NCBI GenBank assembly: GCA_033398695.1
Contig: CM065812.1
Location: forward strand, 140,560,858-140,624,857
DNA from: Orobanche coerulescens
Taxonomy: Eukaryota > Streptophyta > Magnoliopsida > Lamiales > Orobanchaceae
Direction of reading: 5' to 3'
DNA length: 64,000 bases
Positions within the stretch are counted from its first letter, which is position 1. Every line of letters starts with the position of its first letter. The position numbers and the translations under genes were made by a program. The notes under the pieces were generated by a model that worked only from the letters and a program-made list of their open reading frames with translations, ran no database searches and had not been told where the DNA came from. Of this stretch, positions 1-64,000 are shown piece by piece.

Positions 1-244
1 AGTTGAGATGTGACAAGACTCCTCAACCCATACATCCTCGAACATCTTCTTCCCCGCAAGCTGCCAGCTAAAAGTTGACAAAACCTAAACCCCCAAGTCA
101 CACGCAGGATTTTTCGTAGACATAATAATAGACCATTCAAATGGCCACTCATCATCCATGATGAAAGTTTCGGCCTCCTCACTATAAACCTCATAAAAAG
201 CTGTATCCATATTTGTATCAAAAATTTGTGGTCCATCATAATCA

Positions 245-339
245 CCATCACTTTGTCGTAGCCAATCTCCAAAATAGTGCCAGACATTGGTGGTCAGCAG
301 GATGCCCATCACTTTGTCGTAGCCAATCTCCAAAATAGT
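245..339. repeat. 34-bp direct repeat, period 61 bp
   Basis: The stretch 245-278 recurs almost exactly at 306-339 (shared core CACTTTGTCGTAGCC-like, reading TCACTTTGTCGTAGCCAATC). On the minus strand both copies read through the same open frame, so the repeat duplicates a short peptide segment. It looks like a recent local duplication inside a degenerate coding segment of unknown identity. Confidence 0.7.
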
Positions 340-1892
340 CCCCGATATTAAAATCGGTGGTTCATCATATCCACCATCTTTAATGTCAAATTACAGAGGT
401 ATTTCGTAGCCAACCTCGGGGATGGAGTCGGCATCTTCCTTATCGAAATTGAAAAATCAAATTGGGTTGGTCTCCTCCCCGTCCGATGAAAAATGTGGAG
501 ATGAATGGAAGTTGATACCACATATGCAGCCCTTCCAACCACAGTCCACGACTTTCCTCATGCGCTTGACCCCGATCGGCGGTGAGTTGGGCAAAGGCCA
601 GAGAACATATTTTATTGTTGGGTGTGGAATGTGATATTCTTTTGTGCTAACAATTCGATCTGGTAACGCATCAGTACAATGTCATTCTGATGTGGATTTG
701 TTGCAACCTCGCGCGACCTGCCGTGGTAACTAATGTTGCTAGATAATTTTAGACACCAGGATGTCTCCAATGTAACGGGCTTTACTTCCCAACTTCTACA
801 TCACCTGCGTTAGCAATCCGGAAGGTGTGAAGTTCAAGCACACTAGAAGGGTTTTGTTTTGGAGACATTCTACAAATCATGTTTTAGAGACACTCAACAA
901 ATTAAGGAAGAATCTTGTTAAAACAAACACCCACAATTTTCATATTAATTTAAGGTGATCTGTTACAAATGAAGTTCGGGCTATTTATGGCCAAAATTCA
1001 CAACCTCCCCTAATATGAATAAAATACTGAATTGAGATCATAACCTCTTACTATTTTAATTATGTGCTCCACTTTATTCTAATACTTTTTCTTCCTCAAA
1101 CCACAAAAAGAGTACTTCCACCTAGCATATTAATATCTAACGAACTCTTCTATGGTACTAAGAAGCTGTAGAAATTTGTTCATCCTGTGTATTATTTACT
1201 TTGGTAGGGATGGGATTCCAATAGGTTTAGTAAGATCCCGACTAGATAAGATCCTCTGTATTATCTTCTTGTGTTGATATTCTATGAAAATTATGATTGA
1301 TCCCTTCCGCTGCTGATTGCTTTTGTGTTATATATGAAATGTTTGTTTTTTCTGTCCTATTTGAGTTGGTCTACAAATTTCATATTAGAGTAAAAAGTTG
1401 AGGTTTTTGGGTAAATCTTACTTTTGGGTATCCTTAAGTTCTGCTAAAGTCGCATTGTTAGTTTTACACGAGTTAGCACGTCTAGAAAGATTAATATGTA
1501 ATAGGAAAATGAGATTCATATTTTAGCATTCTAAAAAGGAAATTGGAACCTATAATTTTCATATGAACTGTTTTCCGAAGCTGGCTATATATGATTTTAA
1601 GGTGAACCTCACCTAAGATTCAGTGTTATTAGTGATGTACAACTGATCATATTACTGTAACATGTAAATTAAAGTTGCCTATATCCGTTGCCACTTCCCA
1701 TAATTCTTGTCAAGAGTTGCAACTTTAGGTCTATGATATCATGTAATTTAAAGTTGATTTTTCTCTTCTTTACAGGTAATTGATTGATTTTTTGACAACC
1801 ATTTTTGTTCTTTTTTTATTATCTCAGTTTTAGTTTCATTTTTAGAATTTAATTTATCGATTTTTGATATTTTCATGTGATGTTTTTTGTAG

Positions 1893-1960
1893 GATATGTT
1901 GAACCTAAGGTTGCGCCATTGAATAGCCGATACCTTAAGAAACTGCCAGAAATCTGCCAG
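1893..1960 (+). CDS. possible orphan exon, unknown gene
   Basis: A 68-nt segment is open in one frame and sits between a T-rich tract ending in tttttgtag (acceptor-like) and CAG|gtgcac (donor-like). Read in frame it gives VEPKVAPLNSRYLKKLPEIC-like residues, a more protein-like composition than its AT-rich flanks. I do not recognise the family, no partner exon was found, and it could be chance. Confidence 0.2.
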
Positions 1961-3416
1961 GTGCACCAACGTTCTTCTCAAGGATATTTTTTTTACATGT
2001 ATTTCCTGCATTTTCTGTGCATATGAGATCTGGATTTTCATTACAAAATCATTTTTTTTGTTTAGTTTTGGCTCATTTTGTTATGTGATCCAGTTAAATA
2101 AAGGATTTTCTGTAACGTATCGAAGTAACTGTCTCTTATTTATGTTTATATTTAACATGCAGAAGACTTCTATTCCAATTACCAAACCTGACAATTTTTC
2201 AGCTTTTTTGTTACATTTTGTTTAATGATTTTCCTTTAGTTTCTAAAAATTATCATGTTTTTTGTTCGTGTTTATAATGATAAGTGTTCGTCTTGTGTCA
2301 GACAACTGGTCAGAAATAATGCACACAGAAAATTCTATTGCTGCTTTCATCTTCTTGTTTTAATTTATTTTATTTGAATATGTTTATTTAAGTAATTAGT
2401 GGGCTTGCTCTCGGGGGCTAGTTTTCTACTTAAATCAGTTTTATTGTTCTGCATAGGATGCTTTGGAATTCATTCTGTTTGGCGTCCATAAGCTCAGCAG
2501 GAATTTTCCGGTGGCTATTAGGTCATCTTGATTTTTCTACTTAAGTGAGTTTTACTGTTTTATCATAAGCTGTCACGTTCTTGTTGTATTTTTTTCTGCA
2601 GCAATAACATGGTTGATTAATTAAGTGAAATAAAAACAATACTGAGGAAATAATGTAGAAGAAGCATATCATTACATCGATCTATTTTACCTTACAAGTT
2701 TCGAACGACATCCTGAACATGTCCTGAACATGGAACGGGTAAATGCCGACTTTAGTTGGAAATTTTATAGTAGGCAAATATTTTGAAAGAACTAATTTCC
2801 TCTCATCACAAGAAGACTTGAAAAAAGACGATTGGGGCTTCACTTTCCAAAAAGATAAAAGAAAATCCAGAGGTATTTTTGAATTTGTCCTATGCGCGCT
2901 TGTATGTATTGCATGTGCTCCTTTTTTTGTCATGTTTGCCTTTGTCCATGTATATATGTAGTGTGTGTAGATATTTCAGCTTAATATATAGACCATATGT
3001 GTCTTTTTGAATATTAAACTCGATCGGTTTACATGTGCAACTAAGGAGTATATTAACATTTGAAAAAAATAAGAACTAAGAAGCAGGAGAAATTATGACT
3101 ACTTTTTATCCTTCTTGATGATTAAGAGAACTTTAGAATTTTGTCTTTAAAAAATAAATCATTTTGACAGTCATTCTCTATGATATTTGATCACTATTGG
3201 TGTGTGCATTATTTCTGTGTGTTCTTCTTTTTTAGCAATTTTCTGATCAAGATTATGATAAAAGAACCTACATTCAGAGGGATAATAGTATTCTCGAAGT
3301 AATCTTATTAATATTCTTTAATGGTGTATATTTTGTTTATGGCAGTAGTAGTTTCAAATTGAGCATATATATGTACAGCAGGATAAAGAATCTAGAGAAA
3401 TATCTAGCTTGTTTTA

Positions 3417-4330
3417 TGATGGTCTACGTTGCACCTGATAGGATACGGGTTTCATATACAATACAAAGAATACAAGAAATTCCAAAATATAGGATACGAT
3501 ATGGCTAGGATTAAGAATCTTGTGTTTTGTACGATAGGAGGTATATAGGCCGGAAACCTTGCGACCGAAAGGACTCCTTGGAGGACGACACGACTCCTTG
3601 GAAGGATCGGTGCGATAGGTGTAACAACGCCACGTACCTCTGACCGTTTCGAACGCAGTATTCATTGGGATAAAAGGTGATGTAGTTTTATGTTCCACGT
3701 TGCACGGATAAGATACAGGTTTCTTATACAATATGGCGATACAGTAAATTCTGAAAATATAGGATACGATACGGCTAGGATTAAGAATCTTGTGTTTTGT
3801 ACGATAGGAGGTATATAGGCCGGAAACCTTGCGATCGAAAGGACTCCTTGGAGGACGATTATGACTCCTTGGAAGGACTGGTCTGATAGGTGTAACAACG
3901 CCACGTACCTCTGACCGTTTCGAACGCAGTATTTGTTGGGATAAAAGGTGATGTAGTATTATGTTCCACGTTGCACGGATAGGATACGGGTTTCATATAT
4001 AATACGACGATACAGTAAATTCTGAAAATATAGGATATGATACGGCTAGGATTAAGAATCTTGTGTTTTGTACGATAGGAGGTATATAGGCCGGAAACCT
4101 TGCGACCGAAAGCACTCCTTGGAGGACGATTACGACTCCTTGGAAGGACTGGTCTGATAGGTGTAACAACGCCACGTACCTCTGACCGTTTCAAATGCAG
4201 TATTCATTGGGATAAAAGGTGATGTAGTATGATGTTCTGTTCGGTCTCATAGGTGTACAAGCTTGCAATCTTTGGACTAAAGTGACTTCTTACGACTCCT
4301 TAGAAGGATTGGTGTGATATGTGTAATAAT
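3417..4330. repeat. tandem repeat, three units of about 270 bp plus a partial fourth
   Basis: The anchor acggctagga falls at 3501, 3771 and 4042, giving unit lengths of 270 and 271 bp. Each unit opens near ACGTTGCAC(C/G)GATA, carries GGATACGGGTTTCATATA, then GTACGATAGGAGGTATATAGG, and then two close copies of GACTCCTTGGA. It closes with GGGATAAAAGGTGATGTAG. A degenerate fourth copy runs from about 4232 to 4330. Unit identity is high, roughly nine in ten positions by eye. Minus-strand open frames recur in every unit only because the unit repeats, so I do not treat them as genes. The array could be a small minisatellite or a fragment of a longer satellite. Confidence 0.85.
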
Positions 4331-5479
4331 GTTTTGAGACATATATTTAACAAATGCATCCTCCTTGAGGTGCAATTGTGAAATTACCAAATGTGATGCG
4401 TTATTTGTAGTTTTGAAAGACATATATGATATATAATAATAATGAGACTAAATTTTGTTGGTACTTTGTGCAGGTTTATTAATTACATAAACTACTCCAG
4501 AGGGTTAGTCTAATTACAAAAAAATCCACCTATGTTTTAAATTTGCAAATAATCCCTCAATGTTTGTATTTTACCTATAAAACTACTCATGATGTTTAAT
4601 CTAATTACAGAAGAACCCACTTATACTTTAAAATTACAATAAATTCTTCATGTTTGTATTTAGTTCCTGTAATTATCCATTTTTTGTGAATCGTAATGAA
4701 TATATAATAACGTCTATGTTATTTTTCAAACCTGTATAGATCTCTCCATATATGTAGAAGTCTCTGCACTTGTACTGAAGGAGCCTATTCATCCATCTTA
4801 TGAGAAAGATCAGAGCATCCCATGCTGTGTTATATTCATGTCCTATGTTGTTCTGATTGTTCCTTAAATTGATTTAAAATAAGTGACAGAAGATGGTAAA
4901 CTCCTGAATACAAATGTTTTCTCTTCATCTTCATAGTTAGAATGTGTTTTGTGTTAGTATATTTTCTATACTAGTCATGGAATGTAATGCCCTGTTTTGT
5001 GTAAATTCTGTGTAAAGTCTGTATAATAGACCTGATTCACATATCTGATTCTGTGTCGACGAACCTGAGTGTTGTAAATGTCTGTTCTATTGTCATTTAG
5101 TAAAAGTTTCTGAACAGAAAGTTTATGTTACTTTACTGTTTGGGTTTGGTAGTTTCTGTTTCTTTTTTGATTTTACTTTCTGTTCTGTTGTCATTCATTT
5201 TATTTCTGTTGTGTTGTTCAGTTTTCTTGTCTCTTTGAAATTGAAAAGTTTCTGTTGTAAATGTCTGTTCTATTGTCATTCATTTTTTTTTAGTTTCTGT
5301 TACTTTACTGTTTGGGTTTGGTAGTTTCTCATTTTTTTTTTTTTAGTTTCTGTTACTTTTCTATTGTCTGTTCTATTTTTTTTTTAGTTTCTGTCATTCA
5401 GTTTTCATGTTCTCTTTGAAATTGTCACTGTTACTTTACTGTTTGGGTTTGGTAGTTTTTTGGAAAAAAAAATCCAGCC
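4331..5479. other. AT-rich sequence with pyrimidine-rich internal repeats
   Basis: No gene is visible. From about 5127 to 5460 a T-rich phrase (ACTTTACTGTTTGGGTTTGG) occurs three times, at about 5131, 5295 and 5431, separated by T8-T10 runs and many copies of GTTTCTGTT. The segment looks like an expanded polypyrimidine intron tract or slippage-derived repeat. Confidence 0.6.
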
Positions 5480-5636
5480 AACTAAAATCGGTTCCGTTAG
5501 GTTCCGAGTCGGTTCGGTTCCGAGTCGGTTCGGGCAAAAAAAAACAGGCAGAACCGAACCGCGAAAAAAATGTGTGGTTCGGTTCCGGTTCCTGCACTTT
5601 TCTTGTTGGAACCGAAAATTCCCAGGCCTATAAATT
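5480..5636. repeat. GGTTC/GAACC-rich segment, possibly a hAT-type transposon end
   Basis: The segment is built from CGGTTCCG and GAGTCGGTTCGG units, then the complementary GAACCGAACCG, and ends near AATTCCCAGGCC. On the minus strand that end reads GGCCTGGGAATTTTCGG, followed by GGTTCC repeats. This resembles the start of many plant hAT elements (a GGCTGG-type start followed by GGTTCGG repeats). No matching left terminus or 8-bp duplication was found, so the assignment is weak and it may be simple low-complexity DNA. Confidence 0.3.
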
Positions 5637-5910
5637 GTTATCAGGTTGTAATTAATCACTTGGTAGCTTGAAGTTGATTTGTTCAGAGATTTGGGTTAGA
5701 ATCATCCATGTTTATTTAAAATGTATGACGAAAATTTGTCTAAAAACTGGATTTGGAGAGAATTTTAGTTTAACTCCATGTAATCAACCAAGTACCAAAC
5801 CAGATCTTGTGGTGTTGAGTAGTAGGTATTATTTTGCATCGTTAGTTGTTTTAGCGATATTATTTCGTTAACATGATTATTGATTATTATCTTACAGTTT
5901 TTTGCTGTAG

Positions 5911-6009
5911 AAACTTACTCATCGGAAGAAGTTGATGAGGTTAGAGATATTTGGGCTCAATATTTACTCAAGCAAGAGAATGAAGCGGACGAAGAAAACA
6001 AAGATGATG
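5911..6009 (+). CDS. orphan internal exon, acidic protein, family unknown
   Basis: A 99-nt open segment is bounded by a strong acceptor (ttttttgctgtag at 5898-5910) and a strong donor (GATG|gtatgc at 6009/6010). It encodes about 33 residues: ETYSSEEVDEVRDIWAQY, then a lysine/glutamate-rich stretch ending NKDDG. The splice sites and the acidic, codon-like composition make it the best host-type exon in the left part of the window. Neighbouring exons could not be found in the surrounding AT-rich DNA. It lies about 280 bp before the CACTA subterminal repeats, so it may be the last exon of a CACTA-encoded gene rather than a host gene. Confidence 0.45.
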
Positions 6010-6269
6010 GTATGCAAGTTACTCAATGAATTTTAGTCCCAATTATTCTGAATGATTAGACTTCGGGGTATTATTTTTTCGTTTTTCCATTTGGATATTG
6101 CAATAGATGTAATGGTATTATGTTTTTGGAGATTGCAATAGATTTAAAGATATCATTATAGTGTTTGTGTTGTTTTATGTTTTTGGGAACGAGTAGGTTT
6201 ATGATGTTTTTATGTAATGGTGAGTGTTGTTTTGTGTTTTATTTTTTTGGTACGAGCAGGATTATTATG

Positions 6270-6947
6270 TTTTTTTTTAAATATGATAAAGAGACCTGTT
6301 AAACTTGAAATCGGGTCTCTCGAATATTAAAAATCAAAGAGACCGTTAGATATGAAATCGGCTCTCTCAGTTTCACGATTGGAAATATTAAAAATAAATA
6401 AAGAGATCCGGTGAGTATGAAATCGGATCTCTTAGGTTATACAAAAAAAATATTTAAACAATCAAAGAGACCCGTTATGTATAAAAACCGGCCTCTCAGG
6501 TTTAAAAAAAAAATATTAAAAAAATCAAAGAGACCCGTTAGGTGTAAAATGGGCTCTCTTAGGTTAGATAAAAAAAATATTAAAAAAATCAAAGAGACCC
6601 GTTAGGTGTAAAATGGGCTCTCTTAGGTTAGACAAAAAAAATATTAAAAAAAATCAAAGAGACCCGTTAGGTGTGAAATGGGTTCTCTTAGGCTAGACAA
6701 AAAAAATATTAAAAAAATTAAAGAGACCTCATATCTCAAATAACAGGTCTCTTACCGGTTTAAATTAGTTTCCTCCCACTTGCATAACAGACCTGATTTC
6801 TTAGATATCAGGTCTCTTATATCTCAAAAACAGACCCCCCCCATGAGGCGGTCTCTTTAACAAAGAGACCGCTGAGATAGAGACCCGTCCAGAGGCGGTC
6901 TCTTAGGCTTATTTGGACGGGTCTCTTTGCCTATTTTTGTAGTAGTG
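6270..6947. mobile_element. CACTA (En/Spm-like) transposon, 3' terminal region
   Basis: The right end at 6929-6947 reads on the minus strand CACTACTACAAAAATAGGC, a canonical CACTA terminal inverted repeat. Inside it lies a dense subterminal array of AGAGACCCGTTAGG and its complement-like GGTCTCTTA, the expected transposase-binding layout. A unit of 63-65 bp (starts at 6463, 6526, 6590 and 6655, with degenerate copies on both sides) ends in A8-ATATT-A7. Near the tip, AGAGACCGCC and GGCGGTCTCT form inverted pairs. I could not find the matching left terminus upstream in the window, so the element is truncated or longer than can be recognised. The orphan exon at 5911-6009 may belong to it. Confidence 0.75.
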
Positions 6948-7403
6948 ATATATTCAAATTACATGCAAGGAATCTGTGATCCCTCAGCCAGTCACATCCA
7001 AAGCAGTTACATTTGATTAGGAAAAGAAAACAAATTATTGTTTAGTTGTACATATCATGATAACACAAAACTAAGTTTAGTTCTTTTAAATGTATGTGCA
7101 GCTCTATATTGTAATATACTGGATTTTCGGTATAACTTTTTTCGCGTTATTTTGTTTGAGATATACTGGATAACGTGGTATCTATACAGTATGGATAAAA
7201 TAATTTGAGAATCGAGACAGTTATATTTGTATAATTGACGTAATTTCGTCGAAAATTATATTTGTATATTAATTTTGATATCGGGTATATCATATGGGAA
7301 TATTATTGGGATGTGTCAGCGTATTCAGTATGTTGAGACGACAGGCAGGAGCAGTTATAATTAGCCAAGTGCAGAATCCATTAAGTATGTTAAGCTAAGG
7401 AGC

Positions 7404-7940
7404 TTACGTACGTTAACTAGGTAAGCGTAACGTCCGTTACGTAGCATGTGTTACGTATGTTATGAGAGGAATCGGGCGTGGTCCAAGCTATGATCGACAA
7501 GTGGGGCCTGTGTCGGCAACTTTTGGCACGGATGTGGACATATGAGTCAACAAATGATTTAACATATGACATGATGCAAGTGTTATGTACGTTAAAGGAG
7601 CAAGATGTTTACGTACGTTATGCGAGTTGTGTTACGTATGTAATAGTATCAGTTGATAAGAGCCGTAGCTTCTGGATTGAGGATAACGTAGGTTATTATT
7701 ATATGATTACGTATGCTAATGGTGTGTTGTGTACGTAAGTAGTTGGACATTACGTACGTAACTGAGTTACTATTGCAAGTCAACACCTATATCACGTACG
7801 CTATCGCATGTGCCTTATGTACGTAATCATGGAATGGAAATGAGGCAATAACATCTGGATTAGTATTACGTATGCTATAAAGGAGGGATAACGTACGTAA
7901 AGGATGTTACGTACGTTAAGTCTGTTGTCTAACGTACGTA
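7404..7940 (+). promoter_or_regulatory. U3 array of TTACGTACGTAA-type palindromes (solo LTR)
   Basis: About 15 copies of an inverted repeat with consensus TTACG-TA-CGTAA lie in 540 bp. Perfect ACGTACGT cores sit near 7406, 7611, 7751, 7893, 7910 and 7932; variants such as ACGTCCGT, ATGTACGT and ACGTATGT fall between them. Where clustered, centres are about 23-26 bp apart. The array stops some 15 bp before the TATA box. Most variants differ by a CpG to TpG/CpA change, as expected for methylated repeats. The ACGT core resembles the plant A-box bound by bZIP factors, but that link is inference. Confidence 0.8.
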
Positions 7941-7953
7941 ATGATTAGAAGTC

Positions 7954-7963
7954 TATATATATG
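7954..7963 (+). promoter_or_regulatory. putative TATA box of the solo LTR
   Basis: TATATATATG lies directly after the palindrome array and before a region (7970-8040) without further palindromes. The layout array, then TATA box, then R/U5 matches elements A, B, C and D, where the TATA candidates occupy the same relative place. The transcription start cannot be set from sequence alone. Confidence 0.55.
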
Positions 7964-8267
7964 TGAGATGTCTGTCACTTCGATATTTTCACAACTCACT
8001 TCATTTTTCGCCCGTCAACCCTCCAAGATGGATTTTTGGCTCCTCTAACTTGATTATGAGCTTCATGACATGGATTGGATTTTGAGATATGATGATATTA
8101 TTGATTCTTGAGGTGTTTGATTGTGATATTCATCTCCTTGAGGTATGTTGGTTAATCTTCTCTTTATTTTTGGGTTTTGATGTTGTTGTTGATGATTAAT
8201 TCGTATGATGATAGTTTATGGAGGTGTTGTGATGATTCTTGAAGTTTCCTGGATCTTGAGTTGAGGA

Positions 8268-8321
8268 AGATGATGATATGATGATGATGATGATGTGTGT
8301 GTGTGTATATATATATATATA
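8268..8321. repeat. compound microsatellite (GAT)n(GT)n(TA)n
   Basis: Consecutive runs of GAT, GT and TA repeats lie within the R/U5 part of the solo LTR. Simple slippage explains it. Confidence 0.85.
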
Positions 8322-9423
8322 CATTGGATTATGTTGTTATGAACATGATTATGGAATCATGGTGTTCTTGGTTTTGATTATAAACATGGATTTGATGGTT
8401 AGAACCAATATTGCGTTGATTGTAGTGGCCGTTTTTGTATGTTCTTGATGAGTAATGAATCATGATATGAGGTTGATTTCGGAGAGGTTATGGTTAATGT
8501 TGGATTACGATTATTCATGATATTGAGCTATTTGGATAGTTCGGATTGATGATAATACAGGTAATTATTTTTCTATGAATTTACGAGTATGAATAAGAAG
8601 GAACCTTGTTAATTCGTATTTAAGGTTGAAGTTGGAATCTAGAATGTTGAGACGCTTGTTAGAATTGATTGATTATCGAATTGCGTCTTGTATTCGTAAT
8701 TGATTGAGTTGAATGGTTTGGGTTTGTATATGATCGAGATATCGTTAAACCATTGATTTTGATTGGTTGGTTATATCGATTGTTGATTACTATCGAACAT
8801 GTTAATTAATTATTGCATTAGGTTGTGATAAGTGATCATTGATTTTAACAGTTGTGTTGTGGACGAGATTGAAGAGTACGTGTATTGTTTTGGCCGAGGC
8901 TGAGGAACTCGTAGAAGAAGGCAATGGGATTGGTAGCAGCTTCGTCGTATCGATATCGAGGCAAGTTTGTACTTGTTAAATTTATAATATTTAATGATTG
9001 GTTTCACTTTCATTTCATTTATAATTCATATAGCAATGATGTTATAAATGTAAACTACCAGGATGATGGTTTGTATATTGTGCTTTGGTTTGGATTAAAT
9101 CATAATGTATATGATTTAAATGTGTTTTGTGAAGACGGAGATGTGAGTTATCTTTGATCCGTGATATGATATGTTAGATATCGAGGATAGTTTATCGTGT
9201 CGACATTGATGTCGGGATTGTGGTTTATTGATATTAATGGATTGCACCTCATTCGAGATTATTTCGAATAACTGTGTATTCGTTCAGGGTTGTTTGTTCG
9301 TGCAAAGGATATTGTCTTCGGCTTTGAGGTAATTGAAGTATTATTCAGTTATGAGGATAATTATTCTGTTGAATTATTGTATATGTTGTATGTTGACGTT
9401 TCATGAGATTCGTATTAGCTGTT

Positions 9424-10235
9424 CGTTGATGGATGTTGATCCCAGTACCATTGTTTTGTGTTGATGATTGTGTTGATTGATCGTTGAGGGATGGGGACTC
9501 CAGGATTGTTGTGTTGAGACTGTTGATCATTTTGATCGTTCTTTGGGGATTGTGATCCCAGGATGGTTGTTTTGGATATTATTGGTCGCGTCGATCTTTC
9601 ATTATCCATGTGTCATTTATGCGTGCCGATTGGTTATGTGTTGGATTTTCAGGGCGGGCACGTATGGTCATGTGTAGGTTTATTACCTTCACATTGAGCT
9701 ATGCACACAAGACGTACTTCGTGAGACTGATTAGGTACAAGACCACACGTGTATTCGATCGATACCCATTGGTGGCTTGTGCACAAACACATTTCCGGAT
9801 CGGGCATACTGTGACGTCCATCTTGAGCCATATTGATTGGTCGTTCATACTCCATGTATGATTGGGTATGTTCGACGGTTTTCGACTGGTTGTTCATACA
9901 CCTGAGGGGTATGTTCGACCATCGGGTTTGTTTCTTTAAGATCCACTGTATGTGATTTGTATAACGTTTTGAGAATTTTATTCTCTCGTATATCTATCCA
10001 TGTGGTTCTTTGTTGATCTTGTTTGGAGTTTACCATGTTGATGGTATTCTCGATCGTTATTGGTCCTTTGTTGATCATGTTGGAGCTTACCATGTGATGG
10101 TATTCTCGGTTATTGTTGATCTCTCGTTGGTAGTATTGGAGTTTATCATGTTGATGATATTCTCGGTTGTGGTTGACCTCTGGCTGGTTGTATTGGATTT
10201 TATCATGTTGATGATATTCTTGGTTGATCATCATT
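9424..10235. repeat. minisatellites inside the solo LTR (about 60-bp units)
   Basis: Two imperfect tandem clusters lie in R/U5. At 9424-9570 units share GTTGAT, TTGATCGTT, GGGGA and CCAGGAT. At 10008-10235 four units of about 60 bp share GGAGTTTACCATGTTGATGG and ATTCTCGGTT. Element C carries 35-bp and roughly 60-bp minisatellites in the equivalent part of its LTR, so length growth by tandem repeats seems common in these families. Confidence 0.6.
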
Positions 10236-11203
10236 ATTAATCGTATGAACTTTTGGATTTTGCATCGATGTTTCGGACCTTGTTTCCACTGATTTGGGTA
10301 GTTGTTTCACAGCTGGATTGTGTATTATTGGTTTTTATCATCATTTATCAGGATTGAGATTTGATTGTGCGATCCAACAGACATGATTTGGCACGGATGA
10401 ATTATTCCACACTTGTGAGTTATGATGATGTTTTGAGAATTCTTGCTATTGTTTGAATACAGTACATATGGTTGTAGTTGAGTTCATTTCATCATTTGAG
10501 AATACGAAATGTGGATTATGGTAAGGATTGCTATGGGTTGGTAAGGTAATGACGCTAAAATTACGTTGGTAGTATTCTTACTATGTTATTACATTGGTAT
10601 GAAATTATTTATGATGGTGTGATCGTTATCATTATTGAGTATTGTGGCTGACCCCATCGTGGGCTTTATTTTTAGGTACTCGGAGATCGAGCTAGTAGCG
10701 GTCGTGAAGGGATGAGCTTCCTGGATGATACTGGTTATGGCATATATTTTCGGAACTGAGTATTTTACTGTTAATTATATTCTGCTGTAAATGTATTTTT
10801 AACTATGTTTATGTCCACTGCGTGTATATTTTAAATGGCTTTCCGGTAGTTGACCAACTCGTGTATACTTTTACAATGGCCTTTTTGGTACTTTGCAAAC
10901 TTGAGTTAATTTTGTAAAACCTTTTTCCTTAAACTATTTTGTCTGTACATGTAAGCGGTGACTTAACGTATATTTTTAAACTGTCTAAATTTGGCATTTT
11001 TGCCTTGTACTTTCAACTAGAAGCTTATGACGGTATTTGAGAACTATATTTTGGAAAACATTTAATTAATCGTAAAATATTACCGTCTTTGCCTCTTTGG
11101 CGTGTTTGAAACGATTGTGAAAATGATTTTTAGCCTTGTGGATTTCGACGCGGGCCCCACGGTGCTGTAATTTCCCGTATGGTTTTGGGAGTGTTACACA
11201 TAT

Positions 11204-11764
11204 AGAAAGAATGTAGAATGTGCAGCTGAAACTGGTCTACAAGGATAACCAAAAAGATGGGTCTGTATGCGATATCTGATGGGAATCAAGAAAATATAGA
11301 TTGTATAAATGAGAATGTATAATATTGTGTAGGTATGTATTTTAGTTTTCGGACGAAATTTGATAATGTACAACATATATTTAAATTAGAGTAATGTTAT
11401 ATGCTGATCTTTTTTTGTTATTGTTTAAGATATGTAATTGTAGTTGGCTGTAATTGTTTTAGATAACAAGTTTGTGTGCGCATGTTTCATTATGGAGAAC
11501 ATGGTTTACTAGTAAGCTAATATTTGTGTGCGCGTGTTTCATAAGGACCAGGTCTATGCCAGTATTGGATGCTTCGAAATTTGAATATTGCATAAAGTTT
11601 TATTCCGTGCATAGAATATCTCAATTTTAAAGTTCTACCGTGGGACAAGTCTTACTGTTACCTATCCTTGTAAGCTTTTTGGGCATTAATACCAGCACCT
11701 TTTTCTAAGCATAATTCTAGCCCAGAATAGTTGCATTGTTTTTATCTGAGTCTTTCTTTAGGCT
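11204..11764. other. AT-rich spacer between the solo LTR and element A
   Basis: No gene or repeat terminus was recognised. GTGTGCGCRTGTTTCAT is repeated at about 11475 and 11525. With 29376 onward it forms the pre-insertion site of element A. Confidence 0.5.
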
Positions 11765-11769
11765 TCACT

Positions 11770-13721
11770 TGTAACACCCCTAAGTTATTCAGGGTATATT
11801 ACAGCGCCGTGAGCCCCGCCGTGGGACCTACAAGGCTATTTATATGCGGAACTATGAACTTGGACCGAGAAGGTCCAAGTACAATGAAATGGAAGACAAT
11901 AAAAATGGTATTCAAAACCATATCCAATACATCCGAATCTAATATATCACAAATCAATACCACGGCAACACAGGCCAGAACATCAAGAAAACCGAAAACA
12001 GTACTTGAGTATTCAAAAACCATTCGAGTACAACAACACTGAATGGAGGAAATACAAAACATAACCAGAGACAAGACACGACATCAAATTTTCCCATCAT
12101 ATTCATGCCGACCCGGTACCTGCCTATCCGCTCTTCTGGATCCTGAAATACATGAAAGGTATTTCCCCTATAAAGGGGTTAGCCGTCGAATAGCTAGTAC
12201 AAGTATATCAATATGAAACACACTACTCCTCGACAATAAAGTAAATGTAATCATCATCTCATCAACTCAAGACTAGTATTCCGGAATAACTAAATATCAT
12301 AGCATCACATTCAATACATACATGATTAACCGTGGAACCGCACTAGAGGCTACGGAACCTTCAGAGGACCCATCGGTCCGTCCTAGAGTGCTTAACTCAA
12401 CTGCACCAGACCCGTCGGACCGTCCCAGAGTGGATATATATCATCATACATTTCACATATCTTACTTTGAAAGTCGAGAACGTACAATCATAAACATATA
12501 CTTACCTTTGAGATATCGAGAATCGGAAGGAAAAGAGTATGAGTTCGGTAGGTCCAAGAACGCACTTCCGGCCCCTAAACGATTTGCAAGGAATACGATA
12601 ATCAATAATCCATACTTAAATCACACGAAGAAACTCCCAAAACCTGTCTACGATTCACGAAACTACAAGGGTAAACATCTAGAGATTGGAAAATAACTCA
12701 AACCTTCTCAAGACCGAACAAGGTACAAAAAAATCCGTATAATCATAGGGGGAAACATGGGTACAGGGTAGATACATCATAAGCTCAAAGATATCAAGCT
12801 CCAAAACAGATAAATCATACGAATCTTAGAAAATCCCCAAAAATTCCCAAAATTAGGGTTCTAAGGATCTTACCTTGATTAGGAGGATAGAAATGGATTA
12901 GATATTGTGTGTAATCTTTGTTATCCAACCAAAGATGATGATATCTGAATAAGGATCGCCTCGAATCGCTCCGAATAGCCCAATCCCGCTGCTCCCGATG
13001 AAATGAGTGGAAAAGAAGTGGAAATGACAACTGCAAGGGTTAGCTGCCCTTATATACTGCGTTTGCTTAGCGTGCGCTAAGCTTCAAGATTAGGGTGCGA
13101 TAATGGGGTCACCCGGTAGTCCAGAGGCTACTTACCTGCGACGTTAGTGCGTGCTACCAAGCCTTAGCATGCACTAACTGGTGTCCTGCCAAAGTCCCAT
13201 TTCAGTGTCCCACTCCGCTAGCATGTGTTACTACTGGGAACTAACGCGTGCTACGCAACACATATATCGTGCGCTAGCCGCTTCCTAGCGTACGCTACCT
13301 GATAGTCCAGAAAGTATGAATACCTCTCTGCCTCTGCCGACTCAGCTCATTAGCGTGCGCTACGGACGAAGTTAGCACATGCTACACGAATAACGTGCAT
13401 TAGCGAACTCCTAGCGTGCGCTAACTGCTAGTCCAGAGGGCAGAAATAGCTATTGCCTCTGCCATGCTCCGAACGCTATCGTGTGCTAAAGCTCAAAGCT
13501 AGCCTGCGCTACTTAATTAGAAAAAGAGTGCGTTAGCCTAGGCCTAGCGTGCGCTATCTCCCTGACCCAGAACACTGCCGAAAGGTCCAATCAACACGAT
13601 CAAGATCCAAACAAGGTACGAAACTCTAAGTCAACATCGACAACATCTCAAAGTGTTTACAGAGCGACAAAAGAGGAAGAACGACAAGGTCAACCAATCA
13701 ATAAAAAGTACGGGTATTACA
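11770..13721 (-). repeat. element A 3' LTR
   Basis: In plus coordinates it runs from TGTAACACCCC to GGGTATTACA. It aligns throughout with 27416-29370, with scattered substitutions and small indels. In sense it holds U3 with the AGCGTGCGCTA array, a TATA box, R/U5 and an end block CACGGCGCTGTAATAT followed by a small hairpin and GGTGTTACA. Confidence 0.92.
13050..13560 (-). promoter_or_regulatory. element A 3' LTR: TATA box and U3 array of TTAGCG-NN-CGCTAA repeats
   Basis: On the minus strand AGTATATAAGG (near 13050-13060) is the TATA candidate. Directly upstream of it lie about 15 copies of an inverted repeat with arms TTAGCG/CGCTAA around a 2-bp centre, usually TG. Examples start at 13068, 13351, 13373, 13391 and 13412, spaced 18-22 bp in that cluster. 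Many copies are decayed at CpG (TTAGCATGCACTAA-like). The motif sequence is unrelated to the TACGTACGTA array of the solo LTR, but position and symmetry are the same. Confidence 0.8.
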
Positions 13722-13740
13722 TTCTCCCCCTCTAAAAAGA
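13722..13740 (-). other. element A polypurine tract
   Basis: On the minus strand TTTTTAGAGGGGGAGAA lies immediately before the 3' LTR start TGTAATACCC. Purine-rich sequence abutting the 3' LTR is the plus-strand primer site. Elements B (TTTTTAGAGGGGTGG) and C (TTTTTAAGGGGGGGAG) have the same layout. Confidence 0.85.
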
Positions 13741-13756
13741 AGTTTCGTCCCGAATC

Positions 13757-15024
13757 TTAAGAAATACAAAGTTCGGGGTATTCTAATTGCATCTTATCTT
13801 CCATCTCCCAAGTCGCCTCCTCGACTCCATGTCTCGACCATTGCACTTTAACCAACGGAATGGTTTTGTTCCGAATCTGCTTCTCACGACGTTCAAGGAT
13901 CTTCACTGGCCTATCCGTAAAAGTAACATCCTCGGCTACATCAATATCGCTATAATCGATAACATGACTCGGATTCGGCATGTACTTTGTCAACTGAGAC
14001 ACATGAAAAACGTTATGGACATGACTCAAAGCTGGAGGCAACGCCAAGCGATAAGCTAAATCTCCAACCCTGTCCAAAATTTCAAAAGGTCCGATATACC
14101 TCGGACTAAGTTTCCCCTTTTTCCCGAAGCAGAAAACTCCTCTGGTCAGCGACACCTTAAGTAGAACATGGTCTCCCACTTTGAATTCTAATGGTCGACA
14201 ACGAGTATCATCATAAGATTTCTGACGGCTCTGGGAGGTCAACAACCGGTCCCAAATAATACAAGTCTTCTCCTTATTCTCCAACAACATGTCCATTTCC
14301 GATCCGACTAGGTCCGAAGCCTCGCCCTAACCTACACCGCCTACCATAAAACTGCCTCGAATGGTGCCATTTTGATCGACACATGCCAACTATTATTGTT
14401 TGCAAACTCGATTAACGACAAGTGAAGCTCCCAATCATTACTCCAATCTAGGGCACAAGCCCGCAACATATCCTCCAACGTCTGAATCGTCCGCTCCATC
14501 TAACCGTCTGACTGAGGATGAAAAGACGTGCTCAATCTCAACTTGGTGCCCAAGGCCTGATGAACGGCCTGCCAAAAATGCGATACAAAACAACCATCTC
14601 GGTCGGAAATAATGGTCTTAGTGGCACCCTGCAATCTCAAGATCTCAGCTATTAAAATCCGAGCCAATCTCTCTAGTCCCCAAGTGTCCTTAATACCTAA
14701 GAAGTGTGCAGACTTGGTCAACTGATTGACGATTACCCAAATTATATTCATTCTGGCTCTAGTTCTCGGCATCCTAGTGATAAAATCTATAGAGATGTCT
14801 TCCCACTTCTACTCGGGTATGGTAAGCGGCTTCAACAACCCCGTCGGTCGTTGATGTTCAATCTTGACTTGTTGACATGTGAAGCACCATAGTACAAACT
14901 TCGTGACATCTTTCTTCATATTATTCCACCAAAAATTTCGCTTCAAGTCCTTGTACATCTTACCCGTTCCGGGGTGGATTGAGTAAGGCGTAGCTTGAGC
15001 TTCTCGGAGAATTCTCTGCCTCAA
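13757..15024 (-). pseudogene. element A integrase and chromodomain, broken
   Basis: Sense order on the minus strand: a zinc-binding HHCC region (EAQATPYSIH, CFTCQQVK) at 14809-15024, the catalytic core at 14500-14772 (MNIIWVIVNQLTKSAHFLG, IISDRDG, FHPQSDG), then the GPY/F region and chromodomain at 13757-14296 (LSPRYIGPFEIL, VHNVFHVSQL, VKVQWSRHGVEEATWE). The C-terminal segment is open for 179 codons and includes the whole chromodomain, which in this lineage is thought to steer integration to marked chromatin. The first two blocks share a frame but are separated by a stop, and the chromodomain block is in another frame, so stops and at least one frameshift split the domain. It is nonfunctional as it stands. 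Confidence 0.88.
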
Positions 15025-15240
15025 CTATAGATCATTCGGAACACAAAGACAGCCCTGGGATCTCATAATACTATCCTCATAGACCATAAAACCAGGGGCT
15101 TTTCCTTTAATGACATCATCCTTCAATTGAGAGATCATCGGGTCACTCCACTGTTTACTTTTGATGTCATCAACCAAGGACGAAGTAATCTCAAGAGTGC
15201 ACAAATGTCCTTGTACTCTTTGAAGCCAAACTTCTATTCC

Positions 15241-16560
15241 TTACTCGATTAAATCCTGATGAATCTTTGTCTGAAATGTAAGAACCTCGAGCATCTTAAG
15301 CGATGCTGATTTGCGGCTCAAAGCGTCCGCGACGACATTGGCCTTTCCCGAATGGTAAAGAATTTCTAAATCGTAATCCTTGATCAATTCCAACCAACGT
15401 CTCTGCCCCATGTTCAGTTCTTTATGACTGAAAATATACGTCAAACTCTTGTGATCGGTACAAATCCGACATGGAGAGCCATACAAATAATGCCGCCAAA
15501 TCTTAAGTGCGAAGACAATTGCGGCCAATTCCAAATCGTGAGTAGGATAGTTCATCTCATACGGCTTCAACTGTCGTGACGTAAAAGCTATCGTCTTATC
15601 ATGCTGCATAAGCACACATCCAAGCTCTTGTCCCGAAGCATCGCTATAAACAGCAAATCCTTCATTACCCTGTGGTAAAGCTAAAATCAGCACTGAGGTC
15701 AAACGTCTCTTCAGCTCATCGAAGCTCTGGTGTCTCTCAGCAGTCCAAACAAACTTTTCTGTCTTCTAGAGTAATTTTGTAAGCGACCGAGCAAGTTTCG
15801 AAAACCCATCGACAAACCAACAGTAATACCCAGCAAGACCCAAAAAGCTACGAACTTCTTTAACATTTTTAGGCGGTGCCCAATCTAGCACTACCTCAAT
15901 CTTTTGTGGGTCTACACGAACCCCTTGGCTGAAATCAGATGGCCGAGAAACATAACTTCTTCCAACCAGAACTCAAATTTCGAGAATTTTGCATAGAAGT
16001 GCTCGGATCTCAAAACATCTAGTATCAAACGCAAGTGCCAGGCATGTTCCTCCTTATCCCAAGAATAAATCAAGATGTCGTCAATAAGGACGACCACATA
16101 TCTGTCCAGGTATTCGATGAATATCTTGCTCATTAGTTGCATGAATACTGCCGGTGCATTAGTCAATCCAAAAGGTATGACCACAAATTCATAATGTCCG
16201 TACCTCATTCGAAATGCAGTCTTCGGAACATCAGACTCTTTCACCCGGAGCTGATAGTACCCTGATCTCAAATCAATATTTGAGAACAATGTGGCTCCCT
16301 GCAACTGATCAAATAAATCATCTATACCAGGCAAATGATACTTGTTCTTGATGGTCACTTTGTTTAGTTCACGGTAATAAATGCATAAATGTATTGAACC
16401 ATCCTTCTTCCTCACAAAAAGAACAGGTGCACCCTAAGACGAAGTGCTCGGTCTGATGTACCCTCTCTCCAATAGTTCTCCTAGCTGAGTCTTTAATTCC
16501 TACATCTCGGAAGGTGATATCCAATAAGGTGCCTTAGAAATCGGAGCCGCATTAGACTTT
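15241..16560 (-). pseudogene. element A reverse transcriptase and RNase H, broken
   Basis: RT at 15912-16415 shows [43 protein letters not shown] and the catalytic box LIDDILIYS, where most relatives have FIDD. RNase H at 15241-15702 shows [20 protein letters not shown] and VVADALSRK. The two lie in different frames. Upstream, the fingers motif reads RPSTSS then a stop then GAPVLFV, so an in-frame stop precedes the open RT block. By comparison with element B, this is a complete but decayed domain set. Confidence 0.88.
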
Positions 16561-16839
16561 AAGTCAACGAAAAATTCTATTTCTCAATCCGGCGGCAATC
16601 CCGGAAGGTCATCTGAAAAAACGTCGGGATATTCATTAACAACTGAAATCAAATAAAAATCGAATTTGTTCCCTTCCATCTTCAAAGCATAACACCAATA
16701 GCCCGTGCAACCTTTATTCAAAAGTTTTATGGTCTTCATGTGTTGATAAGCAACATAGGTTGGCCCGATTTATGTCCCATAAACGAGTACTTAGAACCGT
16801 CTTTAGTCATCATAGTGATAACCTTGGTACGGTAATTCG

Positions 16840-17110
16840 TAATCGCTTGGTGGCTGTCAAGTCAATCCTCATCGACGATCACATCCTCGCCTTCTATATC
16901 GACCACAATCAAATTCGATAACCAATTCATACTAGCTATATTCACTGAAAAATCTCTAATCACCCGGTTCCCCACGATTCTATTTCCACTAGGTAGTTCA
17001 CAATGAAAGGATCGCAAGCAGTCATATAAGTTATATTCAAACGGCGTACACACTCTAAGGAGATGAAATAATGTGTAGCACTCGAATCAAGAAGTACACG
17101 AAGTGGATGA
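16840..17110 (-). pseudogene. element A aspartic protease remnant
   Basis: On the minus strand the active-site segment reads RVLLDSSATHYFIS, where relatives have DSGA, so the catalytic triad glycine is replaced by serine. The second half reads NWLSNLIVVDIEGEDVI. The open block is 63 codons (16862-17053) and lies in a different frame from RT. A retroelement protease would cleave the Gag-Pol polyprotein; this copy is inactive. Confidence 0.7.
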
Positions 17111-17159
17111 GCTAGGATATGAATGGTACCTGAGGCCACTGCCGCATCGGGTTTGTCTG

Positions 17160-18039
17160 ATCGATGTATCTCATAGACTCATGGGTGTGCCGAACGGACA
17201 CTAGAATCTCCCCCTCTAGCGTTCTGACTCCGTCCTCGGCCTCTGCCGTAACTCTGTTGTGATTGTCCAAATGGTTGGCTCTGATTCATACTCTGATCTA
17301 AATGCATTGGGGCAGAAGGCCGAGTGTCAATAGTCTAATCCTGTTCGGGGCAATAAGCTGCCCTATGTCACATCTGTCCACAAGTGTGACACTTCAGAGG
17401 TGGGAAGTTGCACTCCAGATTAACGTGGCCTGGGCGACCACAATTAAAACAAGTTACCGGGCGAGTTGAGGTGCCCGAAGTAGAATGAAAACTCCTCTTC
17501 CCTCTAGCAGAACGTGATGACTGCGAGAGAACGGTTAGTCATCTGATTTCTCTAGAAGTTGCCACCCTTAGAACCATAAAAGTTACCAATGATCTTCTGC
17601 TTCTTCAGTTCTTTTGCGTTATCATTGTTGGGGCTTAACATGACGTATGCCAAAGCCCGATCTTGGTATTCCTTTAAGGTAGTATAAGCAAACCCGGCCA
17701 TGTAATGCCGTAAATCCATATTCATCCGCATATCAAAGTAACGGATCTTGTCACGCTGGCACTTGATTCTTCATGTGGATCAGCTGTTGGTTATACTCCA
17801 CTATCGCCTGCGAGACTAGAATGTCCTGCGGCTTAGCCTAGAAAAAGGCTCGGATTCTGCCTTCTTATACTGGCCAAGGACAAAACTCAGCCACCAGTAG
17901 CTCTTTAAATTCTCCCTATGAAGTAGCATGATCCTGTGGTTTGATAACCTTCCACCAAGTCGCGGCTTCCTTGGTAAGGAAGTACTGAGCAATCGGTACC
18001 TTCCTCACTTCCGGACAATCAACCGCTTCAAACACTTTC
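17160..18039 (-). pseudogene. element A gag, 3' two thirds, with two zinc knuckles
   Basis: On the minus strand the first zinc knuckle (17410-17451) is perfect CX2CX4HX4C: CFNCGRPGHVNLEC. A second one (17350-17391) reads CHTCGQM, a stop, then HRAAYC. Farther upstream CPEVRKVPIAQYFLTKEAA is the capsid-like region typical of Tekay gag. The segment ends at 18039, where the CRM-like element was inserted; the N-terminal part resumes at 26817. Several stops and frame changes are present. Confidence 0.8.
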
Positions 18040-18469
18040 TGATGTGAATCGAGATATTATGAAGAACCCGGATGAGGACTTGAGCATACTGACTAGACCA
18101 ATAACGAGGTCTTGATCAAAGAAGTTCAAAAATAATTTATCGACACTCGTCATTGATATGTTTAAAAACAACTATGTTATCAAAGACAACAAATTCATGA
18201 GTAGTGTCGAAGTTGTCGAACAATAAGTTTTTCGTTTGTTTTATCTTGGTGTTTTTTAATTTGAATTGTATTTATTGAGTTATATTTTTATATTTTGAGT
18301 TGTATATAATCGAGTCATGTAATATTAAAGTCGATGACGATCGGAAAAGACGAACAAACAAACAAGGATGCAAATTCCCGCGCGTAAGACTGACACGCAG
18401 CACTCTCGTATTTTGGCCATAACTTACTCGTCCGAAATCCGATTCAGGTGATTCAGCTGTCTATGGAAA
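18040..18469 (+). repeat. CRM-like element 5' LTR fragment
   Basis: It matches the first 430 bp of the LTRs at 19408 and 25798, including the integrase C-terminal coding stretch ending ...SVEVVEQ-stop. It stops abruptly at GGAAAGC, where the sequence jumps to integrase coding DNA. The LTR part that would hold the TATA box is missing. Confidence 0.9.
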
Positions 18470-19594
18470 GCAAAATCACGAGTGTTACCACATGGTTTGT
18501 ATATGCCACTTCTGGTACCTTCCGAACCTTGGGTCGATCTTTCTATGGACTTTGTATTAGGATTACCCAAGGCGAAATTCGGTTGTGACTCCATTTTTGT
18601 TGTAGTTGATAGATTTAGCAAAATGGCACACTTCATTGCATGTCATAAAATGGACGACGCCACACATATTGCTAATCTATTTTTCAAAGAAATTGTTCGT
18701 TTACATGGTATGCCCAAAAGCATTGTATCCGATAGAGATACCAAATTTTTGAGTCATTTTTGGAGAGTCTTATGGGCAAAATTGGGGACAAAATTGCTTT
18801 ATTCTACATCATGTCATCCCTAAACTAATGGTCAAACCGAGGTTGTTAACCGAATGCTTCGTAAATATTTGCGAACTATTGTTAACAAAAATTTGAAAAA
18901 TTGGGAAACATCTTTACCATTTATCGAGTTTGCCTATAATCGAACCGTACATTCTACTACAACATTTTCGCCATTTGAAGTCGTGTATGGTTTTAATCCA
19001 ATAACTCCTTTAGACTTGTTGCCTATTTCAATAGATGACAGGAGTAACCTTGATGGCAAGAAAAAGACGGAGATGGTGAAGCAATTACATGCCAAAGTTC
19101 GTGAACAAATTGAGAAGCGCAACGAACACAATGCAAGAATGAAGAACAAGGGACGCAAACAAGTACTCTTTGAACCAGGTGATTGGGTTTGGGTTAATTT
19201 GAGGAAAGAACGATTTCCCATTCAAAGAAAATCGAAGCTAATGCCAAGGAGAGATGAACCATTCCAGATCTTAGAGCGGATTAACGACAATGCCTATAAA
19301 GTAGAACTACCTGGTGAGTATAATGTTTCCACTACTTTTATTGTCGCTGACTTAAGTCCTTTTGAAATTTCAGATTCGAGGACGAATCTTTTTGAGGAAC
19401 GGGGGAATGATGTGAATCGAGATATTATGAAGAACCCGGATGAGGACTTGAGCATACCGACTGGACCAATAATGAGTTCTCGATCAAAGAAGTTCAAAAA
19501 TAATTTATCGACACTGGTCATTGATATGTTTAAAAATAACTATGTTATCAAAGACAACAAATTCGTGAGTAATGTCGAAGTTGTCGAACAATAA
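18470..19594 (+). pseudogene. CRM-like integrase, 3' part (first copy)
   Basis: It begins mid-domain at [14 protein letters not shown] and carries the catalytic core: [11 protein letters not shown], then [12 protein letters not shown], then NGQTEVVNR, so all three acidic residues survive. A single stop (TAA at 18821-18823) interrupts it where the second copy has CAA. From 18854 the frame is open to the stop at 19594, passing GPY/F-like DEPFQILERINDNAYK and running through the LTR start at 19408. It keeps CGA arginine at the junction where the second copy has a TGA stop. It is a remnant of a deleted internal region, with no promoter of its own. Confidence 0.88.
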
Positions 19595-20378
19595 GTTTTT
19601 CCTTTATTTTATCTTGGTGTATTTTAATTTGAATTGTATTTCTTGAGTTGTGTTTTTATATTTTGATTTGTATATAATCGAGTCGTGTAATATTAAAGTC
19701 GATGACGATCGGAAAAGACCTACAAACAAACAAGGATGCAAATTCCCGCGCGTAAGACTGACACATGACAGTCTGGTATTTTGGCCATAACTTACTCGTC
19801 CGAAATCCGATTCAGGTGATTCAGGTGTCTATGGAAATATAATAAAGAGAGCTACAAATCCTTTTAAGACCATAGGACCATATTCCGAGCCATTGGAGCT
19901 CAGAAATGACAAAACAAACAGCATCGGATTAATGGTGACTTGTTGTCCTTGTTTTCACACCTTAAAATCTTGGTCTTTGATATTTTGTCCCTAAACATGT
20001 GTTGACTGACTTTATATCAGATTTTAGGATCTTTGAATGTTGATTATTATATTTTGTAGGTTTCTTAGTTGTTTTCTTGTTCACACTAGAGTTAGGTGTA
20101 AGTAAGATTTTATGAAATTCGAGAGTGTTTGTATTAACAAACCTTTGTGAGTGCTTTCTTGTTTTGTTGAGTGTGTCTCCAAAACATCCCTTGTGTGATT
20201 TATATACTTATCAAGTACAATCTTGTTAGTATTTATATTCCACCCCTTCCGAGTTGCTACGGCGAGTCACGTAGAGGTTTGGAAGTAAAGCCTCATTTTG
20301 CTTATTTTGGAAACATCCCGGGAACGAATTTATCTAGCGGTGTCGGTTACCATAGCGTATCGTGTGGGGGTCGCATCA
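19408..20378 (+). repeat. CRM-like element middle LTR (functional 5' LTR of the second unit)
   Basis: It runs 971 bp from TGATGTGAATCG to GGGGGTCGCATCA. Compared with the 3' LTR it lacks about 45 bp around 20100, precisely the stretch holding the TATA box (GGCTATAAATAGCC at 26501-26514). Downstream, GTTGGCTTCGGATC follows directly and TGGTATCAT occurs about 33 bp later; either could be a degenerate PBS, the latter resembling initiator-Met. Confidence 0.9.
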
Positions 20379-21162
20379 GTTGGCTTCGGATCTCGGTTAT
20401 TCCAAAACTAAGTGGTATCATCTATTTTTCTTCATTACCATAATCTTCCTACCTTACCATCCTATCATTTCCTTCATCTTCTAAATCTTCCATCTTCTTC
20501 ACAATAAAAAAAAAAAGAAAAAAAAATATAAGTGGTGAAGATTTTGATTGTTTTTGATAACTCTTCAAGCCGAGGCCAGGGGAAGAACTTGTTCCTTAGC
20601 CTTCGGGCGTCTGGTGATTTTAAGCTTGCGAATCGAATATCAAATATCAATCCATTAATTTCATTACTAAAAAAAAAAAGAAAAAAAAAGAAAAAAAATA
20701 TAAGTGGTGAAGGTTTTGATTGTTTTTTATAACTCTTCAAGCCGAGGCCAGGGGAAGAACTTGTTCCTTAGCCTCCGGGCGTCTGGTGATTTTAAGCTTG
20801 CGGATCGAATATCAAATATCAATCCATTCATTTCATTACTAAAAAAAATATCATGGAAGAAGAGAAGAACGAATTTTGGTCGATCTTATCAAACAATTAT
20901 CATACTTTACGTTCCGTTCCATATTCTAAACTATTCCAAAATCTTTGGCTCCCATCCTTCTATTTTTTTTCTTATCGTCATTCGCAATCTTTGGGGGGAT
21001 CGTGGGATTTGAGTTCTTTCAAGAAGAAACTTGATTTGAATCACCTAAAATCACCTTGTAAGTTGTGTGGAAAAAGGCAAAAATTTTTTTTGAGGAATTA
21101 AAAAAAAAAAGCCAAACGAGAGATACGCGAGTGTGAGCGACCGAGCGATCTCCTATGAGGAA
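20379..21162 (+). repeat. CRM-like element leader with a 172-bp tandem duplication
   Basis: AGTGGTGAAG occurs at 20531 and 20703; the two 172-bp units are almost identical up to TTCATTACTAAAAAA and are separated by A-rich runs. Both carry AACTCTTCAAGCCGAGGCCA and GGGCGTCTGGTG. The remaining leader to 21162 is noncoding and ends in A-rich DNA. It looks like a slippage or template-switch duplication. Confidence 0.85.
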
Positions 21163-21275
21163 ATTTTCTTGTAAAAAAAAAAGGAAAAAAAAAAGAGAAG
21201 AAAAAAAAACCAAAAAAAAAAAAGAAAAAAAAGGGAAAAAAAGAGAAAAAAAAGGAAAAAAAAAGGAAAAAAAAA
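21163..21275 (+). repeat. homopurine A/G tract just before gag
   Basis: Apart from two cytosines and a few T near its start, the tract consists of A with scattered G. It ends at the gag ATG (21276). Such A/G-rich leaders precede gag in several plant gypsy lineages; here it could also be read through as lysine-rich codons upstream. Confidence 0.8.
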
Positions 21276-22530
21276 ATGTCAGGAACCGAAGGAGACGAGC
21301 AAAATCTTATACTTCAAAATATTGTACAACAACTTGCTCAAATAGTTGGAAGACTAGATAAACAAGAGGAAACAATTGCTACTCTCACGAAGGGTAGAGA
21401 AGAGGAGCCCGTACGAAGGGGACCAGAACCCATTCGATTTGGAGGCTATGATGATGAAGATTCGATGAATTCTGAGGAGGAAACTCTGAGGTTTATACAT
21501 CGAGGAGGGTGAGGAGGACGAGGAGAAAGGAGAGAGTATGAAGGAAGGCGAGGAAGATATGTCCAAGATGAGGAGGATCGGAATATGGGAAACATCAAAA
21601 TGAAAATCCCATATTTCGAAGGAGGAAGTGATCCGGACACATATCTCGATTGGGAAAGGAAGTTTGAGACTATTTACGATTGCCACAACTATTCCGATGA
21701 GAAGAAAATGAGGTTAGCAATAACCGAATTTTCAGAATATGCAAGCATTTGGTGGGACCAACTTGTGACGGAGAGAAGGAGGAGTCGGGATAGACCGGTT
21801 AGCGGTTGGGAAGAATTGAAGGTTGTTATGCGGAAAAGATTTGTTCGTAATTACTATCTTAAGGAACTATTTTCTCGCTTACAATCTTTAAAACAAGGCT
21901 CGAGAAACATTGAAGATTTTCGAAAGAAAATGGAGATGTTGATGATCCGGGCCAATGTTCGGGAATCGAGAGAGGCCACCATGGCGCGGTTTTTACATGG
22001 GATGAGAGCCGATATAGCTCAAGAAGTTGACAAACAACACTTTGTTGAATTCGAGGACATGGTATATGCGGCGGTAAAAATTGAGGGGAGCTTACGAAGA
22101 GGGAACAACAACAACTATTCCACGGGATACTCTACTTCTTGGAAACAACAATCTCTAGTAAGTTCAGACAAATTTAAAAATTTTGATAAAAGAGAAGGGA
22201 GTGTCTTGAAAGGAAAGTTTGAAGTTGGGAGTACTAGCAAACCAAAATTTGCTGGGAAGACTAATCCCGTCGAAAGCACCCAAAGGAGAAACCGGGACAT
22301 CCAATGCTATAAGTGCCAGGGTCGTGGACATATAACATCCGAATGCACCAACAAACGGGTGATGGTACTTCGGGATGGGAATATTGAAACGGAAAGCGAA
22401 AAAGAAGAAGAAGAAGAGACAAGAGAGGTGGAGAGTGATGATGAGACGTATGAGTATGCACCAGCACTTGTTGTTCGGAGGGAGTTAAGTTCTCAAGCAA
22501 AAGAGGAGGAAGTTAACGAACAAAGAGAAA
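21276..22530 (+). pseudogene. CRM-like element gag
   Basis: The start MSGTEGDEQNLILQ at 21276 follows the purine tract. A TGA at 21510-21512 breaks the frame in a glycine/arginine/glutamate-rich linker; the same frame continues at once. The capsid-like core follows (KIPYFEGGSDPDTYLDWERK, WWDQLVTERR, LKQGSRNIEDF) and one zinc knuckle CX2CX4HX4C, CYKCQGRGHITSEC, at 22304-22345. An acidic linker (SEKEEEEE) leads into the protease. Gag packages the element RNA in virus-like particles. The single nonsense change is consistent with point decay, with no frameshift within gag. Confidence 0.9.
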
Positions 22531-23246
22531 ATCTATTTCACACACGTTGTTTTATTAAAAATAAAAATTGTAGTGTGATAATAGATAACGGGAGTTTCAC
22601 TAATGTCAATAGCGCTATGCTAGTGGAAGAACTCGATCTTCCAACAAGAAGACACCCTAAACCGTATCATTTACATTGGCTAAATGATTGTGGGGAAGTT
22701 TGAGTTAATAAACAGGTACTTGTGGCTCTCACAATCGGAAGGTATGAAGATGAAATCATATGTGATGTCGTTCCGATGCATGCTTGTCATATCTTGTTGG
22801 GAAGACCATGGCATTTTGATCGAGATGCTACTTTGAGCGGAAGGAAAAATCGTTACTCATTCGAGAAGGACGGAAAGAAAATTATCTTAGCTCCCATGAC
22901 TAAGGTACAAATACAAGAAGATAAACTTCGTCTTGAAAAGGAATTTGAAGGAAAATCGAGAAAAGAAAAGGAAAAGAAAAATGAAAAAAATGAAAAAAGC
23001 GAGAAAAATGAAAAAAATGAAAAAAAGAAAGAAAAAGAAAATTTAAGAAAATGCATGCTTGTAAGTGCAAAGGAACTTGAAGAAGATATCAAGGAAAATG
23101 CACCCATGTGCTTGATTATTTTCCGAAAAGTTTGCGCTACTACTAACCCTGGGAACCGGATAATTCCGAGTTCTATTAAATCTTTATTCCAGGAATTTGT
23201 TGATGTTTTTCCTGAAGAACTACCTGCAGGGTTGCCACCAATATGA
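22531..23246 (+). pseudogene. CRM-like element protease and linker
   Basis: The active-site region SVIIDNGSFTNV lies near 22572-22607; the triplet is D-N-G (D at 22584) where relatives have D-G-G or D-S-G. A TGA at 22701-22703 interrupts it after NDCGEV. The frame then resumes through HACHILLGRPWHFDRDA and a strongly biased K/E/N linker at 22960-23045 (KEKEKKNEKNEK-like), ending in a TGA at 23244-23246. Both nonsense codons are compatible with CGA to TGA changes. Confidence 0.82.
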
Positions 23247-24560
23247 GGGAATGAACATTAAATAGACTTTGTGCCCGGAGCGGTCATTCCAAATAGATCG
23301 GCATACCGACACAACCCCGAAGAGACCAATGAAATCCAAAGACAAGTCGAGGAATTGTTAAGTCTTGGGTATATCCGGGAGAGTCTAAGTCCTTATGCCG
23401 TTCCTGTAATCGTCGTGCCAAAGAAAGATGGAACGTGGAGAATGTGCACCGATTGCCGAGCGGTAAACAATATCACGGTTAAGTATCGACACCATATTCC
23501 AAGGTTAGATGATATGTTAGATGAATTACATGGTTCATGTGTTTTCACTAAAATTAACCTAATGAAAGGATATCACCAAATTCATATGAAAGAAGGAGAT
23601 GAATGCGAAACAGCTTTCAAAACTAAATACGGATTATACGAATGGTTGGGAATGCCCTTTGGACTAACGAACACACCAAGTACTTTTATGAGATTAATGA
23701 ATCATGTTTTACGTGCATACATCGGAAAATTCGTTGTTGTATACTTTGATGATATACTCATTTACAGCAAAAATGTTGAAGAACATGTTGAACATTTAAG
23801 ATTAGCTTTAATTACCTTGAGAAGGGAACAATTATATGCTAGTCTTAAGAAATGTACTTTTTGCATGAATGAAGTTATTTTTCTTGGATATGTCGCTAGT
23901 GCTGACGGCATAAAAGTTAATGAAGAAAAGGTTAAGGCTATTCGAGAATGGCCTAGACCGACGAACGCGTCCGAGGTAAGAAGTTTTGATGGCATAGCAG
24001 GGTTTTACCGATGCTTCGTAAAAGATTTTAGGACAATTGCAGCCCATTAAACGAACTTGTCAAGAAACATGCTAAGTTTAATTGGGGAAATGAACAAGAA
24101 AAAGAATTTAACACTCTGAAAGATAAATTGTGCACCGCACTTGTCTTAGCATTACCTGATTTTTCTAACACTTTTGAAATTGAGTGTGATGCTTCAGGAG
24201 TAGGAATAAGAGCAGTATTAATGCAGGGAAAAAGTCCGATAGCCTATTTTAGTGAGAAACTTGGAGGAGCTACATTAAATTACCCGACCTATGACAAGGA
24301 ATTGTATGTTTTGGTTCGAGTCCTACGTACGTGGCAACACTACCTATGGCCTAAGGAGTTCGTGATTCATACAGATCATGAATCCTTAAAGCATCTCAAA
24401 GGACAGGGTAAATTGAGCAAGAGACATGCCAAGTGGTTAGAAGAAATTGAATCCTTTCCTTACATCATCAAATACAAACAGGGTAAGGAAAACATTATCG
24501 ACGACGCTTTGTCAAGAAGGTATCTATTACTCAATACACTTTGTTGTAAACTTTTGGGAT
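23247..24560 (+). pseudogene. CRM-like element reverse transcriptase and RNase H
   Basis: RT shows [45 protein letters not shown] and the catalytic box YFDD at 23742-23753. The order and spacing are normal. A TAA lies at 23259-23261, just before the RT block. Near 24043 a one-base deletion shifts the frame between the RT connection region (DFRTIAA) and the RNase H. RNase H shows [22 protein letters not shown] and DDALSRR in the second frame. Apart from these breaks the domains are full length. Confidence 0.9.
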
Positions 24561-25984
24561 TTGATTTATTGAAAGAAGCATATGAGGGGGATAAAGATTT
24601 CCATGATATTTATGTCGCCTGCGAGAAAAAAGGAGTAGAAAAATTTTATCGGGATAATGGATTCTTGTTCCGTGAAAATAAACTTTGCATTCCTTTTTGT
24701 TCAACACGGGAATTATTGGTAAAAGAAGCACATAGTGGAGGTCTAATGGGACATTTTGGGATTGCTAAAACTTACGAAATATTGCATGAACATTACTTTT
24801 GGCCAAAAATGAAACATGATGTTTTTAAAGTTGTACATTCATGCATTGTATGTAGGAAAGCAAAATCATGAGTGTTACTACATGATTTGTATATGCCACT
24901 TCCGGTACCTTCTGAACCTTGGGTCGATCTTTCTATGGACTTTGTATTAGGATTACCCAAGGCGAAATCCGGTTGTGACTCCATTTTTGTTGTAGTTGAT
25001 AGATTTAGCAAAATGGCACACTTCATTGCATGTCATAAAACGGACGACGCCACACATATTGCTAATCTATTTTTCAAAAAAATTGTTCGTTTGCATGGTA
25101 TGCCCAAAAGCATCGTATCCGATAGAGATACCAAATTTTTGAGTCATTTTTGGAGAGTCTTACGGACAAAATTGGGGACGAAATTGCTTTATTCTACATC
25201 ATATCATCCCCAAACTGATGGTCAAACCGTGGTTGTTAACCGAACGCTTGGTCAATATTTGCAAACTATTGTTAACAAAAATTTGAAAAATTGGGAAACA
25301 TCTTTACCATTTATCGAGTTTGCCTATAATCGAACCGTACATTCTACTACAACATTTTCGCCATTTGAAATCGTGTAAGGTTTTAATCCAATAACTCCTT
25401 TAGACTTGTTGCCTATTCCAATAGAAGACAGGAGCAACCTTGATGGCAAGAAAAAGGCGGAGATGGTGAAGCAATTACATGCCAAAGTTCGTGAACAAAT
25501 TGAGAAGTGCAACGAACACAATGCAAGAATGAAGAACAAGGGACGCAAACAAGTACTCTTTGAACCAGGTGATTGGGTTTTAGTTCATTTTAGGAAAGAA
25601 CTATTTCCCATTCAAAGAAAATCGAAGCTAATGCCAAGGGGAGATGGACCGTTCCAGATCTTAGAGAGGATTAACGACAATGCCTATAAATTAGAACTAC
25701 CTGGTGAGTATAATGTTTCCACTACTTTCAATGTCGCTGACTTAAGTCCTTTCGAAATTTCAGATTCTAGGACGAATCCTTTTGAGGAACGGGGGGATAA
25801 TGTGAATCGAGATATTATGAAGAACCCGGATGAGGACTTGAGCATACCGACTGGACCAATAATGAGTTCTCGATCAAAGAAGTTCAAAATTAATTTATCG
25901 ACACTCGTCATTGATATGTTTAAAAATAACTATGTTATCAAAGACAACAAATTCGTGAGTAGTGTCGAAGTTGTCGAACAATAA
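24561..25984 (+). pseudogene. CRM-like element integrase (second copy), extending into the 3' LTR
   Basis: The zinc domain shows [10 protein letters not shown] and CIVCRK, followed by a TGA at 24869-24871. The core shows [24 protein letters not shown] and DGQTVVVNR. The last has GTG (25229-25231), so the catalytic glutamate is valine, whereas the first copy has GAG. A TAA at 25376-25378 (TAT in the first copy) breaks EIV-GFNPITP. The final block (25406-25984) has DGPFQILERINDNAYK and runs past the LTR start at 25798 to its stop at 25984, ending GPIMSSRSKKF, ...EVVEQ. CRM integrases are known to end inside the LTR, often with a CR motif; I cannot confirm that motif by eye. Confidence 0.9.
25784..25797 (+). 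other. CRM-like element polypurine tract inside integrase codons
   Basis: GAGGAACGGGGGGA lies directly before the 3' LTR start and is translated as part of the integrase (EERGDN). The equivalent tract precedes the middle LTR at 19394-19407 (GAGGAACGGGGGAA). A primer site that must also encode protein is expected when pol overlaps the LTR. Confidence 0.8.
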
Positions 25985-26816
25985 GTTTTTCGTTAATTTT
26001 ATCTTGGGCGTATTTTAATTTGAATTGTATTTCTTGAGTTGTATTTTTATATTTTGAGTTGTATATAATCGAGTCGTGTAATATTAAAGTCGATGACGAT
26101 CGGAAAAGACGAATAAACAAACAAGGCTTCAAATTCCCGCGCGTAAGACTGACACACAGCAGTCTCGTATTTTGGCCATAACTTACTCGTCCGAAATCCG
26201 ATTCCGGTGATTCAGGTGTCTATGTAAAGCTAATAAAGAGAGATACAAATCTTGTTCAAGACCATAGGACCAAATTCGGAGCCACTGGATCTCATAAATG
26301 ACAAAACAAACTACATCAGATTTATGGTGACTTGTTGTCCTTGTTTTCACACCTTAAAATCTTGGTCTTTGATATTTTGTCCCCTAAACATGTGTTGACT
26401 GACTTTGTATCAGATTTTAGGATTTTTGAATGTTGATTTTTCTATTTTGTAGGTTTTTTAGTTGTTTCCTTGTTCACAGTAGAGTTAGGTGTAAGATTTT
26501 GGCTATAAATAGCCTTGAAGTTTCATTGTAAGAGGACACCAAAGATTTTATGAAATTTGAGAGTGTTTGTATTAACAAACCTTTGTGAGTACTTTCTTGT
26601 TTTGTTGAAAGTGTCTCCAAAACATCCCTTGTGTGATTTATATACTTATCAAGTACAATCTTGTTAGTATTTATATTCCACCCCTTCCGAGTTGCTACGG
26701 CGTGTCACGTAGAGGTTTGGAAGTAAAGCCCCATTTTCCTTATTTTGGAAACATTCTGGGAACGAATTTATCTAGCGGTGTCGGTTACCATAGCGTGTCG
26801 TGTGGGGGTCGCATCA
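25798..26816 (+). repeat. CRM-like element 3' LTR
   Basis: It runs 1019 bp; it starts TAATG (TGATG in the other copies) and ends GTCGCATCA. It contains the integrase C-terminus, then noncoding U3 with the only surviving TATA box of the element (26501-26514). The sequence after 26816 resumes element A gag. It lacks the palindrome arrays seen in the Tekay-like LTRs. Confidence 0.92.
26501..26514 (+). promoter_or_regulatory. TATA box of the CRM-like 3' LTR within an inverted repeat
   Basis: GGCTATAAATAGCC has perfect 6-bp arms (GGCTAT/ATAGCC) around AA. The middle LTR has lost it by deletion and the 5' fragment ends before it, so only this 3' copy retains it. Confidence 0.65.
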
Positions 26817-27171
26817 TTTTCTCTAACTCCGTTAACCAATTCTCCCAACCCATCGGGTCTGTAGCACCGCTGAACTGCGGAGGATGCATATGGATCACAT
26901 TTTGAAGTAAGGCATCCGATGTCGGGTTCGAATTGTTCAGCTGAACGGCTTGGGCCAGGATAGTCATCTGGTTAGCCAATTGTTCAAGGACATTCGTAAC
27001 TCCAATATCGGCATTATTCCCTTCGCCGGTCGACTGGTCATGTTGACCCTCAGTATCGGGATGTACTGAGTTAGATAAACTAGAGGTGGTTGACCCCGCA
27101 ACGGAACTGAGCGACGCAGCCATGCCACGTTCGCGACCACGGCCTCATCTCTATCCCCTATCAGCAGACAT
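26817..27171 (-). pseudogene. element A gag, N-terminal part
   Basis: The frame begins at an ATG at 27171-27169 on the minus strand (MSADRG), meets two stops within an RG-rich start, then is open from 27123: MAASLSSVAG, LEQLANQMTILAQAV, HPPQFSGATDPMGWENW, LTELEK. It ends at 26817 where the CRM-like element was inserted; the next residues (KVFEAVDCPEV) lie at 18039 and below. This confirms that 17160-18039 and 26817-27171 were one gag. Confidence 0.85.
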
Positions 27172-27398
27172 TCTGAAAGATACTCAAAGCACCTAAGTAC
27201 AATTCAATTCGCACGTCATCGAAGTGACCGATTCCCAGAATACCAATTTAAAAGTAAAGCGATTAAGGAAACGCTAGGAGAATAAGAGGTCTTACTAGTA
27301 CCAGTCGCACTGTGATGATGGTAAAGTAGTGATACTGTTGACAAATGATGACTCAATCAACCCAAAAGACCGACAGCATAGGTATCTATAAACCTGAA

Positions 27399-27410
27399 GC
27401 TCTGATACCA
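27399..27410 (-). other. element A primer-binding site (initiator-Met tRNA)
   Basis: On the minus strand TGGTATCAGAGC lies 5 bp downstream of the 5' LTR end. This is the plant initiator methionine tRNA 3' end complement, used to prime minus-strand DNA synthesis. Confidence 0.92.
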
Positions 27411-27415
27411 TATTC

Positions 27416-29370
27416 TGCAACACCCCAAAGTTATTCAGGGTATATTACAGCGACGTAAGCCCCGCTGTGGGACCCATAAGGCTATTTATACGCGGAACTA
27501 TGAACTTTGACCGAGAAGGTCCACGTACAATGAAATGGAAGACAATAAAAATGGTATTCAAAACCATATCCAATACATCCAAATACAATACATCACAAAT
27601 CAATACCACGGCAACACAAGTCGAAACATCAAGAAAACCGAAAACAATACTTGAGTATTCAAAAACTATTCGAGTACAACAACACTGAATGAAGGAAATA
27701 CAAAACATAACCAGAGACGAGACACAACATCACACTTCCCTATCATCTTCATGCCAACCCGATACCTGCCTATCTGCTCTCCTGAATCCTGAAATACATG
27801 AAAGGTATTTCCCTCATAAAGGGGTTAGCCGTCGAATAGCTAGTACAAGTATATCAAATATGAAACATAATAATCCTCGACAATAAAGTAAATGTAATAA
27901 CTAGCATTCTGTAATAACTAAATCTCATAGCATCACATTCAATACATACATGATTAACCGTGGAACCGCACCTGAGGCTACGAAACCCTCAGAGGACCCG
28001 TCGGTCTGTTCCAGAGTGGCTAACCTAAAATACACATGGAACCGCACCAGAGGCTACAGACCCCTCAGAGGACCCGTCGGCCCGTCCTAGAGTGGATATA
28101 TATAATCAAACAAGTCACATATCTTAGTTTCAAAGTTGAGAACAAACAATAACAAACATATACTTGCCTTTGAGACATCGATAATCGAAAGGAAAAGAGT
28201 ATAAGTTAGGTCCAAGAATGCACTTCCGGCACCTAACGATTCGAAACGAATATTATAATCAATAATCCATACTTAAATCACATGAAGAAACTCCCGAAAC
28301 CTTCCTACGATTCACGAAACTACGAGGTTAAACATCTAGAGGTTGGAAAATCACCCAAACCTTCTGAAGTCCATACAAGGTACAAAACAATCCATATAAT
28401 CGTAGGGAAAACATAGGTACGGGGTAGATACATCATAATATCAAAGATCTCAAGCTCCAAAATGGATCAATCGAACGAATCTAAGAAAATCCCCAAAAAT
28501 TCCCAAAAATAGGGTTCTAAGGATATTACCTTGATTTGAAGGATATAAATTAGATGTTGTGTAATCTTTATTATCCAACCAAAGATGATGATATCTGAAG
28601 AAGATCGCCTAAAATTGTTCCGAATCGCCCAATCCCGCTGCTTCTGAAGAAATGAGTGAAAAAGAAATCGAAATGACAAGTGCAGGGGTTAACTGCCCTT
28701 ATATACTGCGTTTTCTTAGCGTGCGCTAACGGGGTCACCCGGTAGTCCAGAGGCTACTGACCTGCGACGTTAGCGTGTGCTACCAAGCTTTAGCGTGCGC
28801 TAACTGGTGCCCTGCCCAAGTCCCAGTTCACTGTCCCACTCCACTAACGTGCGTTACTACTGGGCGCTAGCGCGCGCTACGCAACACATATAGCGTGCAC
28901 TAGCCGCTGCCTAGCGTACGGTACCTGATAGTCCAGAAAGTATGAATACCTCACTGCCTCTGCCGACCCAGCTCGTTAGTGTGTGCTACGGAGGATGTTA
29001 GCGCACGCTACTGAACATGAACAGCGTGCGCTGCGAACTCCTAGCGTGCGCTGCGAACTCCTAGCGTGCGCTAACTGGTAGTCTAGAGGGCAGAATAGCT
29101 ACTGCCTCTGCCATGCTCCGAATGCTAGCGTGGCTAAGGCTCAAAGCTAGCATGCGCTACTCAAGTAGAAATAGCGTGTGTTAGCCTTAGCCTAGCGTGC
29201 GCTATCTCCCTGACCCAAAAATACTGCCGAAAGGTCCAATCAACACGATCATGATCCAAACAAGGTACGAAACTCTATGTCAACATCAATAACGTCTCAA
29301 AGTATTTACAGAGCGACAAAAGAGGAAGAACGGAAAGGTCAATCAATCAATAAAAAGGACGGGTATTACA
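27416..29370 (-). repeat. element A 5' LTR
   Basis: It runs 1955 bp in plus coordinates from TGCAACACCCC (mutated TGTAACA) to GGGTATTACA and is paired with 11770-13721. Right flank TCACT completes the target duplication. Confidence 0.92.
28699..29215 (-). promoter_or_regulatory. element A 5' LTR: TATA box and TTAGCG-NN-CGCTAA array
   Basis: The TATA candidate (minus: GCAGTATATAAGG) lies at 28699-28710, with the array upstream of it from 28717 to about 29210. The spacing and order of repeats match the 3' LTR copy, with some units lost or partly duplicated, such as a 20-bp direct repeat of CGTGCGCTGCGAACTCCTAG at 29025-29062. Arms decay mainly at CpG. Confidence 0.78.
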
Positions 29371-29715
29371 TCACTGGGTCAGAAAGGCAATTGGAAATTT
29401 GGAATGTAGCCTCTATTTTAGCAAGTGTGAAATCGAATTAATTAATTAAAGTATGTGAAGAGGATACATAACACTGTTCTCAAGTATATATGATTGTAAA
29501 GAGGCACACGCTCAAGCTTGCAATTAGCTGTATACATAGCAAATGTCTTTATTCTTTTTTTGGGTGCCCGGCACCAAATATCTAAAGATTTATATGTATA
29601 CATATGGATTTTGTGAAAATGTATATAGTGTGAAATCTTTGAAATGAATATACATTGTTGGTAAGTACTGCTCTGTATTTGAAGCTGCCATGCCTATATA
29701 ATTGAATTGAAACAG

Positions 29716-29930
29716 GGTTACAACATGGATGCCAAAATTGTGTGTGGTTAATGTACAATGAGGGGAGTCCTGGACCAGTCTGGGCTAGGCTAAAATTGGG
29801 ATCAACTGTAAAAGAGATGATTAAGCTTGTGGTGAAGAAGGCCGGAGTCCTCATCTTGATATAAACATGCTGTATCAAGCTTTAAGTTGCATTCTTCACA
29901 TTTCAGCCCTCAAAGTAAGCATATATCTCA
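29716..29930 (+). pseudogene. broken exon resembling the DUF7054 (At4g22758-like) domain
   Basis: After an acceptor-like aaacag, three frames in turn give MPKLCVVNVQ, then EGSPGPVWARLKLGSTVKEM and IKLVVKK, then EGRSPHLD. Together these match the pattern of the plant DUF7054 domain: a KLL.NV strand, a GSPGP turn, a hydrophobic/charged segment with TVKEMIK, and EGR.P.L. The changes between frames near 29760 and 29838 show small indels, so it is probably a pseudogene or a damaged gene copy. The function of this family is not established. It lies in the unique DNA right of element A and is the only recognisable host-type coding sequence. No flanking exons were identified. Confidence 0.5.
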
Positions 29931-30299
29931 AAATTGTTAGGATCACTTGCAAACTTGTCTTAAATTCACAATTCATTTCCACTTTATCTTTACAAATTTG
30001 TAGCTATGTGCGCAAGTATTCGTAAACTTGTCTTAAATTCTTTAGGAAAAATGCAATACATGATTTTGAATAGACTGGCCACAGTGATAATGCTAGAGAT
30101 ATAATGGAAAAGAACTGCAATGGCGAGATAGACCCCTCTTGAACTCATAAGGGAACTATATGTAGTTTATGAAACTAAGTCATGAAACTTCAACAAGGTT
30201 TGCGTTTCTTACAAAGGCGAAACTAAGCCGAGAATAATGGACATGAACTTGTATATATGAAAGTCGGGGAATGTTTGTTTAGATGTATAAATACTAGTG

Positions 30300-31085
30300 A
30301 ATATTTGTTGCTACTTTAATGACGAATATTGGCTGGTATTTCTTTATTTAATGATGAATATTGGTTGTTTTTTTGTAAATTGAAGCTATTGTCAAAATGA
30401 GTTGTTTTAATACAAATAAAATCATTGTATGATTTGTCATTAGGCAAATTAGGTAATTTTAAAAAATAGTTGTTAAAATTCATATTAGACAGCAACAACA
30501 TTCTAACAAAGCATTGTGTGAAAACAACTAAAAACAGATGTTTCAATTATAAATTTGTTGTTTATAGAAAATATAAACAACACTATGTAAGAAATAGATA
30601 ATTGCGCTTAGTACATCTAACAATTATTTTGAAAAAAAAAACGTTGTGGCCTTAACAGTCCAACATTGGCGCAACTTCAACAAAGGTTTGTGCACTTAAC
30701 CCTCAAACAATGCTATAGTTTTAAGAAAGCATTGTGTTTATGAAATCTTAAATACCACATTCATAATAAAAAACAATTGTGTTTGATAAATTCTAACATG
30801 TTTTAAATGAATAACACTTGAGTTATAAGCAGATAGACAATGGACAAACTCTACGAAAATGTTGTGCAATTTCCTTTCTAACAAGTGTGTATTGTTCTAA
30901 AATTATTGTGTAGTATCCCAAACAACAATGATTTCTAAATATAGTGTTGTTGTCTCTCACTCTTTCATACACTAGATTATGTACCGTTGTCTGAGGCACG
31001 TAAGAGACGGCGTCTCAATAGGCATAGAGAAAATAGGGGTAGACAACGGGCAAAACCGTTGTCTGGTATAGTTTTTCTTATAGTG
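30300..31085. mobile_element. CACTA-like transposon terminal region
   Basis: The right end (about 31068-31085) reads on the minus strand CACTATAAGAAAAACTATAC, a CACTA-type terminal repeat. Just inside is a perfect hairpin GACAACGG-gcaaaa-CCGTTGTC (31043-31064), with another CCGTTGTCTG at about 30982. Inverted pairs such as ACAATGCT/AGCATTGT (30707-30740) and AACAACACTAT/ATAGTGTTGTTG occur further in. These are typical subterminal repeats. The left terminus is not clear; CACTATGTAAGAAATA near 30583 is a candidate internal or left end. No transposase was seen. The left boundary given is approximate. Confidence 0.65.
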
Positions 31086-32099
31086 AAATATTAATGGTGA
31101 CATTTTTAAGTAGTGATGTAAGTGATTCTTTAGATGTTTTAAATCAACTTTAAATTGGTGAAAGATCATACAAGTTATTTAAGTTCAATTGGTTATTGAA
31201 ATAATTAATATTGGGATATGCAGTTTTTTTTTTTTTTTTTTTTTTTTGTCTTCAGACTTGACACTATCAATAAAATTCTGAAAATTATTTAGAAGTTGAG
31301 GTAGCCGATAATCAAATTTCTTAAATATTTGGTTATTTTTATGATTATTTAAAAGAATTGTTTAAATAGTTGAGATATGAAATTATGTATAATTATTTTT
31401 GCATAAATAACTATAAAAAAATTATATTCGATATATAAGATTTGATTATGATACATAAAAATATATAAATAGTTGACATTTAGACTAAAATGAATATTCA
31501 CACAATTCTTAAGAGATAATAATATAAATATTTATATAATACTTAATGGATAATTAAGTTATAAAGTCGATTTGGTATTGATTAGTGAAATTTAAGATTC
31601 GGTTATGTGAAATGTTAAGTTGCAATAATTTAAAAATTGAAATGATGATTATTAAAATATAATAGTAATGAGATGTTGATTATCAAATATTTTGAATGGT
31701 TAATTAAGTAATATTTGATTATTAAGTTAAAATAAATAGAGAAGACTCTTTGTAATGACTTCGAGAGTGTCGATTTTGAACTAAATTGATTTTTGTGAGA
31801 TAATCGAATATTGTTCAGTATATTTGATCAAGATATATCGAAAAAATTATAGTACCAAAAAGTAGGACTATGTTGTCGAATAGAATTTACGTAGTAATAA
31901 CCATTGATATTGGAATATAATTTTTTCAAGGTTCATATCTTAGATTGTCGTAGTAATTTACCAACGCAATGATTAAGACAAGTTTTATATGACTTGTTCG
32001 GTTTGCATATTTTGCAAATATGTGTATTGATGTTATATTGACTGAATGTGATGATTATTTTTGGAAGGGATTTTGTGATATATATACATATTTTATGTA
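31086..32099. other. AT-rich sequence with a T24 tract
   Basis: A run of 24 T (31224-31247) precedes about 850 bp of very AT-rich DNA with many short WATTAT phrases. No gene or terminal repeat was recognised. Confidence 0.5.
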
Positions 32100-32784
32100 A
32101 AATTTAGGCTTGGGACTTTTCAAACCGAGAACAGCGGAACTGATATCAAGGTGGGGGACTTTTCAGTTCGGTTCCTGCAATCAAAATCTATATTTTTAGG
32201 CGGTTCGCTAGTTTCATGCGGCACAATGAATGTTTATTTCCGCATCTAATTATTAGGAATGTCCACCGGATATTGAGGATGCTTGATGTACAATAAGGAT
32301 ATTGGGGATATGTATTTGTGATTATTGATTGGTACACTGTCCGGATCTTGGGAATATGGTGTGAATATTTATATTGAGATATATACATCAACCAAAATCT
32401 TTTCTATATTGTTGCTGTTAAATTGAGAAACCCTATAAGATGAACATATTTATTTGTGATATGTGTACCGAACCGAATATGGGTTGGTTTTTCTGGTCGC
32501 ATAGACATCTGGATTGCAGGGTTGGGATCATGAGGATCAGGGAAATGCTTGGCCACAGGAATCAAGGCACAAAGTGTTATATTGTTTAAACAATAAGTTT
32601 ATTTTATTTTTAACATCTGGTGTAATAAATAAAACTGTGTGTACCTTGTCTTTCCTTACTGATGGTTGTTTAATAGTTAAAGTTTTCTTATAATTTTATA
32701 CTGCGTTATTTTGATTAACATAGCCTTGTGGGTTTCTTAAGGGATTCACGGTGCTGTAACCACACAAAGTTCAGGATATTACAT
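32100..32784 (+). repeat. LTR 3' end, orphan Tekay-like fragment
   Basis: The final 55 bp (GCCTTGTGGGTTTC, CACGGTGCTGTAA, ATATTACA at 32784) match the end block of the solo LTR (GCCTTGTGGATTTC, CACGGTGCTGTAA, GTGTTACA). GGGACTTTTCA occurs twice near 32115 and 32150. The start is not definable, so only a partial LTR end is claimed, with an arbitrary left boundary. No palindrome array is visible upstream. Confidence 0.4.
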
Positions 32785-33388
32785 TTGATTTTTTCTGAGT
32801 ATTGGTATTTTTGAAAAATTAATGTATTCTTTAAATTGTGTAATCAAAGACGCACGTCAAGATCTACAATTTAACACATATTAAAAAATTGAGAGAGGCG
32901 GAAGAATGAAGGAAGTAGGCCGAGCCTCTTTATGTCTTATTTATAGGCATGTGGGGCTACCATAGGGCTCTTAAAGACTCCTGATAGAGCTCAATTTTAA
33001 ATATTATGTCCCCTTAATATAATTGAGTCTGTTAGTATCAATCTAGTCCAATAAAAAGTTAATATTCCACTTCCTACCCAGATCCCAATTTACTAATTTG
33101 ACTCTTTTCTTAATTTATTGTTTTTTGTATTAAAGATATTTTATGTCCATTAATTAATTTAAGCAACTGACACTTTAGTTAATTAATTTTTTGTCCAAGA
33201 GTAGTACGGCTCAAACTTTATTATTTTATCATAAATTAATCCACATGCATAGTTTAATATAATACTCCTTTTGAGTTCCTCAATGGACATCATTAACCGA
33301 ATGAGTTAGGACACAATTTCCATCTATAACATTAATTATCTAACAAATATATTATTGCCCAAAATATCGATCATATTAAATTACATAT
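32785..33388. other. AT-rich sequence left of element D
   Basis: No gene was found. TTATTTATAGGC near 32938 is TATA-like and follows a purine-rich stretch, which might be part of an old LTR, but no termini were found. Confidence 0.4.
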
Positions 33389-34245
33389 TGTAACACCGCC
33401 GTGATTTACGGAGATATTACAGCGCCATAGATTCTTTTTGGAGAACCTTCCAGACTAAGACTACCATAGAACTCATTAAAGATTAACAAACCATAACATT
33501 AATTTTATCAAAATCAAACCAACTTCAAACATGACATACATTACAAACCAAACAACACATCATCCCGTAGGATCACAACTAATACAACAGCTCACAGTTG
33601 ATATAACAACATCTTTAACAATCAACAACAACACGATACATGTCATATGACAGTACCCACGCGAGTACAAAACCAAAACACGACTATGACCATAACAATA
33701 CAACCACCAACTCAAAAGAGTGGACAATATTAATGCTGCCCACCAAGATCATGTCCGCCCTGTGCCGACTCTCCCACTGGACCTGTACCTTAATACACAA
33801 TAAGTATATACACCCCTGATGGAGTCAGCAAGAAGCCAGTGCAAGTACAATGATTCTAGAATATGTACAACAAGAGAATAAACAACAGAAATCACAGTGC
33901 CATCACAGATATTCCGGAATACCATATCACAATCAGCATTACCAAAATAACAACTGGGGCTATACTAGCATTGTACCTCACGCGAGATACATACCACTCC
34001 CAGAGAGTCCCTGTCAGGCCCTCTCTGGTTGTACAACCCTACCAACTAAACCGCAGATGCCTCGGTCTACCGAACCCAGGGGACCCTCACTGGTTTTACA
34101 TGGCACACGACCACAAGTCACACTTTTGAAGTCGGCACATTTTCATAAATAGCACAAATCACATTTTTTGAACTTACCACTTTTCACAAAATCACGTTTT
34201 TCACACATTCACACGAAGTACAATAAGCACGATCAAAGTACTTGC
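33389..34245 (-). repeat. element D 3' LTR, R/U5 part
   Basis: It is 857 bp. It opens TGTAACAC, then CCGTGATTTACGG hairpin, then ATATTACAGCGCC, the block shared with A and C. The last 5 bp (CTTGC, 34241-34245) are duplicated at 43694-43698 by insertion of B. Open frames on the plus strand here are incidental. Confidence 0.75.
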
Positions 34246-36534
34246 TGTAACACCCCGATATATTCAGAATAATTACATCGTCGTAAATCCTTTGTATAAG
34301 AATTTACAAGGCTAAATTTGAAACAAACAGAAAATCACATCAAAGTGTCAATCAGGTTATAATATGAAACCAGTTTTAAAGATTCGAAAAGTCCATCAAT
34401 ACAACCATATCCAAAACATCAATGACATACGCGTACTCGAGTACTAAGAAAACAAAACAACAACATTTAACATCACTGAGCCACTTCATCATCATGGCGG
34501 TACTGTGGCTGCTTCCCCTCTCCTCGGCTACCTGAACATCAAAACAAATGTCCACCCCCGAAGGGGTTAGCAAAACAATGCTAGTACAAGTATCGGAACA
34601 CATAAATATGCAACAACAATGCATAAAAACATACACAATACGGACTTCCGCTACCGGAATCCAATAATATGAATCCACAAGATTCAATCAACACAACATG
34701 GGTATTCCAACGATCTAGCGCCCTCAGCATAGATCCCAAGATGATCCCGTCGGACCAATACGAGGTGGAAAAACCTGTCCAATGATCCAGCGCCCTCAGC
34801 ATAGATCCCAAGATGATCCCGTCGGACCAACACGAGGTGGACATCCGATCCAGCGCCCTCAGCATAGATCGCTTGATCCCTTCGGATCATCACAACTTAC
34901 ACATAACACAACTTTGCATATACATATGCAGAAAATCGATATTTTCATCCACATGAACGTACATTAAATCGATAGCAATTGTCATGACAATTTTATAAAA
35001 TAATCTCATGTCAACAACACGAATAAACCATATGCATGATCAAATTCATCAATTTTTCACAAACTTTCAAAATACGATACTTGTCTCAACAAATGGCGAC
35101 AAGAATCCCTACTATCAATAGTCTTCAATCCGTTTGGAGAATCCTCACTTGATCGGCTCACCGGAATGCAAACCTTCATCGAACAATAATGTCGGTATAA
35201 CTAACGGTTCCGGATAATCGTTCAAATCATCAAATGAATCACCAAAAGGCATGATACATCCTATAATGTTGATGGACTATTCTGCCCTAACACAATTTGG
35301 TTGAATTGATACTACGCTATTTGTCCTTGCAATAGCTCAATAGAATACTTTCTAAGTTCCAACACAATTCCTTCGGTTGATTTGTAAAACATAACATGGA
35401 ATTCATCCTAGGAGGATTGTAATCATGTTCTACTATAACAAGATACCCGAAACTTCGATGAATCATCATAAAGACTTGTTCACTAGTCTCCTTCTACGAA
35501 TAAATCCTTAAGTTCAATCCGTTAATTCTTCACCGAATGTTTGATCATACCATTTCATGAACTAAGATAATCTTCGAAAACTAGATATAATTAAGTTTAC
35601 AATCTCGAGATGCACTAATCAATAGTCTAATCACTAGAAGGTTTGCTCAACGATTTCAACAACTAAGAGGAATCGAAACTAATTGAATTTAATCTTCTAA
35701 ACCATGATGAAAGGCTCCTCAAAAAGATAATTGATTCGGTCTAGTCAAAACAAGTCCAAAACGCTACTAAGATCATGCTAAATTAGTTGGTGAAGGATCA
35801 CATACCTCAATAAATTGATAAACAATGAAAAACTTGAATAAACTCAAACACCGGAAGCTTGAACACCAAACTACAGGGCCTAAGCTTCCCAAGAATCATC
35901 CCAGAAGATGATATGAAGGTTAATAGGTGATGAAAGATCTCCAGAACACAAAAAATCGGCCAAAGGAAAGGTGAGAAATGAAATAGGGTCGAGGTCTATA
36001 AATAGAATTTTGGGCATTACGTACGTTATGCAAATAACCTTACGTACGTAACAAACTTAACGTACGTTATACCCTAGCTATAGCGTACTTAGTCGTCTGA
36101 CCAGAACTGACTGGCCTAATTTTGGCATTTCCTTACGTACGCAGTCACAATGGTTTTACGTACGTAACATCCATGTCCTTAGCGTACGTAAAACATGCAC
36201 CGTAGTGTACGTAACACCTATGTCCAGGTTCACGCGGAACATCATATGAATCTTCCCGGCCCCTACCTAGGCCCCCACATGCCGACCCTTATCCGATCCC
36301 AAGTTGACTTAAATTACGTACGTTAAGCATATCAGATAACATACGTAATACTGCAGTCTTAGCGTACGTTATGGACGTCTGATAGCGTACGTTAACACGT
36401 GCAGAACCATGCATGCAGAATGCTGGAGATACCAAAATGTAAGGGTACGAAATACGAGAAACCAACCTCCGAATAATAACTTCACAAAGTTGAATCTTAC
36501 AAGATAAATACACAATAATTATCCGGGCATTACA
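34246..36534 (-). repeat. element B 3' LTR
   Basis: In plus coordinates it runs from TGTAACACCCCGATAT to GGGCATTACA and is nearly identical to 41400-43693. In R/U5 it carries three copies of a phrase GCCCTCAGCATAGATC with CCCGTCGGACCA about 62 bp apart (34725-34870), a small minisatellite. Confidence 0.95.
35995..36400 (-). promoter_or_regulatory. element B 3' LTR: TATA box and TTACGTACGTAA array
   Basis: On the minus strand TTCTATTTATAGACC (around 35994-36008) is the TATA candidate. Upstream of it about 12 inverted repeats of ACGTACGT type lie at 36018-36395; the first four centres are 22, 18 and 23 bp apart. Variants AGCGTACGTTA hint at the TTAGCG form seen in A and C. The same motif occurs in the unrelated-length solo LTR on the opposite strand. 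Confidence 0.82.
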
Positions 36535-36552
36535 TACCACCCCTCTAAAAAT
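36535..36552 (-). other. element B polypurine tract
   Basis: On the minus strand TTTTTAGAGGGGTGGTA abuts the 3' LTR start TGTAATGCCC. It is slightly degraded by T residues. Confidence 0.8.
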
Positions 36553-36569
36553 AAGTTTTGGCCCGAAAC

Positions 36570-37913
36570 TTAAATCACAAATAATTCCAGGTACCTCGAC
36601 TTCATACTATCTTCCGCCTCCCAAGTTGCTTCTTCGACTCCATGTCGAGACCACTAAACTTTTACCAAGGAGATCGGTTTATTCCTCAATTGCTTGACTC
36701 TACTGTCAAGTATCTTGATTGGCTTTTCTTCGAACGAGCCATCATTAGCCATTTCAAACTTGCTAAAGTCAATGACATGACTGGGATCCAGTACATACTT
36801 TCGCATTTGGGATACGTGGAAAACATTATGAACATGACTTAATGATGTCGGTAAGGCCAATCTGTATGCCAACTCTCCAACTCTTTCAAGAATTTCGAAT
36901 GGTCCGATATATCTCGGACTCAGCTTTCCTTTCCTCCTAAAATGGAAGATTCCCCGGGTAGGAGAAACCTTCAATAGCACATGATCCCCGGTCTCAAATT
37001 CCAGCGGGCGACGGCGCACATCTGCATAAGACTTCTGTCGACTTTGGGCAGTCAACAACCTTTCACGAACCAAAGCTATCTTCTCTTGAGTCTGAACTAT
37101 CAATTCTGGTTCCATCCCGATCAAGTTCGAAGAATCATCCCAGCACAGGGGTGATCTGCATCTTCTCCCGTATAAAGCTTTAAACGATGCCATCTTAATG
37201 GAAGCATGCCAACTATTGTTATAGGTAAATTTAATCAACGGCAGATGAATCTCCCAATCGGTTGACCAATATAAGGCACAAGCTCTAAGCATATCCTCTA
37301 CTGTCTGTATAGTTCTTTCGGACCGGCCGTCCGTCTGAGGATGATAAGCCATGCTAAAGTTCAGCTCGGTTCCCAAAGCCCTGTTAACTGCCTTCCAAAA
37401 GTGCGACACGAAGCGACCATCTCGATCCGATATAATGGTCTTTGGCGTTCCATGCAATCGGACTATCTCTGTATTAAACACTCGTGCTAATTTCTCTGGT
37501 CCCCAAGTGTCTTTAATACCCAAGAAATGAGCCGACTTGGTTAGTCGATCAACTATTACCCAAATCATATTCATTCCCATCTTGGTCCGTGGCATATTAT
37601 TGATGAAGTCCATTGATATATCTTCCCACTTCCACTCAGGGATCGGAAGTGGCTTCAACATTCCGGCAGGTCGCTGATGTTCAATCTTAACCTGCTGACA
37701 GGTTAAACACTTCGAAACATATTCTGCTACGTCCTTCTTCATATTTCCCCACCAGAAATTTTGTTTTAGATCCTTATACATCTTACTGGTGCCCGTGTGA
37801 ATGGAATAGGGCACGCTGTGAGCTTCTTTCAGAATTGTCTGTCTCAAAGCATCCTCATCGGGAACGCAAAGTCAATTCTGAAATCTCAGAACTCCATCGT
37901 CTTGTACCACGAA
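36570..37913 (-). pseudogene. element B integrase with chromodomain
   Basis: From about 37847 the frame is open to a TAG at 36654-36656. The zinc domain (EAHSVPYSIHTG, CLTCQQVKIEH), the catalytic core with all three acidic residues (SMDFINNMPRT, IISDRDGRFVSHFW, HPQTDGRSERTIQ), the GPY/F region (LSPRYIGPFEIL) and VHNVFHVSQM are intact. The chromodomain is cut by the TAG in VKV-stop-WSRHGVEEATWE, where relatives have CAG glutamine, and the frame then ends at 36570-36572 (TAA). Two further TGA stops lie just upstream (37914-37916 and near 37872). A methylated CHG cytosine changing C to T explains the TAG. Confidence 0.92.
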
Positions 37914-39572
37914 TCATGGGGCCTTCCCCTTCTTTACTTCGTCGCATAACCAAAGAATCAAGGAATCATTCAACTTCTTAGATTTGATTTCCTCGACTAA
38001 TGGCGAAGTTAGTTCCATTACGTATAGTTGCCCTTGGACTCCTTGTGACCATACTTCAATCCCTTTTCGGATCAGTTCTCGTTGAATGCTGGTTTGGGAC
38101 ATGAGCGCTTCCAACACTCGAAGAGAAACAGGTTTGTGGCTCAGTGCATCAGCTACCACGTTCGATTTGCCTGGATGATAGAGAATCTCCGGACCGTAAT
38201 CCTTGATTAATTCCAGCCACCTTCTCTGCCTCATATTTAATTCCTTCTGACTGAAAATATACTTGAGACTCTTATGATCTGTGAAGATCTGACAATGAGT
38301 GCCGTACAAGTAATGTCGCCAAATTTTTAGAGTAAAGACTACAGCGGCTAACTCCAGATCATGAGTCGGGTAATTAACCTCATATGGTTTCAACTGTCGA
38401 GAGGCATAGGTAATCACCTAATTCTTTTGCATCAATACACATCCCAGACCCTGATTTGAAGCATCGTTGTATACCATGAATCCCTCAGTACCATCTGGTA
38501 ACGCTAGTATAGGCGCTGTCGTCAGTCTTCTATTAAGTTCATCAAAACTCGCCTGGCATTTCTCATTCCACATGAATTTATGAGTTTTCTGCAGTAGTTG
38601 AGTAAGTGGACGAGCGATTTTGGAAAATCCTTCTACAAAATGACGATAATATCCAGCAAGTCCCAAGAAACTTCGGACTTCTTTCACATTATTAGGAGAT
38701 TCCCATTCCAAGATTGCCTCGAATTTCTTCGGATCCACCTGAACTCCGTCAGCTGATATTACATGCCCAAGGAAGGTCACCTCCTTAATCCAGAATTCGC
38801 ATTTAGAAAGTTTCGCATAAAGTTGTTCATTTCTCAAAGTGCTCAAAATGATACGTAAATGCTCTGCATGTTCCTCTGTGTCTTTCGAATAGATCAAGAT
38901 ATCATCGATGAAGACTACCACAAATTTATCCAAGTATTGTAAGAATACCCGATTCATAAATTTCATAAATATCACAGGAGCATTGGTGAGTCCGAATGGC
39001 ATCACCACGATTTTATAGTGCCCGTACCGGGATCTGAAAGCAGATTTCGGTATATCCAATTCCTTAATTCTCAACTGATGGTATCCTGATCGCAAGTCAA
39101 TCTTCGAGAATACCCTTGCCCCTTGCAGTTGATCAAACAAGTCGTCAATTCGAGGTATAGGATACTTGTTCTTGATCGTCACCTTGTTTAGCTCTCTGTA
39201 ATCAATATATAGTCGGAGGGATCCATCTTTCTTCCGAACAAAGAGAACGGGTGCTCCCCAAGGAGAAACACTAGGTTGAATATAACCCTTCTGCAATAAT
39301 TCCTCCAGCTGCTTCTTTAATTCATACATCTCGGTTGGCGCCATACGGTATGGTGCTCTGGAAATAGGAGCGGCTCCAGGCTCTAATTCGATATTGAACT
39401 CTACTTCTCTTCGCGGAGGTAACCTAGGTAGTTCGTCAGGGAGTACATCTGAGAATTCGTTCACAACTGGAATAGATGAGAGCTCTACTCCTTCTTCTTT
39501 CTTCATGGCATAGCACCAAAATCCGTGACAACCCTGCTTTAGCAATTTCACTGCTTTCATGGCTTTGATCAA
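37914..39572 (-). pseudogene. element B reverse transcriptase and RNase H
   Basis: RT (39572 down) carries [46 protein letters not shown] and [14 protein letters not shown], a complete set of catalytic motifs. RNase H begins [13 protein letters not shown] (the usual first SDAS aspartate is preceded by N rather than S) and is split by a TAG at 38418-38420 after MQKN. It continues [31 protein letters not shown] and VVADALSHK. Only in-frame stops separate the blocks. Confidence 0.93.
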
Positions 39573-40139
39573 TTTTCCTGAGCTTCCCGGTCTCCATCAT
39601 TTGAATAAATATTCAGATACGTCATCAGCAATAATAGAAATGACTCTCTTTCGATAATTCAAAATAGCTCCATAACGGTTGAGCCAATCGTCTCCGAGAA
39701 TTAAATCGTCACCATGGATGTCGACTACAATAAGGTTTGATGGCCAATCTCTCCCTCCTATAGATACTGGAAAATCTCTAGTTTCTAGGGTTCCCACAAT
39801 TTTCTCTCCGCTCAGCAAACACGATATTTTTAAACGGTGAACACAATTCAATGATATGAAAGAATGTGTAGCTCCTGAATCGAATAAGACACTAACTGGT
39901 TGCAAAAGGATCTGAATCGTACCTGATGCAACAGCAGTGTTCTGATCGTCTGACTTCCTCATCTTGTACAGGTGCGGAGGAACGGACCCAGCACTGGATG
40001 CCTCTCTTTTCCCAACATTCTGCTGCTGGAAGCCACTTTGCTGTGTCTGATTTACACTCATCTCTTTCGGAACTGATACTGGAGTGCGAGTAACAACAGA
40101 TCTAGTTGCAACTCCGCAAAAAGCCACACGGTGCCCTTC
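39573..40139 (-). pseudogene. element B protease
   Basis: The active-site motif VSVLFDSGATHSFIS is intact (D-S-G). Downstream ILGDDWLNRYGAILNY is the conserved second half of retroelement proteases. The block ends with a TGA (39597-39599) before RT; upstream it is separated from gag by a TAA at 40140-40142. This is the best preserved protease in the window. Confidence 0.88.
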
Positions 40140-41156
40140 TTACTCACAATCGAAACAAGTCACAGCAGATGCGGGGTAATCACGTTGAATATGCCCTGCT
40201 CGACCACAGTTATAACACTTCTTTGATGCGTCTGAGACCGTTGATGCTGTCCAGAACTTCTTGCCACCTCGAGAAGGATGCTGAGGTTTCTTAGATAAAT
40301 AAAATGAGGACTGGCCCTTATGGGGCCCACTACACTTGTTCTCCGTAAAGTTGCCGGATACTTTCTGCTTCTTTGCCTCCATCGATTTCTCCACCGCCGC
40401 CTCCTTTATGTCGTAGGCCAGCGCTTTGTCCTGATACTGCCGCAAGGTAGTACACTCGAATACGGACATGCACTGCTGAATCTCCGACTTCATGTGCATA
40501 TCGAAATGAAAAATCTTTTTTGCCTCAGTTCTGACCAAATGCCGCACACAGGTTAGTTGGTGATTAAAATTGTTGATTATATCTGTCACCGATGCCTCCG
40601 AACTCTGTAGTGAGAAAAACTCTCGGACTCTAGCCTCTCTGACTGGACGAGGACAATATTATGACTCCATCATTAGTTTGAATTCCATCCAGTCAGCATT
40701 ATGATCCTCCGGTCGAACGGCCTCCCACCAGTCAAAAGCCTCTCCAGTCAGAAAATACTGGGCGATCGGAACTTTCCGGTCCTCGGGACAGTTAATCCCC
40801 GCAAATATCTTTTCTAACTCCTTCAACCCGTGATCCCAAGTAGGTGCCTCAACAGAACCCTCAAATTTTGGTGGGTGTAATTTGACCACTTCAGTAGGCC
40901 ATTTGTCCCCTCGGTTATCCTCATTGTGCCGCTGGTCCATCGTCGTCTGCATGCGGTCAACCACCTGAGCAAACTGGTTTATCTGTGTAACCACCTGTTG
41001 AAGCACTCCCGGCATGTTAGGATTTGCGTCATTAGTTGCTGATCCCTGCTGTCCTCCAGGATGGGAATCGGTTCGACTGGCCGATAATTCTGGGGTAGAC
41101 ACTGAATCTTCCTGCCTTACATTACCATGTCTGCGTCCACGACCGCCCCTCAACAT
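40140..41156 (-). pseudogene. element B gag
   Basis: ATG at 41156 opens MLRGGRGRRHG, a basic arginine/glycine start. The capsid-like core follows (HPPKFEGSVEAPTWDHGLKE, VPIAQYFLTGEAFDWWEAV) and a TAA at 40659-40661 breaks it after LMMES. The same frame resumes and contains a zinc knuckle CYNCGRAGHIQRDY, in which the last Cys is Tyr, and a second knuckle start TCFDCE interrupted by the TAA at 40140. A stop and a lost zinc ligand make it nonfunctional. Confidence 0.9.
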
Positions 41157-41382
41157 ATTGTAAACACAATTTACTCAATATCTAGGGTAAAATTTCTAAA
41201 AGAAAGTCCGTCAATAATCACAAAGCAGGAATTAAATAAAACGGTAGTATTTGAGATTAGGAGACTTACAACCACGGTCTACCCGACGATGCTGGCTCAG
41301 CAGTGATGTTACAAACGACCCATAAATCAAATAACGTAAACAGACACAACTAACCCGATTACCAAGATATCCATGAATCTTA

Positions 41383-41394
41383 GCTCTGATACCA
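41383..41394 (-). other. element B primer-binding site (initiator-Met tRNA)
   Basis: On the minus strand TGGTATCAGAGC lies 5 bp downstream of the 5' LTR, the same distance as in element A. Confidence 0.92.
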
Positions 41395-41399
41395 TAATC

Positions 41400-43693
41400 T
41401 GCAACACCCCGATATATTCGGAATAATTATAGCACCGTAAATCCTTTGTATAAGAATTTACAAGGCTAAATTTGAAACAAACAGAAAAGCACATCAAAGT
41501 GTCAATAAGGTTATAATACGAAACCAGTTTTAAAGATTCGAAAAGTCCATCAATACAACCATATCCAAAAAATCAATGACATATGCGTATTTGAGTACTA
41601 AGAAAACAAAACAACAACAACATTTAACATCACTGAGCCACTTCATCGTCATGGCGGTACTGTGGCTGCTTCCCCGCTCCTCGGCTACCTGAACATCAAA
41701 ACAAATGTCCACCCCCGAAGGGGTTAGCAAAACAATGCTAGTACAAGTATCGGAACACATAAATATGCAACAACAATGCATAAAAACATACACAATACGG
41801 ACTTCCGCTACCGGAATCCAATAATACGAATCCACAAGATTCAATCAACACAACATGAGTATTCCAACGATCCAGCGCCCTCAGCATAGATCCCAAGATG
41901 ATCCCGTCGGACCAACACGAGGTGGAAAAACCCGTCCAATGATCCAGTTCCCTCAGCATAGATCCCAAGATGATCCCGTCGGACCAACACAAGGTGGACA
42001 TCCGATCCAACGCCCGCATCATAGATCGCATGATCCCTTCGGATCATCACAACTTACACATAACACAACTTTGCATATACATATGCAGAAAATCGACATG
42101 TTCATCCACATGAACGTACATTAAATCGATAGCAATTGTCATGATAATTTAATAAAATAATCTCATGTCAACAACACACGAATAAACCATATGCATGATC
42201 AAATTCATCAATTTTTCAGAAACTTTCAAAATACGATACTTGCCTCAACAAATGGCGACAAGAATTCCTACTATCAATAGTCTTCAATCCGTTTGGAGAA
42301 TTCTCACTTGATCGGCTCACCGGAATGCAAACCTTCATCGAACAATAATGTCGGTATAACTAATGGTTCCGGATAATCGTTCAAATCATCAAATGAATCA
42401 CCAAAAGGCATGATACATCCTATAATGGCGTTGGACTATTCTTCCCTAACACAATTTGGTTGAATCGATACTACGCTATTTGTCCTTGCAATAGCTCAAT
42501 AGAATATTTTCTAAGTTCCAACACAATTCCTTCGATTGATTTGTAAAACATAACATGGAATTCATCCTAGGAGGATTCTAATCATGTTCCACTATAACAA
42601 GATACCCGAAACTTCGATGAATCATCATAAAGACTTGTTCACTAGTCTCCTTCCACGAATAAATCCTTAAGTTCAATCTGTTAATTCTTCACCGAATGTT
42701 TGATCATACCATTTCATGAACTAAGATAATCTACGAAAACTACATATAATTAAGTTTACAATCTCAAGATGCACTAATCAATAGTCTACTCACTAGAAGG
42801 TTTGCTCAACGATTTCAACAACAAAGAGGAATTGAAAATAATTGAATTTAATCTTCTAAACCATGATGAAAGGCTCCTCAAGAAGATAACTGATTCGGTC
42901 TACTCAAAACAGGTCCAAAACGTTACTAAGATCATGCTAAATTAGTTGGTGAAGGATCACATACCTCAATAAATTGATAAACAATGAAGAACTTGAATAA
43001 ACTCAAACACCAGAAGCTTGAACACCAAACTACAGGGCCTAAGCTTCCCAAGAATCGTCCCAGAAGATGATATGAAGGTTAAGAGGTGATGAAAGATCTC
43101 CAGAACACGAAAAATCGGCCAAAGGAAAGGTGAGAAATGAAATAGGGTCGAGGTCTATAAATAGAATTTTGGGCATTACGTACGTTATGCAAATAACCTT
43201 ACGTACGTAACAAACTTAACGTACATTATACCCTAGCTATAGCGTACGTAGTCGTCTGACCAGAACTCACTGGACTAATTTTGGCATTTCCTTACGTACG
43301 TAGTCACAATGGTTTTACATAGGTAATATCCATGTCCTTAGCGTACGTAAAACATGCACCATAGTGTACGTAACACCTATGTCCAGGTTCACGCGGAACA
43401 TCACACGAATCTTCCCGGCCCCTACCTCGGCCCCCACACGCCGACCCTTATCCTATCCCAAGTTGGCTTAAATTACGTACGTTAAGCATATCAGATAACG
43501 TACGTAATACTGCAGTCTTAGCGTACGTTATAGACGTCTGATAGCGTACGTTAACATGTGCAGAACCATGCATGCAGAATGCTGGAGATACCAAAATGTA
43601 AGGGTACAAAATACGGGAAACCAACCTCCGAATAATAACTTCACAAAGTTGAATCTTACAAGATAAATACACAATAATTATCCGGGCATTACA
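41400..43693 (-). repeat. element B 5' LTR
   Basis: It is 2294 bp and starts TGCAACACCCCGATAT (one change from TGTAACA, as in A's 5' LTR). It carries the same minisatellite at about 41880-42015. Confidence 0.95.
43155..43565 (-). promoter_or_regulatory. element B 5' LTR: TATA box and TTACGTACGTAA array
   Basis: TATA candidate (minus TTCTATTTATAGACC) at 43154-43168, array upstream at 43178-43560. Compared with the 3' LTR, some repeats have changed by single substitutions (ACGTACATTA at about 43220, ATAGGTAAT at about 43320), while one site, AGCGTACGTAG near 43240, is better preserved here (AGCGTACTTAG in the 3' LTR). Confidence 0.82.
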
Positions 43694-43738
43694 CTTGCCT
43701 CGATTGGAAACGACACAAGAATAATGGACGGAAAGACA

Positions 43739-45771
43739 TGTTAGGATTCGGTGCCTAAAACGAAGGCCCAACGGAAGCGGTAAAACGAAAATTAATTAGA
43801 TCCGAGTCCCTAGGAGGATCGATCGAGCTACGTATATACGAATATATAAACGAAAACACAAGAGATATTAGAAACTCACCCTTGTAGTCCGTTGATTAAA
43901 TGGATTCCTTATCTTGAGCTATTCCCCTAGCTTTAGATGTTCTCCACGAATCCAATCCGCTCCAAGTTCTTGGATGATCCAACGCCGAAAGACCACGTCT
44001 CTACTTGCCACGCGCCGGAGAAACGACCGGAATGGCTAAACCTCGTTATCCTCCAAGGATATGACTAGAACAAGGTTATAGAAGCTATGCAACTCAAGAT
44101 TACAACACTCTAAGTGTTTAATCTAGTATCTCTCTATCTCACAAATATTTTTCTCTAAGAAAAACTTGTGAATGTTATGAAGATGATGATGAATAATATG
44201 AAGCCTTGGAAAAACCTTTTCCTCTCTCCTTCTACTAACAAAAACGTGAGTGCTAGTATATGCAAGGAGATGTGGTCTTCTCAATTTATTCTCCATCAAA
44301 TCCCCTCAAATCAATTACCTTTTGACAAAATCACCTAAGGTGATATTTTGTCTCCTTGACAAAACATAAGTCTTACACCAACATGTGGAGACTATGACCA
44401 AGGAATAAGGGAAAGAAAGAGGGGCGACCATCTAGAAGGAGCCGGGCGAGTTCGGTCCGTTTCGGACTCCCGTGAGTCCAAACATATAAAATCTGATTCC
44501 ATTCTGATGTATTCATATCGATTAATTAATCCAATTAATTAATCATATCAAATACATAATAACATAACTAATTTCTCCAAGAAATAATTATATTCATGAA
44601 TTAAATTAATCACCCAGTAATATATTTAATTCATTTGGCCGTAAATTAATTTATCCAATAAATTAATTTAGACATCCAATGTCCCAAATTTAATTAGACA
44701 TCCAGTGTCCAATAAATTAGATATCCAATATCTAATATTCATAATGAGATAATAAGCTTAATTCTTTCTGTCGTCAATCCTATTGCGCGACTCGGTAGGT
44801 CCGTGTCAGTCAGCAATGGGAGGAACCAAAGAGTAGTAGCACGACCTAGCCAGCTTGGCGGCCTACACTGTACCCCAACTGAAAACGAATGATGGGATCA
44901 TTCAAGAACCATTTTGTCGTGAATACCAGTATACGTATAAACCCTTCTTACAAATGTCCCGATCAAGTTATAAGGTCGCGGTCAGTCAAACCCTATTTGT
45001 ACTTGACTCTATGCATGCGTTAATGCAAATCGAGATCATCGAGCTCTCATGTATCCAATATAACTAGCTCCAATGCTTTGGGCAAAGACTTATGATCTCA
45101 TCTTCCAATAACCGCATAGGACATATAACCCGCTCACTAACGGGAGAAAGAATTCTATCTTGGTATTCAGTAGGACCTGCTACTTGTCCGTCAAGATGCA
45201 CGTCGAGGTTGACCCCCACCTTCCGGTTTACAGGGTCGAACTACTCTAATGAAAATATTGACGTCAAAAGCATATCCCTACTAAATCCTCAAGTCGAAGG
45301 TTCACGAATACCTATCACAACCTTTCGATTCCATCATTGAATGTCCCGGAGTGAAATCCGTGTGACGAATCGAGGGTGCATCGGTTCGAGTATACTAATC
45401 CAATTACCATACCTATAACGTGTGCTCCCACTAACCATTAGTGTTCGACAGGCACTCTCCTTGTAAAAGAATACGTCATACAAGTCTTCACATAAACATA
45501 ACACCCAGTCAAGTTTCATAGACTTGCGAATGATTAAGTATTTGAGCTATAAACCTTTCTAGTGCCAACTCCCTTATCCAATAAGGAGTGGAATGTTTTG
45601 CTCTCAAATACACGAACTAGTTTCTATATGTATATTTAAGAGTTAATAATGCCAGTAACTACCAGTAAATAAAGAAACATCCATTGCCTTATATAAATGA
45701 TTTACATAATTTCAAGTACAATTCCCTCACTCAACATCCCCTGAGTGGCATTCTAGGGCATACTTCTAACA
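43739..45771 (-). repeat. copia 3' LTR
   Basis: It pairs with 51264-51969 and 60930-62259 with high identity; the pre-insertion site of element C is intact here (GGAGCCGGGCGAGTTC near 44441). Open plus-strand frames (44855-45067, 45092-45340) recur in the other LTR only because LTRs are copies. Confidence 0.93.
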
Positions 45772-45783
45772 ATCTCCCACTCG
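45772..45783 (-). other. copia polypurine tract
   Basis: On the minus strand GAGTGGGAGAT lies directly before the 3' LTR start TGTTAGAAG. Confidence 0.75.
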
Positions 45784-45786
45784 AAC

Positions 45787-47510
45787 TCAATGCCACACAC
45801 TATGGTATCTAATACCTATGTTCTCCAGATGACGCTCCAAGCTAGTCTGAGAAAGTGGCTTGATCAGTGGATCAGCGACGTTGTCGTCCGAGTCTGCTCT
45901 ATGCAGCACAATGTATCCCTTGCGAACAAATTCACTTACGAGATGATAGTTCCTCTCAATGTTCTTGGTACTGTTGTGAAACCTCGGCTCCTTGTCCTGT
46001 GATACAGCTCCATCGTTGTCGCAGTAAAGCGGAATAGGTAGCTCAGCACATGGTATCACTTGAAGTTCTCCTAGAAACTTCTTAATCCAGAACCCTTCCT
46101 TGGAAGCCTCCGAGGCTGCTTGATACTCAGCCTGACAGGTGGAATCAGCAGTCGTGCTTTGCTTGGCGCTACGCCAAGATACTGCTCCTCCATTAGAAGT
46201 AAATATGTAGCCAGAAGTAGACATCAAGTCATCCTTCAGTCCTTGGAAGTCTGAATCAGTGAATTCCACGACATCCAATTCTCCACCGCCATACATCAGA
46301 ACCATATCTCTAGTCCTTCTTAAGTACTTGAGAACGTTCTTTACGGCAGTCCAATGTTCCCTACCTGGGCTTGCCTGAAACCTACTCACCACGATTACAG
46401 CATGCGCAATGTCAGGTCTTGTACACAACATAGCATACATAAGGCTACCCACGGCCGAAGCATATGGTATATTACTCATTTCCTTTCGTTGTTCCTCACT
46501 TTGAGGACACATCTTCAAGGAGAGTTTTATTCCATGTCGCATCGGTAGGAACCCTCTTTTAGAATCATCTATCTTAAATCGCTTTAAGATTTTATCTATA
46601 TAGAGGGCTTGGGAAATACCTATTGTTCCCTTCGCTCTATCCCGGCAGAGTCGAATTCCGAGAATATAGGTTGCTTCTCCCAAGTCTTTCATGGTGAAAT
46701 TACTCGAAAGCCAAGTTTCACAGAACTGAGCATTCCCACATCATTTCCTATTAGTAAAATATCATCTACATATAGTACTAAGAATGCGATCTTGCTCCCA
46801 TTAACCCTCTTGTATACACAAGGTTCCTCCTCGTTTTGCATGAAGTCAAACTCTTTGTCCGCCTTGTCAAAACGAAGGTTCCAACTACGCGATGCTTGCT
46901 TTAGTCCATAAATGGAACGCTGAAGCTTGCACACTTTCTGAATATCGACTTCGGACACAAAGCCTTTAGGCTGCTCCATATAGATTTCCTCCTCGAGGAA
47001 TCCATTAAGAAAAGCCGTCTTTACGTCCATTTGCCATATCTCATAATCGTGGTAGGCAGCTATAGCAAGCATCATGCGAATAGACTTGATCATAGCTATG
47101 GGCGAGAATGTATCTTGGTAGTCAATCCCTTCTTTCTCGGTATAACCCTTTGCCACAAGCCTGGCCTTATAGGCATCAACCTTGCCATCACCATCAGTCT
47201 TTATCTTGTAGATCCACTTGTTCCCAATAGGCACTATGCCCTTGGGGCGATCCATTAGAATCCAGACCTGATTGACATGCATCGAGTCTATCTCAGCTTC
47301 CATAGCTTCACACCATTTCGCGGAGTCTACATCCACCATCGCCTGGTCATAGGTCGTTCGGTCGGCCTCTTGGCTATCACTTGGAACCTCATAGAAACCC
47401 ATCTCCTCCAAATGCACAAGCCCATACCTCTTAGGTAAATGAGACACCCTACTAGACCTACGAGGTGGTTGTACTTGTGTTTCAGAAGGTTCGGTTCCAG
47501 TTTCTTGCAC
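45787..47510 (-). pseudogene. copia reverse transcriptase and RNase H
   Basis: RT starts in the block 46689-47510: IKTDGDGKVDAYKARLVAKG, QMDVKTAFLNGFLEEEIYME, SIYGLKQASRSWN and LYVDDILLIGND, with both catalytic aspartates of VDD present. A frame change at about 46690 leads to 45787-46692, with YILGIRLCRDRAKG, the RT thumb, and RNase H (VEFTDSDFQGLKDD, YCDNDGAVSQ, NIERNYHLVSEFVRKG, NVADPLIKPLS). The stop at 45787 is the natural end, 3 bp from the polypurine tract. The domain is full length apart from the single frameshift. Confidence 0.92.
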
Positions 47511-47624
47511 AGGTGTCTCCCGAGGAGTTTCATTGTATTCTTCTAAAGAAATACTTCTACCTGCTCCGCCTTCCTGAATGAAGTCATCTTCCAGGAAGTG
47601 TGCTTGTAAAGCAACAACGATCTT

Positions 47625-48535
47625 TCATTCTTCGGGCATGTAGAATAGATATCCCATCGTCCCAGATGGGAATCCAATGAAACGTCCCTTCGCAGACCTA
47701 GATTCCAATTTCTCTACCTTAGTCTTCTTGACATAGGCGGGACATCCCCAAATCCTAATATGATTAAGACTTGGTTTCCTACCCTCCCACATCTCATGTG
47801 GAGTTTTAGGAATAGATTTGGAAGGACATTTGTTCAAGATGTAAGCGGTAGTCAGGAGTGCATACACCCACAGGTAAATCGGTAAGTCAGTATAGCCCAG
47901 CATGGAACACACCATGTTCAACAAGGTCCGGTTCCTTCTTTCTGACACACCATTTAAATGAGGAGCACCTGGAGGTGTTAGTTGTGAAACTATTCCATGT
48001 TCCTTAAGGAACTCGTCAAACTCTGTACTCATATCTCGCCATCTCGGTCCGACCGAAGTGCTTTGATATGATTACGAGTTTGTTTCTCGATTAGGGCCTT
48101 GAATTCCTGGAATTTTTCAAAGGCCTCGGATTTATGTTTCATTAAGTATACATAACCATACCTAGTATGATTGTTTGTAAACATAATTAAATATTGATAT
48201 CCATCACGTGCTACTTCCAAAGCACCACATATGTCGGTATGGATTAATCCCAGTTTATCAGTAGCTCTTTCAAAAGTCCCTGTGAAGGGGTACTTAGTCA
48301 TTTTGCCTTTAAGGCAAGATTCACAAGTAGGAAAGGGATCCGATCCCAATGAACCCATAAGTCCATCTTTTTCCATCTTGTAAACCTTGGTTTGACCAAT
48401 ATAACTAAGTCTAAGATGCCATTTCAATACTTGATTGGTTTCATCCCTACCACGTTTTCTAGTCATAGTATTCACAACTACTTTGTTGCTGAGATTTAGA
48501 TGATACAATCCATTTAAAAATGTAGTAGTACCCAC
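47625..48535 (-). pseudogene. copia integrase
   Basis: The zinc domain (WHLRLSYIG, CESCLKGKM), first catalytic Asp in HTDICGALEV and second in RSDRDGE lie in 48029-48535. The frame then shifts near 48030, and the catalytic Glu lies in HLNGVSERRNRTL in the block 47625-48032. IWGCPAYVKKTKVEKLE further on is the usual copia integrase C-terminus. A stop follows at 47625 before the RT block. Confidence 0.9.
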
Positions 48536-48751
48536 TAGTTTATTTCTGAAATAAATTTTGCAGGAACCATCACCAATGAAAAATCAAAAGCCTTTTCGGT
48601 CCATGACCGGAATGGATACAATGTTTTTGTGCCACTTGGGCAAAACAAGTACATCTTCTAAAGTCAAAACAAAGCCGGATTCTAAACCCAAAAGAAGTGA
48701 TCCTATGTCGGTCGCCTCGACACTATGCCCTCTTCCGACTGTGATCATAAC

Positions 48752-49596
48752 TTATCCAGCTCCAAGTTTCCTACTTTGTTCCAGATCCCGATTCATGGTA
48801 CAAATATGAGAACTAGCACCATAATCCAGTATCCAGGAAGTAGAAAATACAGCAGCAGCAGAATTTGTTTCCGAAACTAAAAGTTCTGTACCTGAAGTCC
48901 CATGAAGAATCGGACAGTCTCTAGCCCAGTGGCCCATCTCACTGCACTTGACACAGGCATCCTTCTTCTTCTTCTTGTTCTTCGGAACCGTCGGGGTAAT
49001 TTGTGGTCCAGTCTTCTTCTTCGTCTTTTTCTTCTTATTCTTAGACCTACGAAATCCAGAAGAAGTCACAAGGGCGGACTCCTTCATCTGCGGAGTCTTC
49101 ATCTGAGACTGAGCGGTCACCAGTTTGTTCAATAGCCCAGCTAAGTTACACGCAATCTCATTGCAGTTGAAGTTCATAACAAAATGTGAGAAGGAATCAG
49201 GGAGAGACTGTAGGATAAGGTCAGTTTGGAGAGAAGTATCCATTTTAAAATCAAAAGCCTCCAATCTTTCGATCATGGATATCATTTTGAGGATGTGTTC
49301 GCCAACCTTCTCATGATCTGCCTAGCAGAAGTCATTTTCTCATGAGCTCTCTGAAGCTCATTAGACATGGAGGCCATCATATAAGCACGGACTTTCACGT
49401 CATCCTTAACCCACTTTTCGTGGTTTTGAATCTCTTCCTGATTGGCTCTTGTCCGCACTGGAGGTGCCGGAATGTCCGTCTCCAAGACGTATCCGAGTGA
49501 CTCTATACTGAGGACTATCATCAGATTGCGGAGCCAATCCACAAAGTTAGGTCCCATCAAGGTGTTCTTTTCGAGTAGAATTGCGAGTGGATTCAT
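48752..49596 (-). pseudogene. copia gag and protease start
   Basis: ATG at 49596 starts MNPLAILLEKNTLMGPNFVD, WLRNLMIVLSIESLGYVL, the standard copia gag opening. A frame change near 49285 continues with MISMIERLEAFDFKMDTSLQ, a lysine-rich linker and one zinc knuckle CVKCSEMGHWARDC (CX2CX4HX4C, intact). The protease motif reads WILDYGASSHICT, with D-Y-G in place of the usual D-S/T-G. Between 48535 and 48752 the frame is broken. Confidence 0.9.
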
Positions 49597-51249
49597 TGTT
49601 ATATTGAGAGTTATGTCTGCATTAAGTATAACAGATTAATTAGTGACTTGTTATATTATGATCTGAGTATAGAATTAAGGTCTTTTCTATTCTTGTTACC
49701 CAGCTCCCACTATTTTTATCGGAATAACACACTCCCATGTGAGATCCAGAAGTATCGTCGCTCTACTTCATAGTGGTGATCAAATTCTTTATAAATATTA
49801 ATAGAGGGCTACCGAACAGGTTTCTAGTCTATTAATTTTCATAAAGTGGTGTCCAACACCAACTCATCTAATCGATGATTCGATCTTCTTTTTCCCCTTG
49901 TTCACTCCCCTCAACCTATACGGTTTCTATGGTTCGTGAACAAGTTAAGTTGATACCATCGACGCAAATCAGTTTCACAATTGAATCTTATCCGGCAACC
50001 TATCAGGTTTCTAGGGATAAAATTTGCTCCAACCGACATCCAATGCGCTTCCGGTAATTTATCCATCCTCCCCGAATGACTACCCCGATAACTCGGAAGC
50101 ATAGCACATCCGGTTTGGATTTTAATTTCCCGAAAACTCGATGGAGGGAAGGAAAACCTTGAAACCTTATAAACTTAATAATTTGTCGTGGGATAATTTT
50201 CGCGACTAATGTTACACTTTGCACATTAATTCATTTCGGCGCGTTTGTGGCATTCATACAATATGAAACAACCATTCACAACCTAGTTGCTACCAACATG
50301 TGGTTCATGGACCGTTCCTAGAAAATAAAAACTCCATAATCTAATTACAAGTCTTCGTCTTGAATCTTCGTCTTCTCGAAACGGATCTTCCTCCGGTCTT
50401 CGTCATTACATTTAAATTTTACATTGAAAATTGAATCCTAGATACAAATATTTCTCGTAAAATAAATAGGCTCAAAATGGCCTTTACAACCCAATCGAAT
50501 AAAACGAACGATTCAAAAATAAGCCCACGAACCACATCCCCATTCAAAAGCATTCATCCCATAAATACTATATAAATGAAAAGCGTAGAGATACATTGAT
50601 CCAATCAACAATACGAACCGATCCAATCGATTCACACAATCGGTAATATGAAAATGTTCAAAATAATTTGGTCGATCACAAGTATTCCAATTAATCAATT
50701 TCCCTTATAAAATGAAATACCATAAATCATTTAAATCATATTAAATCCAATTTAAAATGTGGGAAATTATTTTTAGGAATACACGAAGAAAACAAGCCCG
50801 AAACGGGTCCAAAAAGGGCTGGACCACGCCCGAAACGCCACTAAGCAGCTAGCAGGGCTGCCCAGCAGCCCTGGGCCATGCCCCCCTGAGCCTGGGCCGC
50901 GGCCCACAGTCCAGAAACATTTCCAGCGTGCTGCAACAGCCCTGGGCCGCGGCCCCCGAACCCTGGGCCGCGGCCCCCTCCTTTCGGACCACTCCCGGAC
51001 CGTCCAACGACAATTCAGGGCTAGTTTTTCGACCGGATATCCAATATCTATATTTTTCAACATTCATATCTTCAATATAAATCACATTTTACATAAATTA
51101 AGATTTATATTTTGCCATAAACTTACGAAAAATATAACTACAACGAACGTAAAACATATACCACGATTATGACTAAAATGATTCCAAATCATTCACCATC
51201 TAATCGAGCATTCCAAATGCCAATATCGTATATACGATCGCAATACATA
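49597..51249 (-). other. copia untranslated leader
   Basis: About 1.65 kb between PBS and gag contains no coding signal. It is AT-rich except for the GC-rich block 50800-51005, listed separately. Confidence 0.6.
50873..50976. repeat. GC-rich palindromes GGGCCGCGGCCC in the copia leader
   Basis: Perfect 12-bp palindromes lie at 50894-50905, 50944-50955 and 50965-50976, each preceded by CCT on the plus strand, and a diverged one (GGGCCATGCCCC) starts at 50873. Offsets are 21, 50 and 21 bp. In RNA each would form a strong stem or allow intermolecular pairing. The surrounding DNA is AT-rich. Confidence 0.8.
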
Positions 51250-51262
51250 CTCTCCGATACCA
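51250..51262 (-). other. copia primer-binding site
   Basis: On the minus strand TGGTATCGGAGAG lies 1 bp downstream of the 5' LTR end and resembles the initiator-Met PBS with changes at two positions. Confidence 0.75.
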
Positions 51263-51263
51263 C

Positions 51264-51969
51264 TGTTAGGATTCGGTGCCTAAACCGAAGGCCCAGTGGA
51301 AGTGGTAAAACGAAAATTAATCGATCTGAATCCCTACGAGGATCGATCGAGCTACGTATATATGAATATATAAACAAAAACACAAGAAATATTAGAAACT
51401 CACCCTTGTCGTCCGTTGATTAAATGGATTCCTTCTCTTGAGATATTCCCCAAGCTTTAGTTGTTCTCCCCGAATCCAATCCGCTCCAAGTTCTTGTATG
51501 ATCCAACGCCGAAGGACCGCGTCTCTACTTGCCACGTGCCGGAGAAATGACCGGACGAATAAACCTCGTTATCCTCCAAAGATACGGCTAGAAAAAGGTT
51601 ATAGAAGCTATGCAACTCAAGATTACAACAGTCTAAGTGTTTAATCTAGTATCGCTCTATCTTATAAATATTTTTCTCCAAGAAAAACTTGTGAATGTTA
51701 TGAAGATGATGATGAATAGTATGAAGCCTTGGAAAAAACTTTTCCTCTCTTCTCCTCCTAACAAAAACGTGAGTGCTAGTATATGCAAGGAGATGTGGCC
51801 TTCTCAATTTATTCTCCATCAAATCCCCTCAAATCAATCACCTTTTGACAAAATCACCTAAGGTGATATTTTGTCCCATTGACAAAACATAAGTCTTCCA
51901 CCAACATATGGAGACTATGACCAAGGAAAAATGGAAAGAAAGAGGGGCGGCCATCTAGAAGGAGCCGAG
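51264..51969 (-). repeat. copia 5' LTR, part 1 (downstream end in sense)
   Basis: It runs from TGTTAGGATTCGG to GGAGCCGAG, where element C interrupts. The last five bases CCGAG pair with CCGGG at 60930-60934 as the target duplication of C. Confidence 0.93.
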
Positions 51970-52734
51970 TGTAACACCCCCAAATCCTATTGGGTTATTA
52001 CAGTGCCGTGGACCCCACGCCAGGAGATCCACCAGGCGAACATGACTAAAAATACATTAATTAACACAACAAGGGAAAATCATAGTCCCTACCATGATAT
52101 CCGACACAATATTCCGATAAGGAATTTCAACGACAAAAGTAGCCTACATGGCCAAAAATGAAATACAACAACATCCACGAACATCTGTTCGGGTAATACA
52201 ACACGACAACAACTGACAAGACTGGAGTACACTCCAACCGACTGACCGACAATGAACAACTCGTACTAGTATCGCTTGAATGCCTCGTCGCCATCATCAT
52301 GCCCCTGTGTCTCAACTCTCTCCTCGCAAGCACCTAAAACATGAAAACATGTTCCGCCACGGTCGGGCCATCCAGATAATGTACATCAAATACATGTATA
52401 ACATGATATGCATCCAAAGGCGTAATGAAATGGTACAATGATGATAATAATACGAAATGCTCACAAACCAAGGTAAGAACCGAGCATTCGTGAAATACTA
52501 TGCCCACGGCATACTATTAATAATTGCTCGACGTGTTAGAACATAAATGCCCAACGGCGAATCATAATCACGAATACCACAATGAATTAAACGACATGAA
52601 CCAAACCAGAACCGAATTTAATATGAATCATAATGCCCAGAGGCTCATGAAAATACCAAGGCATTACAAAAGGGTGAAAGTCGTTCAAATGGAAATTAAC
52701 AAATATCACAAACACGAAGTCAAAGCAATGTAAG

Positions 52735-53232
52735 TCAGTAACAATGAAGGTGAAGCCACGCACGAAGCCGTATCACAATGAGGGCGAAGCCACGCATCCA
52801 CCGTATCACAATTAGGGGAAGCCACGGCATCCACCGTATCACAATTAGGGTCGGCCACGGCATCCACCGTATCACAATTAGGCGAAGCCACGATCCACCG
52901 TATCATAATTAGGCGGCCACGGATCCACCAGTATCACGGTGAATGATAGTGTGCCGCCTTGAGTCGGCCAACACGATGATAGTAACACCCGGATAGACAC
53001 CGCCCTGACACCCCAAATTAACACCTCGATTGCCTTAGAACGGCCAACCGACAACAATGATGCAGCGGATGATTGAACATTTCGATTTGCCTGAGAATGG
53101 CCAATCGATAACAATGATACGATGAATGAGTGAATACCTCGATTGGCTTAGAAAGGTCAATCGATAACAATGATTCAGTGAATGATTGAACATTTCGATC
53201 TACCTGAGATCGGCAATTCGATAACAATGATA
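52735..53232. repeat. element C LTR minisatellites, 35-bp and about 60-bp units
   Basis: At 52735-52930 a unit of about 35 bp (GTATCACAAT, AGGG, GAAGCCACG, CATC) repeats six times. At 53025-53232 a unit of about 60 bp (TCGATT, CCTTAGAA, GGCCAA, ACAACAATGAT) repeats four times. The 5' LTR has the same arrays at about 58725-58920 and 59000-59205, with cleaner 35-bp units. Open frames through the arrays reflect the repeats only. Confidence 0.8.
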
Positions 53233-54342
53233 TGAAGGAAGCCTCGGCACCTTTAATCGGTTACCGACGACGAAGGTGAGAAATGAATAAACCAATGCCT
53301 TTAATCGGCCTGTACAGTTTTAATGACAATCCAAACAGGAATAACAATGATCTCAACGATGTCTTAAATTGACATCTATATTAACAACAATCGATACATC
53401 GATACCGCGAACCGGATATCGACAATGACATTAATAATGAGTATTACAATGCCTTGAATCGGCCGTTAACGAACAACAATAACATTTGGCAAAATTGCCG
53501 GAAGGTATCGTATCGAACGATCTCTTGATATCAATGAATTCATGAAGAGACTAAGTCTCGGAATGATACAACACATTCATACACATACATGATGACATTA
53601 GCTCATTGACCAGTACAAGTATAAAACTTGCCTCAAACCGAAGGCGAGAAGGTACTTCCACGATCAACGTCCTTAATGAAATTACCGGCCGCTTGAACAA
53701 CCTTAAACAACACAAAAACCAACAATTCTCTTAATACATGAATCAAGCATGATCACAACCAACTCAAAAGTCGATACAACAATACCCGAAACTCATTGGG
53801 GCATTTACACAAACGCGTTGTAAACAATCTCCAATTGTTTACAACCAAAACTCAATTACATCCGAAACCAACTCCCAATGAATGATTCAAACCCACAAAA
53901 ACTCATGAATACTATCAATAATCCAATAGGAATACTTAGAACGATATTTCAACAACATTTAGTCGAAAACCCCCAAAATTCCAAAGTCAACCCGTAAGGG
54001 TTCTTGAACAATTCCTCAATTATTCATAAATTCGAAAATTACACCAATGAATCCGTAGAAATACATGTATCCAAGATAGATAATCCATATCTAACATATT
54101 CCAACATAATATCGATTTACACGAAGAGATCGAAAGCAAAACACCCAAGATCCGAAATTCTAGATCCAAGAATCATTACCTTGATTTGGAGTGATGAAAC
54201 TGATTTAGATGATGATTAATCCAACTTAGAAGCTTGAAGATGATGCTAGATGATTGCAGATCGAAAAGACCTTTCCGAATCGCCCGAGCTCGTCCGAAAT
54301 GATTGAGAAATGAAGAAATGACGAAAGTTGGACCGAACTGTC

Positions 54343-54790
54343 CTATTTATACTGCCCGACTTAGCGCGCTAACTCGATGTTAGCGTGCGCTAACGCTGTA
54401 CCGGGTAGTCCAAGACTTCGATCGAATCGTTAGCGTGCGCTAAGTACCTTTGGTAGCGTGCGCTAACAGCCTGTCCTTAGCGTACGTTAACCTTATGTTA
54501 GCGTGCGCTACATGATAGTTGGTATCCAAAATCCTGGAGTCCAGAACCTACTGTCCTCTGATCTGAGCGCGCTAGCGTGCTCTACTCTGAAGTTTTAGCG
54601 TGCGTTACCAGCATAGTTAGCGTACGCTACTTACCACTCGTAGCGTGCGCTACGAATTTCCCAAATCAGCCCAGTACCTTCGGATCGCTCGCCTCACTTG
54701 CGCTAGCGTGCGCTAAAATCAATCATTACGTGCGTTACATGCACCTCATTAGCGCACGCTAATTCATAAATGGGTAGCGTGCGCTACCTC
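54343..54790 (-). promoter_or_regulatory. element C 3' LTR: TATA box and TTAGCG-NN-CGCTAA array
   Basis: On the minus strand AGTATAAATAGGA (54343-54354) is the TATA candidate. Upstream of it, inverted repeats start at 54362, 54381, 54431, 54454, 54478, 54499, 54573, 54596, 54618 and 54641, with further copies to 54790. Offsets in runs are 19, 23, 24, 21, 23, 22 and 23 bp. Centres are TG, TA or CA. Arms TTAGCG/CGCTAA are better kept than in element A. Confidence 0.85.
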
Positions 54791-54986
54791 TCAAACTGCA
54801 AATAAAAACATGATGATGATGACGACAACAATCTCGGCTCGATCTCAAACAGTGATGATCCCAAAATACGCCGAAAGGTGAACATAGTTGACTGAATATG
54901 AATGATGAATGATTATTACTGAGTGAAAAAAATTCTGAGTGACAGTTACTGAATGATAATAAATGAATTCACGACCGGGTATTACA

Positions 54987-55070
54987 TACTCCCCCCCTTA
55001 AAAAGAGTTTCGTCCTCGAAACTGAGGGTAAACAACTCAGGATATGATCTATCCATCACGATCTGAAAAC
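54987..55070 (-). pseudogene. element C polypurine tract and last codons of pol
   Basis: On the minus strand the tract TTTTTAAGGGGGGGAGTA abuts the 3' LTR. Before it lies MDRSYPELFTLSFEDETLF, which resembles the end of the chromodomain region in A (LEYPELC) and B (SRYLELF). This scrap marks the 3' edge of the pol deletion. Confidence 0.6.
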
Positions 55071-55639
55071 AATAACGCCCAAATAGTCCTCGGGACCAAA
55101 TCAACCGTAAGCCCAAGTCCCCAAGACTTGACGTCTCGAAGCACAACGCCGGAGGGATGAACTCCCAACAAATGACCCAAATCTCAAGATTCTCGAATAT
55201 GATCATAATAAGATAGATCAACAATAAATGATCCACAGTCACGATACATTATTACGGATAGATATACACAGTCATCCAAAAACAAGGTTACATCTCAAAT
55301 GTACCCATCATCGATATCCTCCCATATCATCGATTTCCTCTATCTCAACGATTAAAGGTATATCCGATGATGAATTCGCCGCTAACTATTATCTTAGAAG
55401 GTCACGAGAATGAAAGTGACAAAAATGAATGATGAATGATAAATGACTACAAATCCGACAAGGATTTAGAATGACTCACCAAGGTGAATTAATAACGTCA
55501 TGAGTGATAGTTCCTTGAAGTGATTGGAACTGCCGTTCCTCGTGAATTAAATGATTAATCGATAATTATGAGTCCCAACATGATTGATATACATGATGAA
55601 TGAATTATATGAATGAATGAACGACAATGAAATGAATGA

Positions 55640-56886
55640 TTATCCTCCTACCGAGCAAGAATTAACTTGCTCAAAACTGGTGATGAATGTCCTTACCTCG
55701 GGCTCTCGAAGCCTGATAGGGCCCCCTGAAAGAAGTATGGATCGAGTAACAAAATCCTCGAGGCTCTTGAGCTCTCTTGAGATTTCTCGCGCTAGAACCC
55801 TGCAGATTTCTGCGGTGTCCCCGCCTCCCACACGTAAAACACACAATAGCCGGCACCGTACACCGGGTACTAACGTGACTCTTGAATCACGATTAAAGCA
55901 AACGGCAGGTCGAACTCATCGCTGAGAGGAAGATCTTGTCCCAAAGACGAAGACGACTAGAAAACGACCCCTTGGATGACGGAGCCCGATGTCCCTCCGA
56001 ACGAGCCGGCATTCTAGTCCTCTCACTCAAGAAATCAAGGATGCTTCGAGTAAGCTCCTTGATCAAAAGCTCGCTCCCAAGAGCCTTCCCGATGAACTCA
56101 CTAAGTGAATTACAATTGTGGTTGAACAACTGCATCCTCAACTGCGGATTTAGCCTCTTGCTAAAATACTTAATTTTATCCGCCTCAGTACGGATAATTG
56201 ACGAAGCAAACTGAAGTAGTCCCTGAAACTTCTCAGCGATGACAATAACACCCTCGTCCTCGTCGGGTTCGGGGTTCAAAACCTCTGACAACTTGGCTTC
56301 ACGAAGTGGAGCCGGATAATATTCTCTCTAACATGAGAGTCTTGAACTCGCTCCAAATACAATCACGATCGATGGGTTTCACAGAAAGCCACCACGAATA
56401 AGCGCCCTTACTCAAGTAATAAGCCGCTACTGCCACTTTACTCTCCTCCGGACACTGAACCATGTCGAAGAGTTTATCAAAATGCTCGAGCCAATGAACA
56501 ATATCGGTAGTTCGAACCCTCAAAAGTAGGCGGCATCGACGAGAGATATCGCCAACAATCTGATTCACTCCTCCGTCTGTCCCATGAAATGGCACTGCAT
56601 CCTCATGCGGTGGACCACGAACCATCGAGGTGCATGGTCTCCACTATCCGCGTCATCCGAGTCATCCGGGCCATCATGCCCTGCATAAATATGAATGGAT
56701 CAACCGACACCTTCCGAGTGAGATGCCTCTCGTACGACTCCTGACAGGTGAATGATTATCCGGATGAATGAGTAGCCTCGCTATTTGATGAATTAATGAT
56801 ATCCTCGCATTCGTGGGCATGCATACGAGATCTCGGTTCCGGCCCGCACCGCGCCTCTTCCCCGTCCTCTCGATGACTCTATCCAT
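55640..56886 (-). pseudogene. element C gag, broken
   Basis: On the minus strand an RG-rich start near 56886 (GRGRGAVRAGTEISYACP) is followed by the capsid-like block 56299-56625 (WLEHFDKLFDMVQCPEESKV, AAYYLSKGAYSWWLSVKP). A frame change follows, then 55893-56291 (EKFQGLLQFASSIIRTEADK, YFSKRLNPQLR), and last a zinc knuckle split by a frameshift: CFTCGRRGHR in one frame and AEIC in another. Only gag survives in C. Between 55071 and 55640 nothing recognisable remains, so the deletion joins this area to the pol end. Confidence 0.82.
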
Positions 56887-57159
56887 ACTGAAGTAGGAAA
56901 GTCACATGATGATTATAGATTCCGCATGAATATCGCATTATGATCACGTTACAGAGTGACAATAATGAGCATACACGCTCTAACACAATGAATGCATTAA
57001 TGATTAAATGAAATGATCGTCGACATTACGTCAGAGTATGATGAAACCGTATGAAACATCAAATGAGGTAACATGATTGCCTGATGAAATTCCTGAAATG
57101 ATTACCTTGAACAAGTTAACAAGGTTGAAAATTCGATCCTCAAGATCAACAACTGAACC

Positions 57160-57540
57160 GTGAGATGGGCTGAATGATTAATGAATTAACTGAACAATGA
57201 GATTGACTGAGTGACGAGTGAATTAGCTAAACGATGAGATTAATTGAGTGATGAATGAATTAGCTGAACGATGAGGTTAATTGAGTGATGAATGAATTAG
57301 CTGAACGATGAGGTTAATTGAGTGATGAATGAATTAGCTGAACGATGAGGTTAATTGAGTGATGAACGAAGCAACTGAGTAATGATATTGACTGAATGAT
57401 GAATGAATTAACTGAGTGATGAATTAACTGAGTAATGATATTGACTGAGTGATGAATGAATTATCTGAGCGATGAATTAACTGAGTAATGATATTGACTG
57501 AGTGATGAATGAATTAACATGATCGACAAGATCAGAATGA
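57160..57540. repeat. 37-bp tandem repeat in element C internal region
   Basis: TAGCTGAACGATGAGGTTAA starts at 57261, 57298 and 57335 in near-perfect 37-bp units. Degenerate units on both sides share GAGTGATGAATGAATTA and ATTGACTGAGT. The array lies between PBS and gag, in the leader, with no coding. Confidence 0.85.
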
Positions 57541-57915
57541 TGATTGAGGATTATTAACTGATGAATGAGTTGATCCTTAATGCTTACACAAGCCACACGT
57601 GTCCCAAAACAATTAGTCATGAATCAATCATAACACTAATATCGCATATAGGTTTCAACAAGGCATGAACAATTAATGACATGATGAATGTATGAACATA
57701 AAGAGAATCGAGTCCTTACACAGGTCATACGAAGCTTCGAGGTCTCGCGATACTAGTCTTCACTGACGACGACTCGATGAATGAATGACTCGTGCAGTCG
57801 TACTAATATTACGACTCACAAAACCTGACTGACTAGATTGTCATAAACCTGGCAATCCCACTACTACCGTCGGTAGGACTACATAACTCACATCTCGGTA
57901 TTTCACAACCCAAAT

Positions 57916-57926
57916 CTCTGATACCA
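57916..57926 (-). other. element C primer-binding site
   Basis: On the minus strand TGGTATCAGAG lies 3 bp inside the 5' LTR boundary, matching the initiator-Met type used by A and B. Confidence 0.88.
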
Positions 57927-57929
57927 TTT

Positions 57930-60929
57930 CGTAACACCCCAAATCCTATGGGTTATTACAGGCCGTGGACCCCACGCCAGAGATCCACCAAAGTAACATG
58001 ACTAAAAATACATTAATTAACACAACAAGGGAAAATCATAGTCCCTACCATGATATCCGACACAATATTCCGTTAAGGAATTTCAACGACAAAAGTAGCC
58101 TACATGGCCAAAAATGAAATACAACAACATCCACGAACATCTGTTCGGGTAATACAACACGACAACAACTGACAAGACTGGAGTACACTCCAACCGACTG
58201 ACCGACAATGAAAAACTCGTACTAGTATCGCTTGAATGCCTCGTCGCCATCATCATGCCCCTGTGTCTCAACTCTCTCCTCGCAAGCACCTAAAACATGA
58301 AAACATGTTCCGCCCCCACGGGGTCAGTCATCCAGATAATGAACATCAAATACATGTATAACATGATATGCATCCAAAGGCAGAATGAAATGGTACAATG
58401 ATGATAATAATACGAAATGCTCACAAACCAAGGTAAGAACCGAGCATTCGTGAAATACTATGCCCACGGCATACTATTAATACCTGTTCGACTAATTAGA
58501 ACATAAATGCCCAACGGCGAATCATAATTACAGAATACCACAATGAATTAAACGACATGAACCAAACGAGAACCGAATTTAATATGAATCATAATGCCCA
58601 GAGGCTCCGATGAAAATACCAAGGCATTACAAAAGGGCTGAAAGTCGTTCAGCGGAAATTAACAAATATCACAAACACCTGAAGTCAAAACAATAAGTCA
58701 GAACAATGAGGGCTGAAGCCACGGCACGAAGCCGTATCACAATGAGGGCCGAAGCCACGGCATCGGCCGTATCACAATTAGGGCCGAAGCCACGGCATCG
58801 ACCTTATCACAATTAGGGCGAAGCCACGGCATCGGCCGTATCACAATTAGGGCGAAGCCACGGCATCCACCAGTATCACAATTAGGGCGAAGCCATGACA
58901 TCGGCCGTATCACGGTGAATGATAGTGTCCGCCTTGAGTCGGCCAACACGATGATAGTAACACCGGATAGACACCGCCCTTGACAGTCCCAAATTAACAC
59001 CTCGATTGCCTTAGAACGCCAACCGACAACAATGATGCAATGATGATTGAACATTTCGATTTGCACGAGAATGGCCAATCGATAACAATGATACGATGAA
59101 TGAGTGAATACCTCGATTGGCTTAGAAAGGTCAATCGATAACAATGATGCGATGAATGATTGAACATTTCGATCGCACGAGAACGGCAATTCGATAACAA
59201 TGATATGAAGGAAGCCTCGGCACCTTTAATCGGTTAAGCTTACGAAGGTGAGAAATGAATAAACCAATGCCTTTAATCGGCTGCATGCTTTTAATGACAA
59301 TCCAAACAGAATAACAATGATCTCAACGATGTCTTAAATTGACATCTATATTAACAACAATCGATACATCGATACCGCGAACCGCTATCGACAATGACAT
59401 TAATAATGAGTATTACAATGCCTTGAATCGGTCGTTAACGAACAACAATAACATTTGGCAAAATTGGAAGGTATCGTATCGAACGATCTCTTGATATCAA
59501 TGAATTCATGAAGAGACTAAGTCTCGGAATGATACAACACATTCATACACATACATGATGACATTAGCTCATTGACCAGTACAAGTATAAAACTTGCCTC
59601 AAACCGAAGGCGAGAAGGTACTTCCACGATCAACGTCCTTAATGAAATTACCGGCCGCTTGAACAACCTTAAACAACACAAAAACCAACAATTCTCTTAA
59701 TACATGAATCAAGCATGATCACAACCAACTCAAAAGTCGATACAACAATACCCGAAACTCATTGGGGCATTTACACAAACGCGTTGTAAACAATCTCCAA
59801 TTGTTTACAACCAAAACTCAATTACATCCGAAACCAACTCCCAATGAATGATTCAAACCCACAAAAACTCATGCATACTATCAATAATCCAATAGGAATA
59901 CTTAGAACGATATTTCAACAACATTTAGTCGAAAACCCCCAAAATTCCAAAGTCAACCCGTAAGGGTTCTTGAACAATTCCTCAATTATTCATAAATTCC
60001 GAAAATTACACCAATGAATCCGTAGAAATACATGTATCCAAGATGGATAATCCATATCTAACATATTCCAACATAATATCGATTTACACGAAGAGATCGA
60101 AAGCAAAACACCCAAGATCCGAAATTCTAGATCCAAGAATCATTACCTTGATTTGGAGTGATGAAACTGATTTAGATGATGATTAATCCAACTTAGAAGC
60201 TTGAAGATGATGCTAGATGATTGCAGCTCGAAAAGACCTTTCCGAATCGCCCGAGCTCGTCCGAAATGATTGAGAAATGAAGAAATGACGAAAGTTGGAC
60301 CGAACTGTCCTATTTATACTGTCCCAGCTTAGCGCGCGCTAACTAGATGTTAGCGTGCGCTAACGCTGTACCGGGTAGTCCAAGACTTCGACCGACCGCG
60401 TTAGCGTGCGCTAAGTACCTTTGGTAGCGTGCGCTAACGGCTGTCCTTAGCGTACGTTAACCTTATGTTAGCGTGCGCTACACGATAGTTGGTATCCAAA
60501 ATCACGGAGTCCGTAACCTATCGTCCTCTCGATGCGAGCGCTGGCGTGCGCTACTCTGAAGTCTTAGCGTGCGTTACCAGCATAGTTAGCGTACGCTACT
60601 TACCACTCGTAGCGTGCGCTACGAATTTCCAAAATCAGCCCAGTACCTTCTGGACTGTCTGCCTCACTTGCGCTAGCGTGCGCTAAAACTGAATCAGCGC
60701 ACGCTAACTACAATGGGTAGCGTGCGCTACCTCTCAAACTGCAAATAAAAACATGATGATGATGACGACAACAATCTCGGCTCGATCTCAAACAGTGATG
60801 ATCCCAAAATACGCCGAAAGGTGAACATAGTTGACTGAATATGAATGATGAATGATTATTACTGAGTGAAAAAAATTCTGAGTGACAGTTACTGAATGAT
60901 AATAAATGAATTCACGACCGGGTATTACA
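57930..60929 (-). repeat. element C 5' LTR
   Basis: It starts CGTAACACCCC, a mutated TGTAACA, and ends GGGTATTACA. It contains the TATA box and palindrome array at 60310-60735. Confidence 0.93.
60310..60735 (-). promoter_or_regulatory. element C 5' LTR: TATA box and TTAGCG-NN-CGCTAA array
   Basis: TATA candidate (minus CAGTATAAATAGGA) at 60309-60321, array at 60329-60735. Perfect TTAGCG-TG-CGCTAA repeats occur at about 60349, 60400 and 60422. One repeat reads TAGCGCACGCTAA, the same site with its centre on the other strand, showing that orientation of the 2-bp centre is not fixed. Confidence 0.85.
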
Positions 60930-62259
60930 CCGGGCGAGTTCGGTCTGTTTCGGACTCCCGTGAGTCTAAACAGATAAACTCCGATTCCGTTCTGATGTAT
61001 TTATATCGATTAACTAATCCAATTAATTAATCATATCAAATACATAATAACATAATTATTTTCTCCAAGAAATAATTATATTCATGAATTAAATTAATCA
61101 CCCAGTAATATATTTAATTCATTTGGTCGTAAATTAATTTTTACAATAAATTAATTTAGACATCCAATATCCCAAATTTAATTAGACATCCAATGTCTAA
61201 CAAATTAGATATCCAATATTTAATATTCATAATTAGATAATAAGCTTAATTCATCCCATCGTCAATCCTATTGCGCGACTCGGTAGGTCCGTCTCAGTCA
61301 GCAATGGGAGGAACCAAAGAGTAGCAGCACCACCTAGCCAGCTTGGCGGCCTACACTGTACCCCAACTGAGAACGAATGATGGGATCATTCAAGAACCAT
61401 TTTGTCGTGAATACCACTATACGTATAAACCCTTCTTTCAAATGTTCCAATCAAGTTATAGGGTCACGGTCAGTCAAACCCTATTTGTACTTGACTCTAT
61501 GCATGCGTTAATGCAAATCGAGATCATCAAGCTCTCGTGTATCCAATACAACTAGCTCAAATGCTTTGGCCAAATACTTATGATCTCATCTGCCAATAAC
61601 CGCATAGGACATATAACCCGCTCACTAACGGGAGAAAGAATTCTATCTTGGTATTCAGTAAGACCTGCTACTTGTCCGTCAAGATGCACGTCGAGGTTGA
61701 CCCCCACCTTCTGGTTTACAGGGTTGAACTACTCTAATGAAAATCTTGACGTCACAAGCACATCCCTACTAAATCCTCAAGTCGAAGGTTCACGAATACC
61801 TATCACAACCTTTCGATTTCGTCATTGACTATCCCGGAGTGAAATCCGTGTGACGAATCGAGGGTGAGTCAGTTCGAATATACTAATACAATTAGCATAC
61901 CTATAACGTGTGCTCCCACTAAACATTAGTGTTCGACAGGCACTCTCCTTGTAAAAGAACACGTCATACAAGTCTTCACATAAACTTAATGCCCAGTCAA
62001 GTTTCATCGACTTGCGAATGATTAAGTATTTGAGCTATAAACCTTTCCAATGCCAACTCCCTTATCCAATAAGGAGTGGAACATTTTGCCCTTAAATACA
62101 CGGACTAGTTTCTATATGTATATTTACGAGTTAAGAATGCCAGTAACTACCAATAAATAAAGAAACATCCATTGCCTTATATAAATGATTTACATAATTA
62201 CAAGTACAATGCCCTCACTCAACATCCTTTGAGTGGCATTCGAGGGCATACTTCTAACA
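60930..62259 (-). repeat. copia 5' LTR, part 2
   Basis: It resumes CCGGGCGAGTTCGGTC and ends CTTCTAACA. Together with part 1 it gives an LTR of about 2.03 kb, equal to the 3' LTR. The following AGACA closes the copia target duplication. Confidence 0.93.
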
Positions 62260-62264
62260 AGACA

Positions 62265-62956
62265 TACGGTTCGAACTTCTTCAATAATTCGATCCTAGTA
62301 CAACAAAATACCGAATCAAATATCACACCATGAAAACGGAAGGATTAACCCTAAGTTTTACCCTTAGGGACACTTAATCGAACACTTCTAAGACAACATG
62401 GTTCGGATTCAAACTACGGAAGAAAACTTGGAATTTAATCCACGAACTTCGAAGAAAAACGAAGGATTATGATTACAACATCATAATCTAACACCAATCA
62501 GAGCTAGAATGGATTAAAATTGAAGATTTAGCAAAAGCCCCAAAATATGAAGAACCAGGAATTTAAACGAATTTTACCTTGATTCCAATGGAACTCAAGT
62601 GGCGGATGATGTTAGACACGAATAAAACTCACCAAAATGATGCACAATGATATTCCTGATCATATTTCTTAAAATCTACCGAAGAATCACAAAGGAGGAA
62701 TATAAAGGTAAAAAAATGGCTTCTAGACCCATCACTCGGCCTTTTATAGCCGAGTGCATTACGGACTTAACCGGCAGGGCCTTACGGCCGTAACGGGTTC
62801 CTATCGGCTACTACCCAAAATGCTAGGGCGTATTACGGCCGCTACTCGGCCAGGGATTATGGCAGGAATGCTCACCATCCTACGGCCATACTCAGCCGTT
62901 CCCTTACGTCCGTAACCGTCCTTTCCCTTACGGTCGTAACCAACATCTCCCTTATC
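62265..62956 (-). repeat. element D 3' LTR, U3 part, truncated at its outer end
   Basis: Sequence right of the copia insertion continues the D LTR: leader-like AT-rich DNA, TATA box, then a palindrome array. It runs into chromodomain codons near 62960 without a TATTACA end or polypurine tract, so the LTR start in sense is deleted. Confidence 0.75.
62741..62940 (-). promoter_or_regulatory. element D 3' LTR: TATA box and TTACGGCCGTAA array
   Basis: On the minus strand GGCTATAAAAGG (62740-62751) is the TATA candidate. Upstream of it are five or six inverted repeats: ATTACGGACTTAA at about 62757, TTACGGCCGTAA at 62782, TTACGGCCGCTA at about 62832, TACGGCCATA at about 62880, TTACGTCCGTAA at 62904 and TTACGGTCGTAA at 62928. 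Close pairs are 24-25 bp apart. This is a third motif type (arms TTACG/CGTAA, centre GC, TC or GT) in the same location. Confidence 0.75.
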
Positions 62957-62959
62957 CAG

Positions 62960-64000
62960 CACACATACTATCTTCAGTTTCCCATGTAGCTTCCTCCATT
63001 CCATGTTTAGACCATTGAACCTTTACTAACGGAATCGTCTTCCATCGCAATTGTTTCACTCATCACTCCAATATGGTTAACGGTTGCTCCTCATATGTAT
63101 CATCATTATTTACTTCAATCTGTTCATAGTCAATAACGTGACTAGGACCAGGAACATACTTATGCAATTGTGAAACATGGAACACGTTATGAATGTGACT
63201 ATGCTTCGGAGGTAACGCTAGTCGATAAGCCACATCGCCTACTTTGTCTAGAATCTCGAAAGGACTAATATAACGAGGACTAAGCTTTCCTATCGTACCA
63301 AACCAAAGGACTCCATGAGTCGGCGATACCTTCAACAACACGTGCTCTCCTGCCTGAAATTCTAATGGTCGACGTCGAACATCAGCATATGACTTTTGTC
63401 AACTCTGGGCGGTCAATAACCTTTGTCGAATAACAGCAACCTTCTCCCTTGTTTGAATTAACAAATCTAGATATACTCCAAGTAACTCATACGGCTCATC
63501 CCAACAAAGTGGTGACCTATACCGTCTTCCATATAGTGCTTCAAATGGAGCCATAACGATTGAACTGTGCCAACTGTTATTATGTGAGAATTCAATTAAT
63601 GGTAAAGGAATCTCCCATTCATCTTTCCAATCTAACGCACAAGCTCTCAACATGTATTCTACAGTCTGTAATGTCCTCTACGATTGTCCATCCATCTATG
63701 GATGATACGCGGTACTACAATTCATTTCAGTACCAAGTGCTCTATGTACCGCTTACCAAAAATGCGAGACAAATTGACCATCACAATCCGAAATAATACT
63801 CTTTGGGGTACCATGTAATCTCACAATCTCTGCAATGAACAAACGAGCCAGTCTCTTTGGTCCCCAATTATCTCTAATACCCAGAAAATGTGCTGATTTG
63901 GTTAGCCGATCAATAATTACCCAAATCATATTCATCCCAGTTTACATCCTTGGCATTCCCACAATAAAATCCATTACGATATCTTCCCACTTCCATTTCA
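62960..64000 (-). pseudogene. element D integrase and chromodomain, partial and broken
   Basis: On the minus strand from the window edge: MNMIWVIIDRLTKSAHFLG and IISDCDGQFVSHFW (63753-63935), then ALDWKDEWEIPLPLIEFSHN and YGRRYRSPLCWDE (63399-63653), then LSPRYISPFEILDKVGDVAY and HNVFHVSQLHKYVPGPSH (63063-63341). Stops separate the blocks and the chromodomain itself is scrambled after 63063. The rest of pol lies beyond the window. Confidence 0.85.

Follow-up and report, generated by a model that had tools for sequence, protein, structure and literature searches.

Phased arrays of a CpG-bearing dyad upstream of the TATA box in retrotransposon LTRs of Orobanche coerulescens: candidate promoter elements for a putative dimeric protein

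The 64,000-nucleotide stretch of Orobanche coerulescens DNA analyzed here, referred to as the window (assembly GCA_033398695.1, contig CM065812.1, positions 140,560,858 to 140,624,857), contains five LTR families with arrays of short inverted repeats. A solo LTR (TGTAAT...TGTTACA; 7110-11198, plus strand) is flanked by TATAT and CATAT; its ends were taken from the sequence, the 3' end by alignment to the LTR ends of elements A and C. Its array (7404-7941) consists of 16 units with at most one mismatch, built from TTACG and TAACG half-sites around a TA centre, and a TATA-like box (7954-7961, coordinates from the offset) lies 12 bp past the last unit. The LTRs, arrays, boxes and frames of the other families are on the minus strand. 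Element A (TSD AGTGA) has its left (3') LTR at 11770-13721, with an array (13067-13557) of sub-type TAGCG and a TG/CA centre and a TATA-like box at 13049-13056, 11 bp past the last unit; the right (5') LTR (27416-29370; array 28716-29205) adjoins the PBS TGGTATCAGAGC. In element B (TSD GCAAG), the left (3') LTR (34245-36534) contains an array (36017-36395) with runs of four at 36133/36156/36179/36203 and 36314/36337/36359/36382 and a TATA-like box (TATTTATA; 35997-36004) 12 bp past the last unit, and the right (5') LTR (41400-43693) contains an array at 43176-43554. The frames of B (36654-41174) encode integrase, RNase H, RT, protease and the CCHC portion of gag; no Pfam match was obtained for the outermost frame (40659-41174), which is assigned to gag by its position. 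Element C, flanked by CCCGG and CTCGG, has a left (3') LTR (51970-54986) whose array (54362-54787) shows runs of four at 54430-54511, 54572-54653 and 54703-54787 and a TATA-proximal unit (54362) of a shorter form that lacks the central pair; the array of the right (5') LTR (57931-60929) is located at 60329-60730. Of D there remain a truncated 3' LTR with an array of 5 units with at most one mismatch (62759-62939; TTACG half-sites, GC- or GA-type centre), a TATA-like box (62742-62749) 9 bp past the last unit, and pol-related DNA from about 62964. The first-pass annotation had placed arrays directly upstream of a TATA candidate at eight sites; all eight are present at approximately the positions it gave, and in each of the eight window LTR copies a TATA-like box starts 9-12 bp past the last unit.

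Elements A and B possess Ty3/gypsy-type pol domains (RVT_1, SH3_Tf2-1), and the pol remnant of D is 66-69% identical to the pol of A and B. The proteins of A, B and D share 64-73% identity among themselves and 25-53% identity with the CRM-like element. Relatives of the B RT frame are found across flowering plants, with 46-72% identity among the 120 of 8000 matches listed, none of which is named Tekay. For the chromodomain that members of the Tekay (Del) clade of chromoviruses carry at the integrase C-terminus, the Pfam Chromo match in A is weak: its E value is 0.0019 and its score of 18.5 bits falls short of the cut-off (25.1). No Chromo match was obtained in B. The clade is further characterized by long LTRs and a primer site of the initiator-tRNA-Met type. 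The LTRs examined here measure 2.0-4.1 kb, and each of the elements A, B and C has TGGTATCAGAG after its 5' LTR. The label Tekay-like, originally given to all five families, may well fit A, B and D. In C gag remnants only were found, with no pol match, while the arrays are retained; the solo LTR has no coding part.

The three sequences between which the arrays had been described as switching are accounted for by a single 12-bp dyad, TWRCG-NN-CGYWA, with the half-sites TTACG, TAACG and TAGCG. Several unrelated family motifs had been considered and were abandoned after the units were aligned on the CG-NN-CG centre. In this alignment, in which two C units are misplaced, there is little change at the T, the two CG pairs or the final A, and W, R and the central NN vary; it is thus base identity that is conserved, contrary to the earlier view that symmetry is maintained while the bases are not. 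The pattern TWRCGNNCGYWA occurs in 61 exact copies in the 64-kb window, compared with approximately 0.51 expected, and none of 100 shuffles reaches 61. All 61 exact copies fall within the eight arrays, as do 91 of the 99 copies found when up to one mismatch is allowed, and the window-wide scan therefore yielded no exact unit in the CRM-like LTR, which had been said to lack an array, or in the copia LTR. At up to one mismatch, seven of the eight window copies contain 9-16 units. Some arrays mix all three half-sites, and the preferred sub-type differs by family. Because the five families share one degenerate dyad and some arrays combine the half-sites, a single factor would suffice. When each family was left out in turn, the pattern derived from the remaining families matched four of the five; there was no match in D, whose central bases differ. 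CGNNCG exceeds every shuffle in seven of the eight arrays, with D as the exception. A motif-free count of inverted repeats, evaluated against 300 dinucleotide shuffles, bears out the proposed palindrome enrichment in part: the count surpasses the maximum of the shuffles in both copies of A and C, barely does so in D (3 versus 2), and does not do so in the solo LTR and B, for which it is not decisive; many units there combine TTACG with TAACG asymmetrically.

The pattern was derived from the arrays of the window, and 20 host stretches picked by position alone therefore served as an independent test. They contain 143 exact dyad matches and none of the reversed pattern. A de novo scan of the same stretches with all 5-mer arms and a 2-base gap, as the first-pass annotation had advised in kind, ranked TAGCG, TTACG and TAACG at the top after AT runs and poly-T were set aside. 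The host assembly (3.65 Gb) holds 2,615,881 dyad copies versus 46,903 copies of the reversed pattern; TTACGTACGTAA is counted 170,680 times versus 255, and TAGCGTGCGCTA 507,111 and 510,633 times on the two strands versus 33 and 23. Viral contigs scanned for two or three phased units gave no match, and a protein scan of viral contigs found nothing. From a scan of genome contigs, 15 bacterial loci were set aside; several of the nine inspected are plain tandem repeats with shared spacers.

In the window, neighbouring units are exactly 23 bp apart, centre to centre, in 33 of 89 cases, both LTR copies being counted, which upholds the earlier claim of conserved spacing and makes it specific to a step of about 23 bp; for A and D the step is weak in the window (p 0.02 to 0.06). 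In the sample, 63 of 120 neighbouring units (15 non-redundant arrays from the 20 stretches) are 23-24 bp apart, compared with a null mean of 5.7 and a maximum of 16 in 3000 trials. In the copia LTR, which served as a control, self-matching peaks at lag 24 (z 2.7) and not at 23. The units are nearly identical, and the spacers between them retain their length while their letters diverge; 64 spacers of the sample are unrelated, with a mean pairwise identity of 0.293 versus 0.253 from composition. Units are grouped in twos and fours: runs of one, two, three, four and five or more units occur 12, 27, 3, 15 and 0 times in the sample, single units thus constituting 12 of 57 runs. In 31 tetrads from window and sample, related copies included, 45 of the 62 outer gaps measure exactly 23 bp, as do 11 of the 31 middle gaps. 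A run of six units at C1:384373-384498 of the host assembly shows that runs are not strictly limited to four. Divergence within LTR pairs, for units and spacers respectively, gave opposite results (A, 14.8% vs 8.4%; B, 4.2% and 4.3%; C, 2.6% vs 12.3%), and because copies decay after insertion this comparison was not used as evidence of selection.

The location of the arrays is equally regular. Of 19 arrays in the sample, 15 have a TATA within 100 bp on one side and not on the other (null 3.4, maximum 10), and the remaining four have none at that distance; the LTR L032 also contains a second array, located about 1.2 kb inside it, with no adjoining TATA. Arrays begin at least 140 bp from the LTR end. 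The LTRs of B and the solo element still align across the last tetrad and the TATA (74.7% over 95 bp); the other similarity between families outside the arrays consists of short matches, chiefly at the LTR ends. The existence of a U3 module upstream of TATA that is common to several related families, as first suggested, is supported by these data.

On balance, we favour the interpretation that the arrays are U3 upstream activating elements of the LTR promoter, bound by a dimeric protein that is probably encoded by the host; both binding and activity are deduced from the sequence. Each 12-bp dyad would be contacted by a single DNA-binding protein, with one of its two subunits on each half-site. 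No covariation is seen between the mirror W positions within a unit (31 and 29 of 55 vs 27.0 and 26.7), which fits independent half-sites. The working pair would consist of two dyads spaced by 23 bp, or about 2.2 helical turns, and two such pairs would often be linked into a tetrad through a more variable 18-24 bp. With the last dyad 9-12 bp before the TATA, the bound complex would abut the basal machinery, and transcription of the element RNA would be started. The fixed CpGs may render binding sensitive to methylation. Since the interior of B contains no frame of at least 120 amino acids other than gag-pol, the factor would come from elsewhere. The first-pass annotation had envisaged a dimeric factor that co-evolves with each family; the sites do have the appearance of dimeric sites, but co-evolution is not called for when one dyad covers five families.

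Judged by its sequence, the palindrome array is a feature of a known type, nearest to the RM boxes of Sireviruses, and what is new are the Ty3/gypsy carriers, the different motif and the 23-bp geometry; the earlier remark that no named element class is defined by such a module must be qualified by this analogue. According to the sections of PMC2829016 consulted (Bousios et al. 2010), the RM boxes of these Ty1/copia elements are high-copy, palindromic and mostly CpG-bearing and number at least 8 and up to 32 per element with linker copies included; those in the LTR cluster in its upper half, from 200-400 bp after its start, ahead of a conserved TATA. Each family has its own version of the box around a fixed core, and the factor could not be named. 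Apart from that of the truncated D, the arrays described here share the clustering of at least eight boxes in the upstream LTR before the TATA. They differ in that the carriers are Ty3/gypsy elements, the copia element being without an exact unit, and in that the Sirevirus core CGG-CCG, likewise missing from the Sirevirus Tnd-1, is replaced by CG-NN-CG within TWRCG...CGYWA; among the unit types CGG-CCG occurs only in the D-type TTACGGCCGTAA. ENV-bearing Sireviruses have linker copies, whereas no exact units lie outside the LTRs here, and those sections make no mention of a 23-bp step or tetrads. The VANC targets of VANDAL elements, as described in the consulted part of PMC5735166, are also short motifs repeated in non-coding regions with family-specific variants. 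However, VANDALs, a different element class, encode their own binding protein, whereas the frames of at least 120 amino acids in B are gag-pol, and the VANC motif YAGTATTAY is non-palindromic and without CpG, with no fixed step mentioned in that part. Tnt1, whose LTR has box I as well as arrays built from two or three motifs (cited in PMC2829016), Tto1 (cited in PMC3485330) and ONSEN with its heat element (cited in PMC12786077) resemble the present case in having LTR promoter sites read by host factors. Such sites respond to stress and occur in few copies, and they are not known to form a long phased dyad array. Among the matches listed in the open-licence literature there was no report of such arrays in Ty3/gypsy elements, and a search with six exact unit words returned nothing on plant elements, as judged by title and abstract.

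The arrays might instead serve as an anti-silencing platform that recruits a sequence-specific factor, from the host or from another element, to keep the LTR unmethylated or open in the manner of VANC, with activation as a secondary effect. Non-coding motif arrays with family-preferred variants and invariant CpGs do resemble the style of VANC targets as far as PMC5735166 was consulted, and the CpGs decay by transition like methylated sites in A (49 of 228 in CG context vs 59 of 1514 other positions) and B (27 of 213 vs 20 of 1959). In C, however, the CG transition rate (22/352) is lower than the CHG rate (23/177). The tight placement of the arrays against the TATA suits promoter activation, the B interior offers no frame of at least 120 amino acids besides gag-pol, and VANC targets, according to the same source, expand by tandem repeats, unlike these arrays with their unrelated spacers. 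We regard this explanation as unlikely.

Less probable still is a role of the palindromes in the U3-containing RNA, as structures or as sources of siRNA, which has been proposed for Sirevirus LTRs and which the first-pass annotation had offered in the form of RNA hairpins. Small RNAs are drawn to Sirevirus palindromes (Bousios 2016, as reported in the consulted part of PMC10760457), and the arrays of the solo LTR, B left and C left fold better than dinucleotide shuffles (z -2.7, -2.9 and -3.6). But A and D fold only weakly (z -0.6 to -1.5), the control LTR stretches score -3.5 (copia) and -0.5 (CRM-like), and scrambling the spacing with the units kept leaves the energy within 1.7 sd in all six arrays tested. 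Within the TA-centre sub-type, the outer W positions of a unit pair match as a hairpin would require (41 of 55 cases vs 27.1), the only one of 12 tests to stay high and based on partly related copies. R/Y positions covary somewhat within units of A right and C left (22 vs 18.8, sd 1.0), as either a stem or a mix of sub-types would produce; inner pairs, loop-closing pairs and the W mirrors within units do not covary. Pooled-pair covariation, which had seemed to support many pairings, proved to be a mix of sub-types. On its own, a 12-bp dyad whose centre spans 2 bp is ill suited to form a hairpin.

A functionless tandem repeat, in which decayed 23-bp satellite units were spread by slippage and retrotransposition, would yield the 23-bp step, as it does in several of the inspected bacterial matches, but is very improbable: near-identical units are separated by unrelated spacers without repetition of the whole period, grouping in twos and fours, with the middle gap varying, is unlike a simple repeat, and five families share one location before the TATA. 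A role in integration, with the palindromes as sites that integrase prefers as targets or for end processing, is hardly credible, as the weak preference of LTR elements for palindromic insertion sites seen in the consulted part of PMC6911290 was absent there for Tekay, with a stem length of 5.4 at native as well as random sites (p 0.61), the duplications or flanks AGTGA, GCAAG and CCCGG/CTCGG are unlike the dyad, and the arrays keep their distance from the LTR end.

The preferred reading, a promoter element bound by a dimeric protein, can be carried further, though only as a doubtful proposition: an undescribed, CpG-methylation-sensitive factor with a rigid footprint of four half-sites (two dyads 23 bp apart) could be common to many chromovirus families of this genome, including those without pol, so that one system would govern a large share of the retrotransposon load through more than 2 million sites, with the Sirevirus boxes as a parallel solution in another superfamily. 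To our knowledge, the transcription factors of abundant plant retrotransposons are known for few families, most of them stress-driven. A short, defined site of fixed geometry, present in millions of copies and placed against the TATA, can serve directly as bait for the factor and allows a clean test with reporters. The similar layout in the Ty1/copia Sireviruses suggests either that palindrome arrays arose convergently as control regions of LTRs or that one host factor reads both, and any protein recognizing TWRCG half-sites would face an enormous sink in the genome of O. coerulescens.

The palindrome arrays that the first-pass annotation had placed upstream of TATA are present in all eight LTR copies, and the 61 exact units in the window (0.51 expected) lie without exception inside them. 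When the units were read in the orientation of their element and aligned by the CG-NN-CG centre, those of all five families were found to share one 12-bp dyad, TWRCG-NN-CGYWA; the 14-mer TTAGCGTGCGCTAA proposed earlier adds a single flanking base to this 12-mer at either end. Hardly any variation occurs at T, C, G and at the mirrored C, G, A. Position two takes T or A and position three A or G, and the central pair follows the family: TA in B and the solo LTR, TG/CA in A and in C, and mostly a GC or GA type in D. Of 99 window matches with no more than one mismatch, 91 fall inside the arrays. Since the pattern was derived from these arrays, its fair test is DNA outside the window.

The elements that carry the arrays were delimited by self-comparison as LTR pairs on the minus strand: A (11770-13721 and 27416-29370; flanking repeat AGTGA), B (34245-36534 and about 41400-43693; GCAAG) and C (about 51970-54986 and 57931-60929; CCCGG/CTCGG). 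The solo LTR (7110-11198) is flanked by TATAT and CATAT, and D consists of a truncated 3' LTR, DNA related to pol starting at about 62964. LTRs of A, B and C start with TGTAATRCCCG and end with GTGTTACA, in some copies with GTGTTGCA or GTGTTACG. These three elements also have the primer site TGGTATCAGAG in common, and their polypurine tracts resemble each other. Pfam matches in the interior of B identify protease, RT, RNase H and integrase parts in Ty3/gypsy order, preceded by a CCHC knuckle; the outermost frame has no Pfam match and was assigned to gag by its position. A contains parts of the same kind. Protein identity among A, B and D is 64-73%, versus 25-53% with the CRM-like element, and Tekay is a reasonable provisional label for these elements. 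A pol match was sought in the interior of C (54987-57930) and none was found, only weak gag-like remnants. C has long LTRs with full arrays despite the missing pol match and was presumably mobilised in trans. The CRM-like element (18040-26816, plus strand) is nested in A, its 3' part from the integrase region onward occurring in two copies (about 18465-20378 and 24855-26816). A copia element (43739-45772, 51264-51967 and 60930-62260), the second LTR of which is split by the insertion of C, has zero exact TWRCG units in its LTRs.

In the seven copies that have an LTR start, the distance from there to the first unit of the array is 141-295 bp, and a TATA-like box (TATTTATA in B) begins 9-12 bp beyond the last unit in all eight copies; in the left LTR of C this last unit is a shorter variant without the central pair. 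Between B and the solo LTR the last tetrad and TATA still align (74.7% over 95 bp). Elsewhere, LTRs of different families share short matches only, chiefly within the arrays and at the LTR ends.

In the 3.65-Gb host assembly, with the same letters reversed as controls, TTACGTACGTAA occurs 170,680 times versus 255, TAGCGTGCGCTA 507,111 times forward and 510,633 times reverse versus 33 and 23, and the whole unit pattern 2,615,881 times versus 46,903. A sample of 20 stretches of 10 kb, taken at round-number positions on contigs C1-C5, contained 143 exact units versus 0 for the reversed pattern; 13 stretches had exact units and 11 had three or more. A scan of the sample over every possible 5-base arm, the two arms being separated by 2 bases, was led by TAGCG (58; 0.12 expected), TTACG (20; 0.15) and TAACG (9; 0.10), AT runs and poly-T being the sole others to rank among or above them. 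By half-site the arrays are of two kinds, TAGCG and TTACG/TAACG, although several combine all three. Among 19 sample arrays with three or more exact units, TATA lay within 100 bp on one side only in 15 (3.4 expected, maximum 10) and within 50 bp in 12 (1.8 expected, maximum 7). Unit-to-TATA distances up to 120 bp (n=26, overlapping TATA matches counting twice) comprised 8 at 11-14 bp, 4 at 20-22 and 3 at 41-43, the rest being scattered. A related element outside the window, L032 (1216-1404 and 8381-8668), the pol of which is decayed or diverged, carries in its LTR, apart from the TATA-adjacent array, a second one located about 1.2 kb in. Short tandem repeats in bacterial loci (L009, L011 and others, from Parabacteroides, Treponema and more) match three phased units by letters; several of the nine inspected largely share their spacers and thus look like ordinary repeats, and all these loci were set aside.

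The units are spaced in a regular step. Neighbours are exactly 23 bp apart, centre to centre, in 33 of 89 cases in the window, both LTR copies counted, and random placement is rejected for the solo LTR, B and C (p 0.001 or less) and weakly for A and D (p 0.02-0.06). Self-comparison over lags 8-120, averaged over one copy per family, has its maximum at 23. Five control stretches show no excess at this lag (z -0.6 to 0.4); the copia control peaks at lag 24 (z 2.7). With one mismatch allowed, the sample yielded 19 arrays that have at least four units, or 15 once near-duplicates were collapsed, and in these 63 of 120 gaps were 23 or 24 bp (null mean 5.7, maximum 16 in 3000 trials) and 50 exactly 23 bp (null mean 2.9, maximum 11). 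The spacers (n=64) are unrelated, with a mean identity of 0.293 versus 0.253 predicted from composition. In-step runs (17-25 bp) of one, two, three and four units numbered 12, 27, 3 and 15 in the sample, with none longer; one run of six occurs elsewhere in the assembly (C1:384373-384498). Among 31 tetrads, those of the window and related copies counted, 45 of 62 outer gaps measure exactly 23 bp, as do 11 of 31 middle gaps; the pair of dyads is therefore the stricter element, the link between two pairs being looser.

The first-pass annotation had offered RNA hairpins as one explanation of the palindromes. Located in U3, the arrays are missing from the 5' end of the RNA and belong to its 3' portion. 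Covariation between the arms of a unit would be expected if pairing were important. At the W positions within the unit, however, 31 and 29 of 55 match versus 27.0 and 26.7 by chance, and the R/Y positions do not covary in TA-centre pairs. They do so somewhat in A right and C left (22 vs 18.8, sd 1.0), to which sub-types or misplaced units may contribute. Outer W positions of unit pairs match in 41 of 55 cases versus 27.1, the one high value among 12 inter-unit tests; a hairpin would explain this value, as would a complex of four subunits with symmetry, and the copies behind it are in part related. C left, B left and the solo LTR have low folding energies (z -2.7 to -3.6), unlike A and D; two control LTR stretches gave -3.5 (copia) and -0.5 (CRM-like). 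When the units were kept and their spacing scrambled, the energy stayed within 1.7 sd in six of six arrays. On these results, DNA geometry is the best reading of the 23-bp step.

Transitions at CG-context positions reach 21.5% in A, the most diverged LTR pair, versus 3.9% elsewhere, and 12.7% versus 1.0% in B; in C the CG rate (6.2%) is below the CHG rate (13%). Units of A (13067-13557 vs 28716-29205) show 25 differences over 169 aligned positions, of which 20 are transitions, a pattern that fits post-insertion decay through methylation. Relative to spacers, units have diverged faster in A, at the same pace in B and more slowly in C. Since copies decay after insertion, no selection is claimed from LTR-pair divergence; that claim is based instead on units that remain similar, at fixed steps, between unrelated spacers and in families with LTRs that scarcely align. 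In the solo LTR the sense strand is C-poor (9.6% downstream of TATA, 7380-9460), and in units of the solo LTR and B right (43160-43580) CG to TG exceeds CG to CA by 10 to 1; LTR-pair differences overall lack such a strand bias (28/25, 13/14 and 12/18).

Multicopy palindromic boxes, located upstream of TATA, have been described in the LTRs of 13 Ty1/copia Sireviruses by Bousios and co-workers (PMC2829016). They are family variants around CGG-CCG in all but one of these Sireviruses, and form CpG islands; the authors were unable to name a factor. A later study, as cited in PMC10760457, treats small RNAs of these boxes. The arrays described here differ in belonging to Ty3/gypsy elements, in their motif and in a fixed step, for which no earlier description was found. 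VANC proteins exemplify how short motif arrays can recruit a factor; theirs is element-encoded (PMC5735166), whereas in B no frame of at least 120 aa was found besides gag-pol. Among the open-licence papers listed, none was found to describe such arrays in Ty3/gypsy elements. By their likeness to the boxes in PMC2829016, the arrays are a Ty3/gypsy counterpart of the Sirevirus boxes. For an rbcL frame of the assembly (L040), the best full-length hit among the 120 matches listed, at 96%, is from Aphyllon corymbosum (Orobanchaceae), a tentative lead on the host. Tekay elements account for 9.7-12.7% of diploid Orobanche genomes (PMC4381496). The promoter module formed by the arrays is real and strongly patterned, and we infer for it a binding protein and activation: on balance, a putative dimeric factor probably binds the phased arrays for transcription.
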